A stretch of 64,000 nt of DNA, taken from the NCBI RefSeq assembly GCF_041080625.1, contig NZ_CP163518.1:9417501-9481500 (forward strand), read 5' to 3'. The translations under genes and the position numbers were made by a program. Origin of the DNA: Streptomyces sp. CG1. Lineage in GTDB: Bacteria > Actinomycetota > Actinomycetes > Streptomycetales > Streptomycetaceae. Each line of letters starts with the position of its first letter. Positions within the stretch are counted from its first letter, which is position 1. Shown here piece after piece: positions 1 through 64,000 of the stretch. The notes under the pieces were generated by a model. That model ran no database searches. It was not told the origin of the DNA and was given only the letters and a program-made list of their open reading frames with translations.

Positions 1-343
1 CGCGCGGCGGCGCGCACCTCCGCCAGGGCCGCCGAGGCCGGAGCGAGGTACTCGCGCCCGAACATGGCGATCCGGCGCATGAGCAGCGCGCCGAGGCTGG
101 CGCGCAGGCACGTCCTTCGCCGTGACCGCGGGGATCGCGGTCGCGCCGCCCGGCAGCAGGTCGAGCATGCCCTCTTCGGCCAGTTCGTGCAGGCCCGCGC
201 GCACCGTCCGGCGCGACACGCCCAGGCGGGCCGCGAGCGGTGCCTCCCGGACGCGGTCGCCGGGCCGATGGCCACCGGCGAGGACCGCCTCGCGCAGCAG
301 GCCCACCACCGGGTCGGTGGTGAGGGGGCTCCGGGTGAGACAT
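1..343 (-). pseudogene. GntR-family regulator, frameshifted and cut by window edge
   Basis: In one minus-strand frame (roughly 331 down to 75) the translation is a clear GntR winged helix: DPVVGLLREAVLAGG, then RPGDRVREAPLAARLGVSR, then an RTVRAGLHELAEEGMLDLLP wing. That frame has no usable start, because the nearest ATG codons at 343 and 418 are in another frame. It also loses sense near position 75, where a third frame continues as LGALLMRRIAMFGREYLAP, the kind of helical segment expected at the start of an FCD-type effector domain. The gene therefore needs two frame changes to be read. It is either a decaying regulator or a sequence with indel errors. Its C-terminal part lies off the left edge. 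It may once have controlled the aldehyde dehydrogenase and oxidoreductase remnant that follow. Confidence 0.7.
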
Positions 344-431
344 CGGGCGCTGTCGTCTGCGCCGCACTGCGCGGGGCGAGCCGGTCCGGTGCGCGCGCCT
401 CCCGGAGATTCGAGTCATTGTCAGACCCGCA

Positions 432-977
432 GATGGCCGGGCTGGCGTACGACGGGCGCGGAGCGGCGACGCGGGTGAGGGGGGCCGCGGCGGGCGTCCA
501 AGTGGTGGACCAGGTCAGCAGCGTGTCGCGCAGGCGGGGCAGATCGGAGGCCGCCTCACGAGGAGGCCGGGCGTCGGAGGCGAGGAAGCGGTGCGCCTCG
601 TCGGTCCATGCCTCCGGACCGGGGGCGTGGTGCCAGCGCGGCAGCGGACGCGCCGACCCGTCCGCCGGCCCCGGGGCGGCGCGGTCTTCCACCGGTACGC
701 CGTGGGCCAGCAAGTGCACGGTCGCCCCGGCCCCCGCCGCCGACCTCGCCTGCTCCACGAAGGCACGCAGGGCGGCGTGGTCCGTCCCCGGCGCGTCCTC
801 CGTGCCGCGCCGGCCCCGCAGTGCCGCGAAGGCGCAGGCCACGGCCAGTACGTGAGCCGCGTCCTGGTCCTGGCCGAACAGCCGGCCCACGGCGGCCGCC
901 GCGGGGACCCGCACGGACCCACCGCCTCCCGCCGGGGCCGTCACGGCGAGCACGCACACCGGTGGGGCGATGCGCAC
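432..977 (-). CDS. Hypothetical protein fragment, divergent from the aldehyde dehydrogenase
   Basis: A minus-strand frame opens at a GTG at 977 and shows strongly coding codon use (almost all third positions G or C) to about 430. It has protein-like segments such as AVGRLFGQDQDAAHVLAVA and FVEQARSAAGAGATVHLLA. No stop follows: the frame stays open to the left edge, running through the GntR remnant in the wrong phase, so the natural 3' end seems lost. The 5' end overlaps the start of the divergent aldehyde dehydrogenase by about 16 bases, which is odd for two divergent genes. I do not recognise a family. It could be a truncated relic rather than a working gene. Confidence 0.35.
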
Positions 978-2428
978 CGCCCCTGATCACCGAGGCCGAC
1001 CTCCTTGCGGCCCGGCACTTCATCGACGGGACCTTCGTCGAGGCGTCGGCTGGGGGCGTCATCGGCGTGGTCGACCCCTGTACGGGGAACGTCATCGCCC
1101 GGATTCCCGAGGGGACTTCGCAGGACATCGACCGGGCCGCCGCCGTCAGGGCCAAGGCCCAGTGGGCGAGGCTGGTCCTCAAGGAGCGCTCCGAACTGCT
1201 GCATGCCCTCGCCGACCGGCTCGCCGAACACACCGAGCCGCTGAGCAGGCTGGAATCGGCGAACACCGGCAAGCCGCTCGCGGTGTCCCGGGACGACGTC
1301 GCCATGACCATCGACACCTTCCGCTTCATGGCCGGAGCGGTGCGCGCGACCACCTCCCTGGCCGTCGGCGACTACGCCGAGAACCACCTGTCGCTCCTCC
1401 TGCGGGAACCGCTCGGCGTGATCGGCGTGGTCACCCCCTGGAACTACCCCCTGCTCATGGCGGCCTGGAAGATCGCACCCATCCTCGCCGCCGGCAACAC
1501 CCTGGTCCTCAAGCCGTCCGAGCAGACTCCGCTCACCACCCTGAAGCTCGCCGAACTCGTCGCCGATCTCCTGCCACCCGGCGTGATGAACGTGGTGAAC
1601 GACTACGGCGCGGTCACCGGTGCCCGGCTCGCCGAGCACCCGGACGTGAACATGATCGCCCTGACCGGTTCGGTCGCCGGCGGCGGAGCCGTCGCCCGGG
1701 CCGCCGCCGACAGCCTCAAGCGCGTACACCTCGAACTCGGCGGCAAGGAACCGGTGGTGATCCTCCCGGACGCCGATCTCGCGGCCGCCGCGTCGGCACT
1801 CCGCGTGGCCGGTTTCTGGAACTCGGGGCAGGAGTGCGGGGCCGCCTGCCGCGTGCTCGTCCATGAATCCGTCGCCGGGGAGTTCATCGAGCAACTCGTC
1901 AGCGAGGTCAGGGCGTTGGTCGTCGGTGAGCCCGCCGCCGGAGAGGACGTGGAGGTCGGCCCCATGGTCTCCAAGGCTCACGTCGACCGGGTCATCGGGT
2001 ACCTGGCACGCGCGCAGAACGAGGGCGTCCAGGTGGCGACCGGAGGCGGGGCCATCGACGGGCCCGGCTACTTCGTGGCCCCGACCGTGCTGGTCGATGT
2101 GCCCGAAGGGGCCGAAGTCGCCCGCGAGGAGATCTTCGGCCCGGTGATCACGGTCGAGACCTTCGCCGACGAGGAGGAGGCGGTACGGCGAGCCAACGAC
2201 GTCCCTCTCGGACTGTCGGCATCGGTGTGGACCGAGAACGCCCGCCGCAGTCACGACATCGCCGCGCGCCTCGACTTCGGCACCGTCTGGGTCAACTCCC
2301 ATCTGGTGCTGGCCGGCGAGGTCCCCTGGGGCGGCTTCAAGGGCTCCGGCTACGGCCGTGACCTGTCGATCTACGCGCTGGACGACTACGCGCGCACCAA
2401 GCACGTCATGCACAACCACGGGCGCTGA
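962..2428 (+). CDS. NAD(P)-dependent aldehyde dehydrogenase
   Basis: Oxidises an aldehyde to the acid in the cytosol. The closest feel is the betaine-aldehyde / gamma-aminobutyraldehyde dehydrogenase group, but the substrate cannot be read from sequence. From GTG 962 it is 488 residues, normal for the family. Visible are the N-terminal strand HFIDGTFVEAS, the cofactor segment GVVTPWNYPLLMAAWKIAP then LKPSEQTP, the general base in LELGGKEP, the catalytic Cys in NSGQECGAACR, and the late EEIFGPV and PWGGFKGSGYGRD blocks. The start is doubtful. GTG 962 is in frame but has no good ribosome site. ATG 970, preceded by GGTGGGG, is one base out of frame across the CCCC run at 980-983, so removing one C would give MRTALITEADLL. 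The domain itself is intact. Confidence 0.85.
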   Translation: MGRCAPPLITEADLLAARHFIDGTFVEASAGGVIGVVDPCTGNVIARIPEGTSQDIDRAAAVRAKAQWARLVLKERSELLHALADRLAEHTEPLSRLESANTGKPLAVSRDDVAMTIDTFRFMAGAVRATTSLAVGDYAENHLSLLLREPLGVIGVVTPWNYPLLMAAWKIAPILAAGNTLVLKPSEQTPLTTLKLAELVADLLPPGVMNVVNDYGAVTGARLAEHPDVNMIALTGSVAGGGAVARAAADSLKRVHLELGGKEPVVILPDADLAAAASALRVAGFWNSGQECGAACRVLVHESVAGEFIEQLVSEVRALVVGEPAAGEDVEVGPMVSKAHVDRVIGYLARAQNEGVQVATGGGAIDGPGYFVAPTVLVDVPEGAEVAREEIFGPVITVETFADEEEAVRRANDVPLGLSASVWTENARRSHDIAARLDFGTVWVNSHLVLAGEVPWGGFKGSGYGRDLSIYALDDYARTKHVMHNHGR

Positions 2429-2476
2429 TCCCGTACCCCTGCATATCCCCGTGTATATCCCCGGAGGTCTCTGCAG

Positions 2477-2909
2477 CTCTGGAAGGACGAGACCGAGCCC
2501 TGGCTGCGTCGCCTCGCCGACGAGGTGCACGAGCAGGGCGCCGCCGTGATGACCCAGCTCACCCACCTGGGTCACCGCGCCGGCAGCTACGCCGACAACT
2601 GGCTCACGGCGATCTCGGCGAGCACCGTCCGCGAGCCCGCACACCGCACGTTCGCGAAGGGGGTCGAGCAGTGGGACCTCGACCGGGTGCGGCAGGACTT
2701 CGTCGACCTCGCACAGCGCTGCCGGTCCGCGGGCCTCGACGGCATCGAGCTCGTGGCCCGGGGACACGGAACTCCTGGCGCGCAGGCCCCAGACGCTCGC
2801 GGGCAACGGCGAGGGTCGGTTCCAGCTGTTCCGCACAGGGGATGCGGTGGCCGGCCGGAACGTCCATGCCGCGATGCTGGACGCCGCCCGCCTCTGCCGC
2901 GCGGTCTGA
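2477..2909 (+). pseudogene. Old-yellow-enzyme-type flavin oxidoreductase remnant
   Basis: Two recognisable pieces of one gene in different frames. The first (about 2477-2770) reads LWKDETEPWLRRLADEVHEQ, then MTQLTHLGHRAG, then RSAGLDGIELVARGHG. These are typical FMN-barrel blocks of the trimethylamine dehydrogenase / 2,4-dienoyl-CoA reductase / N-methylproline demethylase family. The second (about 2768-2909) reads ELLARRPQTLAGNGEGRFQ then TGDAVAGRNVHAAMLDAARL and stops, matching the C-terminal NAD/FAD-binding end of the same family. Several hundred codons between them, including the iron-sulfur cysteines and most of the flavin domain, are missing, and the junction shifts frame. The N-terminal methionine and first strands are also absent. 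It directly follows the aldehyde dehydrogenase, so it was probably part of the same catabolic operon. Confidence 0.8.
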
Positions 2910-3001
2910 ACCCGCACGCCCGGAAAACCGGCCGCTGTACAGTGAGTGAACGCCTTTGACCTGCACAGAGCAGGCAGGGAGCCGACCTCTGGGAGCATCG
3001 C

Positions 3002-3421
3002 ATGCTGCGCACCATGTTCAAGTCCAAGATCCACCGTGCCACCGTCACCCAGGCCGACCTGCACTATGTGGGATCGGTGACCATCGACGCCGACCTGCTC
3101 GACGCCGCCGACCTGCTGCCGGGCGAGCTCGTGCACATCGTCGACATCACCAACGGCGCCCGGCTGGAGACGTACGTCATCGAGGGCGAGCGCGGGTCCG
3201 GCGTGATCGGGATCAACGGGGCGGCCGCCCATCTCGTCCAGCCCGGCGACCTGGTGATCATCATCAGCTACGCCCAGGTCACCGACGCCGAGGCGCGCGA
3301 GCTGAAGCCGCGGGTCGTGCACGTCGACGCCGGCAACCGGATCGTGTCCCTCGCCGCCGACCCGTCCGAGCCGGTCCCCGGCTCCGGCCAGCAGCGCAGC
3401 CCGCAGTCCGTCCCGGCCTGA
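3002..3421 (+). CDS. panD: Aspartate 1-decarboxylase proenzyme
   Basis: Decarboxylates L-aspartate to beta-alanine for pantothenate and coenzyme A synthesis, in the cytosol. The 139-residue proenzyme shows the family start [20 protein letters not shown] and the self-cleavage site HYVGS, where cleavage between Gly24 and Ser25 makes the pyruvoyl group. [19 protein letters not shown] and DAGNRIV follow. GGGAG lies about 8 bases before ATG 3002. The last 20 residues or so ([10 protein letters not shown]) form a low-complexity tail beyond the usual core. No other pan gene is adjacent, which is common in Streptomyces. Expression is probably from the 92-base gap after the oxidoreductase remnant. Confidence 0.96.
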
Positions 3422-3533
3422 CCGAGGGCTGGGGAGCAGGTCGCTCGCCCTGTCGGGTGAGTGGCCGCTCGGGGGTCGGGTAGGTGGGGGAGTAGTCCAG
3501 AGGCGACGCCCTGCGAGTGCCCGGAGGACACCC

Positions 3534-3764
3534 ATGACACACCCGTTCCCCGACCCCGTCCCACCGGGCCCGGCCCCGGACCCCTACCCCACCCCGGTCC
3601 CACCCCCCGAGCCGGGCCCCCAGCCCACGCCACCCCCACCGGGCCCCGAACCGACCCCACCGCCGGCACCCCCGGCCCCGGGCCCACCGGAGCCCTCCCC
3701 GTCCCCGATCCCGCCGGGCCCGGAACCGGTACCGAACCCCGAGCCAGGTCCACCCCTCACCTGA
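3534..3764 (+). CDS. Small proline-rich protein
   Basis: A 76-residue protein made almost entirely of P-E-P, P-G-P and P-T-P runs after MTHPFPDPVPPG. It lacks hydrophobic segments, cysteines or a signal peptide, so it would be an extended polyproline-type peptide in the cytosol. Support for its being real: a strong GGAGGA site six bases before ATG 3534, a defined stop, and isolation in its own intergenic space with no longer gene on either strand. The repeated low-complexity codons make codon-use evidence weak. Function unknown. It might bind SH3/WW-like or actin-like partners, but nothing in the sequence shows this. Confidence 0.55.
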   Translation: MTHPFPDPVPPGPAPDPYPTPVPPPEPGPQPTPPPPGPEPTPPPAPPAPGPPEPSPSPIPPGPEPVPNPEPGPPLT

Positions 3765-3782
3765 GCACACCGGGCACTACGG

Positions 3783-3836
3783 CAAGGGGCGCGGGGAACT
3801 GCGCGGCCGGACACCACGCACCCGCAGCCGCGCGAC
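3783..3836. repeat. Streptomyces-type dispersed intergenic element (GGGGCGCGGGGAACTGCGCG core)
   Basis: Between the proline-rich gene and the end of gnd lies CAAGGGGCGCGGGGAACTGC, followed by CGCGGCCGG, ACCACGCACCCGCAG and CCGCGCGAC. This sequence recurs in intergenic regions of many Streptomyces genomes (my recollection). It can fold through its GC arms and usually sits at 3' ends, so it may help terminate gnd or the proline-rich gene. A genome-wide copy count would confirm it. Confidence 0.55.
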
Positions 3837-3885
3837 GGAAAAGTTCCCCGCCTCCCTCGGGCACACAAAGATTCATCCGCACGAA

Positions 3886-5325
3886 CTACGCGGAAACCTC
3901 CGACCGGTCCCCACCCCACAACGTGTGGAAGGACCCCTCCCGGTCCACCCTCCGATAGGTGTGCGCCCCGAAGAAGTCCCGCTGCCCCTGCGTAAGCGCC
4001 GCAGGCAACCGCTCCGCCCGCAGCCCGTCGTAGTACGCCAGCGCCGCAGCGAACCCGGGCGTCGGCACCCCTTGCTCGGTGGCGGCGACCAGAACCCCCC
4101 GCCAGTCCCCCTGAGCGGCAGCGATCTCGCGCGCGAACGTCTCGTCCGACAGCAGGCTGGGCAGATCGGCACGGGCGTCGTACGCGGCGCGGATGCGGTC
4201 CAGGAACGCCGCCCGGATGATGCAGCCGCCCCGCCAGATCGAGGACACCGCACCGAGGTCGATGTCCCAGCCGTACTCCTCGCTGCCCGCCGCGATCTCG
4301 TGGAAGCCCTGCGTGTACGACACGATCTTGGACGCGTACAGCGCCTGCTCGACCCGGTCGGCGAAGGCCGCCGCCTCCTCCTTGCCCAGCGGCACCGCCT
4401 TCGGCCCCGCCAGCCCCTGCGAGGCCTCGCGGAGCCCAGCGTGCCCGGACAGCGAGCGAGCGAAGACCGCCTCGGCGATGCCCGACACGGGAACGCCCAG
4501 GTCGAGGGCGATCTGGACCGTCCAGCGGCCCGTGCCCTTCTGCTCCGCCTGGTCCACGACCACATCCACGAACGGCTTGCCCGTCGCCGCGTCCACGTGG
4601 GACAGCACCTCGGCCGTGATCTCGATCAGGTAGGAGTCCAGCCGGCCCTGGTTCCAGGTGCGGAAGATTTCCGCGATCTCGGCGGGGGAGTACCCGGCGA
4701 CATCGCGCAGCAGCTGGTAGGCCTCGCCGATCAGCTGCATGTCGGCGTACTCAATGCCGTTGTGGACCATCTTCACGAAGTGCCCGGCGCCGTCGGGGCC
4801 CACGTGCGTCACACAGGGCGCGCCGTCCTTCGCCTTCGCGGAGATCTTCTCGAGCATCGGGCCCAGTGAGTCGTACGACTCCTTCGGGCCGCCCGGCATG
4901 ATGCTCGGCCCGTGCAGCGCGCCCTCCTCACCGCCGGAGACGCCCATGCCGACGAAGTGGATGCCCTGCTCGCGCAGCGCCTTCTCGCGGCGCCGGGTGT
5001 CCGCGAAGTGCGCGTTGCCGCCGTCGATGATCATGTCGCCGGGCTCCAGCAGCGGCGCGAACTCCTGGATCACCGCGTCCGTCGGATCACCGGCCTTCAC
5101 CATGATCACCAGTCGGCGCGGACGCTCGAGCGCCGCCACGAACTCCTCGGCGCTCTCGGCCTTGATGAAGTCGCCCTCGCTGCCGAACTCCTCCACGAGC
5201 GCCTTGGTGCGCGACGCCGTACGGTTGTGCACGGCGACCGTGTAGCCGTTGCGGGCGAAGTTCCGGGCGAGGTTGCGGCCCATGACCGCGAGGCCCGTGA
5301 CACCGATCTGCGCTGAAGTGCTCAT
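3886..5325 (-). CDS. gnd: 6-phosphogluconate dehydrogenase, decarboxylating, NADP-dependent
   Basis: Converts 6-phosphogluconate to ribulose 5-phosphate and CO2, making NADPH in the pentose phosphate pathway. Its 479 residues are the full length of the dimeric gnd class. It shows the Rossmann motif GLAVMGRNLARNFARNGY, the NADP-preferring HNRTASRTKALVEEFG, the substrate signature MIIDGGNAHFADTRRREK, GMGVSGGEEGA, the catalytic lysine in GAGHFVKMVHNGIEYADMQ, and the C-terminal YRRVDREGSFHTLW. ATG 5325 is preceded on its strand by a GGGAGCAGG-type site. A 271-base gap separates it from the divergent wall hydrolase gene; I recognise no riboswitch there. Confidence 0.97.
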   Translation of the reverse strand: MSTSAQIGVTGLAVMGRNLARNFARNGYTVAVHNRTASRTKALVEEFGSEGDFIKAESAEEFVAALERPRRLVIMVKAGDPTDAVIQEFAPLLEPGDMIIDGGNAHFADTRRREKALREQGIHFVGMGVSGGEEGALHGPSIMPGGPKESYDSLGPMLEKISAKAKDGAPCVTHVGPDGAGHFVKMVHNGIEYADMQLIGEAYQLLRDVAGYSPAEIAEIFRTWNQGRLDSYLIEITAEVLSHVDAATGKPFVDVVVDQAEQKGTGRWTVQIALDLGVPVSGIAEAVFARSLSGHAGLREASQGLAGPKAVPLGKEEAAAFADRVEQALYASKIVSYTQGFHEIAAGSEEYGWDIDLGAVSSIWRGGCIIRAAFLDRIRAAYDARADLPSLLSDETFAREIAAAQGDWRGVLVAATEQGVPTPGFAAALAYYDGLRAERLPAALTQGQRDFFGAHTYRRVDREGSFHTLWGGDRSEVSA

Positions 5326-5470
5326 ACCGCCTGCTCCCTAGCTGCCTCGTGACTACGGCTCCGTCAGTACGGGTCCTCGCCCATCCTGACGTGCCGCCAC
5401 GGCGAGCGCACATCCGACCCGCCACGCTTGGTTACGCGGCGCGGGCGCCGGACGTCTCAGTCCTCCGTGA

Positions 5471-7934
<2,464 letters not shown>

Positions 7935-8064
7935 CCGCGTCTCCCCTGCGTGAGGCCGGGGCCCTGAGCCCGGCGCGGCATACGGTCGGCAACCATGGCC
8001 AACACTCTGCCCGTCCGCGCTCCTCCCGTCGTCGTCCCTGAGCACACGATGCGTCCTACTGCCG

Positions 8065-8913
8065 ATGGAGTACACCAGCCGCGCGATCATCCTCGGGACG
8101 GGTGAGGCGAGTCTTGACACCCTGCGCGGCGGACTCCGAACGCGCCTGGTACCAGTACATGTCGTGGACCTCGACCCCGCTCTCGCCGCCCTCCGCCCGC
8201 TCGGCGGCTTCTTCGTCCTGCGCACGCACCCGGGCCCGGCCGGAGCCGCCGGGCGACCGGACCCCGGCCGGCTGCCGACACTCGCGCAGACCTACGAACG
8301 GGTGACACCGGACGCCTTGACGACACGGGTTGCCGTGGTCGCGCAGCGGCTCGGTACCGCCGAGCCGCGCGTTGCCGCGTCCATCGCGCAGCAGGGGCTG
8401 GCCGCCCGACTGTGGTCGGCGGCCCTCGGCTGCGCCGCCCTGTACGGCGCACTGCCCGACCTGGACCCGCACGTGTTGCGCTGGGACCCCCTCGCCGCCG
8501 CCCCCGACGACCTGTTCCTGACCGAGCTGCGTCCGCTTCCCGGCGACGCAGCCGCCCTCGCCGCCACCGTGCTGCACGGACACCTGCGACCCCTGGGGGA
8601 GACACTGACAGCCCGCTTCGGCTGTGCGCCCGGACTGCTGTGGGGCAACGCGGGCTCCGCGCTCGCCGGGGCGGCCCGGGAACTGGACCGCTGGGCCCGC
8701 GCGCACGGCCGTACCGACGTGGCGGCCCGGGCCGGCGCCCTGACGGACGAACTCCTCGCCGACCCCCTGCTGCGCACCACCGGCACCCGCACCGGCACCG
8801 CCTTCCGCCGCCGCAGCTGCTGCCTGTACTACCGCGTCCCCGGCGGCGGAGTGTGCGGAGACTGCTGCTTCACCCGGCCGCCGCGCTCTTCCCCGGGCGC
8901 CGCATCTGGGTGA
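8065..8913 (+). CDS. (2Fe-2S)-binding protein, FhuF-like C-terminus
   Basis: Up to 282 residues. The only diagnostic feature is the C-terminal cysteine set SCCLYYRVPGGGVCGDCCF (Cys252, Cys253, Cys264, Cys267), the CC-x10-C-x2-C pattern that binds a 2Fe-2S cluster in FhuF-type ferric-siderophore reductases. The rest is an alanine- and leucine-rich helical domain similar to uncharacterised Streptomyces Fe-S proteins. Iron reduction from siderophores is the family role, but no siderophore gene lies nearby. The start is uncertain: ATG 8065 has no clear ribosome site, and GTG 8164 (beginning VDLDPALAALRPLGG) is an equally plausible later start. The gene points away from the transporter gene. Confidence 0.78.
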   Translation: MEYTSRAIILGTGEASLDTLRGGLRTRLVPVHVVDLDPALAALRPLGGFFVLRTHPGPAGAAGRPDPGRLPTLAQTYERVTPDALTTRVAVVAQRLGTAEPRVAASIAQQGLAARLWSAALGCAALYGALPDLDPHVLRWDPLAAAPDDLFLTELRPLPGDAAALAATVLHGHLRPLGETLTARFGCAPGLLWGNAGSALAGAARELDRWARAHGRTDVAARAGALTDELLADPLLRTTGTRTGTAFRRRSCCLYYRVPGGGVCGDCCFTRPPRSSPGAASG

Positions 8914-8952
8914 CCATGGGGGAACCTGCCGCCGGTACAAGGGGGTTGTCGG

Positions 8953-10104
8953 GTGCGAGTGGGACTGCTGACCCGGGAGTACCCCCCGGACGTGTACGGC
9001 GGCGCCGGTGTCCATGTCGAGTTCCTCGCCCGGGAACTGTCCTCCCTGGTGGACCTGGAGGTGCACTGCTGGGGCGAGGGGCGCGGCGTCGGCGTCGTAC
9101 GCCATCGCCCCTGGTCCGTGCTCGACGGCGCCAATGACGCGCTGCGCACCTTCTCCGTGGACCTCTCGGTCGCCGCCGCCCTCGAAGGCCGCGAACTCGT
9201 CCACTCCCACACCTGGTACGCCAACCTCGCCGGCCACCTCGCCAAGCTGCAGTACGGGATCCCGCACGTGGTCACCGCCCACTCGCTGGAGCCGCTGCGC
9301 CCCTGGAAGGCCGAGCAACTGGGCGGCGGATACGCGCTGTCGAGCTGGGCCGAACGCACCGCGATCGAGGCCGCCGACGCGGTGATCGCCGTCTCCGGCG
9401 CCATGCGCGAGGACATCCTCGCTGCCTACCCGGCGCTCGACCCGGCCGCCGTGCACATCGTGCACAACGGCATCGACACCCGCCTCTACCGGCCCGACCA
9501 CGGCACCGACGCCCTCACCCGGCACGGCATCGACCCCGACCGCCCCTACGTCCTGTTCGTCGGCCGGATCACCCGCCAGAAGGGCGTGCCCCATCTGCTG
9601 CGCGCGGTACGGGACATCGACCCCCGCGCCCAGGTCGTCCTGTGCGCGGGCGCGCCCGACACCCCCGAGATCGACCGGGAGTTCCGGGATCTGTTCGAGG
9701 AGCTGAGCCGGGCCCGCGCGGGCGTGTTCTGGATCCCGCAGATGCTGCCGCGCCCGGAGGTCATCCAACTCCTCACACGCGCCGCCGTGTTCGCCTGCCC
9801 CTCGGTGTACGAGCCCCTCGGCATCGTCAACCTGGAGGCGATGGCCTGCGGCACGCCCGTGGTCGCCTCCCGGGTCGGCGGCATCCCGGAGGTGGTGGAG
9901 GACGGCAGGACAGGCCTCCTCGTCGACACGGACGACGGCTTCGAAGCGGGCCTCGCCCGGGCCCTGGACGCCGTACTCGGCGATCCGGCGGCGGCCCGGC
10001 GGATGGGGGAGGCCGGACGGGAGCGTGCGGCCCTGGAGTTCGGCTGGGACACGGTGGCCCGGCGCACGGCCGCGCTGTACGAGGAGATCCGCAAACAGGC
10101 TTAG
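8953..10104 (+). CDS. glgM: Glycogen synthase / alpha-maltose-1-phosphate synthase (GT4)
   Basis: Cytosolic glycosyltransferase using ADP-glucose. Actinobacterial proteins of this type, called GlgA historically, were shown in mycobacteria to be GlgM, which joins ADP-glucose to glucose-1-phosphate to make maltose-1-phosphate for the GlgE pathway. The 383-residue protein has the N-terminal nucleotide-sugar fold [20 protein letters not shown], the acceptor loop [17 protein letters not shown], then the GT-B C-terminal signatures [17 protein letters not shown] and [20 protein letters not shown]. The start is GTG 8953. glgC follows 50 bases downstream and supplies ADP-glucose, which supports the assignment. 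Glycogen synthase activity on longer acceptors is the alternative. Confidence 0.88.
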
Positions 10105-10154
10105 TCCCGTCCGCGCGGGGCAGCCATGGTTCATCCAGGGTGAGGGGAGCGGCC

Positions 10155-11375
10155 ATGCGTCGTGGAGGACCTTCGGTGCTGGGGATCGTACTGGCGGGCG
10201 GGGAGGGCAAGCGCCTGATGCCGCTCACCGCGGACCGCGCCAAACCAGCCGTCACCTTCGGCGGCACCTACCGCCTCGTCGACTTCGTCCTGTCCAACCT
10301 CGTCAACGCCGACATCCTGCGGATCTGCGTACTGACCCAGTACAAGTCGCACTCCCTGGACCGGCACATCACCACCACCTGGCGGATGTCCAGCCTGCTC
10401 GGCAACTACGTCACACCGGTCCCGGCCCAGCAGCGCCTCGGCCCGCGCTGGTACCTGGGCAGCGCCGACGCGCTTCTGCAGTCCCTGAACCTGGTCCACG
10501 ACGAACAGCCCGAGTACGTGGCCGTGTTCGGCGCCGACCACGTCTACCGCATGGACCCGCGGCAGATGCTCCGGCAGCACATCGAGGGCGGCGCCGGCGT
10601 CACGGTGGCCGGCATCCGGGTGCCGCGCACGGAGTCCTCGTCCTTCGGGGTGATCACACCGGGCCCGGACGGCCGCGGTGTCGAACGCTTCCTGGAGAAG
10701 CCGGCCGACCCGCCAGGGCTGCCGGAGGACCCGGAGACCGTGTTCGCCTCGATGGGCAACTACCTCTTCACCACCAAGGTCCTCGTCGAGGCGCTGCACC
10801 GGGACGCCGAGGACCAGCGGTCGGTGCACGACATGGGCGGTTCGATCCTGCCCCAGCTCACCGCGCGCGGCGAGGCCCAGCTGTACGACTTCGGCGACAA
10901 CCACGTGCCCGGCGAGACCAGCCGTGACCAGGGCTACTGGCGGGACGTGGGCACCCTCGACGCCTACTACGAGGCGCACATGGACCTCATCGCCGAGCGC
11001 CCCGCGTTCAACCTCTACAACCGCCAGTGGCCCATCTACACCCATTCCAACCAACTGTCCCCGGCCCGCTTCAGCGCGGGCGGCATCGCGGGCGAGTCCA
11101 TCATCAGCGCGGGCTGCCTGATCCGCGGTCAGGTCACCCGGTCGGTCCTCTCCCCGGGCGTACGGGTCGACCCGGGCGCGGTGGTCCAGGGTTCGGTGCT
11201 GCACGACAACGTGCGCATCGGCCGGGGCGCGGTGGTCCGCGGCGCCGTCCTGGACAAGAACGTGGAGGTCCCGCCCGGCGCGACGATCGGCGTCAACCCG
11301 GAACGGGACGCCGACCTGTACACGGTCTCCAAGGGCGGGGTGATCGCCCTGGGGAAGGGGCAGCGGGTGCCCTAG
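10155..11375 (+). CDS. glgC: Glucose-1-phosphate adenylyltransferase (ADP-glucose pyrophosphorylase)
   Basis: Makes ADP-glucose from ATP and glucose-1-phosphate, the committed step to glycogen and maltose-1-phosphate. The 406-residue protein has the nucleotidyltransferase N-terminus [18 protein letters not shown], the regulatory/substrate segment [39 protein letters not shown], and [19 protein letters not shown]. It ends in a left-handed beta-helix of hexapeptide repeats ([20 protein letters not shown]). ATG 10155 has GGGGAGC just upstream. A six-base-arm hairpin (11380-11399) lies right after the stop and may attenuate readthrough. Confidence 0.95.
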
Positions 11376-11400
11376 GAGTCCGGGGGATAGGGTCCCCGGC

Positions 11401-11685
11401 ATGCGATGTTGGATATGCGGCTCCGCCCGGCTGAGCCCGGTCGGTGAGCTGACCTCGGGGGTGCAGCCGTTGGACCAGCTGCGGCTGAGATTCCGCCGTC
11501 CCGGCTTCTTCAAGCCCCGGCCGGAGTTCGAGGCCTCGAGGGCTCGTGCCTGCCGCGACTGCGGGGCCCTGTTCCCCTTCCTCACGGAGTACGACCGGCG
11601 GGAACTGGACGCGGCGGCGGACGACCTGATCGAGACCGAGGACGCCGCACCCCGCCACTACGGCCCGTCCGACAGCCCGGGTTAG
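11401..11685 (+). CDS. Small zinc-ribbon protein
   Basis: A 94-residue protein with two CxxC pairs, MRCWIC (Cys3, Cys6) and ACRDCG (Cys51, Cys54), that would bind one zinc. Between them is a basic stretch (LRLRFRRPGFFKPRPEFE), and a helical acidic tail follows (LTEYDRRELDAAADDLIETE). No enzymatic motif is present; a nucleic-acid or protein-binding zinc ribbon is possible. ATG 11401 follows immediately after a GC hairpin (11380-11399) with no clear ribosome site. It ends 10 bases before the acetyltransferase gene, so the two are likely co-transcribed. Confidence 0.7.
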   Translation: MRCWICGSARLSPVGELTSGVQPLDQLRLRFRRPGFFKPRPEFEASRARACRDCGALFPFLTEYDRRELDAAADDLIETEDAAPRHYGPSDSPG

Positions 11686-11695
11686 GGTCTGAGTC

Positions 11696-12181
11696 ATGCC
11701 CGCCGCCACCGCACTCGTGTTCCGTCCCGCGACCCGCGCCGACCTGCCGGCCGTCCTCGCCCTGCTGGCTGACGAGGAGAGGGTGGTGGACCCGGCGGGG
11801 GTCGAGGTGACGGAGGCGTACGAGCGGGCCTTCGCCGCCATCGAGGCGGACCCGCGCAACGAGATGCTGGTTCTCGTCAACGGCGACGACGACGGCGAGG
11901 GCGGCACCGGCACGGTCGTGGGCTGTCTGCAGGCGACGTACATCCCGGGGCTCGGCAAGGGCGGTGCCGAGCGGGCGCTGATCGAGGCGGTGCGGATCCG
12001 CGCGGACCGGCGCGATGGCGGACTCGGCCGGGCCCTGATGGAGCACGCCGTCTCCCGGGCCCGTGCCCGCGGCTGCGCGCTGGTCCAGCTCACCACTGAC
12101 AGGAGCCGCGCGGACGCGCACCGCTTCTACACCGCGCTGGGCTTCGCCCGCAGCCACGAGGGCTTCAAAATGGCTCTCTGA
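11696..12181 (+). CDS. GNAT-family N-acetyltransferase
   Basis: A 161-residue single-domain acetyl-CoA-dependent acyltransferase. The acetyl-CoA loop is ADRRDGGLGRALMEHAV (the Q/R-x-x-G-x-G/A motif), followed by the C-terminal ALVQLTTDRSRADAHRFY and TALGFARSHEGFKMAL, which are typical of GNAT folds. The N-terminal FRPATRADLPAVLALL is the usual first strand and helix. The substrate cannot be deduced. It sits 10 bases after the zinc-ribbon gene and 130 bases before the exported mannosidase, which has its own upstream region. Confidence 0.85.
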   Translation: MPAATALVFRPATRADLPAVLALLADEERVVDPAGVEVTEAYERAFAAIEADPRNEMLVLVNGDDDGEGGTGTVVGCLQATYIPGLGKGGAERALIEAVRIRADRRDGGLGRALMEHAVSRARARGCALVQLTTDRSRADAHRFYTALGFARSHEGFKMAL

Positions 12182-12310
12182 CGGGCCGTCACCAGCAGGG
12201 CACCGTCGCGCGCGACGCGTACGACGTGATGACCGTATCTTGCCCGGATTTGTGTCGTTCGACCTTCAGGATGCAGACAACGATGTCGAACCTGCGGGAG
12301 GTCATCCGAC

Positions 12311-14632
12311 ATGAGAGGGACCAGGCGCACGCGGCTGTGCCTTGCCGGGGTGATGGCAGCGTCCGCGCTGATCGCCACCCCTGCCGCTCCGGCCGCCGAG
12401 CGGACCGACGGCCACCTCACCGACCTGGTCAACCCCTTCATCGGGAGCCAGAACGAGGGCAACACCTTTCCCGGCGCGGCCGTGCCCTTCGGCATGGTGC
12501 AGCTCTCCCCGGACACCGGGCACATGACCGGCTACGACTACACGCAGAACCGGATCCGCGGTTTCTCCCTGGTCCATCTCTCGGGCGTCGGCTGCCGCCT
12601 CGGCGGCGACCTGCCCGTGCTGCCCACCACCGGTGATGTCACACAGACGGACTACACCAAGTACGCGGCCGGCTTCTCGCACCAGGGCGAGGCGGCGAGC
12701 CCCGGCTACTACCGGGTCGGCCTCTCCTCCGGCATCCGTGCCGAGCTGACCGCGACCGAACGCACCGGTGTGCAGCGCTACACCTTCCCCGCCACCGACA
12801 AGGCCAACGTCCTGCTGAACGCGGCCCAGTCGCTGCACAAGACGGTCTCCACCTCGGTCGAGATCGTGGACGACCACACCGTGCGCACCGCGATCACCGG
12901 GCGCGGCTTCTGCCGGGACACCGGCCCCTACACCGTCTACACGATCACCCGCTTCAGCCGGCCCTTCACCGCGTACGGCACCTGGAACGGACACGCCGTC
13001 ACCCCGGGCTCCCGCCGCGGACCCGGCGGCGCCTACGTCCGCTTCGACACCACCAAGGACCGTACGGTCGAGGCGACCACCGCGATGTCGTACGTCGACG
13101 CGCGCGGCGCGGCCGGAAACCTGGGCGCCGAGGGCGGCCGGTCCTTCGGCGCCGTACGCGAGCGGGCCCGCGAGGAGTGGGAGCAGCGGCTCGCCGACGT
13201 CCAGGTGCGGGGCGGCACGAGCACCCTGCGCCGGACCTTCTACTCCTCGCTGTACCGGTCCTTCCTCGCGCCGAACATCGGCGGCGACACCGACGGCCGC
13301 TACCTCGGCTGGGACCGCCGGATCCACCACGCGAACGGGTTCACGTACTACCAGAACTGGTCGCTGTGGGACACCTACCGCACCCAGGCCCAGCTCCTCG
13401 CGCTGCTCGCGCCGCACGAGGCGCGGGACATGGCGCGCTCGGTGGTGGCGATCGACGAGAACGGCGGCTGGCTGCCCAAGTGGGGCTACGGCCCGGTCGA
13501 GACGAACGTCATGAGCGGCGACCCGGTCACCCCGTTCCTGACGACGGCCTATCAGATGGGCCTGCTCAAGGGGTTCGAGGAGCGCGCCTACCGGGCGCTG
13601 AAGAAGAACGCCGACGGCGTCCCGCCCGCCGGCAATCCCGGCATCGGCCGGGAGGCCAACGCCGAGTACCTCGCGCACGGCTACGCCCCCTTCGTCCAGG
13701 ACCGGCCGTACGTCAAGATGGGCGACTCCGACTACCACCACGGCGCCTCCGTCACCCTGGAGTACGCGCTCGCCGACGGCATGCTGGCCCAGATGGCCCG
13801 CGGTCTCGGCCACCGGGCCGACGCCGGCCGTTACGCGGCCCGGGCGCAGAACTACCGGAACATCTTCGACCCGAGCACCGGCTTCTTCCGCGCCCGTGAC
13901 GCCTCCGGCGCCTTCACCGGCTCGGCCGACCCGACCCGGGGCACCGGCTTCCACGAGGGCACGGCCTGGCAGTACCAGTGGCTCGTGCCGCAGGACGTGC
14001 AGGGCATGGTCCGGCTCATCGGCGGCGAACGCGCGGCCAACGACCGGCTGGACTCCTTCTTCGCCTACGGCAAGCTGCTCGCCGACCCCGCGAGGACCGC
14101 CCGCGAGGCATGGGTGCACGGCAACGCGTACGCGTACTACAACGCCGACAAGTACAACCCGATGAACGAGCCCGACCTCATCGCGCCGTACACCTACCTC
14201 GCCACCGGGCAGCCGTGGAAGACCACCGACGTGGTGCACGCCGCCCTGACCCTCTTCACCGATGGGCCCACCGGCATCACGGGCAACGACGACCTCGGCA
14301 CGATGTCCGCCTGGAACGTGCTGTCGTCCATCGGCCTCTTCCCGATCCAGCCCGGCTACGACACCTGGGGCCTGTCCACGCCCGTCTTCGACCGCGTCGA
14401 CCTCGCCCTGGACCGCCGGTACTGGAGGGGCGGCCACCTGGCGATCACCGCACCCGGCACCTCCGCCACCGACCGCTACATCCAGTCCGTGCGCACCGAC
14501 CGAACCCAGCACGGGCAGACGTATCTGACGACGGGTGCGCTGCGCTCCCTGCGCTCGCTCGACTTCACGGTCGGCTCGCGCCCGTCTGAGTGGGGTACGT
14601 CACCCAAGGCGGCGCAACCCGTTCTCAAGTGA
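12311..14632 (+). CDS. Secreted GH92 alpha-mannosidase
   Basis: Calcium-dependent exo-alpha-mannosidase family; members remove alpha-1,2/1,3/1,6 or other mannose from high-mannose glycans. The 773-residue protein has a Sec-type signal (basic RRTRLCLAGVMAAS core, cleavage near PAAPAAE). The N-terminal beta domain starts LVNPFIGSQNEGNTFPGAAV, then GMVQLSPDTGHMTGYDY. The (alpha/alpha)6 catalytic domain contains YQNWSLWDTYRTQ, ENGGWLPKWGYG and the late GNDDLGTMSAWNVLSSIGLF block, whose Asp pair is catalytic in the family. GGGAGG precedes ATG 12311. It stands alone, 9 kb from the N-glycan locus, and would supply the outer trimming step. A strong hairpin follows at 14649-14675. Linkage specificity is unknown. 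Confidence 0.93.
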   Translation: MRGTRRTRLCLAGVMAASALIATPAAPAAERTDGHLTDLVNPFIGSQNEGNTFPGAAVPFGMVQLSPDTGHMTGYDYTQNRIRGFSLVHLSGVGCRLGGDLPVLPTTGDVTQTDYTKYAAGFSHQGEAASPGYYRVGLSSGIRAELTATERTGVQRYTFPATDKANVLLNAAQSLHKTVSTSVEIVDDHTVRTAITGRGFCRDTGPYTVYTITRFSRPFTAYGTWNGHAVTPGSRRGPGGAYVRFDTTKDRTVEATTAMSYVDARGAAGNLGAEGGRSFGAVRERAREEWEQRLADVQVRGGTSTLRRTFYSSLYRSFLAPNIGGDTDGRYLGWDRRIHHANGFTYYQNWSLWDTYRTQAQLLALLAPHEARDMARSVVAIDENGGWLPKWGYGPVETNVMSGDPVTPFLTTAYQMGLLKGFEERAYRALKKNADGVPPAGNPGIGREANAEYLAHGYAPFVQDRPYVKMGDSDYHHGASVTLEYALADGMLAQMARGLGHRADAGRYAARAQNYRNIFDPSTGFFRARDASGAFTGSADPTRGTGFHEGTAWQYQWLVPQDVQGMVRLIGGERAANDRLDSFFAYGKLLADPARTAREAWVHGNAYAYYNADKYNPMNEPDLIAPYTYLATGQPWKTTDVVHAALTLFTDGPTGITGNDDLGTMSAWNVLSSIGLFPIQPGYDTWGLSTPVFDRVDLALDRRYWRGGHLAITAPGTSATDRYIQSVRTDRTQHGQTYLTTGALRSLRSLDFTVGSRPSEWGTSPKAAQPVLK

Positions 14633-14648
14633 CCTCACGTATCCCTAG

Positions 14649-14675
14649 GTCCCGCCCCTTTTGCAGGGGCGGGAC
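14649..14675 (+). terminator. Intrinsic terminator after GH92 gene
   Basis: Perfect 10-base arms GTCCCGCCCC and GGGGCGGGAC enclose a 7-base loop TTTTGCA, 16 bases after the mannosidase stop. There is no long T run, which is usual for Streptomyces hairpin terminators. Confidence 0.85.
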
Positions 14676-14787
14676 TTAATCTGCTGTTAACTGAGCGTAG
14701 CCTGATCGTACTTGACCGTAATTGGGTCGCAGAGATTGACTGCGAGTGACTGCACATCCACCCGTCGTCGACGCGTGAGGCAAGCCC

Positions 14788-16119
14788 TTGACTTCCGACC
14801 TGCTCGCTCCACTCGACCTGGCGTTCTGGAACATCGAGTCCGACCGGCACCCCATGCACCTCGGCGCCCTCGGCGTCTTCGGCGCCCACTCGCCCACCGC
14901 CGGCGCCCATGCCGCCGACCTGCTGGCCGCCCGCGCCGCCGCCGTACCCGGGCTGCGCCTGCGCATCCGCGACGTGTGGCAGCCGCTCGCCTTCGGCAGC
15001 GCCGCCCGGGAGACCGACCCGGACTTCGACCCGCTGAACCATGTACGGCTGCACGCCCCGACCGCCGACTTCCACGCGGTCGCCGGCCGGCTCATGGAAC
15101 GCCCGCTGGAGCGCGGCCGGCCGCCGTGGGAGGCCCATGTGATGCCCGGCGAGGACGGGGTGTCCTTCGCCGTGCTGTTCAAGTTCCACCACGCCCTCGC
15201 CGACGGGCTGCGCGCGCTGAAACTCGCCGCCGGTGTCCTCGACCCGGTGGACCTGCCCGAGCGGGCGCCCCGCGCCATCGAGCCACCCCGCGGCCTCCTG
15301 TCCGACGTGCGCAAACTGCCGGGGCTCGTGCCCGGCCTGGTCAGGGGCGCGCTGTCCGACGTGGGCCGGGCCCTGGACATCGGTGCCTCGCTCGCCCGGT
15401 CCACCCTCGGCATGCGGACCGTCTCGGCGCTCACCGCGGCCCCGACCGGCACCCGCCGCACCGCCGGGGTCGTCGTCGACATCGACGATGTGCACCGGGT
15501 GCGCAAGACCGCCGGCGGCACCGTGAACGACGTGCTCATCGCCGTGGTCGCCGGTGCCCTGCGCCGCTGGCTGGAGGAGCGCGGCGACGGCAGCAAGGGG
15601 GTGGCGCCCCGTGCCCTCATCCCCGTCTCGCGGCGCCGGCCGCGTACCGCGCATCCGCAGGGCAACCGGCTCTCCGGCTATCTCATACGGCTGCCGGTGG
15701 ACGAGCCCGATCCGCTCGGCCGCCTCGGCTCCGTGCGCACCGCGATGGTCCGCAACAAGGACGCGGGGCCCAACCGGGGCGCCGGCGCCGTCGCGCTGCT
15801 CGCCGATCACGTCCCGGCCCTCGGTCACCGGCTCGGGGGGCCGCTGGTCGGCCAGGCGGCCCGGCTGTGGTTCGACATCCTCGTCACCAGCGTGCCGTTG
15901 CCGGGTCTGGGGCTGCGGCTGGGCGGACACGAGCTGAAAGAGGTCTATCCGCTCGCCCCGCTCGCGCCGGGGCAGGCGCTGGCGGTCGCGATCTCGACGT
16001 ATCGCGGCCGCGTGCACTACGGGCTCGTCGCCGACGCGCAGGCCGTCCCGGACCTCGACCGGTTCGCGTACGCGGTGTCGGCCGAGGTCGAGACGTTGCT
16101 GTCGCTCTGCGATGCCTGA
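14788..16119 (+). CDS. Wax ester synthase / diacylglycerol acyltransferase (WS/DGAT)
   Basis: Transfers an acyl group from acyl-CoA to diacylglycerol or a fatty alcohol, making storage triacylglycerol or wax ester at the membrane or lipid-droplet surface. The 443-residue protein has the catalytic HHALADG motif (His134, His135, Asp139), the N-terminal LAPLDLAFWNIESDRHPMHL, PPWEAHVM just ahead of the active site, and the C-terminal conserved LVTSVPLPG and PLAPLAPGQALAVAISTY blocks. The start is TTG 14788: GTGAGG sits about 8 bases upstream, and no ATG or GTG is available in frame before LLAPLDLAFW. It is a single gene with 155 bases upstream, including the GH92 terminator. Confidence 0.9.
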   Translation: MTSDLLAPLDLAFWNIESDRHPMHLGALGVFGAHSPTAGAHAADLLAARAAAVPGLRLRIRDVWQPLAFGSAARETDPDFDPLNHVRLHAPTADFHAVAGRLMERPLERGRPPWEAHVMPGEDGVSFAVLFKFHHALADGLRALKLAAGVLDPVDLPERAPRAIEPPRGLLSDVRKLPGLVPGLVRGALSDVGRALDIGASLARSTLGMRTVSALTAAPTGTRRTAGVVVDIDDVHRVRKTAGGTVNDVLIAVVAGALRRWLEERGDGSKGVAPRALIPVSRRRPRTAHPQGNRLSGYLIRLPVDEPDPLGRLGSVRTAMVRNKDAGPNRGAGAVALLADHVPALGHRLGGPLVGQAARLWFDILVTSVPLPGLGLRLGGHELKEVYPLAPLAPGQALAVAISTYRGRVHYGLVADAQAVPDLDRFAYAVSAEVETLLSLCDA

Positions 16120-16323
16120 GGGTTCCACCCGTACCGTCCGTGCGACGTTCGTGGCCGGGTGCGGGTGGCCCCGTGGGGCGGATTCGCCGTCGGCGGCCTG
16201 CGGGTGTCCGTTGATCGTCCCGTGAGCGGTTTGGTCCCAGGCCCCTGCGCTTCGTAAAATGCCCCGTTCGAATGCGGGCGCGAGTCGGAGCGCTGCGCGG
16301 GTGATCAGGGAAGCGGCAGCGCG

Positions 16324-17817
16324 ATGACGGTGACAGAGGACGGCTCCACGGCCATGGACGAGGTGGTCTACGGGCCGGGTATCGACCCCGAGCGCCTGGC
16401 CGTCTGCCTCGGCGTGCTCGAGGAACTCGACAAGCTGGAGGTCGACCACCCGGACGCCATCGCGGTGCGCCGGGCCACCGCCGGCATCTACCGCACGGTC
16501 AAGCAGCGCCGCCGCCAGGAGCGCCGGGCCGCCAAGACCGCGCACGACCGGTCCGTCACCGAGGCCACCGCGACCGGCTCCGCCGAGCGCATCGACGACG
16601 AGACCGAGGGCCTGCTGCCCTCCTCCAAGGTCGAGGAGGGCAGGATCGCGGGCATACTCCAGCGCCCGCGCTCCTGCTACACCTGCAAGGGCCGCTATGT
16701 CGAGGTCGACTACTTCTACCACCAGCTCTGTCCGGACTGCGCCCGCACGAACCGGGCCAAGCGCGACGCCCGCGCCGACCTCACCGGCAAGCGCGCCCTG
16801 CTCACCGGCGGCCGCGCCAAGATTGGCATGTACATCGCGCTGCGGCTGCTGCGCGACGGCGCGCACACCACGATCACCACGCGCTTCCCGAAGGACGCCA
16901 TCCGCCGGTTCAAGGCGATGGAGGACTCGGCGGACTGGATCCATCGGCTGGAGGTCGTCGGCATCGACCTGCGCGACCCCGCGCAGGCCGTCGCCCTGGC
17001 CGAGCAGGTCACCGAGGCGGGACCGCTCGACATCCTGATCAACAACGCGACGCAGACCGTACGCCGCCTGCCCAGCGCCTACGCGGCCCTGGTCGAGGGC
17101 GAGACCGCCCCGCTGCCCGCCGGTGAACTCCCCGCCCACCACGTCATCGGCGCCTTCAACTCCGGCGCCGTCGACGGCATCGCCGCGCTGCCCCTCGGCA
17201 CCAGCGGCCTCGACGCGCAGAAGGTCGCCGACCTCGCCCTCGTCGCGGGCAACGCCAGCGTCGCCCGGCACATCGAGGGCACCGCCATCGACGCCGGGGG
17301 CCTCGTCCCCGACGTCGTCGACAGCAACACCTGGGTGCAGACCATCGACCAGATCTCGCCGGTCGAACTGCTCGAGACCCAGCTGTGCAACTACACGTCG
17401 CCCTTCATCCTGATCAGCGCCCTGCGCCCGGCCATGGCCGACGCCGCGAAGAAGGCGGCCAGCGGACGTGCGTACGTCGTCAACGTCTCGGCGATGGAAG
17501 GGGTCTTCGGCCGCGGCTACAAGGGCGCCGGGCACCCGAACACCAACGCCGCGAAGGCCGCCATGAACATGGTCACGCGGACCAGTGCCCAGGAGATGTT
17601 CGACGCGGACGGCATCCTCATGACCTCGGTGGACACCGGCTGGATCACCGACGAGCGCCCGCACTACGACAAGCTGCGCCTCGCCGAGGCCGGCTTCCAT
17701 GCGCCCCTCGACCTGGTCGACGGCGCCGCCCGCGTCTACGACCCGATCGTCCGCGGCGAGGCGGGCGAGGATCTGTACGGCGTCTTCATGAAGGACTACG
17801 CGCCCGGCAAGTGGTGA
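16324..17817 (+). CDS. SDR-fold oxidoreductase with N-terminal zinc-knuckle domain
   Basis: A 497-residue protein. Residues about 1-100 are a charged helical region, then a four-cysteine knuckle SCYTCKGRYVEVDYF with CPDCA. From about 155 there is a short-chain dehydrogenase Rossmann fold: GKRALLTGGRAKIGMYIAL, DLRDPAQAVAL, LDILINNATQTVRRLP, the catalytic-type serine in VVNVSAMEG (Ser389), and a lysine at 411. The residue four before that lysine, where SDRs have the catalytic Tyr, is Thr407 (HPNTNAAK), and the Ser-Lys spacing is longer than usual. Large insertions (around 240-340) enlarge the fold. Similar long SDR proteins exist in actinomycetes; the substrate is unknown. Catalysis may differ from the standard mechanism or be lost. 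Confidence 0.8.
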   Translation: MTVTEDGSTAMDEVVYGPGIDPERLAVCLGVLEELDKLEVDHPDAIAVRRATAGIYRTVKQRRRQERRAAKTAHDRSVTEATATGSAERIDDETEGLLPSSKVEEGRIAGILQRPRSCYTCKGRYVEVDYFYHQLCPDCARTNRAKRDARADLTGKRALLTGGRAKIGMYIALRLLRDGAHTTITTRFPKDAIRRFKAMEDSADWIHRLEVVGIDLRDPAQAVALAEQVTEAGPLDILINNATQTVRRLPSAYAALVEGETAPLPAGELPAHHVIGAFNSGAVDGIAALPLGTSGLDAQKVADLALVAGNASVARHIEGTAIDAGGLVPDVVDSNTWVQTIDQISPVELLETQLCNYTSPFILISALRPAMADAAKKAASGRAYVVNVSAMEGVFGRGYKGAGHPNTNAAKAAMNMVTRTSAQEMFDADGILMTSVDTGWITDERPHYDKLRLAEAGFHAPLDLVDGAARVYDPIVRGEAGEDLYGVFMKDYAPGKW

Positions 17818-17951
17818 TCCCGCCGCTGCCCCCGGCTGTTCCGGTGGCGTTCCCCATGGTGGTGATCCATCGAGCAGACCCCAGCGGGACTGTGGGCCCC
17901 TCGGGGCCATCGCGTAGCCGCCTCGGTCTCGGGCACTCCGCGCCGACGGCT

Positions 17952-17970
17952 GGCTGACGGTCCGTCAGCC
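17952..17970. terminator. Bidirectional hairpin between convergent genes
   Basis: GGCTGACGGTCCGTCAGCC is a perfect palindrome of 9-base arms around one T. It lies between the stops of the SDR gene (17817) and the HD-like gene (18088), so it can terminate both. Confidence 0.65.
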
Positions 17971-17983
17971 GGTCCGGGGCCGG

Positions 17984-18100
17984 ACGCCTCGGGTGTCACC
18001 CGGTCGTGAGTCACCCCGGTCGCGCGCCCTGGGCGTCACCCGGACATCAGCCACCCGGAGCCGCACGCCCCGGCTGTCACCCGGACGTCAGTCGACGGCG
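17984..18100. repeat. Degenerate 40-base tandem repeat, about three copies
   Basis: Units start at 17984, 18024 and 18065. Each begins with a CGCCYYGGG-like segment followed by the shared core GTCACCCGG, and the second and third continue ACATCAG / ACGTCAG. The third copy runs into the 3' end of the HD-like gene, so its last codons derive from the repeat. Confidence 0.6.
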
Positions 18101-18492
18101 CCGAGCCGTGAATGGCGGGCCGCCACCAGCTCCAGCACCGTGCGCCAGTCCTCCAGGACGCCCGCGTCGAAGCCCGCCGTACGGCTCTCCTCATCCGCCT
18201 GGCGCAGCCGCAGCACATCGTCGTCGGCGGGGCCGGTGAGGTCGCCGTACCCGCGCACCAGGTGGAACACCCGCTCCCCGAGCAGAGCGCGCACCGCCTC
18301 GGCCGCGCCGAGCGCCCGGCCCGGCTCGTCGCCCGGGCTCAGCACCGGTCCTATGCCGCGCACCAGCCCCGCGACCTGGAGCTCCTTGTCGGCGGGGCGC
18401 CTGCGGCGCAGCAGCGCGGCGGTTCTCAGCGCGTGCTGGTGCCGGCCGGCGTACAGCAGATCCATCAGCTCCTCGACGCTGCGCAGCTCCAT
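18088..18492 (-). CDS. Degenerate HD-domain-like small protein
   Basis: A 134-residue cytosolic protein. The order of segments (RSVEELMDLLYAG, then HALRTAALLRRRRPADKELQ, then VAGLVRGIGPVL, then a C-terminal helix with ESRTAGFDAGVLEDWRTVLE) resembles small predicted HD phosphohydrolases. However, the metal-binding HD of the usual LLHDIGH is replaced by RG (LVRGIG), and the downstream histidine-rich helix reads VFHLVRGYGDLT. It is therefore unlikely to be a metal hydrolase and may be a structural or regulatory relative. ATG 18492 has GGAAGGA eight bases upstream. The gene converges on the SDR gene, and its last codons overlap a tandem repeat. Confidence 0.65.
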   Translation of the reverse strand: MELRSVEELMDLLYAGRHQHALRTAALLRRRRPADKELQVAGLVRGIGPVLSPGDEPGRALGAAEAVRALLGERVFHLVRGYGDLTGPADDDVLRLRQADEESRTAGFDAGVLEDWRTVLELVAARHSRLGAVD

Positions 18493-18528
18493 GCGTCAGT
18501 CCTTCCGCGAGACAGCCGTTGCAGCACA

Positions 18529-18582
18529 TCAGCAGATCATGGCGAGCTTGCGGTCGGGCCAACGGCACTTGAACTGAGCCAT
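18529..18582 (-). CDS. Possible 17-residue leader peptide ahead of the HD-like gene
   Basis: An ATG-to-TGA frame encodes MAQFKCRWPDRKLAMIC, starting 90 bases before the HD-like gene and stopping 36 bases before it, on the same strand. Most codons are GC-ended. No good ribosome site is visible before its ATG, and such short frames arise by chance, so this is tentative. A conserved leader with two cysteines could act as a translated upstream peptide. Confidence 0.2.
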   Translation of the reverse strand: MAQFKCRWPDRKLAMIC

Positions 18583-18899
18583 GTGTAGGCCGAGTGGGTG
18601 AATCGCTCAGACCGTCGGGTGAGCAGCTCATGGCAAATAGCCGCATATTGAGAGGTATTCGGGGTCAAACGACTTCGTATAGTTACACCTTGTTTTCACT
18701 CCCGATCGAGCGCGCACCCGCTCATTTGGGTAATCTGGAGGGACGGGCAGCAGGACCGGGTCCCACCCAGACCCAACGTCCGTGCCGGCGCAACCGCGTC
18801 CGAACTGGACTTGCAACCAGAACCCGAGCGGGCGTCGAGTGCCGAAACGCAGGCTGTCCGGCATGCCCTCGAGGGTGACCGACACATAAGGAGTGCGCG
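18583..18899 (+). other. Intergenic region upstream of the 57-residue protein
   Basis: A 317-base stretch, locally AT-richer than its surroundings around 18640-18700. It holds a TATAGT hexamer near 18679 that could be a -10 element, a small GGGTC/GACCC hairpin near 18766-18782, and a strong AAGGAG site just before GTG 18900. A frame without a convincing start runs through it and stops at TGA 18901-18903, overlapping the downstream GTG. Its third-position GC is too low for a confident gene call. Confidence 0.4.
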
Positions 18900-19073
18900 G
18901 TGACACCGGACAAGACGAATCGCGAACAGCGCCCCAAGGAACGCACGGAGCGCGTGGGCCGGCGGCCCGGAGAACTCGGCAGCCTCGATGTCTGGGCCCG
19001 ATCCGCCCCGATCCGCCTCGCGGGCTACGAGGACGACCTCGCCGAACCCCACATCCTGCCCAGCGTGGACTGA
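18900..19073 (+). CDS. Small conserved-looking actinomycete protein, 57 residues
   Basis: GTG 18900 to TGA 19073 encodes a strongly charged N-terminal half (TPDKTNREQRPKERTERVGR) and a compact C-terminal half (GELGSLDVWARSAPIRLAGY then EDDLAEPHILPSVD). Codon use is fully Streptomyces-like, and AAGGAG lies seven bases upstream, so I regard it as a real gene despite its size. It has no signal, membrane helix or cysteine. The acidic C-terminal tail EDDLAEPHILPSVD looks like a recognition peptide. Function unknown. It is upstream of an acetyltransferase with a 61-base gap, and may be co-transcribed with it. Confidence 0.7.
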   Translation: MTPDKTNREQRPKERTERVGRRPGELGSLDVWARSAPIRLAGYEDDLAEPHILPSVD

Positions 19074-19134
19074 CCTCGGGGCCGGACCTTCGCGATCGCC
19101 GCACGCATGGGCGTGACCTGACAGACTCACGCCC

Positions 19135-19620
19135 ATGTTGATCAGAGAAGCCGTGGCCGACGACTGGCCGCGGATATGGCCTTTCTGGCACCGGATCGTC
19201 GCCGCCGCCGAAACCTACGCCTGGGACCCGGACATCTCCGAGGACGACGCCCGCGCACTCTGGATGAACCCCGCCAAGCGGGTCTATGTCGCCGAGGACG
19301 CCGCCGGACGCGTGGTCGGCTCGGCCTATCTCACCCCGAACTACGGCGGCCCCGCCGCCCGCGTGGCCAATGCCGGCTTCATGGTCGACCCCGACTGCGC
19401 CGGCCAGGGCATCGGCCGCGCCCTCGCCGAACACGTCCTGGCCGAGGCCAGGGCCCACGGCTACCGCGCGATGGTCTTCAACGCCGTGGTCGAGACCAAT
19501 CCCGCGGTCGCCCTGTGGACCTCCCTCGGCTTCACCGTCCTCGCCACGATCCCGGAGGCCTACGACCATCCCCGCCACGGCAGGGTGGGACTCCACATCA
19601 TGTACCGGGCGCTCCCCTAG
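19135..19620 (+). CDS. GNAT-family N-acetyltransferase (phosphinothricin-acetyltransferase-like)
   Basis: A 161-residue acetyl-CoA-dependent enzyme. IREAVADDWPRIWPFWHRIV is the usual first strand-helix. Acetyl-CoA binds at NAGFMVDPDCAGQGIGRALA (Q-x-x-G-x-A motif), and the C-terminal NPAVALWTSLGFTVLATIPE and LHIMYRAL match the L-amino-acid / phosphinothricin acyltransferase branch. The EDAAGRVVGSAYL strand is typical. It acts in the cytosol; the substrate is unproven. Its stop lies 7 bases from the convergent amidase stop. Confidence 0.88.
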   Translation: MLIREAVADDWPRIWPFWHRIVAAAETYAWDPDISEDDARALWMNPAKRVYVAEDAAGRVVGSAYLTPNYGGPAARVANAGFMVDPDCAGQGIGRALAEHVLAEARAHGYRAMVFNAVVETNPAVALWTSLGFTVLATIPEAYDHPRHGRVGLHIMYRALP

Positions 19621-19626
19621 GCGGGC

Positions 19627-20979
19627 TCAGGAACCGGCCATCGGTGCCGTCCGCCGCCAGGGGCGCAGCCCCTCCAGTTCCTCCGCCAGCTCCAGCAGGA
19701 CAGCCTCCGTACCGGGTCGGCCGACAAGCTGTACGGCGCACGGGGCGCCCGAGGGGAGGGTGCCGAACGGGACCGACATCGCGGGCCAGCCGGTCAGGTT
19801 CCAGGGCGGGGTGAACGGGGAGTACGCGGTGTTGGCGAGGACGTTGCACAGCCAGCCGCGCTCGTGCCACGGCCCGGCCGCGGGGGAGCGCCGGGCCAGG
19901 GCCGGGGTCAGCAGGACGTCGTGCTCGGTGAAGAAGGGCGTCAGCCGGGCGCGCAGCCGCTCCCGGCTGTCACCGGTGCGCACCGAGCGGACGAACCGCC
20001 GGCCCAGGTCCGCGTGCACCCGGGTCCGCCGGGCCAGCCGCGCCCGGTCCAGGCCCGCGGCGTCCACCGCCGTCCCGGCCGTCCAGTGCCGCAGCGCGGT
20101 CACGCCCAGCGAGAGCGGATACGGCGGCTCGGCCCGCCGCACCTGGTGCCCGGCGCGCGCCAGCACCCCGGCCGCCTCCCGCACCGCGGTCGTATACGGC
20201 CTGCTCACCGCGACCCCGGCCAGCGGGCTGCGCAGGGCCACCGCGATCCGCCGGGGCGCGGGCTCCTGCGCGGGCGGCACATCGGCGCCGCCCGCGAGAA
20301 CGCCCAGCGTCAGCCGCAGATCCTCGACCGTCGTGGCCAGCGGACCGTTCTCCGCCATGCCGAACCAGTCGCCGTTGCCGATCCCCGCCGGCACCACCCC
20401 CAGCCCCGGCTTGAGCGTGACCAGGCCGCAGTTCGCGGCCGGTATGCGCAGCGAGCCCATCCCGTCGTTGCCGAGCGCGACCGGCACCAGGCCCGCGGCC
20501 ACCGCGGCCGCGCTGCCGCCGGAGGAGCCACCCGCCGTGCGGGAGGTGTCCCACGGATTGCGGGTGATGCCGAAGACGCCCTCCGTGGTGCCGAAGACAC
20601 ACAGCTCGGGCACGTTCGTCAGGCCGACGACCACCGCGCCGGCCGCCCGCAGCCGGGCCACCGTGACATGATCCTCGGCGGCCGGGGTGCCGGGGGTGGC
20701 GGCGGAGCCGTCGCGGTGGGACTCGCCGCGCACCGCCAGATTGTCCTTGACGGCCACCGGCACGCCCGCGAGCGGCAGTTCGGCCAGATCGGCCCGGGCG
20801 GCCACCGTGTCGGCCTCGGCCAGCGAGGCCTCGGCACGCACCTTCCGGAACGCCCCGATCCGTCCGTCGAGCCGCTCGATCCGCGCGAGGCACTCGGCCA
20901 CCACCTCCCGTGGCGTGACCTCCTTGGCGCGTACGGCGGCGGCTGTCTCGGCGGCGGTCCGCCCGACCCGGTCACCCAC
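19627..20979 (-). CDS. Amidase-signature family hydrolase
   Basis: Hydrolyses a carboxamide or related C-N bond using the Ser-cis-Ser-Lys triad: the lysine in GVPVAVKDNLAVRG, the Gly/Ser-rich AGGSSGGSAAAVAAG, and the nucleophile region GNDGMGSLRIPAANCG. The product is about 450 residues, the usual size; GatA of the tRNA amidotransferase is excluded because gatB/gatC are absent and the C-terminus differs. GTG 20985 and GTG 20979 are both in frame. GAGGAG overlaps the first and sits 5 bases before the second, so 20979 is the better start. The 213-base region to the divergent fucosidase holds a promoter and operators that seem to serve the fucosidase. The substrate is unknown. Confidence 0.88.
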   Translation of the reverse strand: MGDRVGRTAAETAAAVRAKEVTPREVVAECLARIERLDGRIGAFRKVRAEASLAEADTVAARADLAELPLAGVPVAVKDNLAVRGESHRDGSAATPGTPAAEDHVTVARLRAAGAVVVGLTNVPELCVFGTTEGVFGITRNPWDTSRTAGGSSGGSAAAVAAGLVPVALGNDGMGSLRIPAANCGLVTLKPGLGVVPAGIGNGDWFGMAENGPLATTVEDLRLTLGVLAGGADVPPAQEPAPRRIAVALRSPLAGVAVSRPYTTAVREAAGVLARAGHQVRRAEPPYPLSLGVTALRHWTAGTAVDAAGLDRARLARRTRVHADLGRRFVRSVRTGDSRERLRARLTPFFTEHDVLLTPALARRSPAAGPWHERGWLCNVLANTAYSPFTPPWNLTGWPAMSVPFGTLPSGAPCAVQLVGRPGTEAVLLELAEELEGLRPWRRTAPMAGS

Positions 20980-21087
20980 TGGCACTCCTCGCTCGGTCGT
21001 CGGCTACTCGCCGGTATCCATCACGGCGCACGGAGAACTGTGCCCGGTTGGGCGCGGTACGTCGAGAGGTCCTTCTCGACAACGCAC

Positions 21088-21101
21088 TGATCGTCCGATC
21101 A
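21088..21101. promoter_or_regulatory. Candidate upstream operator, TGATCGTCCGATCA
   Basis: TGATCG and CGATCA are perfect inverted arms around a two-base centre, 30 bases upstream of the -35 of the fucosidase promoter. Its half-site shares TCCGAT with the second operator at 21159, which suggests one regulator, probably GntR- or TetR-like. Confidence 0.45.
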
Positions 21102-21131
21102 ATGCGTCAAGTGCAGCCCACTGCAGCCCCG

Positions 21132-21158
21132 TTGACAGTCTCGCGTCCGCCCTACAAT
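21132..21158 (+). promoter_or_regulatory. Housekeeping-type promoter of the fucosidase block
   Basis: TTGACA (21132-21137) and TACAAT (21153-21158) near-match the vegetative consensus with a 15-base spacer. They lie about 40 bases ahead of the GH29 start at 21199. Confidence 0.65.
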
Positions 21159-21174
21159 CATCAGACGTCCGATG
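21159..21174. promoter_or_regulatory. Operator overlapping the transcription start, CATCAGACGTCCGATG
   Basis: A 16-base near-perfect palindrome (CATCrGACGTCyGATG) immediately after the -10, where bound repressor would block initiation. It differs both from the LacI-type repeat at 28028 and from the GntR palindrome at 46089, so the cognate regulator may be outside this block. Confidence 0.6.
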
Positions 21175-21198
21175 AATCGGAGTGCATGGGAGCCGCTC

Positions 21199-23535
21199 AT
21201 GAGCACGTATCCCAGACGTCTGATCCTGGGCGCGGCAGCGGGCGTGACCGCCGCGGCCGCCCTGCCGCTCACCACCACGACCCCCGCGCGAGCCGCCGGC
21301 CGGCAGGGACCGTGGGCCGCCGTCCCCGATCCGGTGTCCGTCCCGCTCGACGCCCTCTTCGACAACGACGGCATCGACACCGCCTCCGCCCGCGGCGGTG
21401 ATTTCGACGGCTCCGGCTACACCTTCCCCGGAGAAGAGCTGCCCGCCGGCCCGGTCGAGGTGGCCGGCGTGCCCTTCCTGTTCCCCGCCTCGACCGCGGG
21501 GACCCGCAACAACGTCGTCGCCCTCGGCCAGCGCCTCGATCTGCCGAAGGGCCGCTATCTGTCGGCCTCCTTCCTCACCGCGGCCAGCTACGGCAACACC
21601 TCCGGCACCGCCACCGTGCACTACGCCGACGGCACGACGACCACCGCCGGCCTCGGCGGCGCGGACTGGTACTCGGCGGGCGGCCCGCTGTCGGCGCCCT
21701 ACCGCTACCGCCCCGACGGCGGCAAGGACCAGCACGGCGTCGGCATCGGTGTCTCGGAGATCTGGCTCGACCCGCGCCGCGAAGCGGTCGCCCTCACTCT
21801 CCCCGTCACCAACCCGGCCGAGGCGAACAAGGCCTCCCTGCACCTGTTCGCCCTCACCCTGCAACCCGTGGCCGAGGGCCGGGCGTTGATGCTTCGCGCA
21901 CCGCACCCCACCCACTCCCTGCTCGAACCGTCCGGCGCGCAGAGCGTGGAGGCCACGGTCGTCAACGCGGGAACCGTCGCCGTACTGGCGTCGGACGGCG
22001 TCTCGGTGACCGTGGACGCACCGGGCGCCCGCACGGTCCAGCCGGCCCGGATCCACCGCCTCGACCCGGGCGAACAGGCCCGCGTCCGGATCGGCATCCG
22101 CAACAGCACCGGCACCGCGCCGGGCACCCGCCGGGACGGCACGGTCACGGTGACCGGCCGAGGTGCCCAAGCGGCCGCAGGCAAGGCGACGTTGACCCTC
22201 GGCACCGCCGACTACCAGCCCACCGAGGCCTCCCTCTCCGCGCACCAGGCGCCGTACTGGTTCCAGGGAGCCAAGTTCGGCATCTTCATCCACTGGGGTG
22301 TCTACTCGGTGCCCGCCTGGTCACCGGTGGGCAAGCAGTACGCCGAGTGGTACTGGGACCACATGCAGGATCCGGCGGGCGCCGTGTACGCCTATCACCG
22401 GGACACCTACGGCGAGGACTTCGCCTACGACGACTTCATCCCCCGCTTCACCGCCGAGCGGTTCGACCCGCGGGCCTGGGTGGAGCTGTTCCGGGACGCG
22501 GGCGCCCAGTACCACGTCCTGACCTCCAAGCACCACGAGGGCTTCGCCCTGTGGGACACCAGGGTCTCCGACCGCAACGCCGTCAAGATGGGCCCCAAGC
22601 GGGACCTGGTGAACGAACTCTTCGAGGCGAGCCGCCGTTACGCCCCCGAACTCCACCGGGGCCTGTACTTCTCCATGCCCGAATGGTTCAACCCGGACAA
22701 CCCGTGGATGGGCCACGCCCCGCGCAACCCGTACACCCTCCAGTCGGTGCCGTACACCGGCTACACCGCAGGCAAGGACTACGTCCACGGCTACCAGGCC
22801 GCGCAGATGCTCGAACTGATCCACGGATACGACCCCGAGATCATCTGGTGCGACATCGGCGGAGTGAACGACAGCGTCCACGTCCTCGCCGACTACTTCA
22901 ACCACGCCAAGAACCGTGCCCGGCCGATCGACGTCACGGTCGACGACCGCTCGGGCATCGGCTTCCACGACTTCACGACACCCGAGTACACGACGTACGC
23001 CGACACGGTCGTCGCCAAGTGGGAGGCCAGCAGGGGCCTGGACCCGTTCTCCTACGGTTACAACCAGGCGACGCCCGACTCCGCCTACATGACCGCGGAG
23101 GAGGTGGTCCACAGCCTGGTCGACATCGTCTCCAAGAACGGCAACTTCCTGCTGGACATCGGCCCGCGTGCCGACGGCACGATCCCCGAGATCATGCAGA
23201 CGCGGCTGCGGGAGACGGGCGCGTGGCTGAAGACCAACGGGGAGGCGATCTACGAGACCACCTACTGGTCGCGGATGGCCCAGCTCGGCGACGACCTGCG
23301 CTTCACCGTTCGCCCGGACGAGGCTTTCTACATCCATTCCCTCGCCGCACCCGGGCCGAAGCTCACCGTCGAGGCCCCGGTGCCGGTGCGCCCCGGCGAC
23401 AAGGTGACGATGCTCGGCCATGACCGGCCCCTGACCTGGACCGTCACGGGCGGCGCACTCGTGATCGACGTACCGGAGGCGGCCCGGAAGGCGGGCAGGT
23501 ACGCCTGGGTGTTCAAGGTCGAGTGGCATGGCTGA
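21199..23535 (+). CDS. Exported alpha-L-fucosidase, GH29, with N-terminal beta domain
   Basis: Retaining exo-fucosidase that removes alpha-linked L-fucose from glycans outside the cell. 778 residues. A twin-arginine-type leader (YPRRLILGAAAGVTAAAALP, cut near PARAAG) is followed by about 310 residues of beta-rich, probably carbohydrate-binding sequence. The GH29 barrel begins at PYWFQGAKFGIFIHWGVYSV. HEGFALWDT and the nucleophile Asp552 in EIIWCDIGG mark the active site, and NGNFLLDIGPRADGTI closes the barrel, followed by a C-terminal beta sandwich. Start chosen at ATG 21199, with GGGAG 6 bases upstream, rather than ATG 21172, which lies inside the operator. It is the first gene of a three-gene block and overlaps the next by 8 bases. 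Confidence 0.93.
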   Translation: MSTYPRRLILGAAAGVTAAAALPLTTTTPARAAGRQGPWAAVPDPVSVPLDALFDNDGIDTASARGGDFDGSGYTFPGEELPAGPVEVAGVPFLFPASTAGTRNNVVALGQRLDLPKGRYLSASFLTAASYGNTSGTATVHYADGTTTTAGLGGADWYSAGGPLSAPYRYRPDGGKDQHGVGIGVSEIWLDPRREAVALTLPVTNPAEANKASLHLFALTLQPVAEGRALMLRAPHPTHSLLEPSGAQSVEATVVNAGTVAVLASDGVSVTVDAPGARTVQPARIHRLDPGEQARVRIGIRNSTGTAPGTRRDGTVTVTGRGAQAAAGKATLTLGTADYQPTEASLSAHQAPYWFQGAKFGIFIHWGVYSVPAWSPVGKQYAEWYWDHMQDPAGAVYAYHRDTYGEDFAYDDFIPRFTAERFDPRAWVELFRDAGAQYHVLTSKHHEGFALWDTRVSDRNAVKMGPKRDLVNELFEASRRYAPELHRGLYFSMPEWFNPDNPWMGHAPRNPYTLQSVPYTGYTAGKDYVHGYQAAQMLELIHGYDPEIIWCDIGGVNDSVHVLADYFNHAKNRARPIDVTVDDRSGIGFHDFTTPEYTTYADTVVAKWEASRGLDPFSYGYNQATPDSAYMTAEEVVHSLVDIVSKNGNFLLDIGPRADGTIPEIMQTRLRETGAWLKTNGEAIYETTYWSRMAQLGDDLRFTVRPDEAFYIHSLAAPGPKLTVEAPVPVRPGDKVTMLGHDRPLTWTVTGGALVIDVPEAARKAGRYAWVFKVEWHG

Positions 23536-25369
23536 GCGCCGGCGGAGAAGGTTCGGGCTGCTCGGCCTCGCCGCGGCGCTGGCCCTGTTCGCCGCACCGG
23601 TCCCCGCGATCGCCCAGGAGGCGCCGCCGCCCCCGGTCACCGTGCCCGCGCTCAGCAACTGGAGCCCGTCGAGCGGCAGTTATGCCCACAGCCACCGGAC
23701 CCGGCTGGTGGCCGACGGCGGGGCCGCACGCCGGGTGGCCGACACCCTCGCCGAGGATCTGCGAGCGGCGGGCCACGGCACGGTGCCCGTCGTGTCCGGC
23801 GGGGCGAGGTCCGGTGACATCGTGATCGACGTCAAGCCATCGAGCCGCTCGCTCGGCGCCGAGGGCTACGAACTCCGGTCCGGCGCAAGGCTGTCGGTCA
23901 CCGGCGCCACCGAGACCGGCGCTTTCTACGGCACCCGCACCCTCCTCCAGCTCCTCGCACAGGGCGACCGGATCCCCGCGGGCCACACGGTCGACGTCCC
24001 GCGCTACCGGGAACGCGGCGTCGGCGTCTGCGCCTGCTATGTCCACATCTCGATGCCCTGGCTGGAGAACCTCGTCCGCGAGATGGCGTACCACAAGCTC
24101 AACCAGCTGCTGCTGGAGCTGAAGGTGAAGAGCGACGCCCATCCGGAGGCCGGCACCTGGGGCTACTACACCAAGGCCGAGATACGCCGCCTCGTCGCCC
24201 TCGGTGACCGGTACCACGTCGACATCGTCCCGGAGATCAACTCCCCGGGCCATATGGACCCGTGGATCGAGAACCGCCCGGATCTGCAGCTGACGGGCTC
24301 CGACGGCAACAGGCAACCCGCCAGACTCGACATCACCCGTCCCGAGGCCTTCGCCTACTACACCGGCCTGCTGGACGAGTACGCCCAGGTGTTCACGTCC
24401 CGCTCCTGGCACATGGGCGCTGACGAGTACATGCTCGGCTCGGACTTCGCCAGGTACCCGCAGATCCTGAAGTACGCCCGGGACAAGTACGGTCCGGACG
24501 CCACCCCGCAGGACGCGTTCGTCGACTTCGTCAACCGCGTACAGGCCTACGCCGCGGCCAAGGGCAAGCGGCTGCGCATCTGGAACGACGGCCTCACCGG
24601 CGCCAACACGATTCCGGTCGCCGCCGGCACCACCGTCGAGCACTGGCTCGACGTGGCCGTGAAGCCGAGCCAACTCATCGCCCAGGGGCATGAGTTGATG
24701 AACGCGTCGTACGCGCTCTATCTCGTCCGGGGCGGCTTCCGCAGCGACACGAAGGCCCTCTACGACGAGGGCTGGGATCCCCGCACCTTCGAAGGCGAGA
24801 AACTCACCTCCTCCGCGGGGGTCACCGGCGCGAAGATCAGCCTCTGGCCCGACAACGGCCGGGGCGAGACCGAGAACGAGGTCGCGGCCGGACTCTGGCC
24901 CGCCCTCCGCCACATCGCTCAGGCCACCTGGGGCGATCCGCACCCCGACGCCGGCTACGCGGAGTTCACCGCGCGCGGCACGGCCGTCGGACACGCCCCG
25001 GGATGGCGGGACCTGACCCGGGTGCCGGTGCCGGACGGGGCGTACACGTTCCGGACGGGCGGGGCGTCGTACACCACCGAGGTGGTGCGCACCGCCGACG
25101 GCTACGCGACCGTGCGGACACCGGACGGCTGCCTGGAGGTGCACGGCGGAAAGCTCACCCTCAACGTGCCGCTCCAGCCGGGCACCGAGGTCACCCGCCG
25201 GCCCTGCGACAGCGCGAACACCCTGCAGCGCTGGCAGCTGGAACCCACCCCGGGCGGATACCACCTCGTCAACGCGATCACCCGGATGGCGGTGACCGTG
25301 GCCGACGACGGACGGCTCGTCCAGTACCCGCCCGACCAACGCGTCCCCGCCGTCTGGCGCCTGACCTGA
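23528..25369 (+). CDS. Secreted GH20 hexosaminidase / lacto-N-biosidase-like with C-terminal lectin-like domain
   Basis: Substrate-assisted glycosidase that removes beta-GlcNAc/GalNAc or, in lacto-N-biosidase relatives, Gal-beta-1,3-GlcNAc units. The 613-residue protein has a Sec signal (RRRRFGLLGLAAALALFAAP, cut near AIAQE), then a GH20 N-terminal beta domain with GAFYGTRTLLQLL. The barrel shows RYRERGVGVCACYVHISMPW, IVPEINSPGHM and the catalytic Asp299-Glu300 pair in WHMGADEY. The last 120 residues (TTEVVRTADGY to LQRWQLEPTPGGYHLVN) look like a beta-trefoil or ricin-type carbohydrate module. The start overlaps the fucosidase stop by 8 bases, so translation is probably coupled. It would expose core mannose of complex N-glycans or cleave fucosylated oligosaccharides after defucosylation. 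Confidence 0.88.
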   Translation: MAERRRRRFGLLGLAAALALFAAPVPAIAQEAPPPPVTVPALSNWSPSSGSYAHSHRTRLVADGGAARRVADTLAEDLRAAGHGTVPVVSGGARSGDIVIDVKPSSRSLGAEGYELRSGARLSVTGATETGAFYGTRTLLQLLAQGDRIPAGHTVDVPRYRERGVGVCACYVHISMPWLENLVREMAYHKLNQLLLELKVKSDAHPEAGTWGYYTKAEIRRLVALGDRYHVDIVPEINSPGHMDPWIENRPDLQLTGSDGNRQPARLDITRPEAFAYYTGLLDEYAQVFTSRSWHMGADEYMLGSDFARYPQILKYARDKYGPDATPQDAFVDFVNRVQAYAAAKGKRLRIWNDGLTGANTIPVAAGTTVEHWLDVAVKPSQLIAQGHELMNASYALYLVRGGFRSDTKALYDEGWDPRTFEGEKLTSSAGVTGAKISLWPDNGRGETENEVAAGLWPALRHIAQATWGDPHPDAGYAEFTARGTAVGHAPGWRDLTRVPVPDGAYTFRTGGASYTTEVVRTADGYATVRTPDGCLEVHGGKLTLNVPLQPGTEVTRRPCDSANTLQRWQLEPTPGGYHLVNAITRMAVTVADDGRLVQYPPDQRVPAVWRLT

Positions 25370-25385
25370 CCCGAGGAGCCCGAGC

Positions 25386-26927
25386 ATGGTTGTCTCCCGA
25401 CGCGTCTTCGTCACCTCGGCCGCCGCGCTGGCGGCGACGGGCGCGGTTCCCGCACCGCAGGCCCTGGCCACCACACAGGACACAGGCCGCTCCCGCATCC
25501 CGGTCGGCCGAGGCGACTCCGCGGCCGAGCTGGTCCGCAAGGCCTCCCAAGTCCGGCCCACCGCACGGCAGATCGCCTGGCAACGGCTGGAACGCACCGC
25601 CTTCCTGCACTTCGGCGTGAACACCTTCACCGGCCTGGAATGGGGCACGGGGGACGAGGACCCGGACGTCTTCCAGCCGTCCGGCCTCGACACGGACCAG
25701 TGGGCGCGCGCCCTGCGCGACGGCGGCTTCCGGCTCGCCATCCTCACCGTCAAACACCACGACGGCTTCGTCCTCTACCCGTCCCGCTACACCAAGCACA
25801 CGGTGGCGAGCAGCAGTTGGCGGAGCGGCCACGGTGATGTGCTGCGCTCGTTCGCCGACTCGATGCGACGGCACGGCCTCAAGGTCGGCGTCTACGTCTC
25901 ACCGGCCGACGAGAACCAGTACCTGCACGGCGTCTACGCCAACGGCAGCGCGCGCACCACCCGGACGATCCCGACGCCGGCCGAGGGCGACGACCGCTCC
26001 CCGGGGCGCGTCTTCACCCTCGACGCCACCGACTACGGCGCGCACATGCTCAACACGCTCTACGAGGTGCTCACCGAGTACGGTCCGATCGACGAGGTGT
26101 GGTTCGACGGCGCCCAGGGCCGCATCCCGCCGGACAAGGTGGAGCGGTACGACTGGGACAGCTGGTACACGCTGGTCCGCTCGCTCGCCCCGGACGCCGC
26201 CGTCGCCGTCTCGGGACCGGATGTGCGCTGGGTGGGCAACGAGGGCGGGCTGGCCCGGGAGGACGAGTGGAGCGTCGTGCCCGTGGCGGAGAAGGGCAAC
26301 GGCCGCACCGACTACGCGCTGGCGTACGACGCGCCCGACGAGGGCAGCCGGGACGCGCTGCTCGCCGCCCGCGATGTCGCCGACTATCTGCAGTGGTGGC
26401 CCGCCGAGTGCGATGTGTCCATCCGGGACGGCTGGTTCTACCACGCCGACCAACAGCCGAAGCCACTTGAGCAGTTGACGGACATCTACTTCCGGTCCGT
26501 GGGCCGCAACTCCGTGCTGCTGCTCAACGTCCCGCCGGACACGGACGGTTTGCTGCCCGCGGCAGACGTGGCACGGTTGCGGGAGTTCCGCGAGCGCATC
26601 GACCGGGAGCTGCCCGAGGACCTGGTCCGCGGCGCCCGGACCACCGCCGCCCCCGGGCGCCTCACCGTCGACCTCGGCGCGGAGCAGGAGGTGGACCGGA
26701 TCCGGCTGGCGGAGGACATCCGGCACGGGCAGCAGATCGAGGGGTTCGTCGTCGAAGCCCAGGCGGACGGCGCGTGGTCGCAGGTGGCCGCCGCCGGGAC
26801 GGTGGGCGCGAGCCGGATCCTGCTGCTGGCGGCGCCGGTACGGGCCCGGCGGTGGCGGGTGCGGGTCACCGTGGCCCGGGCGGCCGTACACCTCGCCGAG
26901 TTCGGGCTGTACCGGTCGCGCAACTGA
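25386..26927 (+). CDS. Second exported alpha-L-fucosidase, GH29, compact form
   Basis: 513 residues with a twin-arginine leader (VSRRVFVTSAAALAATGAVP). The GH29 barrel starts at ERTAFLHFGVNTFTGLEWG. VKHHDGFVLYPSRYTKHT, GVYVSPADENQYLHG and the nucleophile Asp241 in DEVWFDGAQG are present, and NSVLLLNVPPDTDGLL ends the barrel. A C-terminal domain (LGAEQEVDRIRLAEDI to VRVTVARAAVHLAEFGLYR) resembles a discoidin/CBM32-like sandwich. Its sequence is close to the GH29-B type, which usually prefers alpha-1,3/1,4 fucose on branched structures, whereas the first fucosidase looks different; the two may split linkages. It follows the GH20 gene by 16 bases with GAGGAGC upstream. Confidence 0.92.
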   Translation: MVVSRRVFVTSAAALAATGAVPAPQALATTQDTGRSRIPVGRGDSAAELVRKASQVRPTARQIAWQRLERTAFLHFGVNTFTGLEWGTGDEDPDVFQPSGLDTDQWARALRDGGFRLAILTVKHHDGFVLYPSRYTKHTVASSSWRSGHGDVLRSFADSMRRHGLKVGVYVSPADENQYLHGVYANGSARTTRTIPTPAEGDDRSPGRVFTLDATDYGAHMLNTLYEVLTEYGPIDEVWFDGAQGRIPPDKVERYDWDSWYTLVRSLAPDAAVAVSGPDVRWVGNEGGLAREDEWSVVPVAEKGNGRTDYALAYDAPDEGSRDALLAARDVADYLQWWPAECDVSIRDGWFYHADQQPKPLEQLTDIYFRSVGRNSVLLLNVPPDTDGLLPAADVARLREFRERIDRELPEDLVRGARTTAAPGRLTVDLGAEQEVDRIRLAEDIRHGQQIEGFVVEAQADGAWSQVAAAGTVGASRILLLAAPVRARRWRVRVTVARAAVHLAEFGLYRSRN

Positions 26928-26945
26928 CCACGAGAGCCGTCGGCT

Positions 26946-28004
26946 TCAAGCGGAGGGCTCGTCGGGGCGCACCGCCGCCGTGCTGCCCCGTACCGTAAGA
27001 CGGGGCACCGGCACGCGCACCGCCCGCGCCGGCCCCCCGTCCAGCAGGGCCGTCAGCTCCCGGGCTGCCGTGCGGCCGAACTCCGCGCTGTCACGGGAGA
27101 GCGCGGACAGCCAGGGAGTGACCATGCGGCACAGGGCCGAGTCCTCCCAGGAGACGACCGAGACGTCCGCCGGTACCGCGTAGCCGAGTTCGGCCGCCGC
27201 CGACACCCCGGCCACCGCCATCACGTCGTTGTCGTAGATCAGGGCCGTCGGGGGCGGCCCTGCGCGCAGGACCCGGCGGGTCACGGCCGCGCCCTCCGCG
27301 TCGGAGTAGTCGGTGGTGACCGAGCGGACCTCGGTCAGGCCACGCCGGTCGGCCTCGGCCCGCAGGGTGCGGACACGGCGCTGGGTGTGGGCGAGGCCCG
27401 GCAGGCCGGCGATGTGCACGATCCTGCGGTGGCCCAGCGCCGTCAGCTCGTCGACCACGGAGGCCATCGCGCCCGCGTCGTCCGCCCAGACCGCCGACAG
27501 TTCGGGGTGGCGCTCGTCGGGTGCGCCGCCGATCACCACGGCGGGCAGGCCGAGTTCGTCCAGCAGGCCGGGGCGGGGGTCGTCGGCGCGAGGGTCGACC
27601 ACCAGGACGCCGTCGACCCGGTGCTCCGCCCACCAGCGGCGGTAGACCGCGCATTCGTCGGCCACGTCCTCCACGACCTGGAACAGCAGCCCCAGATGCC
27701 GTTCGGCGAGCACCTCCTGGATGCCGGAGACGAGCTGCAGGAAGAACGAGTCGACGCCCAGGGTGTCAGCGGGACGGGCCAGGACGAAGCCGACCGTCGC
27801 CGCGCCCTCGCCGGACAGGGCACGGGCGGCCGTGCTGGGACGCCAGCCGAGCTGCTCGGCGACCCGGCGGACCCGCGCGCGGGTGGCCTCGGAGACACCC
27901 GGGCGGCCGTTGAGCGCGAAGGAGACGGCGCTCTCGGAGACTCCGGCCCGCCGGGCGATGTCCTTCATCGTGGGCCGGCGTGCGGGGGACCGCTTGGTCG
28001 GCAC
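26946..28004 (-). CDS. LacI-family transcriptional regulator of the N-glycan locus
   Basis: 352-residue repressor. The N-terminal helix-turn-helix is MKDIARRAGVSESAVSFALN with the hinge RVRRVAEQLGWRPSTAARAL. A periplasmic-binding-protein-like effector domain follows (ATVGFVLARPADTLGVDSFF, RVDGVLVVDPRADDP, LGHRRIVHIAGLPGLAHTQR, VSVVSWEDSALCRMVTPWLS). GTG 28004 is chosen because GGGGGGAGGAAC precedes it; longer readings have no site. It is transcribed away from the ABC importer operon, and the 220-base divergent region holds a perfect 16-base inverted repeat that is its probable operator. The effector is presumably a mannose- or GlcNAc-containing oligosaccharide. Confidence 0.92.
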   Translation of the reverse strand: MPTKRSPARRPTMKDIARRAGVSESAVSFALNGRPGVSEATRARVRRVAEQLGWRPSTAARALSGEGAATVGFVLARPADTLGVDSFFLQLVSGIQEVLAERHLGLLFQVVEDVADECAVYRRWWAEHRVDGVLVVDPRADDPRPGLLDELGLPAVVIGGAPDERHPELSAVWADDAGAMASVVDELTALGHRRIVHIAGLPGLAHTQRRVRTLRAEADRRGLTEVRSVTTDYSDAEGAAVTRRVLRAGPPPTALIYDNDVMAVAGVSAAAELGYAVPADVSVVSWEDSALCRMVTPWLSALSRDSAEFGRTAARELTALLDGGPARAVRVPVPRLTVRGSTAAVRPDEPSA

Positions 28005-28027
28005 GTTCCTCCCCCCTTCCTGGCAGT

Positions 28028-28075
28028 GTTCGCTAATGCGCTTGAGTGTCAAGACCCTAAAGCGCATTAGCGAAC
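28028..28075. promoter_or_regulatory. Probable LacI operator pair: perfect 16-base inverted repeat
   Basis: GTTCGCTAATGCGCTT (28028-28043) and AAGCGCATTAGCGAAC (28060-28075) are exact reverse complements 16 bases apart. Each arm contains AATGCGCTT, a LacI-like half-palindrome centred on GCGC. A minus-strand TTGACA lies in the spacer (28047-28052), placed to serve the regulator gene itself, so binding would give autorepression as well as control of the importer. Confidence 0.7.
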
Positions 28076-28224
28076 TCCGGCAAGTTCCCGTACGGAAGTC
28101 TCTGACCTGTACTAATGAACCCCCTATTTCTTTAGTTCGGATGACTGCATTGACTTTCTCCGAACGGCGCGGGCAAGGTCTCTGGCACCCCGACAGCCCG
28201 ACACAGCAAGGGAGCCGTGTCACC

Positions 28225-29511
28225 GTGCCCATGCCCCGCAGAGCCCTCGCCGCCGCTGTCGTCGCCCTCGTCCTGCCCCTGAGCGCCTGCGGTTCGGGCG
28301 GTGACGGCGGCGGCTCGACCGACGCCTCCGGCAAGGTCGAGGGCGACATCAGCTTCCAGACCTGGAACCTGCGCGCGAACTTCAAGTCGTACTTCGACGG
28401 GCTCATCGCCGACTTCGAGAAGAAGTACCCCGGTACACATGTGAAATGGGTCGACCAGCCCGCCGAGGGCTATCCCGACAAGCTCAGCGCCGACGCAGGC
28501 GGCGGCACCCTGCCCGATGTCGTCAACGTCTCCCCGGACCTGGTCGCCCCCCTCGCCAAGGCCGGACTGGCCCTGGACCTCGCCAAGGCCGCCGGAAAGT
28601 ACAAGTCCGAGTACCTGGAAGGCGCCTGGGCGAGCCACCAGGTGCCGGGCATGAGCGGCACCTACGCCTTCCCCTGGTACCTGAACACCGGCCCGCTCTT
28701 CTACAACAAGGCGCTGTTCGCCAAGGCCGGACTGAACCCCGGCCGGCCGCCGAAGACCTACGACGAACTCTTCGCCGACGCCCTGCAGATGGCGAAGAGG
28801 AGCGGCGGCCAGGTCGCCACGCTCGCCAACGTGCCCACCATCGAGGACTTCGGGCGCTACGGCGTCACCCTGATGAACCAGCAGGGCACGGCGTTCGCCT
28901 TCAACGACGCCAAGGGAATCGAACTCCTCACCAAGTACAAGGAGTTGTACGACGCGAAGGCCCTCGACCCGCAGGCGCTGACCGCGACCCCCGAGTCCTC
29001 CGGCAAGAAGTTCCTCACCGGCGCCGTCGCCATGAACCCCGGCAGCGCCCTCGACCTCGACAACTTCAAGAAGAACGCCCCGAGCCTGTACAGGAACATC
29101 GGCATCACCGACCAGATCACCAGCACCGGGCACGTCAACATGTATGTGATGGGCGTGATGGTCAACTCCCGCACCAGGCACACCCCGGCCGCCGTCGCCT
29201 TCGCGCACTTCGTCACCGACGCACAGAACCAGATGTCTTTCGCGAAGAAGGTCGCCATCTTCCCGAGCACCGCCGGCTCCCTGAACGACCCGTACTTCAC
29301 CAAGGAGGACGGCACCGACGAGACCCGGGTGCGCATCGCCGCCGCCAAGTCTCTTAAAAATGCCGTCAATTACACCCCCGTGCTGTTCAGCGACCAGATG
29401 AAGACCGCGTTGCGCAACGAGGTGGCCAAGGCGCTCCAGGGCGAGGAGAGCCCCAAGCAGGCCCTCGACAACGCTGTCAACGCCGCCAACCGCCTCCTCC
29501 AGCAGGGCTGA
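28225..29511 (+). CDS. Carbohydrate ABC transporter substrate-binding lipoprotein (CUT1)
   Basis: Membrane-anchored solute-binding protein that captures an oligosaccharide for import. 428 residues. The signal peptide MPRRALAAAVVALVLP ends in lipobox LSACG, followed by a Gly/Ser linker. The extracellular solute-binding family 1 fold shows GDISFQTWNLRANFKSYFDG, GGTLPDVVNVSPDLVAPLAK, YAFPWYLNTGPLFYNKALF and GAVAMNPGSALDLDNF. GTG 28225 is favoured because AAGGGAG sits 10 bases upstream; ATG 28231 is the alternative. Two permease genes follow but no ATPase, consistent with use of a shared MsiK-type ATPase as known for Streptomyces CUT1 importers. Context suggests released N-glycans as ligand. Confidence 0.92.
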   Translation: MPMPRRALAAAVVALVLPLSACGSGGDGGGSTDASGKVEGDISFQTWNLRANFKSYFDGLIADFEKKYPGTHVKWVDQPAEGYPDKLSADAGGGTLPDVVNVSPDLVAPLAKAGLALDLAKAAGKYKSEYLEGAWASHQVPGMSGTYAFPWYLNTGPLFYNKALFAKAGLNPGRPPKTYDELFADALQMAKRSGGQVATLANVPTIEDFGRYGVTLMNQQGTAFAFNDAKGIELLTKYKELYDAKALDPQALTATPESSGKKFLTGAVAMNPGSALDLDNFKKNAPSLYRNIGITDQITSTGHVNMYVMGVMVNSRTRHTPAAVAFAHFVTDAQNQMSFAKKVAIFPSTAGSLNDPYFTKEDGTDETRVRIAAAKSLKNAVNYTPVLFSDQMKTALRNEVAKALQGEESPKQALDNAVNAANRLLQQG

Positions 29512-29516
29512 CCGGC

Positions 29517-30404
29517 ATGGCCGCGACCCTCCGCATCAGGCGCCAGCTCCCCACCAGCCCCTGGCTGTTCGCCACACCCGGGCTGCTCGTCACGGGTGCC
29601 TTCGTGCTCTATCCGTTCGTCTCCACCCTGGTGAACTCCTTCACCGACCGCCGCACCCTGCTGCCGGGGCACTTCGTAGGCCTCGCCAACTTCCGCGAAC
29701 TGCTCCACGACGACATGTTCTGGACCGGCCTGCGCAACAGCACCCTGTACATCCTCGGGGTCGTACCCGCCCTCGTCGTCCTGCCGTTGCTGCTCGCGCT
29801 GCTGGTGCAGAAGAACATCCCCGGCATCACCTTCTTCCGCTCCGCCTTCTACACCCCGGTCGTCGCCTCGATCGTGGTCGTCGGGCTGATCTGGGTGTGG
29901 CTGCTCGACGAACGCGGACTGGTCAACTCGCTGCTGCAGACCGTGGGGATCGGCCGGATCGGGTTCCTCAGCGACCAGTGGCTGCTTCTGCTGAGCGCGA
30001 TGGCCGTCACGGTGTGGAAGGGCCTCGGCTACTACATGATCATTTACTTGGCCGCGCTGGCGAACGTGCCCCGCGAGCTGCACGAGGCCGCCGCCGTGGA
30101 CGGTGCGGGGCCCGTGCGCCGCTTCCTCTCGGTCACCGTGCCCGCCGTGCGCTCCACGATGGTGCTCGTCGCCGCGCTGTCCTCGGTCGCCGCGTTCAAG
30201 GTGTTCTCCGAGGTGTATCTGATGGCGGGCCCGGCCGGCGGCCCGGCCGGCGAGGACACCACCCTCGTCATGCTCGTCCAGCGCACCGGCACCGGCCTGA
30301 CCGGCCGGGTCGGCTACGCCTCCGCGCTCTCGGTCGTCGTGTTCGTCGTCACCGTCGCGCTGATGCTGCTCGTGCTGCGCGCCGACCGCAGGGACGAGTC
30401 GTGA
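29517..30404 (+). CDS. Sugar ABC transporter permease, MalF type
   Basis: 295-residue membrane subunit with six helices, starting with PWLFATPGLLVTGAFVLYPF. It carries the cytoplasmic EAA loop NVPRELHEAAAVDGAGPVRR that docks the ATPase. It pairs with the next gene to form the channel. It begins 5 bases after the binding-protein stop and overlaps the second permease by 4 bases (GTGA), so the three genes form one translationally coupled operon. Confidence 0.93.
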   Translation: MAATLRIRRQLPTSPWLFATPGLLVTGAFVLYPFVSTLVNSFTDRRTLLPGHFVGLANFRELLHDDMFWTGLRNSTLYILGVVPALVVLPLLLALLVQKNIPGITFFRSAFYTPVVASIVVVGLIWVWLLDERGLVNSLLQTVGIGRIGFLSDQWLLLLSAMAVTVWKGLGYYMIIYLAALANVPRELHEAAAVDGAGPVRRFLSVTVPAVRSTMVLVAALSSVAAFKVFSEVYLMAGPAGGPAGEDTTLVMLVQRTGTGLTGRVGYASALSVVVFVVTVALMLLVLRADRRDES

Positions 30405-31306
30405 GCGTCCTGGAGAAGGTGCGGCCCGAGCCGCCCGGCACGGTGCGGAGGGAGCCGCGCGTCACCGATGAACACGGCCGCCGTGTCCGTGTCGGCGAGC
30501 TGGTCTGGCGCTATCTGCTGCTCCTCGCCGTCCTCGCGCTGACCGTCGGGCCGTTCCTCTGGCAGCTGTCCACCTCCCTCAAGGGCCCGACCGAGGACAT
30601 CTACGGCTCGCCGCCGAGCTTCCTGCCCGCCCATCCGACGCTGCACAACTACACACGGGTCGCCGACACCATCCCCGTCTGGGACTACGCACTCAATTCC
30701 CTGAAGGTCGCCACCGCCAACGTCGTCACCAACTGCGTCGGCTCGGCGCTCGCCGGCTACGCCCTGGCCCGGCTGCGCTTCCGCGGCCGGCGCGGGACCA
30801 CGCTGGTGTTCGTGCTCGCGATGCTCGTACCCGTCGAGGGCATCGTCATCGCCCAGTTCACCACCATGCGCGAACTCGGCCTGAACAACACGCTCGTCGG
30901 CGTCGTGCTGCCCGGCGCGATCGGCGCGATGAACGTGCTGCTGATGCGCAACGCCTTCCGCAACCTGCCGTACGAGATCGAGGAGGCGGCCTATGTCGAC
31001 GGCGCCAACGTCTGGCAGCGGTTCCTGCGCGTCGCGCTGCCGTCGGTGAAGGGCACGGTGGCCGTCGTCGCGATCTTCGCCTTCATGGGTGCCTGGGACG
31101 ACTTCCTGTGGCCGCTGATCGTGCTCAGCGACCCGTCCAAGTTCACCCTGACCATCGGCCTGAACTATCTGCACGGCACCTTCGCCAACGACGAACGCCT
31201 CGTCGCGGCCGGCACCGTGATCGCGGTGGCCCCGCTCATCGCCCTCTTCGCCTGCCTGCAGGGGTACTTCTTCCGAGGCGTCGGCGAGGGCGCCGTCAAG
31301 GGCTGA
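30401..31306 (+). CDS. Sugar ABC transporter permease, MalG type
   Basis: 301-residue second channel subunit. A 45-residue hydrophilic N-terminus precedes six helices (YLLLLAVLALTVGPFLWQLS first). The EAA loop is NLPYEIEEAAYVDGANVWQR. The start is GTG 30401, overlapping the preceding TGA, which sets the start firmly. The conserved C-terminal FACLQGYFFRGVGEGAVKG is typical of MalG-like proteins. The glycosidase gene follows 26 bases later in the same direction. Confidence 0.93.
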   Translation: MSVLEKVRPEPPGTVRREPRVTDEHGRRVRVGELVWRYLLLLAVLALTVGPFLWQLSTSLKGPTEDIYGSPPSFLPAHPTLHNYTRVADTIPVWDYALNSLKVATANVVTNCVGSALAGYALARLRFRGRRGTTLVFVLAMLVPVEGIVIAQFTTMRELGLNNTLVGVVLPGAIGAMNVLLMRNAFRNLPYEIEEAAYVDGANVWQRFLRVALPSVKGTVAVVAIFAFMGAWDDFLWPLIVLSDPSKFTLTIGLNYLHGTFANDERLVAAGTVIAVAPLIALFACLQGYFFRGVGEGAVKG

Positions 31307-31332
31307 ACACCCGTACGTCACAAGGACACTCC

Positions 31333-32589
31333 ATGCCTCCTGCCGTGCGCTTCGGCGTCAACTACACCCCGAGCGACGGGTGGTTCCACCACTGGCTCGA
31401 CTTCGACCTCGACGCCGTGTGCGCCGACCTCGACGCGATCGCCGCGCTCGGCCTCGACCACATCCGCGTCTTCCCGCTGTGGCCCTACTTCCAGCCCAAC
31501 CGCACCCTGATCCGCCCGCGCGCCGTCGAGCAGCTCGTCGCCCTCGCCGACGCGGCCGCCGAACGCGGCCTGGACGTCAATGTCGACGGACTGCAAGGCC
31601 ACTTGAGCAGCTTCGACTTCCTGCCTGCCTGGACCCGGACCTGGCACCGGCGCAACCTCTTCACCGACCCGGAGGTGGTCGAGGGCCAGGCCGCCTACCT
31701 GCGCACCCTCGCCGCGGCCCTCGCCGACCGCCCCCACTTCATCGGGATGACCGTCGGCAACGAGGTCAACCAGTTCGCCGCCGGCCCTCACCCCGACCCC
31801 GACCGCATCACCACGGGGGAGGCCGAGCGGTGGCTCGTCCGGATGCTGGCCGCCTGCGCCGAGGGCGCCCCGGACCGGCTCCATCTGCACGCCTCCTACG
31901 ACGCCGCCTGGTACCAGGACGACCAGCCCTTCACCCCCGGCCACTCCGCCCGGCTGGGCGATGTCACCGCCGTGCACTCCTGGGTGTTCAACGGCACCGC
32001 CCAGCGTCACGGCCGTACCTCCGTACAGGCCGAGCACCACGCCGCCTATCTCGTCGAGCTGAGCAAGGCCTGGGCGCACGCACCCCACCGGCCGGTGTGG
32101 CTGCAGGAGGTCGGCGCGCCCGCACCGCTCGTGCCCGCCGAACACGCCGCAGCGTTCGCCGAGGCCACCGTCACCCATGCCCTCGACTGCCCCGACCTGT
32201 GGGGCATCACCTGGTGGTGCTCCTACGACGTCTCGCCCGACCTCGCCGACTTCCCCGAACTCGAGTACGGACTCGGCCTGTTCACCAACGACCGCACACC
32301 CAAGGACATCGCCCGCGTGCTGGCCGACGCGGCTCACCGGCCCCATGAGGCTCCCGCCGCGCGCACCACCGCCCTCGTCGTGCCCGACGATCCGGCCCGC
32401 CGCTCCCGGTGCGCCCCCGGCGGACCCGTCTACGACGCCTTCTTCCGGCTCGTCGCCGACGGCGCCCGCCCCACCACCGTCCTCGACACCCGCGCGGACG
32501 ACAAGGACCACCTCGCCGCGCGCGGCATCACCGAAGTCGTCACTCCCGACCAGGTACTCCCCACCCCACACGGAGGCACCCGCTCGTGA
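31333..32589 (+). CDS. Cytosolic GH5-like glycosidase, probable beta-mannosidase acting on Man-GlcNAc
   Basis: 418 residues with no signal peptide. The (beta/alpha)8 clan-A layout is visible: GVNYTPSDGWFHHWLDFDLD, LGLDHIRVFPLWPYFQPN, acid/base Glu144 in TVGNEVNQF, and nucleophile Glu259 in VWLQEVGAP, followed by WGITWWCSYD. This matches the GH5_18-type enzymes of actinobacteria and bifidobacteria that cleave the core Man-beta-1,4-GlcNAc linkage (family knowledge; subfamily assigned by resemblance). Its position between the importer and the GH85 gene fits removal of the last mannose after endoglycosidase release and uptake. AAGGA precedes ATG 31333. The stop overlaps the GH85 start by 4 bases (GTGA). 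Other beta-glycosidase activity is possible. Confidence 0.85.
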   Translation: MPPAVRFGVNYTPSDGWFHHWLDFDLDAVCADLDAIAALGLDHIRVFPLWPYFQPNRTLIRPRAVEQLVALADAAAERGLDVNVDGLQGHLSSFDFLPAWTRTWHRRNLFTDPEVVEGQAAYLRTLAAALADRPHFIGMTVGNEVNQFAAGPHPDPDRITTGEAERWLVRMLAACAEGAPDRLHLHASYDAAWYQDDQPFTPGHSARLGDVTAVHSWVFNGTAQRHGRTSVQAEHHAAYLVELSKAWAHAPHRPVWLQEVGAPAPLVPAEHAAAFAEATVTHALDCPDLWGITWWCSYDVSPDLADFPELEYGLGLFTNDRTPKDIARVLADAAHRPHEAPAARTTALVVPDDPARRSRCAPGGPVYDAFFRLVADGARPTTVLDTRADDKDHLAARGITEVVTPDQVLPTPHGGTRS

Positions 32590-34601
32590 ACCCCACCAGA
32601 CGCACGGTCCTCGTCGCCGCCGGAGCGGCCGCCCTGCTCCCGTCCGCTCCGGCCCTGGCAGCCACCCGCCCGAAGACCGGGGCGACCCCGCCGTACGCGT
32701 CCTACTGGTACCCGGACTCGCTCCCCTCCGGCACTCCGGGCACCGGCATCACCTGGCGCAGCCTGAAGAGCTGGCGCGCGGCCGACGACGCCGACCTCGC
32801 GTTCAACGCCGCGTCCGTGCCGCTCGCCGCACGCTTCACGCCGACCCCCGCGAACACCACCGCCCGCTCCGGCCAGGCCCGTATCCAGGCCCTGGTGTCC
32901 TTCGCACCCACCTCGGGCAATCCGTCCCAGGGCTCGGCCACCGCCGACTACTACGCCCTGACCCACTGGGCCTACCTCGACGAGCTGGTCTTCTGGGGCG
33001 GCTCGTCCGGCGAGGGCCTGATCCTCGCGCCGAACGCGCCGATCGTGGACGCGGCCCACCGGAACGGCGTCCCGGTGCTCGGGAACATCTTCCTGCCGCC
33101 GACGGCGTACGGCGGGCAGCTGCAGTGGACCCGGGATCTGGTGCAGAAGGACGCCTCCGGGCACTGTCCGCTCGCCGCGCAGCTCGTCGCGGTCGCGGCG
33201 GCCTACGGCTTCGACGGCTGGTTCGTCAACGCCGAGACGGGCGGCGGGAACACCGCCCTCGGGCAAGCCATGCTCGGTTTCGTCAAGGAGCTGAAGGCGC
33301 TCGCGGCGGCCAAGGGACAGCGCGTGACCTGGTACGACGCGATGACCGTGAACGGTACGGTCGGCTGGCAGGGGGCGCTGAACAGCCAGAACCAGGCGTT
33401 CTTCCAGGCCGCCGACGCCCTGTTCGTCGACTTCCGGTGGAGCGCGGGCACGCTCGTGTCCTCGGGCACGAAGGCGGACCAACTGGGGCGCAGTCGCTAT
33501 CAGTTGTGGGCGGGCGTCGACGTCGAGTCGAACGGGTCCGACACGGCCGTGAACTGGGACGCGATCGTGCCGTCCGGGCAGTCGCACATCACCTCGATCG
33601 GCTTCTACCGGCCGGAGTGGACCCGCAACCACCTGCCCGCCGACCAGCGCGCCCCCGAGGACTTCCACGCCGCCGACGACCGGTTCTGGACCGGGCGCTC
33701 ACTGGACCCGTCCCGCCCGGACCCGGGTGATCCCTGGCGGGCGCCGGCGCTGTCGGTCGCGGACCGCTCGACGGTGGCCTCGCTGCCGTTCGCGACCGTG
33801 TTCAACACGGGGCACGGGCTGCGCTGGTACGAGGACGGCGCCGTCACCTCGGACACGGCCTGGAACCACCTGGGGCTGCAGGACCGGCTGCCGTCGCGGC
33901 GATGGGTGGTGCGCACGGCGGGGGAGCGGCCGGCGGTGACCTTCGACTTCGCCGATGCCTGGCGGGGCGGGAGCAGCGTGCTGGTGGACGGTGCACTGGA
34001 TCAGCCCGTGGTGGTGGATCTGTATGCGTCCCGGCTGCCGATCGGCGGGAACACGGTGGTCGAGCTGACGTACCGGACCGACGCCGGTGCCGTGCACGTC
34101 GAGCCGGCCGTGGCGACGGCCGAGCCGAGCGGGGCCGGGGCGACTCCGCCGTACACGTATCCGGCGGTGACCTCGGTCGGCGAGGGCGTCAACGGCTGGC
34201 AGACCGTGACGGTTCCGCTCACCGGGCTGACCGGCACCGTCCACGCCCTCGGAGTGCGGCTCACGGCCACGGCGGGTCCGGTGCGCTGGCGCCTGGGCGG
34301 CCTCGCCGTCCGGGACGCCGTCACCGCCCCGGCAGCCCCCTCGGGTGGACGTGTCACCGCCGCGACCGGCGGCGATCTGCGCCTGGCCTGGGACGCCGCC
34401 CCCGGCACCGTCCGCCACTACGAGCTGCACCGCCTCCTGCCCGACGGCACCCGGCACTTCCTCGGCGGCACCTGCGAGCGCGCCTTCTTCCTCACCGGCC
34501 TGCAACGCGAACAAGGGGAGAGCGCCGCACGGTTCGAACTGCGCGCCGTGGGGGAGCTCTACAACGCCTCGACCCCCGTGACCGTCACTCACACCTGGTA
34601 A
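32586..34601 (+). CDS. Exported endo-beta-N-acetylglucosaminidase, GH85
   Basis: Cuts the chitobiose core of N-glycans, leaving one GlcNAc on the protein and releasing the rest. 671 residues. A twin-arginine-type leader TRRTVLVAAGAAALLPSAPA is cut near ALA. The GH85 barrel shows ASYWYPDSLPSGTPGTGITW and YLDELVFWGGSSGEG. The diagnostic Asn215-x-Glu217 pair is in DGWFVNAETGGG (oxazoline-stabilising Asn and acid/base Glu), with VDFRWSAGTL downstream. C-terminal beta sandwiches (RWVVRTAGERPAVTFDFADA) and a fibronectin-III-like end (APSGGRVTAATGGDLRLAWD) follow. GTG 32586 overlaps the GH5 stop. Its stop codon lies within the first unit of a 16-base tandem repeat that leads to the GH38 gene. Confidence 0.93.
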   Translation: MNPTRRTVLVAAGAAALLPSAPALAATRPKTGATPPYASYWYPDSLPSGTPGTGITWRSLKSWRAADDADLAFNAASVPLAARFTPTPANTTARSGQARIQALVSFAPTSGNPSQGSATADYYALTHWAYLDELVFWGGSSGEGLILAPNAPIVDAAHRNGVPVLGNIFLPPTAYGGQLQWTRDLVQKDASGHCPLAAQLVAVAAAYGFDGWFVNAETGGGNTALGQAMLGFVKELKALAAAKGQRVTWYDAMTVNGTVGWQGALNSQNQAFFQAADALFVDFRWSAGTLVSSGTKADQLGRSRYQLWAGVDVESNGSDTAVNWDAIVPSGQSHITSIGFYRPEWTRNHLPADQRAPEDFHAADDRFWTGRSLDPSRPDPGDPWRAPALSVADRSTVASLPFATVFNTGHGLRWYEDGAVTSDTAWNHLGLQDRLPSRRWVVRTAGERPAVTFDFADAWRGGSSVLVDGALDQPVVVDLYASRLPIGGNTVVELTYRTDAGAVHVEPAVATAEPSGAGATPPYTYPAVTSVGEGVNGWQTVTVPLTGLTGTVHALGVRLTATAGPVRWRLGGLAVRDAVTAPAAPSGGRVTAATGGDLRLAWDAAPGTVRHYELHRLLPDGTRHFLGGTCERAFFLTGLQREQGESAARFELRAVGELYNASTPVTVTHTW

Positions 34602-34678
34602 GCACCGGGAACCGTAAGCACCGGGAACCGTAAGCACCCGGAAACGAAAGCACATGGAACCGTAAGCACCCGGAACCC
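34599..34678 (+). repeat. Five tandem copies of a 16-base unit between GH85 and GH38 genes
   Basis: Units start at 34599, 34615, 34631, 34647 and 34663, with consensus GTAAGCACCGGGAACC. Units 1 and 2 are identical; the others carry one to three changes. The first copy supplies the TAA stop of the GH85 gene. The array fills nearly all of the 93-base gap before GH38, ending just before its GGGAG ribosome site. Confidence 0.95.
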
Positions 34679-34694
34679 GCAGGGAGCACCCCGC

Positions 34695-37600
34695 ATGCAT
34701 GACGACCGCACTCTGGTGGAAGCCCGCCTCAGGCGTGTCCTCGACGAACGCATCCGCCCCGCCGTGTACCCCGAGTCCGTGCCGCTGCGGGTCGCGGTCT
34801 GGCACGCGCCCGGCGAGCCCGTACCGGTCGCGGAGGGACTCGCCGCCGAGCAGGAGCCCATCGAGGTCGGCGCCCGGTGGGGGGCTCCCTGGGGCACGAG
34901 CTGGTTCCGGGTGACCGGGACCGTGCCCGAGGCGTGGGCCGGGAAGACCGTCGAGGCCCTGCTCGACCTGGGCTTCGACGAGAACATGCCCGGCTTCCAG
35001 TGCGAGGGCCTGGTCTACCGGCCCGACGGCACCCCGGTGAAGGGTCTCAACCCGCGCAACCAGTGGGTGCGGATCGGCGCGCCCGCCGAGGGCGGCGAGG
35101 AGGTGGTCCTGCACATCGAGGCCGCCTCCAACCCCGTCATCCTCGACTACCACCCCTTCCTGCCCACCCGGCTGGGCGACAAGGAGACGGCCGGCAGCGA
35201 GCCCCAGTACACGCTCACCCGCATGGACCTCGCCGTCTTCGACGAGACCGTGTGGCAGCTGGCCATGGACCTGGACGTGCTCGGCGAGCTGATGGCGGAG
35301 CTGCCCATGGACTCCGCACGCCGGCACGACATCCTGCGCGCGGTCGAGCGGGCCCTGGACGCCGTCGACCTCCAGGACGTGAACGGTACGGCCGACCGGG
35401 CCAGGGAACGGCTCACCGGTGTGCTGTCGGCCCCCGCCGTGCCGTCCGCGCACCGGATCAGCGCCGTCGGGCACGCACACATCGACTCGGCCTGGCTGTG
35501 GCCGCTGCGCGAGACGGTCCGCAAGGTGGCCCGTACGACCTCCAACATGACACAACTGATCGAGGACGAACCGGAGTTCGTCTTCGCCATGTCCCAGGCC
35601 CAGCAGTGGGTCTGGGTGAAGGAGCACCGGCCCGAGGTGTGGGCGCGGGTGAAGAAGGCCGTCGCGGAGGGGCGGTTCGTGCCGGCCGGCGGGATGTGGG
35701 TGGAGTCGGACACCAACATGCCGGGCTCGGAGGCGATGGCCCGTCAGTTCGTGCACGGAAAGCGGTTCTTCCTCGACGAGTTCGGCGTCGAGAACGAGGA
35801 GGCGTGGCTGCCCGACACCTTCGGCTTCGCCGCCGGACTGCCGCAGATCATCAAGGCCGCGGGCAGCAAGTGGCTGCTGACCCAGAAGATCTCCTGGTCG
35901 CAGACCAACAAGTTCCCGCATCACACCTTCCAGTGGGAGGGCATCGACGGCACCCGGATCTTCACCCACTTCCCGTCCGTCGACACCTACAACTGCTCCA
36001 TGAAGGGCAGCGAACTCGCCCACGCGGAACGCAACTTCAAGGACAAGGGCCGGGCCCGGCACTCCCTCGCGCCCACCGGCTGGGGCGACGGAGGCGGCGG
36101 CACGACCCGCGAGATGGTCGCCAAGGCGGCCCGGCTCCGCGACCTCGAAGGCTCGCCGGCTGTCGTCTGGGAGACACCCCGCGCCTTCTTCCAGAAGGCC
36201 GAGGCCGAGTACGCGCAGCCGCCCGTCTGGGTCGGCGAACTGTACCTCGAACTGCACCGCGCCACGCTCACCAGCCAGGCGAAGACCAAGCAGGGCAACC
36301 GGCGCAGCGAACACCTCCTGTACGAGGCGGAGTTGTGGGCGGCCACCGCTGCGGTCCGTACCGGATTCCGCTACCCCTACGCGGACCTGGACCGCATCTG
36401 GAAGACGGTCCTGCTCCACCAGTTCCACGACATCCTGCCGGGCTCGTCCATCGCCTGGGTGCACCGGGAGGCGCGGGCGGCCTACGAGCGGATCGCCGCG
36501 GAACTGAACGAGATCACCGGTGCCGCTCAGCGGGCCCTGGCCGGAGCGGGGGACCGGGAGCTGGTCTTCAACGCGGCGCCGCACCGCCGCGCCGGGGTTC
36601 GAGCCGGTGGCGCCGGAGCACACCTGCTGCCGCAGGGAACGAGCCTCGTGCCACGCGCCGACGGCGGATTCGTCCTGGCCAACGGCCTGCTCCGGGCCGA
36701 GATCGACGCCCGGGGGCTGATCGTCTCCGCCTACGACATCCAGGCCGACCGCGAGACCGTCGCTCCCGGCAGGGCCGCGGGCCTGCTCCAACTCCACCAG
36801 GACTTCCCGAACATGTGGGACGCCTGGGACGTGGACGAGTTCTACCGCAACACGGTCACGGACCTCACGGACGCGGAGTCGGTCCAGGCCGGTGCGGACG
36901 GCGTGTCGGTGCGGATCGCACGTGCCTTCGGCGACTCCCGCGTCACCCAGGTGCTGTCCCTGCCGCCCGGCGAGCGGCGCCTGGTGATCGACACCGAGGT
37001 CGACTGGCACGAGACGGAGAAGTTCCTGAAGCTGGCCTTCCCACTCGACCTGCACGCCGAACGGTACGCCTCCGAGACCCAGTTCGGGCACGTCTTCCGC
37101 CCCACCCACACCAACACCTCGTGGGAGGCCGCCAAGTTCGAGGCGTGCAACCACCGGTTCGTCCACCTGGAGGAGCCCGGCTGGGGCGTGTCCGTCGTCA
37201 ACGACTCGACGTACGGCCACGACGTGACCCGTACGGTGCGCACCGATGGCGACCGGGGCACGACGACCACGGTCCGCGTCTCTCTGCTCCGCGCCCCGCG
37301 CTTCCCGGACCCCGAGACCGACCAGGGTGTCCACCGCTTCCGGCACGCCCTGATCCCGGGCGCCTCGATCGCCGACGCGGTTCGCGAGGGCTGGCGGATC
37401 AACCTGCCGGAACGGCGTCTGACCGGCGCCCACGAGGCCGTCCCGCTGGTCAGCGTGGACAACGACGCGGTGATCGTCACGGCGGTGAAGCTGGCCGACG
37501 ACGGCAGCGGGGATGTGGTGGTCCGGTTCCACGAGGCATACGGCGGCCGGGCCCGCGCCACCCTCACGGCCGGTTTCGAGGTCGCGGACGTCACCGTGAC

Positions 37601-37712
37601 CGACCTGCTGGAACGGCCGTCCGGAGACACCGAGCCGCCGCAGCGCGACGGCGACCGGATCACCGTACGGCTGCGGCCGTTCGAGCTGGTGACGCTCAGG
37701 CTGCGGCGCTGA
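34695..37712 (+). CDS. Cytosolic alpha-mannosidase, GH38
   Basis: Zinc-dependent retaining alpha-mannosidase of 1005 residues without export signal, so it acts on imported glycan. The N-terminal beta domain (PWGTSWFRVTGTVPEAWAGK, GFDENMPGFQCEGLVYRPDG) is followed by the GH38 barrel. Zinc ligands His260 and Asp264 lie in GHAHIDSAWLWP, the nucleophile Asp374 in WLPDTFGFAAGLPQII, and a further zinc histidine in LLHQFHDILPGSSI. The beta-rich C-terminal domains include FGHVFRPTHTNTSWEAAKFE. Length and layout match bacterial and yeast-type vacuolar/ER class II enzymes that trim high-mannose glycans. GGGAGC precedes ATG 34695. It ends the locus at a strong hairpin. Confidence 0.95.
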   Translation: MHDDRTLVEARLRRVLDERIRPAVYPESVPLRVAVWHAPGEPVPVAEGLAAEQEPIEVGARWGAPWGTSWFRVTGTVPEAWAGKTVEALLDLGFDENMPGFQCEGLVYRPDGTPVKGLNPRNQWVRIGAPAEGGEEVVLHIEAASNPVILDYHPFLPTRLGDKETAGSEPQYTLTRMDLAVFDETVWQLAMDLDVLGELMAELPMDSARRHDILRAVERALDAVDLQDVNGTADRARERLTGVLSAPAVPSAHRISAVGHAHIDSAWLWPLRETVRKVARTTSNMTQLIEDEPEFVFAMSQAQQWVWVKEHRPEVWARVKKAVAEGRFVPAGGMWVESDTNMPGSEAMARQFVHGKRFFLDEFGVENEEAWLPDTFGFAAGLPQIIKAAGSKWLLTQKISWSQTNKFPHHTFQWEGIDGTRIFTHFPSVDTYNCSMKGSELAHAERNFKDKGRARHSLAPTGWGDGGGGTTREMVAKAARLRDLEGSPAVVWETPRAFFQKAEAEYAQPPVWVGELYLELHRATLTSQAKTKQGNRRSEHLLYEAELWAATAAVRTGFRYPYADLDRIWKTVLLHQFHDILPGSSIAWVHREARAAYERIAAELNEITGAAQRALAGAGDRELVFNAAPHRRAGVRAGGAGAHLLPQGTSLVPRADGGFVLANGLLRAEIDARGLIVSAYDIQADRETVAPGRAAGLLQLHQDFPNMWDAWDVDEFYRNTVTDLTDAESVQAGADGVSVRIARAFGDSRVTQVLSLPPGERRLVIDTEVDWHETEKFLKLAFPLDLHAERYASETQFGHVFRPTHTNTSWEAAKFEACNHRFVHLEEPGWGVSVVNDSTYGHDVTRTVRTDGDRGTTTTVRVSLLRAPRFPDPETDQGVHRFRHALIPGASIADAVREGWRINLPERRLTGAHEAVPLVSVDNDAVIVTAVKLADDGSGDVVVRFHEAYGGRARATLTAGFEVADVTVTDLLERPSGDTEPPQRDGDRITVRLRPFELVTLRLRR

Positions 37713-37721
37713 CCCTGGGCA

Positions 37722-37757
37722 CCGCCCGCGTCAGTCCACCGGGGGTGACGCGGGCGG
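37722..37757. terminator. Bidirectional terminator between GH38 and the membrane-protein gene
   Basis: Perfect 12-base arms CCGCCCGCGTCA and TGACGCGGGCGG around a 12-base loop, 10 bases after the GH38 stop. The arms include the stop codon of the convergent gene. Confidence 0.8.
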
Positions 37758-38702
37758 AGGCGGATCTTCGGGCACGGCCGGGTGCACGTAGCGCAGCGGG
37801 GATCTCGGTGGCAGGCCCTGCCGCCACAGCCCGCCGAGGTCCTCGTTGGACCGCTGCTCCTCCTCCCGGTCGTCGGGAAGCGGGAGATGGAGGGCGCTGA
37901 GCAGGTCGAAGCGGTGCAGGTCGAAGGCTGCCTCGACGTACTGGCCGTAGGCGACGGCCGCATGGACGGCGGCGACGTAGGCGAGCCGCGACAGTACCGC
38001 GAGCAGCGCGGCGAGCAGCAGCCACCAGCCGGACCGCCACAGCAGCCAGACCGTCGGCGGCACGCACAGCGCGGCGGTGACGCTCAGCCGCGCCGCCGCG
38101 TCCATCGCGTCGCGCTGCTCGGTCACCGTGGCGGCGATGCGGCCGCTCAGCAGCGGTTCCAGCCGGGTCCAGAACACCGGCGCGTCCATGCCGTACGCCC
38201 GTCCCGCCCGGGACTCGGCAGCGGTGAGCGCGTTGCCGAGGGCGGTGGGCCGGAAGAGGTGCGGCCGATCGACCGGGTAGCGCAGCCGTTGCGGGTAGCC
38301 CCTCGCGAATTCCCGTTCGACCACTTCGGGGTCGAGCGCCTCCTCGCGGGTCAGCGTGCGGGTGGCGTTCCCGCAGCGGCTCTCCTGGCGTGCCCGGCAC
38401 CAGCGGGCGAGCCGCTCCAGGCGCCGCGGCCAGTATCCCTCCAGCCAGCGCACCAACGGCAGTTGCAGTGGCATGGTGATCACGCCGACCGCGGTGACGA
38501 ACAGGAGCAGCAGCAGGCTCGGGCCGACGCCCAGTCCGGCGGCGGTGCGCCAGGCACGCCCGAACCGCACCGGACCGGGCGCGCCGGCCCACACCAGAAC
38601 GAGCAGACAGGTGCCGGCGAGGGTCGTGGGCAGCGTCGAGACCAGGAAGAACCTGCCGCTGAACGACGGTCCGGCCGGTTTCGCAAGCGCGGACAGGTTC
38701 AC
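37731..38702 (-). CDS. Four-helix membrane protein of the CHAT group, unknown function
   Basis: 323 residues. Two hydrophobic pairs are visible: near the N-terminus (FFLVSTLPTTLAGTCLLVLV, then LGVGPSLLLLLFVTAVGVIT) and in the middle (LSVTAALCVPPTVWLLW, then WWLLLAALLAVLSRLAYVAA). Between them is a charged, Arg-rich cytosolic stretch of about 120 residues (RRLERLARWCRARQESRCGN). The C-terminal 70 residues are hydrophilic and proline-rich. No catalytic motif is seen. Start set at GTG 38702, with GGAAGGGG upstream inside a short 9-base tandem repeat. It is the last gene of a minus-strand series with the Cys-rich protein and the CHAT peptidase and may be its membrane partner. Comparable two-plus-two helix proteins occur in Streptomyces without assigned role. 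Confidence 0.7.
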   Translation of the reverse strand: MNLSALAKPAGPSFSGRFFLVSTLPTTLAGTCLLVLVWAGAPGPVRFGRAWRTAAGLGVGPSLLLLLFVTAVGVITMPLQLPLVRWLEGYWPRRLERLARWCRARQESRCGNATRTLTREEALDPEVVEREFARGYPQRLRYPVDRPHLFRPTALGNALTAAESRAGRAYGMDAPVFWTRLEPLLSGRIAATVTEQRDAMDAAARLSVTAALCVPPTVWLLWRSGWWLLLAALLAVLSRLAYVAAVHAAVAYGQYVEAAFDLHRFDLLSALHLPLPDDREEEQRSNEDLGGLWRQGLPPRSPLRYVHPAVPEDPPPPASPPVD

Positions 38703-38712
38703 CGGCGCTGCC

Positions 38713-38739
38713 CCTTCCGTCCCTTCCGTCCCTTCCGGT
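38713..38739. repeat. Three tandem 9-base units at the 5' end of the membrane-protein gene
   Basis: CCTTCCGTC is repeated twice and followed by CCTTCCGGT; on the coding strand this reads as purine-rich GACGGAAGG units. The repeat lies 11 to 37 bases before GTG 38702 and supplies several ribosome-site-like sequences, so copy-number change could alter translation. Confidence 0.7.
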
Positions 38740-38772
38740 CCCGGTGTCCCGGCCGTCCGGTGAACGGCCGCA

Positions 38773-39240
38773 TCACTCCTCCTCGGCCATCGGGCCGTGC
38801 CCATGCGGGCATTGCGGCGGCCGTCCGTCGCCGAACAGCACGAACTCCGCGGCCGTGCACCGGCCCCCGGTGCACTGCGAGCACTCGGCCTCGGTGCACG
38901 CGAAATACCGGGCACGGGCGCGGACGGGCAGGCCCGGCATGGGCTGGGCGCCCTCCACGCCCGTCATACGGCCCCCGTCCGGCTCGTCCGGCCGCAGGGT
39001 GTCCCGGTGGACGACGCCGAGGGTGTCCTCGCCCGCCGTCAGGATCACCGCGCGCAGGCCGGGCCGTCGGCGGAAGAGGTCGGTGAGCCGGGTTCTGAGG
39101 GCGGTACGGGTGGGCGGGTCGTCCGGAGCGACGACGAGCGCCGTGACCGCCGCTCCCTCGTCCGGAGCCCCGTCGGGTATGTCGGCATGTTGGTCCATCA
39201 GTTCGGCGTAGCGGGCGTGGAGTTCGTCGTTCGTGTGCAT
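38773..39240 (-). CDS. Small Cys/His-rich protein next to CHAT peptidase
   Basis: 155 residues. The first two thirds alternate acidic helix and strand (DELHARYAELMDQHADIPDG, ALVVAPDDPPTRTALRTRL, GLRAVILTAGEDTLGVVHRD). The last third carries a putative metal site, RYFACTEAECSQCTGGRC then CPHGHGPM. No known domain is recognised. ATG 39240 lies 36 bases after the CHAT stop on the same strand, and the gene ends 70 bases before the membrane-protein start, an operon-like arrangement. It may be a target or regulator of the peptidase, but this is inference from position only. Confidence 0.7.
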   Translation of the reverse strand: MHTNDELHARYAELMDQHADIPDGAPDEGAAVTALVVAPDDPPTRTALRTRLTDLFRRRPGLRAVILTAGEDTLGVVHRDTLRPDEPDGGRMTGVEGAQPMPGLPVRARARYFACTEAECSQCTGGRCTAAEFVLFGDGRPPQCPHGHGPMAEEE

Positions 39241-39276
39241 GTCCGTCTCGGTTCCACTCGTTCACTCGGGGCGATG

Positions 39277-42200
39277 TCAGGGGCCGATGTGCAGGTGGGC
39301 GGCCCACAGGTCCGGGCGGTCGGGTGCGCTCCGCCGGGCCTTGCGGACGGCGGCGTCGAGGGCCGCGGCGGGTTGGTGGCCGGCCGCGGCGCGCAGCTCC
39401 TTGTAGAAGTCCTCGGTGATCTGCGCGGCCGTGTCGTCCCGGACGCGCCACAGGGTGCCGACCGCGTCGCGGTAACCCGCCAGATGCAGCGCGGAGGCGA
39501 GGTGCAGGGACTCGTCGGCGAGCGACGCGGCGCCCTTGGCGGTGTCGCAGCCGGACAGATAGACCAGTTCGGCCGAGGGCAGGGACAGGCGGTCGACGGC
39601 CGAGGGGGTGAGCAGTTCCGCGCCGAGTGCCAGTGCGCCGTGCGCGCCGTGCCCGGCGTAGTGGAGCCAGGGGTGCTCGGGCAGGGCCTGCTCGACGGTG
39701 GCCAGGGTCGCTTCCTCGGGCGGCAGATACCGTCCTGCGCCGACGGCGTCCCGGACGTCCAGCGCCTCGCCGACGGCCCAGCGCAACCGGCCGGGGGAGT
39801 CGGCCGCGCCCGGGGCCGCGATCGCCAGCACACTGGGCCGGCCCGTGGGGACGGGCCGCAGCCGGGCGTGGCGCAGGGCGCGCAGGGTCGGTGTGTACGA
39901 CGAGACCACGCGGTCGAGGACGTTGGCCCCGGTGAGCTGGCTCGGGGCGGCGGCCGGGTGGGCCGGGCCCCCGGCGGTTGCGCCGCCGACCGGGACCTGG
40001 TGCCCGGTGCCCGGGGTGTCGCTGAAGCGGCCCGCCGCGTGCAGGGGCAGGAAGGCGGCCGGTCCGGACGGCACCCACCACACCCGGGACCGGTCGTCCG
40101 GCGTCTCGGGCGGAGTGGTGAAGCCGAGCGCGCCGAGCACGGGACTCGCGACCGCGTCCCACAGCTCGCCCAGCACGGCCCGGACCTCACCTGCGGCGGC
40201 GTCCGTGTCGGCTCCCGCCTGCTCCAGCCGGACGGTCCACTCCTGGGCCAGGGACGGGGAGACACCGGGCAGCGGCTCGGCCGCCACGCCGTCGGCGGTG
40301 ACCAGCAGGGCATGAGAGCGCTGGGCATGCAGGGTCACATGGACCAGGGGGCCACGGTCGGCGAGGGCGCGTACCGTCGCCGGGGTGAGCGGTCGCAGGA
40401 AGTCCTCGAAGCCCGGCAGGCCCTGGATGCGGCCGACTTCGGCCTCCCAGCGGTCGGTCGCCCGGTGGCGCAGTGTCATGGCCTCCAGGCCGGCCGAGGC
40501 GGGCATGTCCTGGGCGGCCGCCAGTGTGGCCGTGGCCGACTCGAAGCGGGCCGCCGCCTCGGGCTGGTCCCGGCGCAGGGTGCCGAGTTCGGTCATGGAG
40601 TTCAGGGCGGTGGCGGACAGCAGGCCACGGGCCGCCTCCAGGACGGCCAGCGCCTCTTCGGCGGGCCGGCCGGCCGACAGCGCGGCGGCGCAGGCCAGAT
40701 CGCCCAGTCCGCCCGCGTACTCGGCCAGCAGTGCCTCCCGTTCGGCGCGCGGGAAACGCGGCGACGCCAGCGCCCCCGACATCCGGACGGCGGCGGCCAG
40801 CAGTGGCGCCACGGCCGGAAGGTCGTCCAGCCGCGCGGCCGCCTCGGCCATGAACCGTGCGTGCGGCAGCAGTTCGACGGGCGACGCGGCCGGATCGGCG
40901 TACGCCTTGGCGCAGAAGGCCAGCGCCCTGGACCAGGCGTCGGCGTACGAGACACCGCGCTCCCGTTCCCCGACCGCTCGCTCGGCCTCCTGCCGGGCCA
41001 CCGTGAGCCTCAGGCGGACGACCTCGTGCCCCTTGAGGTGCCGCAGCACAAGGACTCCGTCCCAGGACGGCCCCGCCCCCTCGGGACTCGCCGACGCCGG
41101 GTTGACGTCCTGATCCGCACCGTCCTCCCGGCCGAACAGCGCGTCGTCCAGCAGCAGGTCCGGGGAGCCCTCCGTCAGCAGTTCGGCCGTCATCTCCTCG
41201 GCGGTACCGGCGGTACCGCTCTCCATGGCGTCGGCCTGCCGAGCGGCGGCCGCGGCCGTCCGGTGGGTGTCGTCGGCGAGATGCCGGAACTCCGGTACCG
41301 CCGCGGCGAACTCGTCCGCCGCGGCGCGCAGTTGCTCCGCCGCCCTGCGCAGGGTCTTCGGCCTGTTGTCCCGGGTGGCCTGGAGCCATTGCGCGGTGAA
41401 GAGCTTCTGGGCCTGGTGGAGCCGGGCACTGGCCAGCTCGCGCAGGCTGATCACCTCGTGGAAGTCGCCGGATCCGGTGCGGATGTCGGGCAGCGGCTCG
41501 GGTTGCGCCGACAGCACTTCCCAGCGGGAGCCGAGATCGCCGGTGAGTTCCGAGCGGGTCACCAGGACCCCCTGCAGTTCGTTCTGCGCCTCGACGCGCA
41601 CCAGGGCCCGGTCCGCCGCCTCCTGCGGGGTGTCGTCGGCGACCGGGAGGCCGAGGTCCGTGGTGACCCGGAGGAAGTGGCCCGCAGCCGCGTTCAGGCC
41701 GGGCAGGTCACCGAGTTCCGCCGCCCGCCGGAACTCGGCCCAGCCGAGGGCGCGGGCCGCCTTCGCCGCGACGAGCGACCCCTGAGGTGCCAACCGGTTC
41801 GCGGTGCCGAGCGCATCGATCAGCTCCCGGAGCAGTTCCGGGTCGGTCGTCAACAGGAAGAGGGCCTTGAGGGAGGTGCCCAGCTCCAGCCACCGGCCTG
41901 CCTCCTTGTCCGGAGAACCGCCGCACCGCTCGGCGGCGAGCCTGCCGTGCCGCAGCATCTCCGCCCGCAGGGCCCGGTCGTGCGGGTCGCCGCACAGCAG
42001 CAGGAAGACCGCCTCGGCGTGGATCGGCAGGGTGTTGTCGACGCGCGGGTCGTCCTCCGCCAGCAGCGTGAGCGCCTCACGGCCCAGCTCCACGGCCTCC
42101 CGGCAGGCGTCCTGCGGCAGCACGTCGAGGCGGCCCGACTCGGAGTTCATCAGCAGGGAGCCCAGGGCCATCACGCGGTACGACTGGAGAGCGGAGAGGA

Positions 42201-42957
42201 GCCTCGGCAGCAGCGGGTGCTGCCGGGGGACCGCCTCGATCGCCTGCCGCGCGAGGCGCTCGGCCTCCTCGGAGCCCAGCACCCCCTGGGCCAGGGCGAG
42301 CATGGCACGGGTGGAGGCGGCGAGTTCGAGGGCGAACGGGCGCAGCCAGTGCCGTACCGGAAGGGCCGCCAACGCCTGCCGCGCGGCTTCGTCCGCCTCG
42401 TGCTCGGCGTCGTCGCGCTGGACGAGATCACGGCCGCGTACATAGACCGAGATCGCGTCGGCCTCCTCTGGGGTCGCCGCCCAGCCGAGCCCGCCCGCGA
42501 TGAACTCCTGCGCCGCGGTGACCGCGTGCTCCCGGCCGCCGGTGGCGTCGATCAGCGCGGCCAGCCCGCCCGCGGTGAACTGCTCCCGGCGGGCCGACCG
42601 CAGCGGCTCCGGCAGCAGCGCCGGATCGCACGCGTGGACGATGACCAACCAGTCGGCGGCGACGCCGAGTTCCGCGGCTTCGCCCGTCTCGATACCGAGC
42701 AGCCAGGCCAGCAGGCCGAGTTGATGGACCTTCAGGATGTTGCTCCACCGCCCGCCGCCGCACTCCTCCAGCAGGGCCGCGCGCGTCGCCCCGGTGCGTT
42801 CGTCCCGCAGCACCTCGGAGCGCCGCTCGGCGCTGTCCGCGTGGGCGAGCAGCAGCAGGCGGGCGAGCAAGTCCCGTTCGGGCCGGGGGAGTTCCGGCAG
42901 GTGGGGCTCGTCGGCGGGAAGCCTGCCCGGCCCCTCTCGTAAGGATGTTCCCGTCAC
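39277..42957 (-). CDS. CHAT-domain peptidase with long alpha-helical repeat region
   Basis: About 1226 residues. Residues 1-900 are helical, alanine/leucine-rich repeats of TPR-like character (for example EEALAVLEAARGLLSATALN). The C-terminal CHAT (caspase-HetF) domain has strands GPLVHVTLHAQRSHALLVTA, RVWWVPSGPAAFLPLHAAG, the catalytic histidine 1103 in WLHYAGHGAHG, and the catalytic cysteine 1137 in LVYLSGCDTAKGA, then LHLASALHLAGYRDAVGTLW. CHAT proteins are caspase-like cysteine peptidases, several of which act in bacterial immunity or programmed death. GTG 42957 is a tentative start (no strong ribosome site); the frame is open 186 codons further upstream, but that stretch belongs to another gene's frame. 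The natural target is unknown. Confidence 0.88.
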   Translation of the reverse strand: MTGTSLREGPGRLPADEPHLPELPRPERDLLARLLLLAHADSAERRSEVLRDERTGATRAALLEECGGGRWSNILKVHQLGLLAWLLGIETGEAAELGVAADWLVIVHACDPALLPEPLRSARREQFTAGGLAALIDATGGREHAVTAAQEFIAGGLGWAATPEEADAISVYVRGRDLVQRDDAEHEADEAARQALAALPVRHWLRPFALELAASTRAMLALAQGVLGSEEAERLARQAIEAVPRQHPLLPRLLSALQSYRVMALGSLLMNSESGRLDVLPQDACREAVELGREALTLLAEDDPRVDNTLPIHAEAVFLLLCGDPHDRALRAEMLRHGRLAAERCGGSPDKEAGRWLELGTSLKALFLLTTDPELLRELIDALGTANRLAPQGSLVAAKAARALGWAEFRRAAELGDLPGLNAAAGHFLRVTTDLGLPVADDTPQEAADRALVRVEAQNELQGVLVTRSELTGDLGSRWEVLSAQPEPLPDIRTGSGDFHEVISLRELASARLHQAQKLFTAQWLQATRDNRPKTLRRAAEQLRAAADEFAAAVPEFRHLADDTHRTAAAAARQADAMESGTAGTAEEMTAELLTEGSPDLLLDDALFGREDGADQDVNPASASPEGAGPSWDGVLVLRHLKGHEVVRLRLTVARQEAERAVGERERGVSYADAWSRALAFCAKAYADPAASPVELLPHARFMAEAAARLDDLPAVAPLLAAAVRMSGALASPRFPRAEREALLAEYAGGLGDLACAAALSAGRPAEEALAVLEAARGLLSATALNSMTELGTLRRDQPEAAARFESATATLAAAQDMPASAGLEAMTLRHRATDRWEAEVGRIQGLPGFEDFLRPLTPATVRALADRGPLVHVTLHAQRSHALLVTADGVAAEPLPGVSPSLAQEWTVRLEQAGADTDAAAGEVRAVLGELWDAVASPVLGALGFTTPPETPDDRSRVWWVPSGPAAFLPLHAAGRFSDTPGTGHQVPVGGATAGGPAHPAAAPSQLTGANVLDRVVSSYTPTLRALRHARLRPVPTGRPSVLAIAAPGAADSPGRLRWAVGEALDVRDAVGAGRYLPPEEATLATVEQALPEHPWLHYAGHGAHGALALGAELLTPSAVDRLSLPSAELVYLSGCDTAKGAASLADESLHLASALHLAGYRDAVGTLWRVRDDTAAQITEDFYKELRAAAGHQPAAALDAAVRKARRSAPDRPDLWAAHLHIGP

Positions 42958-43018
42958 GTGTACATCATGGGACAAGGGCCTGGCGCGGAGGGCCGTAACG
43001 GCCGACGAGCCGTACTCC

Positions 43019-43515
43019 TCACATGCCGCGCGCGACCAGTTCCGTCGGCCGGCCGAGGACCTGGCAGGTGCCGGGTTGCCCGCCCGGCCCGGTCCGGTAC
43101 ACGGCGTGGACACCGCGCCGCACCGGCACCCGCAGCGGATGCACGCCCAGGCCCGGCGTGCCGGGGCCCGGCAGGGCGACCCCGGAGCGCCGGGCGGCGA
43201 GCGGGCACAGCACCGAGAAGCCGCTCGCCAAGGCCATCGGCCGGGGTACGAAACCGGCCGACCCGCAAGTGCGTTGAACCAGCTGCGTGGCAGGCGGTGC
43301 CGGAGCCAGGCAGCAGCCAGCGGCCTCCGCGAAGCCGGCCCGGTCGGCCGCCGCACCCGGGCAAGGCCGTCCGCGCCGGTCTCGGCCGGGTGGAGCATCA
43401 GATACACCGGCTCCTCGAACAGGTCCCGGCCCTCGCAGCCGGCGGACAGCGGGCGCGGCAGCAGCGTGTACGAGCGGTGTGTCCCGACCGGCGGCCCAGA
43501 GACCGCCGGCGGCAA
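43019..43515 (-). pseudogene. Hypothetical gene upstream of CHAT, apparently frameshifted
   Basis: A TTG at 43515 with GGAGG 10 bases upstream opens a frame reading SYTLLPRPLSAGCEGRDLFE then EPVYLMLHPAETGADGLARV. Near 43370 the coding signal moves to another frame (DRAGFAEAAGCCLAP), which continues as MALASGFSVLCPLAARRSGV and ends at 43019 with LGRPTELVARGM. Third-position GC supports each half only in its own frame, so one indel separates them. If repaired, a protein of about 165 residues would result. I recognise no family. It starts 16 bases after the stop of a 48-residue frame and ends 61 bases before CHAT, so it looks like part of the same operon. A sequencing error would make it intact. 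Confidence 0.5.
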
Positions 43516-43531
43516 GGCGGCAAGACCTCCG

Positions 43532-43678
43532 TCAGCCCGTCTTCCACGGGGCGTCGACGCCGAGAACCTCGCGGGCCAGTTCGGCCGGCGCCCTGCGGTC
43601 CACGGCCGACGCCTCGCGGCCGGCTTCCGCGGCAGTCAGGGTGCAATCGCGGTAATCCGCCCTGTTGCCGAGCTCCAT
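43532..43678 (-). CDS. Possible 48-residue protein at head of CHAT group
   Basis: ATG 43678 to TGA 43532 encodes MELGNRADYRDCTLTAAEAG, then REASAVDRRAPAELAREVLG and VDAPWKTG. GC-ended codons dominate. No convincing ribosome site precedes the ATG, so the start is uncertain. It is followed at once by GGAGG and the next frame. The size and position recall small precursor or regulatory peptides in front of enzyme genes, but no family is recognised and it may be only part of a degraded gene. Confidence 0.4.
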   Translation of the reverse strand: MELGNRADYRDCTLTAAEAGREASAVDRRAPAELAREVLGVDAPWKTG

Positions 43679-43784
43679 GTCGCTGCCGTGGCGCATTGTC
43701 CGTGCATAGTCGGTCTCAAGTGAACAGATGACCGATCCGAATCCACACGGGTTGCCCCGAGGCAGCGGGGAAGGGAGCAGAGCC

Positions 43785-45266
43785 GTGGCCGTCTCTCGTC
43801 GCGAGGCCCTCAGACTGGGTGGCGTGTCCGTGCTGGCCGGAGCCGGTGCCGCTGGGGTCGCCGGCTGTGATGCGCGGGCGCCGATGAGCGAGGCCGTTCC
43901 CTCGGGCAGGGCGGACTACACCCTGCGGATCGCGACCGGGCAGGTCGAGCTCGCACCGGGTACGGTCGTGTCGACCACGACGTACAACGGCCGGTTCCCC
44001 GGTCCGCTGCTGCGGTTCACCGAAGGCCGCCCGGTCGTGGTCGACGTCCACAACGACACCGGCACTCCCGAACTGCTGCACTGGCACGGTCAGCGCGTCC
44101 CCGCCGACGTGGACGGGGCCGCCGAGGAGGGCACCCCGTACATCCCCGCCCACGGGATGCGGCGCCTGTCGTTCACCCCCGGACCGGCCGGTTTCCGCTT
44201 CTACCACACTCATGTGGCCGCACGTGGTGACCTGACCCGCGGCACGTACTCCGGTCAGGCCGGCCCGGTCCACATCGAGCCGAAGACCAACCCCGGAGCT
44301 TACGACCAGGAAGTGTTCCTGACGCTGAAGGAGTTCGAGCCGTCCCTCAGCCACGGCGGGGACATCCCGCAGACCTTCCTGGCCGGCTCGCCGGTGCCGG
44401 ACCTGAAGCGCAAGGGCGAGAAGGCGATGGCCGACTCGCTGGCCCGGGGCATGCCACGAGGCTACGAGGTCGGCTACCGAGTCTTCAGCGTCAACGGCCG
44501 CAGACTGGGCCACGGCCCACCGATCAAGGTCAGGACCGGACAGCGCGTGCTGTTCCACGTCCTCAACGCCAGCGCCACCGAGATCCGCAGCCTCGCCCTG
44601 CCCGGCCACACCTTCGAAGTCGTCGCTCTCGACGGCAACCCGGTACCCCGTCAGGCCGATGTGCCCGTGCTGTGGATCGGCACCGCCGAACGCGTCTCGG
44701 CCGTCGTGGAGATGAATCAACCGGGCGTGTGGGTACTCGGAGACACGTCGGACGACGACCGGAACGCCGGCATGGGGACCGTGGTGGAGTACGCCGGCCG
44801 CAGCGGTTCCCCCCAGTGGACCGCACCGCCCGCATTCACCTGGGACTACCGCACCTTCGCCCGTCCCGGCTCCACCCCCCGGCGGCCCGACGCCACGATC
44901 GACCTGCTGGTGGAGAAGAGCAACGCCGCCGACAAGGGATTCAACATCTGGCCCCTCAACGGTGTCCCCTTCTCCCTCGACAGCAACAAGCCGGTACTGG
45001 AGATCGAGCGCGGCAAGCGGTACCGGATGCGGCTGCGCAACGCCTCCGACGACATCCACCCCCTCCACCTGCACCGCCACACCTTCGAGGTCACCCACAT
45101 CTCCGGCACCCCCACCGGGGGTCTGCGCAAGGATGTCGTCATGCTCGGCGGCTACCAGACCCTTGCCCTCGACTTCACCGCCGACCAGCCAGGGCTGTCC
45201 CTGTTCCACTGCCACCAGCAGCTCCACATGGACTACGGGTTCATGATCCTGCTGCGCTGCTCCTGA
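43785..45266 (+). CDS. Tat-exported multicopper oxidase (laccase-like) lipoprotein
   Basis: Oxidises phenols or metal ions with reduction of oxygen to water at the cell surface. 493 residues from GTG 43785. The twin-arginine leader VSRREALRLGGVSVLAG is directly followed by AGVAGC, so it may be lipidated. All four copper-binding blocks are intact: LHWHGQRVP, FYHTHVAARG, HPLHLHRHTFEV and LFHCHQQLHMDYGFM, giving the type 1 site and the trinuclear cluster of a two- or three-domain enzyme. GGGAAGGGAG six bases before GTG 43785 fixes this start; ATG 43728 upstream is in frame but would place 19 residues before the Tat motif. It stands alone between the CHAT group and the fucose regulator. Confidence 0.93.
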   Translation: MAVSRREALRLGGVSVLAGAGAAGVAGCDARAPMSEAVPSGRADYTLRIATGQVELAPGTVVSTTTYNGRFPGPLLRFTEGRPVVVDVHNDTGTPELLHWHGQRVPADVDGAAEEGTPYIPAHGMRRLSFTPGPAGFRFYHTHVAARGDLTRGTYSGQAGPVHIEPKTNPGAYDQEVFLTLKEFEPSLSHGGDIPQTFLAGSPVPDLKRKGEKAMADSLARGMPRGYEVGYRVFSVNGRRLGHGPPIKVRTGQRVLFHVLNASATEIRSLALPGHTFEVVALDGNPVPRQADVPVLWIGTAERVSAVVEMNQPGVWVLGDTSDDDRNAGMGTVVEYAGRSGSPQWTAPPAFTWDYRTFARPGSTPRRPDATIDLLVEKSNAADKGFNIWPLNGVPFSLDSNKPVLEIERGKRYRMRLRNASDDIHPLHLHRHTFEVTHISGTPTGGLRKDVVMLGGYQTLALDFTADQPGLSLFHCHQQLHMDYGFMILLRCS

Positions 45267-45298
45267 CATCCCTTCAGTGCTCGGCTTCACATCTCGGG

Positions 45299-46024
45299 CT
45301 ACTCCCCGGGTTCCTCCCCGGTCTGCCCCGTGAGCTGCGCCCGCAGCCACTCCTCCACCTCGCCCACATGAGCCGCCGCAGCAGCCCTCGCCGCCTCCGG
45401 ATCACGCGCGGCGAGGGCGCGGTGGATGGCGGCGTGTTCGCGGCGGGTGCGGGCGAACGCGCCCTCCTCCTGATAGCCGCGCCAGACGCGGGCGCGGAAG
45501 GTGCGGGAGGACAGGCCCTCCAGGATGGCGGCCATGGTCTCGTTGCCCGCGGCGGCTGCGATCTCGCGGTGGAAGGCGAGGTCGTGGGCGAGGATCTCCT
45601 CGGGGTCGTCGGTGGCGTTCATGGCCGCCAAGTGCTTCTCGATCGCGGCCAGTTGGCCGTCGTTGATGCGCGCGGCGGCCAGCGCGGTCGCCGTCGACTC
45701 CAGGATCCGGCGGACCTCCAGCAGTTCCACCAGCCGAGGGCCCCGGGACAGGTCCGCGACCACCCCGAAGGTCTCCAGCAGATCGCCGGCCTCCAGCGCG
45801 GTGACGTAGATCCCGGATCCGTGCCGGGCCTCCAGGACGCCCATCACGGTCAGCGCGCGGATCGCCTCCCGCATCGAGCTGCGGGAGATGCCCAGCCGGG
45901 CGGCGAGATCCCGCTCCGTGGGCAGCCGCTGGCCGGGCTCCAGCCGGCCCTCGGCGATCATCGCCTTGATCTCCTCGATGGCGCGCTGGGTCACCGTGCC
46001 CTTCTGCGGGGCTTCCTCGTCCAC
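45299..46024 (-). CDS. GntR/FadR-type regulator of the L-fucose operon
   Basis: 241 residues: winged helix GRLEPGQRLPTERDLAARLG with ISRSSMREAIRALTVMGVLE and the wing ARHGSGIYV, then an FCD effector domain (ELLEVRRILESTATALAAAR, DLAFHREIAAAAGNETMAAI, HAAIHRALAARDPEAARAA) that in this family binds a sugar acid through a metal. GGAGGAG five bases before GTG 46024 decides the start. It is divergent from the fucose transporter operon, and the 196 bases between contain a perfect 15-base palindrome and a second half-matched copy. A pathway acid such as L-fuconate is a likely inducer; that is inference. Confidence 0.92.
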   Translation of the reverse strand: MDEEAPQKGTVTQRAIEEIKAMIAEGRLEPGQRLPTERDLAARLGISRSSMREAIRALTVMGVLEARHGSGIYVTALEAGDLLETFGVVADLSRGPRLVELLEVRRILESTATALAAARINDGQLAAIEKHLAAMNATDDPEEILAHDLAFHREIAAAAGNETMAAILEGLSSRTFRARVWRGYQEEGAFARTRREHAAIHRALAARDPEAARAAAAAHVGEVEEWLRAQLTGQTGEEPGE

Positions 46025-46088
46025 GCCACTCCTCCAGTCGCCCGGTACCGACGGCCGGCCACCCGGCGCGACGCAGTCTAACCAGCGG

Positions 46089-46103
46089 AGTGGTCGGACC
46101 ACT
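46089..46103. promoter_or_regulatory. GntR operator, AGTGGTCGGACCACT
   Basis: Perfect 7+1+7 palindrome 65 bases upstream of the regulator start. The TGGTCnGACCA core fits FadR-subfamily sites. It resembles the DasR dre consensus but is one base shorter at the centre. Confidence 0.75.
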
Positions 46104-46140
46104 ATGGGTCGGAGTCCCGGATTTTCCCTGCACGAGGGTG

Positions 46141-46168
46141 TTGCCTGCGCTCATTGGTCTGATAAGTA
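46141..46168 (+). promoter_or_regulatory. Promoter of the fucose operon with embedded second operator
   Basis: TTGCCT (46141-46146) and TAAGTA (46163-46168) with a 16-base spacer, about 50 bases ahead of ATG 46221. The spacer and -10 contain ATTGGTCTGATAAG, an imperfect copy of the 46089 palindrome, so repressor would cover the promoter. Confidence 0.5.
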
Positions 46169-46220
46169 TGCGGCGTCTGCTCGAACACCCTCGACAACAC
46201 CCTCAACGAGGAGCCGCGAG

Positions 46221-47285
46221 ATGCCCGCCAGCACTGTCAGGAAACGCAGCAGGTCCCGGATCATCGGCGCGGCGGCCCTGGCCGCCGGTGCCTCGCTCAT
46301 GCTCGCCGCCTGCGGCAGTACCAAGGACACCGCGAGTGCGGGCAGCGGAGGCACCGGCAAGGTCGGTGTCATCCTGCCGCTGCTGACCTCGCCGTTCTGG
46401 CAGTCGTACAACGACTATGTGCCGAAAATGGCCAAGTCCGAGAGCGTCGAGGTGCTGAAGACGGTCAACTCCAACAGCGATCCCTCGCAGCAGATCACCG
46501 ACATCGACAACGAACTCACGCAGGGGGTCAAGGGGTTGGTGGTCGCGCCGCTGGACAGTGCCGCCATCCAGGCCGGGCTCGACCAGGCCGAACGCAAGGG
46601 CGTCCCCGTGGTCGCCGTGGACGTCGCCCCCGACAAGGGCAAGGTCGCCATGGTGGTGCGCGCCGACAACGTGGCCTACGGCGAGAAGGCCTGCGACTAC
46701 CTCGGACAGCATGTGAGCAGCGGCAAGGTCGTGCAGATCATGGGCGACCTGGCCTCGGTCAACGGCCGTGACCGCTCCGAGGCCTTCCGCTCCTGTGTGA
46801 AGAAGAAGTACCCGAAGCTCAAGGTGCTGGAGATCCCCGCCAAGTGGGAGTCCGACACGGCCGCCGCCAAACTCGACACCCTGCTGGGCGCCAACCCCGA
46901 CATCAAGGGCATCTACCTGCAGGCCGGCGGTGTCTACCTCGCACCGACCCTGCAGACCCTGAAGTCCAAGAACATGCTGAAACCGGCCGGGCAGCAGGGC
47001 CATATCGCCGTCGTCTCCAACGACGGCATCCCGCAGGAGTTCGACGCCATCCGCAAGGGCCAGATCGACGCCACGGTCTCCCAGCCCGCCGACGCCTACG
47101 CCCAGTACGGCCTGTACTACATCAAGGCGGCGATGGCCGGGAAGACGTTCAAGCCCGGGCCCACCGACCACGGCTCCACGATCGTGAGGCTGCCGGGCGG
47201 CATCCTCGAGGACCAGCTGCCCGCGCCACTGGTCACCAAGGCCAACGTCGACGACCCCAAGCTGTGGGGCAACACGGTCAAATGA
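46221..47285 (+). CDS. Sugar ABC transporter substrate-binding lipoprotein (CUT2/RbsB type), probable L-fucose
   Basis: 354 residues. Signal peptide RSRIIGAAALAAGASLMLAA with lipobox LAACG, then a type-I periplasmic-binding fold: KVGVILPLLTSPFWQSYNDY, QQITDIDNELTQGVKGLVVA, PVVAVDVAPDKGKVAMVVRA, VVQIMGDLASVNGRDRSEAF, GHIAVVSNDGIPQEFDAIRK. This class binds monosaccharides for RbsABC-like importers. L-fucose is inferred from the downstream enzymes. GAGGAG precedes ATG 46221. Its stop overlaps the ATPase start (ATGA). Confidence 0.9.
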   Translation: MPASTVRKRSRSRIIGAAALAAGASLMLAACGSTKDTASAGSGGTGKVGVILPLLTSPFWQSYNDYVPKMAKSESVEVLKTVNSNSDPSQQITDIDNELTQGVKGLVVAPLDSAAIQAGLDQAERKGVPVVAVDVAPDKGKVAMVVRADNVAYGEKACDYLGQHVSSGKVVQIMGDLASVNGRDRSEAFRSCVKKKYPKLKVLEIPAKWESDTAAAKLDTLLGANPDIKGIYLQAGGVYLAPTLQTLKSKNMLKPAGQQGHIAVVSNDGIPQEFDAIRKGQIDATVSQPADAYAQYGLYYIKAAMAGKTFKPGPTDHGSTIVRLPGGILEDQLPAPLVTKANVDDPKLWGNTVK

Positions 47286-48772
47286 GTACACCGCTGGTTG
47301 AAGCCGAGGGCATCGTCAAACGGTACGGCCCCACCCTCGCCCTCGCCGACGGACGGCTCACCGTCCTGCCCGGCGAGTCCCACGCCCTGGTCGGCCGCAA
47401 CGGCGCCGGCAAGTCCACCCTGGTCAACGTCCTCACCGGCCTGCAGGCGCCGGACGCGGGCACCGTCCGCTTCGACGGCGAGCCCGCGCCCCCGCTCGCC
47501 GACCGGGACGCCTGGCGCCGCAAGGTCGCCTGTGTGTACCAGAAGCCGACGGTCGTCCCGGAGCTGACGGTCGCCGAGAACCTGTTCCTGAACCGGCAGC
47601 CGACCGGCCGCGGCCTCATCAGCTGGCGCCGGCTGCGCCGCGAGGCCGCCGAACTCCTGGACACCTGGGGCGTGCGCGTCGACCCCGAGGCGCGCACCGC
47701 CGACCTCCGGGTCGAGGACCGCCAAATGGTGGAGATCGCACGGGCGTTGAGCTTCGGTGCTCGGTTCATCGTGCTGGACGAACCCACCGCCCAGCTGGAC
47801 AACCGGGAGATCGAGCGGCTGTTCACCCGCATGCGCTCCCTGCAGGACTCCGGCGTCACCTTCCTGTTCATCTCGCACCACCTCCAGGAGGTGTACGAGG
47901 TCTGCCAGACGGTCACCGTGCTGCGCGACGCCCGCTGGATCACCACAGCCCCGGTCGCCGACCTGCCGAAAGCCGCCCTGGTGGAGGCCATGGCGGGGGA
48001 GTCTATGGCCGAACAGAACGTTCGGGAAAGGGCAGTTGATGCCGGTGCTCCGGTCCTTCTGGAAGCACAGGGGCTCACCTCACCGGCGTACGACGGTGTC
48101 GACCTCACCGTGCGCCGCGGCGAGGTCGTGGGACTGGCCGGCTCCAGTGGCAGCGGAAAGACCGAGCTGGCCGAGTCCTTCGCCGGACTGCACACCCCGA
48201 CCGGCGGCACCGCGCAACTGGACGGCAGGAGACTCCCGTTCGGGGACGTGCGGGCCGCGTTGCGGGCCGGGATCGGCTGCGTGCCGCGCGACCGGCATGA
48301 GCAGGGACTGGTGTCCGGCATGAGCATCGGCGACAACGCCACGCTGAGCGTGCTCGACCGGCTCGGCAGGGCAGGCTTCGTCGCCACCGACGCGCGACGC
48401 CGCTTCGCCGCCGAGCTGATCGAGCGCCTCGGCATCCACGCCGAAGGCCCCGACCAGCCGGTGTCCGACCTGTCCGGCGGCAACGCGCAGAAGGTCGTCA
48501 TGGCCCGTGCCCTCGCCTCCGACCCCCGCCTGCTGGTCCTGATCAACCCCACCGCCGGGGTCGACGTGAAGTCCAAGGAGTCGCTGCTCGCCCGCATGGA
48601 CAGCGCCCGCGACGACGGCACCGCCGTCCTCGTCGTCTCCGACGAACTGGACGACCTGCGCCGCTGCGACCGCGTTCTCGTCCTCTTCCACGGCCGCGTC
48701 GTCGCCGAGCACCCGGCCGGCTGGCGCGACCACGAGCTGATCGCCTCCATCGAAGGAGTTGACCATGGCTGA
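47282..48772 (+). CDS. Sugar ABC transporter ATPase (RbsA/MglA type, two nucleotide domains)
   Basis: 496 residues, two fused ATP-binding domains. Domain 1: Walker A LVGRNGAGKSTLVNVLTG, Q-loop VYQKP, Walker B ARFIVLDEPTAQLD, signature region degenerate (DLRVEDRQMVEIARAL). Domain 2: Walker A AGSSGSGKTELAESFAG, signature DLSGGNAQKVVMARAL, but the Walker B reads LLVLINPTAGVDV, lacking the Asp-Glu pair of a normal site. One composite ATP site is therefore likely catalytic and the other structural, as in several asymmetric ABC proteins. ATG 47282 overlaps the binding-protein stop by 4 bases. The 3' end overlaps the permease start by 8. Confidence 0.92.
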   Translation: MSTPLVEAEGIVKRYGPTLALADGRLTVLPGESHALVGRNGAGKSTLVNVLTGLQAPDAGTVRFDGEPAPPLADRDAWRRKVACVYQKPTVVPELTVAENLFLNRQPTGRGLISWRRLRREAAELLDTWGVRVDPEARTADLRVEDRQMVEIARALSFGARFIVLDEPTAQLDNREIERLFTRMRSLQDSGVTFLFISHHLQEVYEVCQTVTVLRDARWITTAPVADLPKAALVEAMAGESMAEQNVRERAVDAGAPVLLEAQGLTSPAYDGVDLTVRRGEVVGLAGSSGSGKTELAESFAGLHTPTGGTAQLDGRRLPFGDVRAALRAGIGCVPRDRHEQGLVSGMSIGDNATLSVLDRLGRAGFVATDARRRFAAELIERLGIHAEGPDQPVSDLSGGNAQKVVMARALASDPRLLVLINPTAGVDVKSKESLLARMDSARDDGTAVLVVSDELDDLRRCDRVLVLFHGRVVAEHPAGWRDHELIASIEGVDHG

Positions 48773-49793
48773 CACCCGGGCCGCCCCGCCGCTCGCACCT
48801 CCGAAGACCCCGGACGCCCGCTCGGCCCGTACGGTCCTGCTCCGGCGTGGCCGTGAACTCGCCCTGGTTCCCGCCCTGTTGCTGCTCATGGTGCTCGGCG
48901 CGGTGGTCAACGACTCGTTCCTGACCGAGCGGAACCTGATCTCGATCCTCGGCGCCTCCGCGGCGCTCGCGATGGTCGTCCTCGCCGAGTCCCTCGTCCT
49001 GATCACCGGCAAGTTCGACCTGTCGCTGGAGTCCGTGGTCGGTATCGCACCGGCCGTCGGCGCCCTGCTGGTGCTGCCCGCGAGCCAGTCCGGCTGGGGC
49101 ACCGGTATCCCGGCCGCGCTCGCCCTGCTCGCGATCCCCGTGGCCGGCGCGGTCATCGGCGCCTTCAACGGTGTCCTCGTCGTGAAGTTCCGGCTCAACG
49201 CCTTCATCGTCACGCTCGCGATGCTCATCGTGCTGCGCGGCCTGCTGGTCGGCGCCACCAAGGGCAAGACCCTGTTCGGCATGCCCGACAGCTTCTACTC
49301 CCTGGCCACCACCACCTTCCTCAACGTGCCCATGTCGGTGTGGCTCGCCGCGGTCGCCTTCGCGGTCACCGGGTTCGTCCTGAAGTACCACCGCACGGGC
49401 CGGGCCCTCTACGCGATCGGCGGCAACGCGGACGCGGCCCGCGCGGCCGGAGTCCGGGTGGACCGGATCATGCTCGGCGTGTACGTCGTCGCGGGCGTGC
49501 TCGCCTCGGTCGGCGGCCTGCTGCAGACCGGCTACGTCGGCGCGATCAGCGCCAACCAGGGCCAGAACATGATCTTCACCGTGTTCGCGGCCGCGGTGAT
49601 CGGCGGCATCAGCCTGGACGGCGGCAAGGGCACCATGTTCGGCGCCCTGACCGGCGTCCTGCTCCTGGGCGTCGTACAGAACCTGCTCACCCTCGCCCAG
49701 GTCCCGTCGTTCTGGATCCAGGCCATCTACGGCGGGATCATCCTCGTCGCCCTCGTGATCGCCCGCGTGACCACGGGCCGCGCCCAGGACTGA
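48765..49793 (+). CDS. Sugar ABC transporter permease (RbsC type)
   Basis: 342 residues with about ten membrane helices (ELALVPALLLLMVLGAVVN first). It carries the family signature segments LVLITGKFDLSLESVVGIAP and ALYAIGGNADAARAAGVRVD, the latter being the cytosolic ATPase-contact loop, then GGISLDGGKGTMFGALTGVL. GAAGGAG six bases before ATG 48765 fixes the start, inside the ATPase 3' end. It acts as a homodimeric channel with the fused ATPase. It is 36 bases upstream of the fuconate dehydratase gene. Confidence 0.93.
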   Translation: MADTRAAPPLAPPKTPDARSARTVLLRRGRELALVPALLLLMVLGAVVNDSFLTERNLISILGASAALAMVVLAESLVLITGKFDLSLESVVGIAPAVGALLVLPASQSGWGTGIPAALALLAIPVAGAVIGAFNGVLVVKFRLNAFIVTLAMLIVLRGLLVGATKGKTLFGMPDSFYSLATTTFLNVPMSVWLAAVAFAVTGFVLKYHRTGRALYAIGGNADAARAAGVRVDRIMLGVYVVAGVLASVGGLLQTGYVGAISANQGQNMIFTVFAAAVIGGISLDGGKGTMFGALTGVLLLGVVQNLLTLAQVPSFWIQAIYGGIILVALVIARVTTGRAQD

Positions 49794-49829
49794 CGAGCCG
49801 CCAGGCATCCCCCGACCGAAAGGACTTCA

Positions 49830-51170
49830 GTGTCCCAGGCTTCCGCCCGCGTCACCGCGGTCGACACCCACGACATCCGTTTCCCCACCTCGCGCGAGCT
49901 GGACGGCTCCGACGCGATGAACCCGGACCCCGACTACTCGGCGGCCTACGTCGTGCTGCGCACCGACGCCGCCGACGGGCACGAGGGACACGGGTTCGTG
50001 TTCACCATCGGGCGGGGCAACGACGTCCAGGTCGCCGCGATCGACGCGCTGCGGGACCATGTGCTCGGCCGGGACGTGGCCGGGCTGTGCGCCGACCCGG
50101 GCTCGCTCTTCCGGGACCTGATCGGCGACAGCCAGCTGCGGTGGCTCGGCCCCGAGAAGGGCGTGATGCACATGGCGATCGGGGCCGTCGTCAACGCCGT
50201 CTGGGATCTCGCCGCCCGGCGGGCCCGCAAGCCGCTGTGGCAGCTGCTCGCCGACGCCGAACCGGAGTGGCTGGTCGGGCAGATCGACTTCCGCTACATC
50301 ACGGACGCCCTCAGCCCGGAGGAGGCTCTCGACCTGCTGAGGCGCGGGAGGCAAGGCGCCGAGGAGCGCCGGGCCCGGCTGCTGGAGCGCGGCTACCCCG
50401 CCTACACCACCTCCCCGGGCTGGCTCGGCTACGACGACGAGAAGCTGAGCCGGCTCGCCGCACAGGCCGTCGCCGACGGCTTCCGGCAGATCAAGCTGAA
50501 GGTCGGCGCCGACCTCGACGACGACGTCCGGCGCTGCCGGGTCGCCCGCGCGGTCGTCGGACCCGACATCCGCCTCGCCGTCGACGCCAACCAGCGCTGG
50601 AACGTGGACGAGGCGATCCGCTGGACCCAGGCCCTCGCCGAGTTCGGCCCGTACTGGATCGAGGAGCCCACCAGCCCCGACGACGTCCTCGGCCACGCCG
50701 CGATCCGCCGCGCGGTGGCCCCGGTGAAGGTCGCCACCGGCGAACACGTGCCCAACCGCATCGTGTTCAAGCAACTCCTGCAGGCCGGCGCCCTCGACAT
50801 CGTCCAGATCGATGCGGCCCGCGTCGCCGGTGTCAACGAGAACCTCGCCATCCTGCTGCTCGCCGCCCGGTTCGGCGTACCGGTCTGCCCGCACGCGGGC
50901 GGCGTCGGCCTGTGCGAACTCGTCCAGCACCTGTCGATGTTCGACTACCTGGCGATCTCCGGCACGACCGAGGACCGGGTCATCGAGTACGTCGACCACC
51001 TGCACGAGCACTTCGTCACCCCGGTCGTCATCCGCGACGGCCACTACACGGCGCCCACCGCGCCCGGCTTCTCCGCCGCCCTGCGCCCGGAGTCCCTCGC
51101 GCGGTACACCTTCCCCGGCGGCACCTACTGGGCCGCCGCCCCCGACACCCAGAAGGGTCAGGCCGCATGA
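49830..51170 (+). CDS. L-fuconate dehydratase (enolase superfamily)
   Basis: Removes water from L-fuconate to give 2-keto-3-deoxy-L-fuconate. 446 residues, characteristic of the mandelate-racemase-like FucD branch. [20 protein letters not shown] at the N-terminus is diagnostic of this branch. The KxK base is Lys222-x-Lys224 in [10 protein letters not shown]. Metal ligands are in [19 protein letters not shown] and ATGEHVPNR, and a late His in [17 protein letters not shown] completes the site. GTG 49830 has GAAAGGAC upstream. The stop overlaps the following SDR gene by 4 bases. Confidence 0.93.
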
Positions 51171-51922
51171 GCGACTTCGAGGGTCTCAGGGCCCTGGTCA
51201 CCGGCGGGGCGTCCGGCATCGGCCGGGCGACCGCGGACCTCCTCGCCGCCCGCGGGGCCCGGGTCGCCGTCCTCGACCGGGACCCGGCAGACGTCGGCAA
51301 GCCGCTCCTCGCCCACCGTGCCGACGTCACGGACGACACCTCGGTACGGGCCGCCGTAGGGCGGGCGGCCCAGGACCTCGGCGGCCTGGACGTCCTGGTC
51401 AACAACGCCGGGATCGGTGCGCAGGGCACGGTCGAGGACAACGACGACACCGAGTGGCGGCACGTCTTCGACGTGAACGTGCTCGGCATGGTCCGCGCCG
51501 CCCGCGCCGCCCTCCCGTACCTGCGCCGTTCCTCCCACGCGGCGATCGTCAACACCTGCTCCATCGCGGCCACCGCCGGACTCCCGCAACGCGCCCTGTA
51601 CAGCGCGACCAAGGGTGCCGTGTACTCCCTGACCCTCGCCATGGCCGCCGACCACGTGCGCGAAGGCATCCGCGTCAACTGCGTCAACCCCGGCACGGTG
51701 GACACCCCGTGGATCGGCCGGCTGTTGGCCGCGGCCCCCGACCCGGCCGCCGAGCGCGCCGCCCTGGAGGCCCGCCAGCCCACCGGCCGACTGGTCTCGG
51801 CCGCCGAAGTGGCAGGCGCTATCGCCTACTTGGCCGGCCCCCTGTCCGGCGCCACCACCGGAACCGCGCTCGCCGTCGACGGCGGCATGCAGGGCCTCAG
51901 GCTCCGGCCGGTGGGGCAGTGA
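51167..51922 (+). CDS. SDR dehydrogenase, probable 2-keto-3-deoxy-L-fuconate 4-dehydrogenase
   Basis: 251 residues with the classical SDR set: [34 protein letters not shown], catalytic Ser in [17 protein letters not shown], and [14 protein letters not shown]. The Asp in [11 protein letters not shown] favours NAD. The role is inferred from position directly after fuconate dehydratase, matching characterised non-phosphorylating fucose pathways in which this enzyme oxidises the C4 hydroxyl. An alternative is L-fucose dehydrogenase of the SDR type. Start ATG 51167 lies in the ATGA overlap. Confidence 0.85.
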
Positions 51923-51936
51923 GGAGACCGAGCCGC

Positions 51937-53025
51937 GTGAGTGAAGTCCGTTCCGGCTCGGCAGCGGGGCTGGGCCAGCCCGCGGCTCCGCCGCCGGGGG
52001 CGACCGGCCACGACGCATCCGCGGCCGATCGACGACCCATCACGGCGCTTCCCGCGCAGCGCTTGGGCCGCAGCGGTGTCGAGGTCACCCCGCTCGGCTT
52101 CGGCGCCGCGCCGCTCGGCAACCTCTTCACCCCGCTGGACGACGAGCAGGCCCACGACGCCGTGCGGGCCGCCTGGCAGCGGGGCATCCGGTACTTCGAC
52201 ACGGCCCCGCACTACGGACTCGGCCTCTCGGAACGGCGGCTCGGCGCGGCCCTGCGCGAGTACGACCGCGCCCACCTCGCCGTCTCCACCAAGGTCGGCC
52301 GCCGCCTCGACCCCGCCGACGGCACCGGCGACGACCTGGCCAACGGCTTCGCCGTACCCGCCACCCACCGGCGCGTATGGGACTTCAGCGCCGCCGGAAT
52401 CCGCCGCACCCTGGAGGCGAGCCTCACCCGCCTCGGCCTGGACCGCGTCGACCTCGTCTATCTGCACGACCCCGACGACCACGCCGAACAGGCCTTCCGC
52501 GAGGGCTACCCGGCGCTGGAGAAGCTGCGCTCCGAAGGCGTCGTCGGCGCGATCGGCGCGGGCATGAACCAGACCGGGATGCTCACCCGGTTCGTCCGGG
52601 ACACCGACGTGGACGTGGTCCTGTGCGCGGGCCGCTACACCCTGCTCGACCGGAGCGCCGCCACCGAACTGCTGCCCGCGGCAGCCGAGCGCGGGGTGTC
52701 CGTGGTCCTCGGCGGCGTCTTCAACTCGGGCCTGCTCGCGGATCCGAGACCGACGTCGACATACAACTACACGCAAGCGCCAGGGGAGTTGCTGGGCCGT
52801 GCCCTGCGCATGAAGGCGGTCGCCGAACGGCACGGCACCACCCTGCGCGCCGCCGCACTGGCCTTCTCCGCCGCTCATCCGGCCGTCGCTTCCGTGCTCG
52901 TCGGCACCCGTTCGGCGGCCGAAGTGCAGGACTGCGCCGACCAGTACACGACCCCGGTCCCTGAAGATTGCTGGCGGGAGCTGAGGGAGACCGGCCTGCT
53001 GCCCCGCGAAGAGGAGCCGTCATGA
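51937..53025 (+). CDS. Aldo/keto reductase, probable L-fucose dehydrogenase
   Basis: 362 residues. After a 45-residue low-complexity N-terminus (GSAAGLGQPAAPPPGATGH) comes an AKR barrel: LGRSGVEVTPLGFGAAPLGN, GIRYFDTAPHYGLGLSE with catalytic Asp and Tyr, AVSTKVGR with catalytic Lys, LDRVDLVYLHDPDDH, and the cofactor end VASVLVGTRSAAEVQDC. It belongs to the D-threo-aldose 1-dehydrogenase type that oxidises L-fucose to L-fuconolactone. GAGGAG lies ten bases before GTG 51937, supporting the long N-terminus, although a start nearer LPAQRLGRSG would give the core alone. The stop overlaps the mutarotase start by 4 bases. Confidence 0.87.
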   Translation: MSEVRSGSAAGLGQPAAPPPGATGHDASAADRRPITALPAQRLGRSGVEVTPLGFGAAPLGNLFTPLDDEQAHDAVRAAWQRGIRYFDTAPHYGLGLSERRLGAALREYDRAHLAVSTKVGRRLDPADGTGDDLANGFAVPATHRRVWDFSAAGIRRTLEASLTRLGLDRVDLVYLHDPDDHAEQAFREGYPALEKLRSEGVVGAIGAGMNQTGMLTRFVRDTDVDVVLCAGRYTLLDRSAATELLPAAAERGVSVVLGGVFNSGLLADPRPTSTYNYTQAPGELLGRALRMKAVAERHGTTLRAAALAFSAAHPAVASVLVGTRSAAEVQDCADQYTTPVPEDCWRELRETGLLPREEEPS

Positions 53026-53336
53026 GAGTCGCCCTGCACACCAAGGTCCGCTCCGACCGCATCGCCGCCTACGAAGCCGCCCACCGGGACGTCCCCAGGG
53101 AACTCACCGCCGCCATCCGCGCCGCCGGCGCCACCTCCTGGACCATCTGGCGCAGCGGCACCGACCTGTTCCACCTGCTGGAGTGCGAGGACTACGCCCG
53201 GCTGCTCGCCGAACTGGAGCAGCTGCCGGTCAACGTGGCCTGGCAGGCCCGCATGGCCGAGCTGCTCGACGTCGTGCACGACTACTCGCGTGACGGCGCG
53301 GAGGCCGGGCTGCCCGTCGTCTGGGAGCTGCCGTGA
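53022..53336 (+). CDS. L-fucose/L-rhamnose mutarotase (RhaM family)
   Basis: A 104-residue ferredoxin-like-fold enzyme that interconverts alpha and beta anomers, giving the dehydrogenase its preferred anomer. RVALHTKVRSDRIAAYEAAH with His21, then the IRAAGATSWTIWRSGTDLFH and LLECEDYARLLAELEQLPVN blocks, match the RhaM/DUF718 family. Start ATG 53022 (GAAGAGGAG upstream) overlaps the AKR stop; its own stop overlaps the lactonase start (GTGA). Confidence 0.9.
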   Translation: MRVALHTKVRSDRIAAYEAAHRDVPRELTAAIRAAGATSWTIWRSGTDLFHLLECEDYARLLAELEQLPVNVAWQARMAELLDVVHDYSRDGAEAGLPVVWELP

Positions 53337-54166
53337 CCGTCGACGCCCACCACCACGTCTGGGACCTGGCCGTCCGCGACCAGGACTGGATCCCCGAACA
53401 CAGCCAGCTCAGGCGCGACTTCACCCTCGCGGAACTCGAACCCGAGGCACGGGCGGCCGGAGTCACCCGTGCCGTCCTCGTCCAGACGGTCACCGTGCCC
53501 GAGGAGACCCCGGAATTCCTGGCCCTGGCGGCCGCACATGACCTGGTCGCGGGCGTCGTCGGCTGGACCGACCTCACTCGCCCCGACATCGCCGAGGAAC
53601 TGGCCCGGCTGCGCGAACTCCCGGGCGGCGCCCACCTGAAGGGCATCCGGCACCAGGTGCAGGGCGAGCCGGACCCGGAGTGGCTGCTGCGTCCGGACGT
53701 ACGCCGGGGCCTGACCGCGCTCGCGGACGCGGGCCTCGTCTACGACCTCGTCGTCCTGCCCCACCAGCTCCCGGCCTGCGTCAAGGCCGCCGAAACCCTT
53801 CCCCGACTGACGCTGGTCCTCGACCACTTGGGCAAACCGCCGATCGCCTCCGGCGAGCGCGAACCCTGGGCGTCCGCCCTGCGCGCACTTGCCGCCCGCC
53901 CGAACACGGTCGCCAAACTCTCCGGTCTGCTCACCGAGGCCGACCCCGCCTCCTGGACGACCGCCGACCTGCGGCCGTACACGGACACGGCCCTGGAGGC
54001 TTTCGGTCCCGATCGCCTGATGTTCGGCTCGGACTGGCCGGTGTGCACCTTGGCGGCCGCCTATGCCGAAGTGCTGCACACCGTGGACGAGTTGACCGCG
54101 GGCCTCAGCGCGGCGGAGCGCACCGCCGTCCACGAGGGCACCGCGACCCGCGTCTACGACCTCTGA
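53333..54166 (+). CDS. L-fuconolactonase (amidohydrolase superfamily)
   Basis: Opens L-fucono-1,5-lactone to L-fuconate. 277 residues, amidohydrolase-2 type: metal-site HHH at the N-terminus (VDAHHHVWDLAVRDQDWIPE), HLKGIRHQVQGEPDPEWLL, TLVLDHLGKPPI, and RLMFGSDWPVCTL with the metal-binding Asp. These match characterised COG3618 lactonases. It is the last gene of the fucose operon and ends 13 bases inside the convergent membrane-protein gene, so no room exists for a conventional terminator between them. Confidence 0.9.
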   Translation: MTVDAHHHVWDLAVRDQDWIPEHSQLRRDFTLAELEPEARAAGVTRAVLVQTVTVPEETPEFLALAAAHDLVAGVVGWTDLTRPDIAEELARLRELPGGAHLKGIRHQVQGEPDPEWLLRPDVRRGLTALADAGLVYDLVVLPHQLPACVKAAETLPRLTLVLDHLGKPPIASGEREPWASALRALAARPNTVAKLSGLLTEADPASWTTADLRPYTDTALEAFGPDRLMFGSDWPVCTLAAAYAEVLHTVDELTAGLSAAERTAVHEGTATRVYDL

Positions 54167-55575
54167 ACCGCCCCCGCCAGCCTGGTCGGCGGCAGATACT
54201 CGCGCACATACGTCCGCTCCCAGCACGCGCCCGTCTCGCGCAGTTCCCGCCAGGTGGTGTAGCGGTAGCGGAAGAGGCGGGCCCGGATGTAGCGGGGCGG
54301 GGTGTCCGGTGGGAAGGGGGAGCGGCGCAGCAGGCGCAGCGTGGCGCGGTCGTTCTCCAGCAGGCGTTCCACCAGGCCGCCGAACCAGTCGCCGGCGTAG
54401 GCCGGGGACAGTGCCGCGAACCACATCAGCCAGTCCAGGCGCAGATGGTAGGGGGCGAACTGGCGCGGCCAGTGCCGGGTGTCACCGGGCTTGCCCCGGA
54501 ACTCGTACTCCCGCCAGTCCGAGTCCTCGCGGGGCAGGGCGTCCAGGGTGCCCTCGACCACCACCTCGTAGCGGACCCGGCTGACGCTGCCGAACGCGCC
54601 GTAGGTGTTCACCAGGTGCAGCGGGTCGAAGGAGCGGTTCATGATCTGGCGGCGGGAGATCATGTTCGTCACCGGGTGGTAGCTCAGGAAGACCAGCAGG
54701 GCCGCGACCGCGAGCACCAGGACCTCGTACCACAGCGGCGCCGCCGGCACGGACGGCGCGGATGCGGGAAACCGGAGCGCGGACAGGGCCAGCACGATGG
54801 TGATCCAGTTCAGCCACGAGAAGTTGCCGGACAGCACCAGCCACAGCTGGGTGACGATCATCAGGGCGGCAGCGGCCGAGGCGATCGGCTGCGGGGTGAA
54901 CAGCAGCACCGGCACGACGAGTTGGGTGAAGTGGTTCGCGGCGACCTCGACCCGGTGCAGCGGCTTCGGCAGATGGTGGAAGAACCAGCTCAGCGGGCCC
55001 GGCATGGGCTGCGTCTCATGGTGGTAGTAGAGGCAGGTCAGTTTCCGCCAGCACGCGTCGCCCCGCAGCTTGATCAGCCCGGCGCCGAACTCGACCCGGA
55101 ACAGGATCCAGCGCAGCAGGAACAGGACGACGATCGGCGGCGCCACCTCGTCGTTGCCGAGAAACGCGGCCAGGAAGCCCGTCTCCAGCAGCAGCGACTC
55201 CCAGCCGAACGCGTACCAGGTCTGGCCCACGTTGACGATCGACAGATACAGCCCCCACGGCACCAGCCACAGCGGGATCGCGGCCCACAGCGGCAGCAGG
55301 GAGTCCGCGCCGGCGAGCAGCGCCGCCGACACCGCGCCACCGGCCCAGGCGCAGCCCGCGAAGAAGCGGTCGGAGTAGTGCAGATGGAACAGGCTCGGGG
55401 ACCGTCCGAAGGGGATCCGTGCCACGAAGCGGGGGATCGGCAGCATGCCGCGCTCGCCGAGCAGAGCCCGGAACTGCAGGGCCGCCGTCAGGAACGCGAC
55501 CAGGTACACGGCGGCCAGAGCCCGCTGGCAGACCAGCCGGCTCAGCCAGTAGTCGGGAGCGGTGAACCAGTCCAC
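54154..55575 (-). CDS. Lipase maturation factor-like multi-pass membrane protein
   Basis: 473 residues with eight or more hydrophobic helices. It carries segments typical of the LMF1-like family: YHHETQPMPGPLSWFFHHLP with KPLHRVEVAANHFTQLVVP, NTYGAFGSVSRVRYEVVVEG, EYEFRGKPGDTRHWPRQFAP and YHLRLDWLMWFAALSPAY. In animals LMF1 assists lipase folding in the ER; bacterial members have no established role, and no lipase gene lies beside it. The start is GTG 55575. It converges on the fucose operon and overlaps the lactonase gene by 13 bases. Confidence 0.85.
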   Translation of the reverse strand: MDWFTAPDYWLSRLVCQRALAAVYLVAFLTAALQFRALLGERGMLPIPRFVARIPFGRSPSLFHLHYSDRFFAGCAWAGGAVSAALLAGADSLLPLWAAIPLWLVPWGLYLSIVNVGQTWYAFGWESLLLETGFLAAFLGNDEVAPPIVVLFLLRWILFRVEFGAGLIKLRGDACWRKLTCLYYHHETQPMPGPLSWFFHHLPKPLHRVEVAANHFTQLVVPVLLFTPQPIASAAAALMIVTQLWLVLSGNFSWLNWITIVLALSALRFPASAPSVPAAPLWYEVLVLAVAALLVFLSYHPVTNMISRRQIMNRSFDPLHLVNTYGAFGSVSRVRYEVVVEGTLDALPREDSDWREYEFRGKPGDTRHWPRQFAPYHLRLDWLMWFAALSPAYAGDWFGGLVERLLENDRATLRLLRRSPFPPDTPPRYIRARLFRYRYTTWRELRETGACWERTYVREYLPPTRLAGAVQRS

Positions 55576-55706
55576 GGCTGTGCGCGCCCTTCGTCACGGC
55601 CGAACCGCGGGTGTCGTCTTCATCATGGACTTCCCCCGAGTTGCCAGCCAAACGGACGTAATGCACACAATAGGGAGAAGTCACCCGCAGTGATGGGGAG
55701 TGTACG

Positions 55707-56975
55707 GTGCGGATACCCGCCGGATCCATCGCCCTCGCCTGCGCCCTCTCGGTGGCGCTCTTCGTCGCCGGCTGCGTACGCCCCGGTGTCAAGGAAGCCC
55801 GGATGGGCGAGGACGTCTATCTTCTGCCCGCCGCGGCGCAGGGGCCCGACCCCTTCACCGGCTCCACGGTCGGCGCGACCGCCGCGCCGGTGACGCCCGG
55901 CAGCGGCAGCGCCGATCCCACCGCCCGTGCGGCGCTGGGCGTCAGCGCCACGGGACCGCCCGTCGCCGCGTCCTCCCGGCCGGCGGTACCGGCCGCGCTG
56001 GTCGCACCACCCCTGCGGGCGATGCGCGTCCTGTCCGGCGCGACCCCCGGCCTCTACAGCGGCACCGCCCACGTCGCCGGCTGCGACGTCGCGCGGCAGA
56101 TCGGGTATCTGACGGCGGACCGGGCCAGGGCCGACGCCTTCGCCCGCGCGGCCGGTGTCTCCGGCGGCGGCCTGACCGGCTATCTGCACGGCCTCACCCC
56201 GGTGGCGCTGCGTGCCGACACCCGCGTCACCGACCACGGCTACCGCGGCGGGGACGCGGTCGCCTATCAAGCCGTGCTCCAGGCCGGCACCGGCGTCCTG
56301 GTCGACAACCGGGGCGTGCCCCGCGTGCGCTGTGCCTGCGGCAATCCGCTGGGATCGCCCGCGCCGGGCCGCGCCGGCTTCGGCGCTCGGGGCAGCACCT
56401 GGGCCGGCTACCGCCCGGACCGGGTGATCGCGGTGACTCCGGCGCCGCGAGCCGTCACCAGCATCACCATCGTCAACGTCGAGACCCGCACCTGGATCGA
56501 ACGCCGGATCGGTCACGATGTGCGCGACGACCATGTCGTACCGGCGCCCAACTGGGCCACCGCGGCTCCCGATGACACCCCCGTCCCGGCGGGCACGGCC
56601 ACCGCGGGCGCCGCACCGCCGTCCGGCACCCCGCCCAGCCCGCGGCAGACCCGGCCGGGAGCCTCCCCCGGCACGACCGGCACACCACCCGGCACCGTCA
56701 CGCCGACGGCACCGGGCCGGCCCGCCGGGCGCAGCACCACGCTCCCCGGTACGACCGACCCGTGGAGCCCGCCCGCCCTCGGCCTCGCCCCGGACCCGCC
56801 CGACGCCCCGGACCCGCCGTACGGGATCGGCCCGCTCGACGGGTTCGGCCCGCCCGGCGCCGGCCTCCCCGACGGCGGACTGATCCCGTACGGCACCCCG
56901 GGCGACCAGACCGTCGTACCCGGCGCGACGGACCTCGACACCCCGGACGCCCCCACCGCCCTCCCCGGCGGCTGA
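55707..56975 (+). CDS. Lipoprotein with DUF6777-like domain and long proline-rich tail
   Basis: 422 residues. Signal peptide AGSIALACALSVALFVAGC gives a lipidated Cys. After a variable linker comes the domain ALVAPPLRAMRVLSGATPGL, then YSGTAHVAGCDVARQIGYLT, GLTGYLHGLTPVALRADTRV, and TGVLVDNRGVPRVRCACGNP with paired cysteines, then TWAGYRPDRVIAVTPAPRAV. This is the pattern of Streptomyces DUF6777 proteins (name from memory). Residues 290-422 are Pro/Gly/Thr-rich and probably span the wall. GGGGAG precedes GTG 55707. Function unknown. Confidence 0.75.
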   Translation: MRIPAGSIALACALSVALFVAGCVRPGVKEARMGEDVYLLPAAAQGPDPFTGSTVGATAAPVTPGSGSADPTARAALGVSATGPPVAASSRPAVPAALVAPPLRAMRVLSGATPGLYSGTAHVAGCDVARQIGYLTADRARADAFARAAGVSGGGLTGYLHGLTPVALRADTRVTDHGYRGGDAVAYQAVLQAGTGVLVDNRGVPRVRCACGNPLGSPAPGRAGFGARGSTWAGYRPDRVIAVTPAPRAVTSITIVNVETRTWIERRIGHDVRDDHVVPAPNWATAAPDDTPVPAGTATAGAAPPSGTPPSPRQTRPGASPGTTGTPPGTVTPTAPGRPAGRSTTLPGTTDPWSPPALGLAPDPPDAPDPPYGIGPLDGFGPPGAGLPDGGLIPYGTPGDQTVVPGATDLDTPDAPTALPGG

Positions 56976-57083
56976 GCCCCCGGCGCCGGCCGCCGCACGC
57001 CCGCGATCCCACCGGACGATCAGGTCGAAGAATCCGGTGAATCCTGGCAAGGTGGGCCCATGGCAGATCGGGGAGCGAGTGCC

Positions 57084-59144
57084 ATGTCACTCCCGGAGGA
57101 CTGGCCCGCCCACCCGGACCCGATCCTGGCGCTCAACCGCATGGGCACCTTCGACTGGGACCTGGACACGGGCCTGTTCCACATGGACGCCCAGGCGTAC
57201 CGGGTGTTCGACCTGCTGCCCGAGGAATACGACGGACGCCCCGAGTCCTTGATCGTCCGGGTGCCACAGCCCGAGGCGGCCCGGCTGGACGCGGTCATGG
57301 CCCGGGCCATCAAGGACGGCAGCGAGAACTACGGCACCTACTTCCGCATCCGCCGCCGGGACGGCACCCCGCGCTGGACCCACACCCAGGGCTACATCCG
57401 CCGGGACGACACCGGCCGCCCGCGCCGGGTCGTCGGCATCGTCCGCGATGCCACCGAGGAACTCGCCGACAGCGGGACACGCAGCCTGCGGGCCGCCCAG
57501 GACGAGGCGTTCCGCCAGCAGACCAACATCGTCCAGGTCGTCTCGGCGGCCCTCGCCCACGCCCGCACCGTCCGGGACGTCATCGACGTCCTCAAGGACG
57601 CCCACGGCATCCGCCGCCTCGGTGCGGCCAGCCTGGTGATGGGCCTGGTGGAGGCGGGCCGGATCCGCGTCGTCGCCGAGGCCCCCGTCGGCAGTTTCGT
57701 GCCCGCGGGCAGCCAGGTGAACCGCATCGACGAGCCGTACCCGATGAGCGAGGTCGTCCGCACGCTCGTGCCGCGCTTCATCGAGTCCCCCGAGGAGTTC
57801 GCCGACGGCTACCCGATCCTCTGGCCACACCTGATCGACCTGCACATCACCTCGGCCGCCTATCTGCCGCTGATCGCCCAGGCCCGTCCGATCGGTGCGA
57901 TGGGTCTGCTCTACAGCGACCGGCGCGGCTTCTCCACCGAGGAGCGCGCCGTCCTGGTCGCGCTCGGCAGCAGCATCGCGCAGAGCCTGCAGCGGGCCAT
58001 GCTCTACGAGCAGGAGAAGGACCTCGCCCAGGGCCTGCAGCAGGCCATGCTGCCCCGCACCATCCCGAGCGTCCGCGGCGCCGACATCGCCGTCCGCTAC
58101 CGCGCGGCCACCGTCGGGGGCACCCGGGGCCGGGACATCGGCGGCGACTGGTACGACCTGATCCCGCTGCCCGGCGGCCGGGTCGGCGCGGTCATCGGCG
58201 ACGTACAGGGCCATGACACCCACGCGGCCGCCGTCATGGGCCAGCTGCGGATCGTGCTGCGCGCCTACGCCGCCGAGGGCCATACCCCGGCCACCGTGAT
58301 GGCCCGCGCCTCCGTCTTCCTGCACGAACTCGACACCGACCGCTTCGCCACCTGCCTGTACGCCGAGGCCGACCTGTCCACGGGAGTCGTGCAGGCGGTC
58401 CGCGCCGGGCACATCGACCCGCTGATCCGGCACAGCGACGGCACCTGCTGCCGGGTCCCGGTCGAGGGCGGGCTGCCGCTCGGCCTGTCCGCCGAGTTCA
58501 GCCGGCTGGAGTATCCCGTCTCCACCCTCGAACTGGACCCTGGCCATACCCTGCTGCTGTGCACCGACGGGCTGGTCGAGCAGCCCGGCACCGACCTCGA
58601 CGACGGCATGCGCCGCCTGACGGAACTCGTCGCCGACGGTCCCGAGGACGTGCGTGAGCTCGCCGGCCGGCTGATACAGCTGGCCGAGGAGCGGGGCGGC
58701 GACGACGACGTGGCGCTGCTCCTGCTGCGCCGTCGTGCACCGGAGGCCGCGCGGGCCGGCGGCCGGCTGCAGCAGCACGTGGTCCCCGGCGACCCCGAGG
58801 CCCTCACCCACGCCCGGCACACGATCCGCGCCGCGGTCCGCTCCTGGGGTGCCGGCGACCGCGCCGACGAGATCGAGCTGGTCGCCGACGAGCTGATCAC
58901 CAACGCGCTGATGCACACCGAGGGCTCGGCGATCGTGACCCTGCGGGCGCTCGACGACGGTGAGCGCAGGCTGCGGATCGAGGTCGAGGACTCCTCCAGC
59001 GCCCTGCCCCGGCGCCGTGAGGCGGGCGAGGACGGCGTCTCGGGCCGGGGCCTGCTCCTGGTGGACCGGCTCGCCGACGTGTGGGGCGTGGAGGCGCGCG
59101 GCGGCGGCAAGGCCGTGTGGTGCGAGTTCCGTCTCGGCGGCTGA
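57084..59144 (+). CDS. PAS-GAF-SpoIIE phosphatase-HATPase regulatory protein
   Basis: 686 residues, soluble. Order: PAS-like sensor (MGTFDWDLDTGLFHMDAQAY, then FRIRRRDGTPRWTHTQGY), a GAF domain at about 140-310 (SAALAHARTVRDVIDVLKDA, AYLPLIAQARPIGAMGLLYS), then a PP2C/SpoIIE phosphatase with manganese aspartates in DIGGDWYDLIPLPGGR, GAVIGDVQGHDTHAAAVMGQ, LLLCTDGLVEQPG and GGDDDVALLLL. It ends in an anti-sigma-type HATPase (IELVADELITNALMH, GRGLLLVDRLADVWG). It can dephosphorylate an anti-anti-sigma factor and bind or phosphorylate partners, linking a signal to sigma-factor switching. ATG 57084, with GGGGAGCGAG upstream, is preferred over ATG 57060. No partner gene is adjacent. Confidence 0.92.
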   Translation: MSLPEDWPAHPDPILALNRMGTFDWDLDTGLFHMDAQAYRVFDLLPEEYDGRPESLIVRVPQPEAARLDAVMARAIKDGSENYGTYFRIRRRDGTPRWTHTQGYIRRDDTGRPRRVVGIVRDATEELADSGTRSLRAAQDEAFRQQTNIVQVVSAALAHARTVRDVIDVLKDAHGIRRLGAASLVMGLVEAGRIRVVAEAPVGSFVPAGSQVNRIDEPYPMSEVVRTLVPRFIESPEEFADGYPILWPHLIDLHITSAAYLPLIAQARPIGAMGLLYSDRRGFSTEERAVLVALGSSIAQSLQRAMLYEQEKDLAQGLQQAMLPRTIPSVRGADIAVRYRAATVGGTRGRDIGGDWYDLIPLPGGRVGAVIGDVQGHDTHAAAVMGQLRIVLRAYAAEGHTPATVMARASVFLHELDTDRFATCLYAEADLSTGVVQAVRAGHIDPLIRHSDGTCCRVPVEGGLPLGLSAEFSRLEYPVSTLELDPGHTLLLCTDGLVEQPGTDLDDGMRRLTELVADGPEDVRELAGRLIQLAEERGGDDDVALLLLRRRAPEAARAGGRLQQHVVPGDPEALTHARHTIRAAVRSWGAGDRADEIELVADELITNALMHTEGSAIVTLRALDDGERRLRIEVEDSSSALPRRREAGEDGVSGRGLLLVDRLADVWGVEARGGGKAVWCEFRLGG

Positions 59145-59189
59145 CGGGGCACACCCGGGAATGTCAGTGCCGGGTGGCACTCTGGACCC

Positions 59190-60053
59190 ATGCCGGAACT
59201 GCCCGAGGTAGAAGCGCTCAAGGACTTCCTCACCGAGAACCTGGTCGGCCATGAGGTCGTGCGGGTGCTGCCGGTCGCCATCAGCGTCCTGAAGACGTAC
59301 GACCCCCCGGTCGGCGCGTTCGAGGGCAGCGAGGTCACCGCCGTGCGCCGGCACGGGAAGTTCCTCGACATCGAGGGAAGCGCCGGCCTGCACCTCGTCA
59401 CCCATCTGGCCCGTGCCGGCTGGCTGCAGTGGAAGGACCGGCTGCCGTCAGGCCCGCCCAAGCCGGGCAAGGGCCCGCTCGCGCTGCGCGTGGCGCTGGA
59501 GACCGGCGAGGGCTTCGACCTCACCGAGGCCGGCACCCAGAAACGCCTCGCGGTGTACGTCGTCCGCGACCCGCAGCAGATCGAGGGCATCGCCCGGCTC
59601 GGCCCGGACCCGCTCGGCGCCGACTGCGACGAGGACCGCTTCGCGGCCCTGCTCAAGGACGAGAGACGTCAGCTGAAGGGCGCGCTGCGCGACCAGTCCC
59701 TGATCGCGGGCGTCGGCAACGCCTACAGCGACGAGATCCTGCACGCCGCGAAGATGTCCCCGTTCAAGCTCGCCGCCTCCCTGACCCCGGACGAGACCCA
59801 CCGGCTCTTCGCGGCACTGCACACCACGCTCACCGAGGCGGTCGACCGCTCCCGGGGCGTGGCCGCCGGACGGCTGAAGGCGGAGAAGAAGAGCGGTCTG
59901 CGCGTCCACGGCCGCACCGGCGAGTCCTGCCCGGTGTGCGGTGACACCATCCGTGAGGTCTCCTTCAGCGACTCCTCGCTGCAGTACTGCCCGACCTGCC
60001 AGACGGGCGGCAAGCCCCTGGCGGACCGCAGACTGTCCCGGCTGCTGAAGTGA
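59190..60053 (+). CDS. Formamidopyrimidine-DNA glycosylase family (Fpg/Nei)
   Basis: Base-excision repair glycosylase/AP lyase, 287 residues. The catalytic N-terminus PELPEVEALKDFL has Pro2 and Glu3 in place. The conserved lysine lies in RRHGKFLDI. The helix-two-turn-helix is LRDQSLIAGVGNAYSDEIL, and the C-terminal zinc finger is ESCPVCGDTIREV to YCPTCQTGGKPLADR. Some loop features differ from classical MutM, so it may prefer other oxidised or abasic substrates, as found among actinobacterial Fpg/Nei paralogues. Its stop is 22 bases from the convergent anti-sigma gene. Confidence 0.92.
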   Translation: MPELPEVEALKDFLTENLVGHEVVRVLPVAISVLKTYDPPVGAFEGSEVTAVRRHGKFLDIEGSAGLHLVTHLARAGWLQWKDRLPSGPPKPGKGPLALRVALETGEGFDLTEAGTQKRLAVYVVRDPQQIEGIARLGPDPLGADCDEDRFAALLKDERRQLKGALRDQSLIAGVGNAYSDEILHAAKMSPFKLAASLTPDETHRLFAALHTTLTEAVDRSRGVAAGRLKAEKKSGLRVHGRTGESCPVCGDTIREVSFSDSSLQYCPTCQTGGKPLADRRLSRLLK

Positions 60054-60074
60054 GATCGGCCGCCGAGGTGAGAC

Positions 60075-60731
60075 CTACGACGCCTCGACGGACACCAGGT
60101 GCTGCCCCTCCTCGGTGCGCACCTCGTAGCGGTCGATCTGGCCGGGACGCATCGTGGAGGATCCCAGCGCGGTGAAGGTGCTGGTGCCGTGGCCGTGTTC
60201 GGTCCAGGTGCCGACGACCTGTTCGGAGCCGTCGCGGCCCACGACGACGAGCCGGCAGCGGTGCGGACCGGTGCCGTCCTTCACCCGCAGCAGCAGCCGG
60301 CTGCCCGTGTCCCCGGCGTCGGCCGTGACCTCGGCCCACACCCCGGTCTGCGGATCCGTCGCCGCGGTGACGTGCGCGGCCGCCGGCTCCCGATGGCCTG
60401 CGAAGGCCACGATCCCCGGACCGGCGACGACCAGCACCACCGAGGCGGCCAGGCCGTACAGGAAGCGACGGCGGCGTACCCGCTGCCGGCGCGCGACCTC
60501 GCCGAGCAGCCGGTCCAGCAGCCGGGGGCCGGGCTGGGCCAGGGGATGCACAAAGCGCGGCGTGGCCCGGCGGTACAGCATCAACTGCCGTGTGGCGGGC
60601 CCGAATTCGGTCACCTGTGCCGCGCACTGCGGGCACTCCATGAGGTGGTCCTCGAAGCGGAAGGCCTCCGCCTCGTCCAGCACGCCGAGCGCGTACGCGC
60701 CGACGTCGCGATGCCTTTCCAGGGACCTCAT
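60075..60731 (-). CDS. Zinc-binding anti-sigma factor (ZAS), membrane-anchored
   Basis: 218 residues. The N-terminal ZAS domain RHRDVGAYALGVLDEAEAFR has the H-x3-C-x2-C motif in HLMECPQC, followed by one transmembrane helix (FLYGLAASVVLVVAGPGIVA). An extracytoplasmic beta-rich domain follows (WAEVTADAGDTGSRLLLRVK, VVVGRDGSEQVVGTWTE). It should hold the ECF sigma factor encoded about 830 bases upstream on the same strand, and release it on an envelope or redox signal. The two are separated by a hypothetical gene, an unusual arrangement. Confidence 0.9.
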   Translation of the reverse strand: MRSLERHRDVGAYALGVLDEAEAFRFEDHLMECPQCAAQVTEFGPATRQLMLYRRATPRFVHPLAQPGPRLLDRLLGEVARRQRVRRRRFLYGLAASVVLVVAGPGIVAFAGHREPAAAHVTAATDPQTGVWAEVTADAGDTGSRLLLRVKDGTGPHRCRLVVVGRDGSEQVVGTWTEHGHGTSTFTALGSSTMRPGQIDRYEVRTEEGQHLVSVEAS

Positions 60732-60894
60732 GCCGAATCCTCGTGCCGATGGGTGCGGGTGGGGTTACTCCGTGCACCCATCCGTACGCAGCCGACAGCC
60801 GAATCACTCAAGCCACCCACAGAATCCCGGAGAGGAGATTCGGAGCGGCCCGGCCCGCGGATTGGTCGGATTTCGAGAAACCTCGGGAAAGACC

Positions 60895-61410
60895 TCAGAA
60901 GAGGTGGATCGCGAGGTGCCCGAGGGGCAGTCCCAGCCGCCAGGCCGGTGTCCACACCTTCGGCCCGTCGTCCTCTCCGGCCGGCGCACCGCCGCCCGGC
61001 ACCGCATCCAGGTCCGGCGCGAGCAGCTCGGTCTCCTCCAGCCAGCGCCAGGCGTCCGCCGCCAGGGCCAGGTCGGGGCAACGGGTGCCGGACCGCTCGG
61101 CCGCTTCGGCCAGCTCGGCCATGCGCTCGCGCACCCAGTCCCGCCACGGCTGGTCGTAGGCGGTCAGCGACAGCCAGTTCTCCAGCTGGGAGATCACCCG
61201 GATCCCGGACAGCTCCCCGTCGGTGTCGGACAGGAAGACGGTGAGCGCCAGGGCGTCCCGGCCGGCCCGGAACTCGAAGGACGTCGGCGGCATCAGATCG
61301 CCGGTGCGCAGCAGCTCGTCGGCGATGTACTCGGCGTACAACCAGGCCATGGGAACGGCCAGTTCACCGCCGTCGGTGCCGTCCGTGCTCTCGTGCCCTC
61401 TGTGCAGCAT
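60895..61410 (-). CDS. Conserved-type hypothetical protein between sigma and anti-sigma genes
   Basis: 171 residues. It shows MAWLYAEYIADELLRTGDLM, FEFRAGRDALALTVFLSDTD, GIRVISQLENWLSLTAYDQP, WRDWVRERMAELAEAAERSG, and a C-terminal PAWRLGLPLGHLAIHLF. No signal or catalytic motif is present. It is rich in acidic helices and looks like a soluble mixed alpha/beta protein. ATG 61410 is directly preceded by GGAAGG motifs; longer readings lack a site. It lies 153 bases after the sigma gene and 163 bases before the anti-sigma gene. It might be regulated by, or modulate, the pair. Family unknown. Confidence 0.7.
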   Translation of the reverse strand: MLHRGHESTDGTDGGELAVPMAWLYAEYIADELLRTGDLMPPTSFEFRAGRDALALTVFLSDTDGELSGIRVISQLENWLSLTAYDQPWRDWVRERMAELAEAAERSGTRCPDLALAADAWRWLEETELLAPDLDAVPGGGAPAGEDDGPKVWTPAWRLGLPLGHLAIHLF

Positions 61411-61563
61411 CCCTTCCTGCCCTTCCTCCGGTACGTACGCGTCGCCCTGACTTCGTCGGGAGCGCAGCTCTGGCCCCCGCCAGGAACGCGGATGAGGACA
61501 GCCCATTGCCCGAACGGGGGCCACAGCAAGGCGCTTTGCGAGAGCTTTGCTCAGTGACCGGTT

Positions 61564-62133
61564 TCAGTGCAGGTCGGCCGCATAACCCAGAAGGACCCGG
61601 CGCAGCGCGCGCAGCGCGTAGAACGCGCGGGACTTCACGGTACCGGGTGGAACGCCCAGGGTCTGCGCCGCTTCCGTCACACTGGCCCCGAGGAAATACA
61701 CGAGTACCAGGACGTCACGGTGTTCCGGCGTGAGTGTCTTCACAGCCTCCCGGACATCGAGCATCGCGGCGGCCCGTTCGGCGTGATCGGCGGTCACCCG
61801 CGCGGTCTCGGGGATCTCGTCGCCGGTCTCCGGCGGCCGTGCCTGCCGGGCCCGCCGCGCGTCGATGGCGAGCCGCCGGGCGACCGTCAGCAGCCAGGGC
61901 CGTACGGAGTCGAAGTCGTCGGCGTGCAGCGCCTCGGGATGCTGCCAGGCGCGCACCAGGGTCTCCTGGACGAGGTCCTCGGCGCGCTGCCGGTCTCCGT
62001 CGCAGAGTCTGAGCAACAGGGCGAAGAGAGGTCCGCCGTGCTCGCGCTGGAGCGCGGCGAGTTCGTGTTCGGCGGTCGTCGTCCGGTGGGTCGGTGTCAC
62101 GGTCCCGTGGATGAGTGAGGTTCCGGCCGTCAT
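61564..62133 (-). CDS. ECF-subfamily RNA polymerase sigma factor
   Basis: 189 residues from ATG 62133. Sigma region 2: HGGPLFALLLRLCDGDRQRA, EDLVQETLVRAWQHPEALHA, DSVRPWLLTVARRLAIDARR. Region 4: VREAVKTLTPEHRDVLVLVY then LGASVTEAAQTLGVPPGTVKS with RAFYALRALRRVL. A SigL/SigE-like stress sigma factor is likely, paired with the zinc anti-sigma factor downstream. The start is uncertain: ATG 62133, GTG 62100 (beginning VTPTHRTT) and the upstream GTG at 62205 are all in frame and none has a strong ribosome site. It is divergent from the CapA-like gene, sharing a 228-base control region. Confidence 0.9.
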   Translation of the reverse strand: MTAGTSLIHGTVTPTHRTTTAEHELAALQREHGGPLFALLLRLCDGDRQRAEDLVQETLVRAWQHPEALHADDFDSVRPWLLTVARRLAIDARRARQARPPETGDEIPETARVTADHAERAAAMLDVREAVKTLTPEHRDVLVLVYFLGASVTEAAQTLGVPPGTVKSRAFYALRALRRVLLGYAADLH

Positions 62134-62361
62134 GGCCGTATGGCAGCACAGGGCGCGGCCGGGGAACAGAGCGTGCGCACGGGTCCGCACAGGATGTTCG
62201 ATCACGTCGGTGAACGGTCGGGCACGCGTCCGGGCGGACGGCCCGGCATGGCACCGGATGGGCTAAGGACAACGGTCAAGCTGTTTATCCGATGAGCCAG
62301 GTTCGTACTCATATGCCCGTGACGGCTTTGTCGGGTAATACGACATTCCTGGGGTGAGCTG

Positions 62362-63513
62362 ATGATCGGACGCAGGCAACAGGCGGCCCTGGCCCTCACG
62401 GCCGTTCTTACGGCCGCGGCCGCCTGCCAGAACCATGCGCGGGGGGAGTCCGGGCACGCGGCCCCCTCAGGGTCCACCACCCGCGGCTTCACCCTCGTCG
62501 CCACCGGTGACGTCCTGCCGCACACCTCCGTCATCGACCGGGCGGCCTACGACTCCGGCGAGGGCGGCTACGACTTCCGGCCCATGCTCTCCGGCGTCCA
62601 ACCGGTCGTCGCCCGCGCCGATCTGGCGCTGTGTCATATGGAAACCGTCTACGGTGCCGACGGCGAGTACTCCGGCTACCCCGCGTTCAAGTCACCGCCG
62701 CAGATCGCCCAGGGCCTCGTCGCGACCGGCTACGACGGCTGCTCCACCGCCTCCAACCACTCCCTGGACGACGGCGCCGACGGGATCCGCCGCACCCTGG
62801 ACGCCATGGACCAGGCCGGCCTCCGGCACGCCGGCACCGCCCGCAGCGAGGCCGAGGCCCACTCGGTCACCATCCTGCGGGCCGGCCCCGCCAAGGTCGC
62901 GCACCTGGCGTACACCTTCGGCACCAACAGCACCGCAGTGCCCTCCGGCCGGCCCTGGGCCGTGAACCTCATCGACGAGCGGCGGATGATCGCCGACGCC
63001 CGCGCCGCCCGGAAGGCCGGTGCCGACGTGGTCGTGGTCTCGGTGCAGTGGGGCACCGAATGGCAGGACGCGCCGGACCAGTTGCAGCTCGGCCTCGCCC
63101 AGCGGCTCACCGCCGCCACCACCGACGGCCGCCCGGACATCGACCTGATCCTCGGCACCCACGCCCATGTCCCGCAGGCCTACGAGAAGGTCAACGGCAC
63201 CTGGGTGATCTACGGCATGGGCGACCAGATCGCCGGCGCCATGTACAACGCCCAGGGCGTCCGGGATGCACGCGGCAACGAGTCCACGATCGGCCGCTTC
63301 ACCTTCGCCCCGCCCGCGCGGCAGGGCGCCCGCTGGCGGGTCACCAAGGCCGAGTTCATCCCGCAGCTGTACGACCTCGACGCGGGCCGGGTGGTGGACG
63401 TCAACCGGGCCATCGCCGACGGCGCCGCCGCCCTGGACGGGGTGCGCAACCGCATCCGGGACGTGGTGCTCAGCCGCGGCGCCGCCAAGGACGGCCTGGT
63501 CATGGGGGAGTGA
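62362..63513 (+). CDS. CapA-like metallophosphatase-fold lipoprotein
   Basis: 383 residues. Signal RQQAALALTAVLTAAAAC gives a lipoprotein-type Cys near residue 22. The calcineurin-like fold shows GFTLVATGDVLPHTSVIDRA, ARADLALCHMETVYG, GYDGCSTASNHSLDDGADGI, VVVVSVQWGTEWQDAP and LILGTHAHVPQAYEKVNGTW, which match the CapA/PGA_cap family named for poly-gamma-glutamate capsule synthesis. Streptomyces members are not linked to a capsule here; a wall or polymer hydrolase role is equally possible. GGGGTGAG precedes ATG 62362. The gene may be driven by the neighbouring sigma factor. Confidence 0.88.
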   Translation: MIGRRQQAALALTAVLTAAAACQNHARGESGHAAPSGSTTRGFTLVATGDVLPHTSVIDRAAYDSGEGGYDFRPMLSGVQPVVARADLALCHMETVYGADGEYSGYPAFKSPPQIAQGLVATGYDGCSTASNHSLDDGADGIRRTLDAMDQAGLRHAGTARSEAEAHSVTILRAGPAKVAHLAYTFGTNSTAVPSGRPWAVNLIDERRMIADARAARKAGADVVVVSVQWGTEWQDAPDQLQLGLAQRLTAATTDGRPDIDLILGTHAHVPQAYEKVNGTWVIYGMGDQIAGAMYNAQGVRDARGNESTIGRFTFAPPARQGARWRVTKAEFIPQLYDLDAGRVVDVNRAIADGAAALDGVRNRIRDVVLSRGAAKDGLVMGE

Positions 63514-63544
63514 CCCGCCGGATGTCAGCGGGGGTCGGCGGTGG

Positions 63545-64000
63545 TCATTCGGCGGGCTGCTGTACCGCCAGCACGGAACGCCGGTAGGAGTAGCCGAAGT
63601 AGATCACGCACCCGATCACGAACCACACGGCGAACCGCACCCAGGTCTCCCACTGCAGAAACGTGATCAGCCAGATCGAGAAGACCACACCGAGCGCGGG
63701 CACCACGGGCATCCACGGCGTACGGAAGGTGCGCGGAAGCTCCGGCTGCCGGTAGCGCAGCACGATCACCGCCGTACACACCACCACGAACGCCAGCAGG
63801 ATGCCGATGTTGGTCAGCTCGGCCGCCGAGCCGATCGGCACGAACCCGGCGATGGCCGCCGACGCCACCCCGACGATCCAGGTCACCCGGGTCGGCACAT
63901 GGCGCGCCGGGTGCGTTTTGGCGAACCACTTCGGCAGCAGACCGTCACGGGACATCGAGAACCACACCCGGGTCACGCCCAGCATGAACGTGAACATCAC
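63545..64000 (-). CDS. Amino acid permease (APC superfamily), C-terminal part only
   Basis: About 151 residues are visible; the gene continues beyond the right edge, so the M at 64000 is not the start. Membrane helices alternate with the APC signature TRVWFSMSRDGLLPKWFAKT (loop between helices 8 and 9 in cationic-amino-acid-type permeases). VPTRVTWIVGVASAAIAGFV, LTNIGILLAFVVVCTAVIVL, WMPVVPALGVVFSIWLITFL and WVRFAVWFVIGCVIYFGYSY follow, then a short tail. It probably imports an amino acid by proton or exchange mechanism. It converges on the CapA-like gene with a 31-base gap. Confidence 0.9.
   Translation of the reverse strand: MMFTFMLGVTRVWFSMSRDGLLPKWFAKTHPARHVPTRVTWIVGVASAAIAGFVPIGSAAELTNIGILLAFVVVCTAVIVLRYRQPELPRTFRTPWMPVVPALGVVFSIWLITFLQWETWVRFAVWFVIGCVIYFGYSYRRSVLAVQQPAE

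Follow-up and report, generated by a model that had tools for sequence, protein, structure and literature searches.

Loci built around GH5_18 for the N-glycan core, with an importer and an alpha-mannosidase, have reportedly been described in gut and soil actinobacteria by Higgins et al. in 2021. The core module of the Streptomyces region analysed here is a locus of this known actinobacterial kind, as its GH5_18 is matched in sequence by two solved enzymes, ScGH5_18 and BlGH5_18, and is accompanied by an importer and an alpha-mannosidase. The accessible part of the account of N-glycan locus 1 of Cutibacterium acnes (PMC6160142) equally has cytosolic GH38 and GH5_18 side by side with a solute-binding protein, permeases and a regulator, while the endoglycosidase there is a GH18 and here a GH85, and the GH20, presumed there to be a chitobiose-core hexosaminidase, falls here into the lacto-N-biosidase branch and lies in a separate operon. 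The gene logic of the GH5_18 core was thus already in print, contrary to an earlier note on this DNA which knew of no description of the full set in Streptomyces. The pair of activities in the excerpted report on Streptomyces sp. 142 (PMC8091460) is also predicted here, from one operon. As in the available portions of the work on Bifidobacterium bifidum LnbB and fucosidases acting on type 1 milk oligosaccharides (PMC4449183; PMC8106489), fucosidases and lacto-N-biosidase are extracellular, whereas the enzyme here is secreted, shorter and located beside N-glycan core genes; a search for a lacto-N-biose phosphorylase gave no match here, with control genomes equally silent. Dehydrogenase, lactonase and L-fuconate dehydratase are shared with the non-phosphorylative L-fucose pathway as partially accessible (PMC12263773), but in this genome they come with a CUT2-type importer and neighbour the genes of the N-glycan core. 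No description of the exported module or of the L-fucose operon joined to an N-glycan-core locus was found in the accessible literature.

The window, the whole stretch of 64,000 nucleotides that was analysed, originates from Streptomyces sp. CG1 (GCF_041080625.1, contig NZ_CP163518.1, positions 9,417,501-9,481,500, forward strand). Taken as a whole, the region at 21.2-54.2 kb is probably best explained as a three-module glycan island composed of a core, an exported and an L-fucose module, with fucosylated complex and oligomannose N-glycans the likeliest target as judged from sequence. All genes named in the earlier note, the two GH29, GH20, LacI, solute-binding protein, CUT1 permeases, GH5_18, GH85 and GH38, were found, while the operon for L-fucose import and oxidation at 45299-54166, with a third operator, had been missed. 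The core module (28-37.7 kb) with its regulator reads as follows.

26946..28004, minus strand: LacI-family regulator (PF00356 and PF13377; start codon chosen by inspection)
28030..28073: predicted operator 1, two mirrored LacI-type units (28030-28045, minus; 28058-28073, plus) between the divergent LacI and solute-binding protein genes
28225..29511, plus strand: solute-binding lipoprotein of a CUT1 importer (PF01547, E 5e-42)
29517..30404, plus strand: CUT1 permease 1 (PF00528)
30401..31306, plus strand: CUT1 permease 2 (PF00528)
31333..32589, plus strand: cytosolic GH5_18 beta-mannosidase, predicted to act on Man-beta-1,4-GlcNAc (7lr7 match)
32586..34601, plus strand: exported GH85 endo-beta-N-acetylglucosaminidase (PF03644, E 7e-81)
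34695..37712, plus strand: cytosolic Ams1-like GH38 alpha-mannosidase (PF01074/PF09261/PF07748)

The complete gene set of a GH5_18 N-glycan-core locus, GH5_18 and GH38 with solute-binding protein, permeases and regulator, is present. Pfam gives no match for GH5_18 (31333-32589), whose identity comes from sequence matches in the PDB (ScGH5_18 7lr7, E 3e-202; BlGH5_18 7lqx, E 6e-122); the position mutated to Ala in 7lr8 is Glu here and the WLQEVGAP region aligns, which places the enzyme in subfamily 18 with its catalytic Glu. GH85, the sole one found in the genome, matches 2vtf (E 2e-101) and Endo-D 2w91 (E 2e-68) and keeps the Asn-x-Glu that has a role in this family, as expected of a GH85 endo-beta-N-acetylglucosaminidase. 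GH38 is related to 7ufs (E 2e-250) and to the Ams1 chains 7vqo (E 5e-168) and 6lz1 (E 8e-140), and the nearest solved relative of the lipoprotein in a structure-sequence comparison, 6wpm (E 3.8e-30), is not close. As noted earlier, the operon holds no ATPase gene; one UgpC-type ATPase, presumably MsiK-like, scores above the family cut-off in the genome, 4.5 Mb from the core operon.

Gene content was compared in the best 80 of 524 confirmed GH5_18 candidate loci, among which the solute-binding protein and both permeases occur in 80/80, LacI in 79/80, GH38 in 73/80 and GH85 in 70/80; all seven loci lacking GH38, and two of the ten lacking GH85, are cut by a contig end. As the block is kept across these loci, the core gene order is not due to chance. 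Equally, a search of 199 genomes gave 80 GH85 matches, and 69 of them have a type I GH5_18 no more than 5 kb away. Enzyme families and conserved block together support the part of the earlier interpretation that stands, a path of N-glycan release, uptake and cytosolic breakdown; its joint control, its plain GH20 and its lack of a precedent are not supported. From the families we infer substrates and order of steps: GH85 would release N-glycans outside the cell as Man(n)GlcNAc1, lipoprotein and CUT1 permeases would import these with energy from the ATPase encoded elsewhere, and in the cytosol GH38 would strip alpha-mannose before GH5_18 splits the last Man-beta-1,4-GlcNAc.

Upstream of the core, at 21.2-26.9 kb, lies the exported module.

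21132..21161, plus strand: promoter-like TTGACA, spaced 15 nt from TACAAT or 18 nt from AATCAT, read directly
21158..21175: predicted operator 2, TCATCAGACGTCCGATGA, before the exported operon
21199..23535, plus strand: exported GH29-A type alpha-L-fucosidase (PF01120, E 3e-102; twin-arginine-like signal by inspection)
23528..25369, plus strand: exported GH20, lacto-N-biosidase branch, with a lectin-like domain at the C terminus
25386..26927, plus strand: exported GH29 of alpha-1,3/4-fucosidase type with F5/8 C domain (PF01120)

An ATG at 21172 sits within the palindrome, therefore 21199 is the likelier start of the first GH29, whose best solved relative is 2zwy (E 5e-77). The second GH29 matches 4zrx (E 2e-115) and the alpha-1,3/4-fucosidase 3mo4 (E 2e-98) and has 13 distinct relatives from 4zrx to 3gza (E 2e-115 to 7e-52; next match E 9e-22), including all three named alpha-1,3/4-fucosidase, which places it closest to the GH29-B enzymes. 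Enzymes of the GH29-B class prefer Lewis epitopes according to the accessible text of PMC11189522.

The GH20, seen in the earlier note as a plain trimming hexosaminidase, is a predicted lacto-N-biosidase that would release Gal-beta-1,3-GlcNAc. Its nearest characterised relatives are the lacto-N-biosidases 8hvb (E 1e-173), 4h04 (E 2.6e-123) and 9fyn (E 2e-115) with 582, 416 and 390 bits, versus at most 118 bits for hexosaminidases (best E 5e-33; 1hp4, E 5e-16). The LnbB active-site residues given in the available part of PMC9016705, Glu216, Asn259, His263, Asp320, Glu321, Tyr419 and Asp467, are identical in 7/7 cases, a set that may not exclude plain hexosaminidases. The GH20b-GH20-lectin layout is recognizable, GH20b and GH20 in Pfam and the lectin by a match of E 3e-4 below its cut-off, and the alignment to 8hvb extends to residue 602 of 613; the lectin domain is needed in lacto-N-biosidase, as stated in PMC4449183.

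The L-fucose operon lies beyond the core, at 45.3-54.2 kb.

45299..46024, minus strand: GntR/FCD regulator (PF00392 and PF07729)
46091..46101: predicted operator 3, TGGTCGGACCA, in the gap between GntR and solute-binding protein
46221..47285, plus strand: sugar-binding lipoprotein, Peripla_BP_4 (PF13407, E 5e-52)
47282..48772, plus strand: CUT2-type ATPase with two ABC domains (PF00005, two stretches)
48765..49793, plus strand: CUT2-type permease (PF02653)
49830..51170, plus strand: L-fuconate dehydratase (1yey L-fuconate dehydratase, E 3.6e-201)
51167..51922, plus strand: short-chain dehydrogenase of the fucose path (PF13561, E 2e-53)
51937..53025, plus strand: aldo-keto reductase, putative L-fucose dehydrogenase, start uncertain (PF00248; L-galactose dehydrogenase 8scc, E 4e-34)
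52968..53336, plus strand: RhaM-type sugar mutarotase (PF05336, E 7e-20)
53333..54166, plus strand: L-fuconolactonase (PF04909; NF052480, E 2.4e-70, 237 bits, below the cut-off of 400)

Dehydrogenase, lactonase, fuconate dehydratase and importer of an oxidative L-fucose operon are thus all present, the lactonase scoring under its NCBIfam cut-off. The second GH29 would take alpha-1,3/4-fucose from Lewis-type antennae, upon which the lacto-N-biosidase would cut off the disaccharide Gal-beta-1,3-GlcNAc. Other fucose would be removed by the first GH29. The CUT2-type transporter might then import the L-fucose freed in this way, for oxidation through fuconolactone and fuconate to 2-keto-3-deoxyfuconate. 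The exported module might so make complex N-glycans, in plants the Lewis a-bearing ones, accessible to the core module. GH85 is blocked by the core xylose and core alpha-1,3-fucose that plant glycans carry, and it counts against the best explanation that the genes identified here include no enzyme for either.

Three distinct conserved palindromes accompany the modules, and we infer which protein pairs with which. Operator 1 is found twice in the window versus 0.02 expected, exact AAGCGCATTAG sites in the entire genome are just its two units, and at least one unit lies in the LacI-solute-binding protein gap of 74/80 relatives; LacI may repress the core module and its own gene via this mirrored pair. 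Operator 2, with the different palindrome TCATCNGACNTCNGATGA, has a single exact site in its own genome and occurs exactly in 18/199 Streptomyces genomes (reversed control 0), in 17 of these 18 cases immediately 5' of a GH29A or GH20 ortholog; with at most one mismatch in its 14-base core it is present in 19/39 loci with the exported cassette and 0/41 other loci. Against the best explanation, no more than 12 of 32 genomes with lacto-N-biosidase carry the exact site. The promoter ahead of it, in the consensus scan TTGACA-18-AATCAT, is weak taken alone because one was found versus 0.5 in shuffles; several relatives have TTGACA at about the same distance ahead of operator 2. The operator 3 motif is present in 58 of 62 distinct gaps (59/64 loci, two genomes being counted twice) and nowhere else in the same 64 loci.

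Control of the cassette by LacI was rejected, since operator 1 is missing before it in the window and in 80 relatives, where two weak matches outside the LacI-solute-binding protein gap are both not before the cassette. Control of the exported operon by GntR/FCD is not supported because the gap of this regulator carries TGGTCNGACCA and no operator 2. The exported module would consequently answer to a regulator other than LacI, one not encoded beside operator 2; at three one-mismatch sites in the own genome, frames passed the filter only at 5751056, kinase-like and P450-like by eye, and gave no lead. Three predicted operators are thereby supplied.

Exported cassette and fucose operon go together, but independent pairs are too few for proof: among 57 scorable relatives the start of the fucose operon accompanies 35/36 loci with and 8/21 without the cassette (Fisher p 1e-6, a test that ignores kinship), and of the independent pairs drawn from a tree 4 speak for the tie and 0 against it, while 8 show no difference (p 0.125). 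The complete operon lies downstream in 17 of 20 chosen genomes, 13/13 with lacto-N-biosidase by the core and 4/7 without. It can tentatively be proposed that in this soil bacterium a Lewis-antenna module, made up of alpha-1,3/4-fucosidase and lacto-N-biosidase, and an L-fucose operon, flanking the core on opposite sides and gained and lost jointly, have been bolted onto an N-glycan-core locus. The modular system so formed, with three regulators, would deal with entire fucosylated complex N-glycans, perhaps those of plant glycoproteins bearing Lewis a. In the accessible literature, lacto-N-biosidases figure as enzymes with which gut bacteria attack milk and mucin glycans or as Streptomyces reagents, and no soil role is given; the tie to GH5_18 genes and fucose oxidation suggests a testable natural role in soil, for which relatives with and without each module offer a ready comparison.

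Considerably less likely than the three-module island is that the exported operon is an independent unit scavenging type-1 chains and Lewis structures from free oligosaccharides or animal and plant glycoconjugates, adjoining the core only via inherited gene order. Its palindrome indeed travels with the fucosidase, occurring also before GH29A copies distant from any core, and an amidase landmark accounts for part of the linkage: lacto-N-biosidase adjoins the amidase gene in 18/37 genomes that have the core at this site and in 8/30 that lack it there (p 0.08). Linkage to the core is therefore partly synteny and weakened as proof of function. Among amidase-bearing genomes lacto-N-biosidase shows no tie to type I GH5_18 as such (18/26 vs 22/41, p 0.31), but does to GH5_18 of either type (26/26 vs 23/41; in all genomes 30/32 vs 79/167), a tie carried by a second GH5_18 type (22/32 vs 4/167) that is never near the lacto-N-biosidase. 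Co-variation with the fucose operon beyond the far side of the core equally speaks against independence.

The earlier view of one jointly controlled locus at 21-38 kb, with trimming by fucosidases and GH20, release by GH85, uptake through the importer and final breakdown by GH38 and GH5, is improbable. It fits gene order and families, and lacto-N-biosidase and type I GH5_18 are within 25 kb in 20 of the 22 genomes having both, but no operator is common to exported and core operons here or in the 80 relatives, the exported trio having a palindrome of its own that is seen with genes of this kind at sites distant from the core as well; moreover, 25/80 relatives are without the cassette, with amidase and LacI seen in all 25, eight genomes have lacto-N-biosidase beside the amidase with no core there, and the fucose operon is omitted. 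Use of the core for another beta-mannoside, such as plant mannan oligosaccharides, is very improbable: the binding protein has no close solved relative pointing to its ligand and a single genome paper groups GH5_18 with mannan (PMC11475409), yet Man-beta-1,4-GlcNAc is a substrate of GH5_18 enzymes from Bifidobacterium (PMC12691653), the N-glycan core is described as the target of the C. acnes enzyme (PMC6160142), each in the accessible text, and GH85 is the neighbour of type I GH5_18 in the cases counted above.

Returning to the three-module island, GH92 at 12311, once considered a further member, was rejected as such since it carries neither operator 1 nor operator 2. It is a frequent, not constant, neighbour: 13 of 20 chosen genomes hold an ortholog with an identity of 75% or more, which is near the core in seven of them judging by contig number plus coordinates, and in three more judging by coordinates only.

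The window covers 9.42-9.48 Mb of the 11.1 Mb genome and holds the following features.

12311-14632, GH92, N-terminus signal-like by eye
19627-20985 (-), amidase, left landmark of the cassette site
21158-21175, predicted operator 2, TCATCNGACNTCNGATGA, just 3' of a TTGACA motif and 5' of the exported operon start
21199-23535, GH29; 23528-25369, GH20 of the lacto-N-biosidase branch (LNBase); 25386-26927, GH29: the exported module or cassette
26946-37712, core module: LacI, solute-binding lipoprotein (SBP, 28225-29511), two CUT1 permeases, GH5_18 (31333-32589), GH85, GH38
28030-28045 and 28058-28073, predicted operator 1, mirrored units in the gap separating LacI from SBP, which are transcribed divergently
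45299-54166, fucose module: GntR/FCD regulator, CUT2-type importer and predicted L-fucose oxidation genes

The gene families named in the earlier note are borne out by Pfam, to which NCBIfam contributes little more; GH5 has no Pfam match and was aligned to the solved ScGH5_18 at 676 bits. As judged from sequence, the family assignment of the GH85, GH38 and CUT1 parts is sound. The genome encodes one GH85 and, above the family cut-off, one UgpC-type ATPase 4.5 Mb from the window, which fits an importer without an ATPase of its own.

Loci like the core module have reportedly been described in soil Streptomyces. The nearest 80 GH5_18 loci, the best 80 of 524 confirmed candidates, all derive from Streptomyces and contain the SBP and both permeases throughout, LacI in 79, GH38 in 73 and GH85 in 70, with a contig end cutting all seven loci without GH38 and two of the ten without GH85. 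In a survey of 199 evenly drawn Streptomyces genomes (E up to 1e-60 for GH5_18), GH5_18 was found in 109 and GH85 in 80; by our own split at 64% identity, type I GH5_18 is present in 97 genomes, a second type in 26 and both in 14. Of the 80 GH85 matches, 69 lie no more than 5 kb from a type I gene, and the survey found no GH85 in 21 of the 97 genomes with type I. Conservation in the 80 loci together with this survey identifies the core module as a common, established locus. In eight of the relatives' loci (L002, L004, L056, L058, L064, L068, L073, L075) GH5 is followed by GH38 with GH85 absent, and a different endoglycosidase may stand in its place in such loci. The core module is similar to the C. 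acnes GH38/GH5_18/SBP/permease locus presented in PMC6160142, and the title of Higgins et al. 2021 agrees with it.

The two units of operator 1 are the only exact AAGCGCATTAG sites of the genome, with 18 further sites at one mismatch (reversed control, 46). When the 13-base unit was searched in the 80 relatives with up to two mismatches, at least one unit was present in the LacI-SBP gap of 74 and none in that of six; outside this gap only two weak matches occurred, neither of them 5' of a cassette.

The exported module occupies a site flanked in the 80 loci by the amidase gene on one side and LacI on the other. The cassette is partly or wholly visible in 39 loci, some of them truncated by the 10 kb flanks; in the other 41, amidase and LacI lie within 500 bp of each other in 13, different DNA intervenes in 12 and 16 are not judgeable. 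A quick tree built from 79 core sequences requires 18 changes of module state, at least 14 of these on well-supported branches, which is fewer than with shuffled labels (24.9). The GH20 scores 582 bits against the lacto-N-biosidase 8hvb, 416 against LnbB of Bifidobacterium bifidum and 390 against 9fyn, versus at most 118 bits for hexosaminidases, and all seven LnbB active-site residues named in PMC9016705 are identical. By sequence comparison, the closest relatives of the GH29 at 25386 are alpha-1,3/4 type enzymes. A commercial source of exactly these two activities is Streptomyces sp. 142, according to PMC8091460. The closest solved relative of the GH29 at 21199 is 2zwy; in the 787-aa frame of this gene (21172-23535), the N-terminal residues 42-236 resemble the Azi28 and AziU2 structures (E about 1e-10).

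Lewis a, which is a type 1 chain bearing fucose, occurs on plant complex N-glycans, so that a pair of alpha-1,3/4-fucosidase and LNBase would be useful in soil. Core fucose and xylose of plant glycans would block GH85, and the genes identified here include no candidate enzyme for either; for oligomannose glycans the core module alone would suffice. A GH92 ortholog (at least 75% identity) occurs in 13 of 20 chosen genomes and near the core in seven, as judged by contig number and coordinates. Among the papers listed by the literature searches, in which subscription journals are poorly covered, none describes the gene combination in its title or the opening of its abstract, which weakly suggests that it is new.

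Exact operator 2 occurs at 18 places, one per genome in 18 of the 199 (reversed control, none), and 17 sites lie directly 5' of a GH29A or GH20 ortholog, genome G087 being the exception. As it is kept with these genes without a nearby type I core in five genomes (G174, G158, G186, G105, G021), operator 2 belongs to the exported enzymes, not the N-glycan core. If one mismatch is allowed in its 14-base core, operator 2 marks 19 of the 39 cassette loci versus none of the other 41. Its regulator is not among the adjacent genes of the window.

LNBase orthologs (at least 69% identity) were found in 32 of the 199 genomes, 12 of them with exact operator 2, in two at GH29A elsewhere. Type I GH5_18 is present in 22 of the 32, within 25 kb of LNBase in 20. 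The LNBase linkage tests of this paragraph ignore kinship between genomes. A shared landmark is the amidase gene, which lies near both LNBase and core. At an E-value of up to 1e-180 it is present in 67 genomes; 27 of these lack a type I GH5_18 (72% or more). LNBase adjoins the amidase in 18 of the 37 genomes whose core is located there versus 8 of the 30 whose core is not (p 0.08), and among amidase-bearing genomes type I GH5_18 accompanies LNBase in 18 of 26 versus 22 of 41 lacking it (p 0.31), that is, no tie. Any GH5_18 is found in 26 of 26 versus 23 of 41 (p 3e-5), and in the whole sample in 30 of 32 versus 79 of 167. This tie is carried by the second type (49-58% identity), present in 22 of the 32 LNBase genomes versus 4 of 167 others and never near LNBase in the 199 genomes.

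On the other side of the core, the fucose module comprises an L-fuconate dehydratase (672 bits to 1yey), a short-chain dehydrogenase, an aldo-keto reductase like L-galactose dehydrogenase, a mutarotase and an L-fuconolactonase. Its presence was scored by the GntR and first transporter genes, since the locus flanks end there; both sides are visible in 57 of the 80 loci, 23 being left out (cassette state unknown or no downstream view). The module accompanies the cassette in 35 of 36 loci and is present in 8 of 21 without it (Fisher p 1e-6, kinship ignored). The single cassette locus scored negative, L033, does have the operon at a greater distance within its own record (L127), and cassette-less L006 was scored positive from GntR alone, close to the locus end. 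In the 13 cassette-less negatives the genes flanking the far side of the operon are reached, with a GntR remnant in L040 and L048. Independent pairs give four for, none against and eight uninformative (p 0.125). There is thus good but not conclusive evidence that fucosidases and fucose operon belong together.

In the 20 kb beyond GH38 in 20 hand-picked genomes, of which 13 have LNBase by the core and seven do not, all nine fucose-module genes occur in 17, namely 13 of 13 and 4 of 7; G015 and G187 have none and G169 two. The L-fucose operon palindrome in the window is TGGTCGGACCA, and the GntR-SBP gap contains TGGTCNGACCA in 59 of 64 loci (58 of 62 distinct gaps), with no occurrence elsewhere in those loci. 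Where GntR is visible in relatives of the 80-locus set, it lies between 5 and 4061 bp beyond GH38, with a median of 710 bp. In the window, the intervening genes encode a CHAT-domain protein, a protein with no Pfam match and a multicopper oxidase; the first (39277-43515, -) is 1412 aa long, carries its CHAT domain at the C-terminus and was found in one of 20 fetched genomes (G143).
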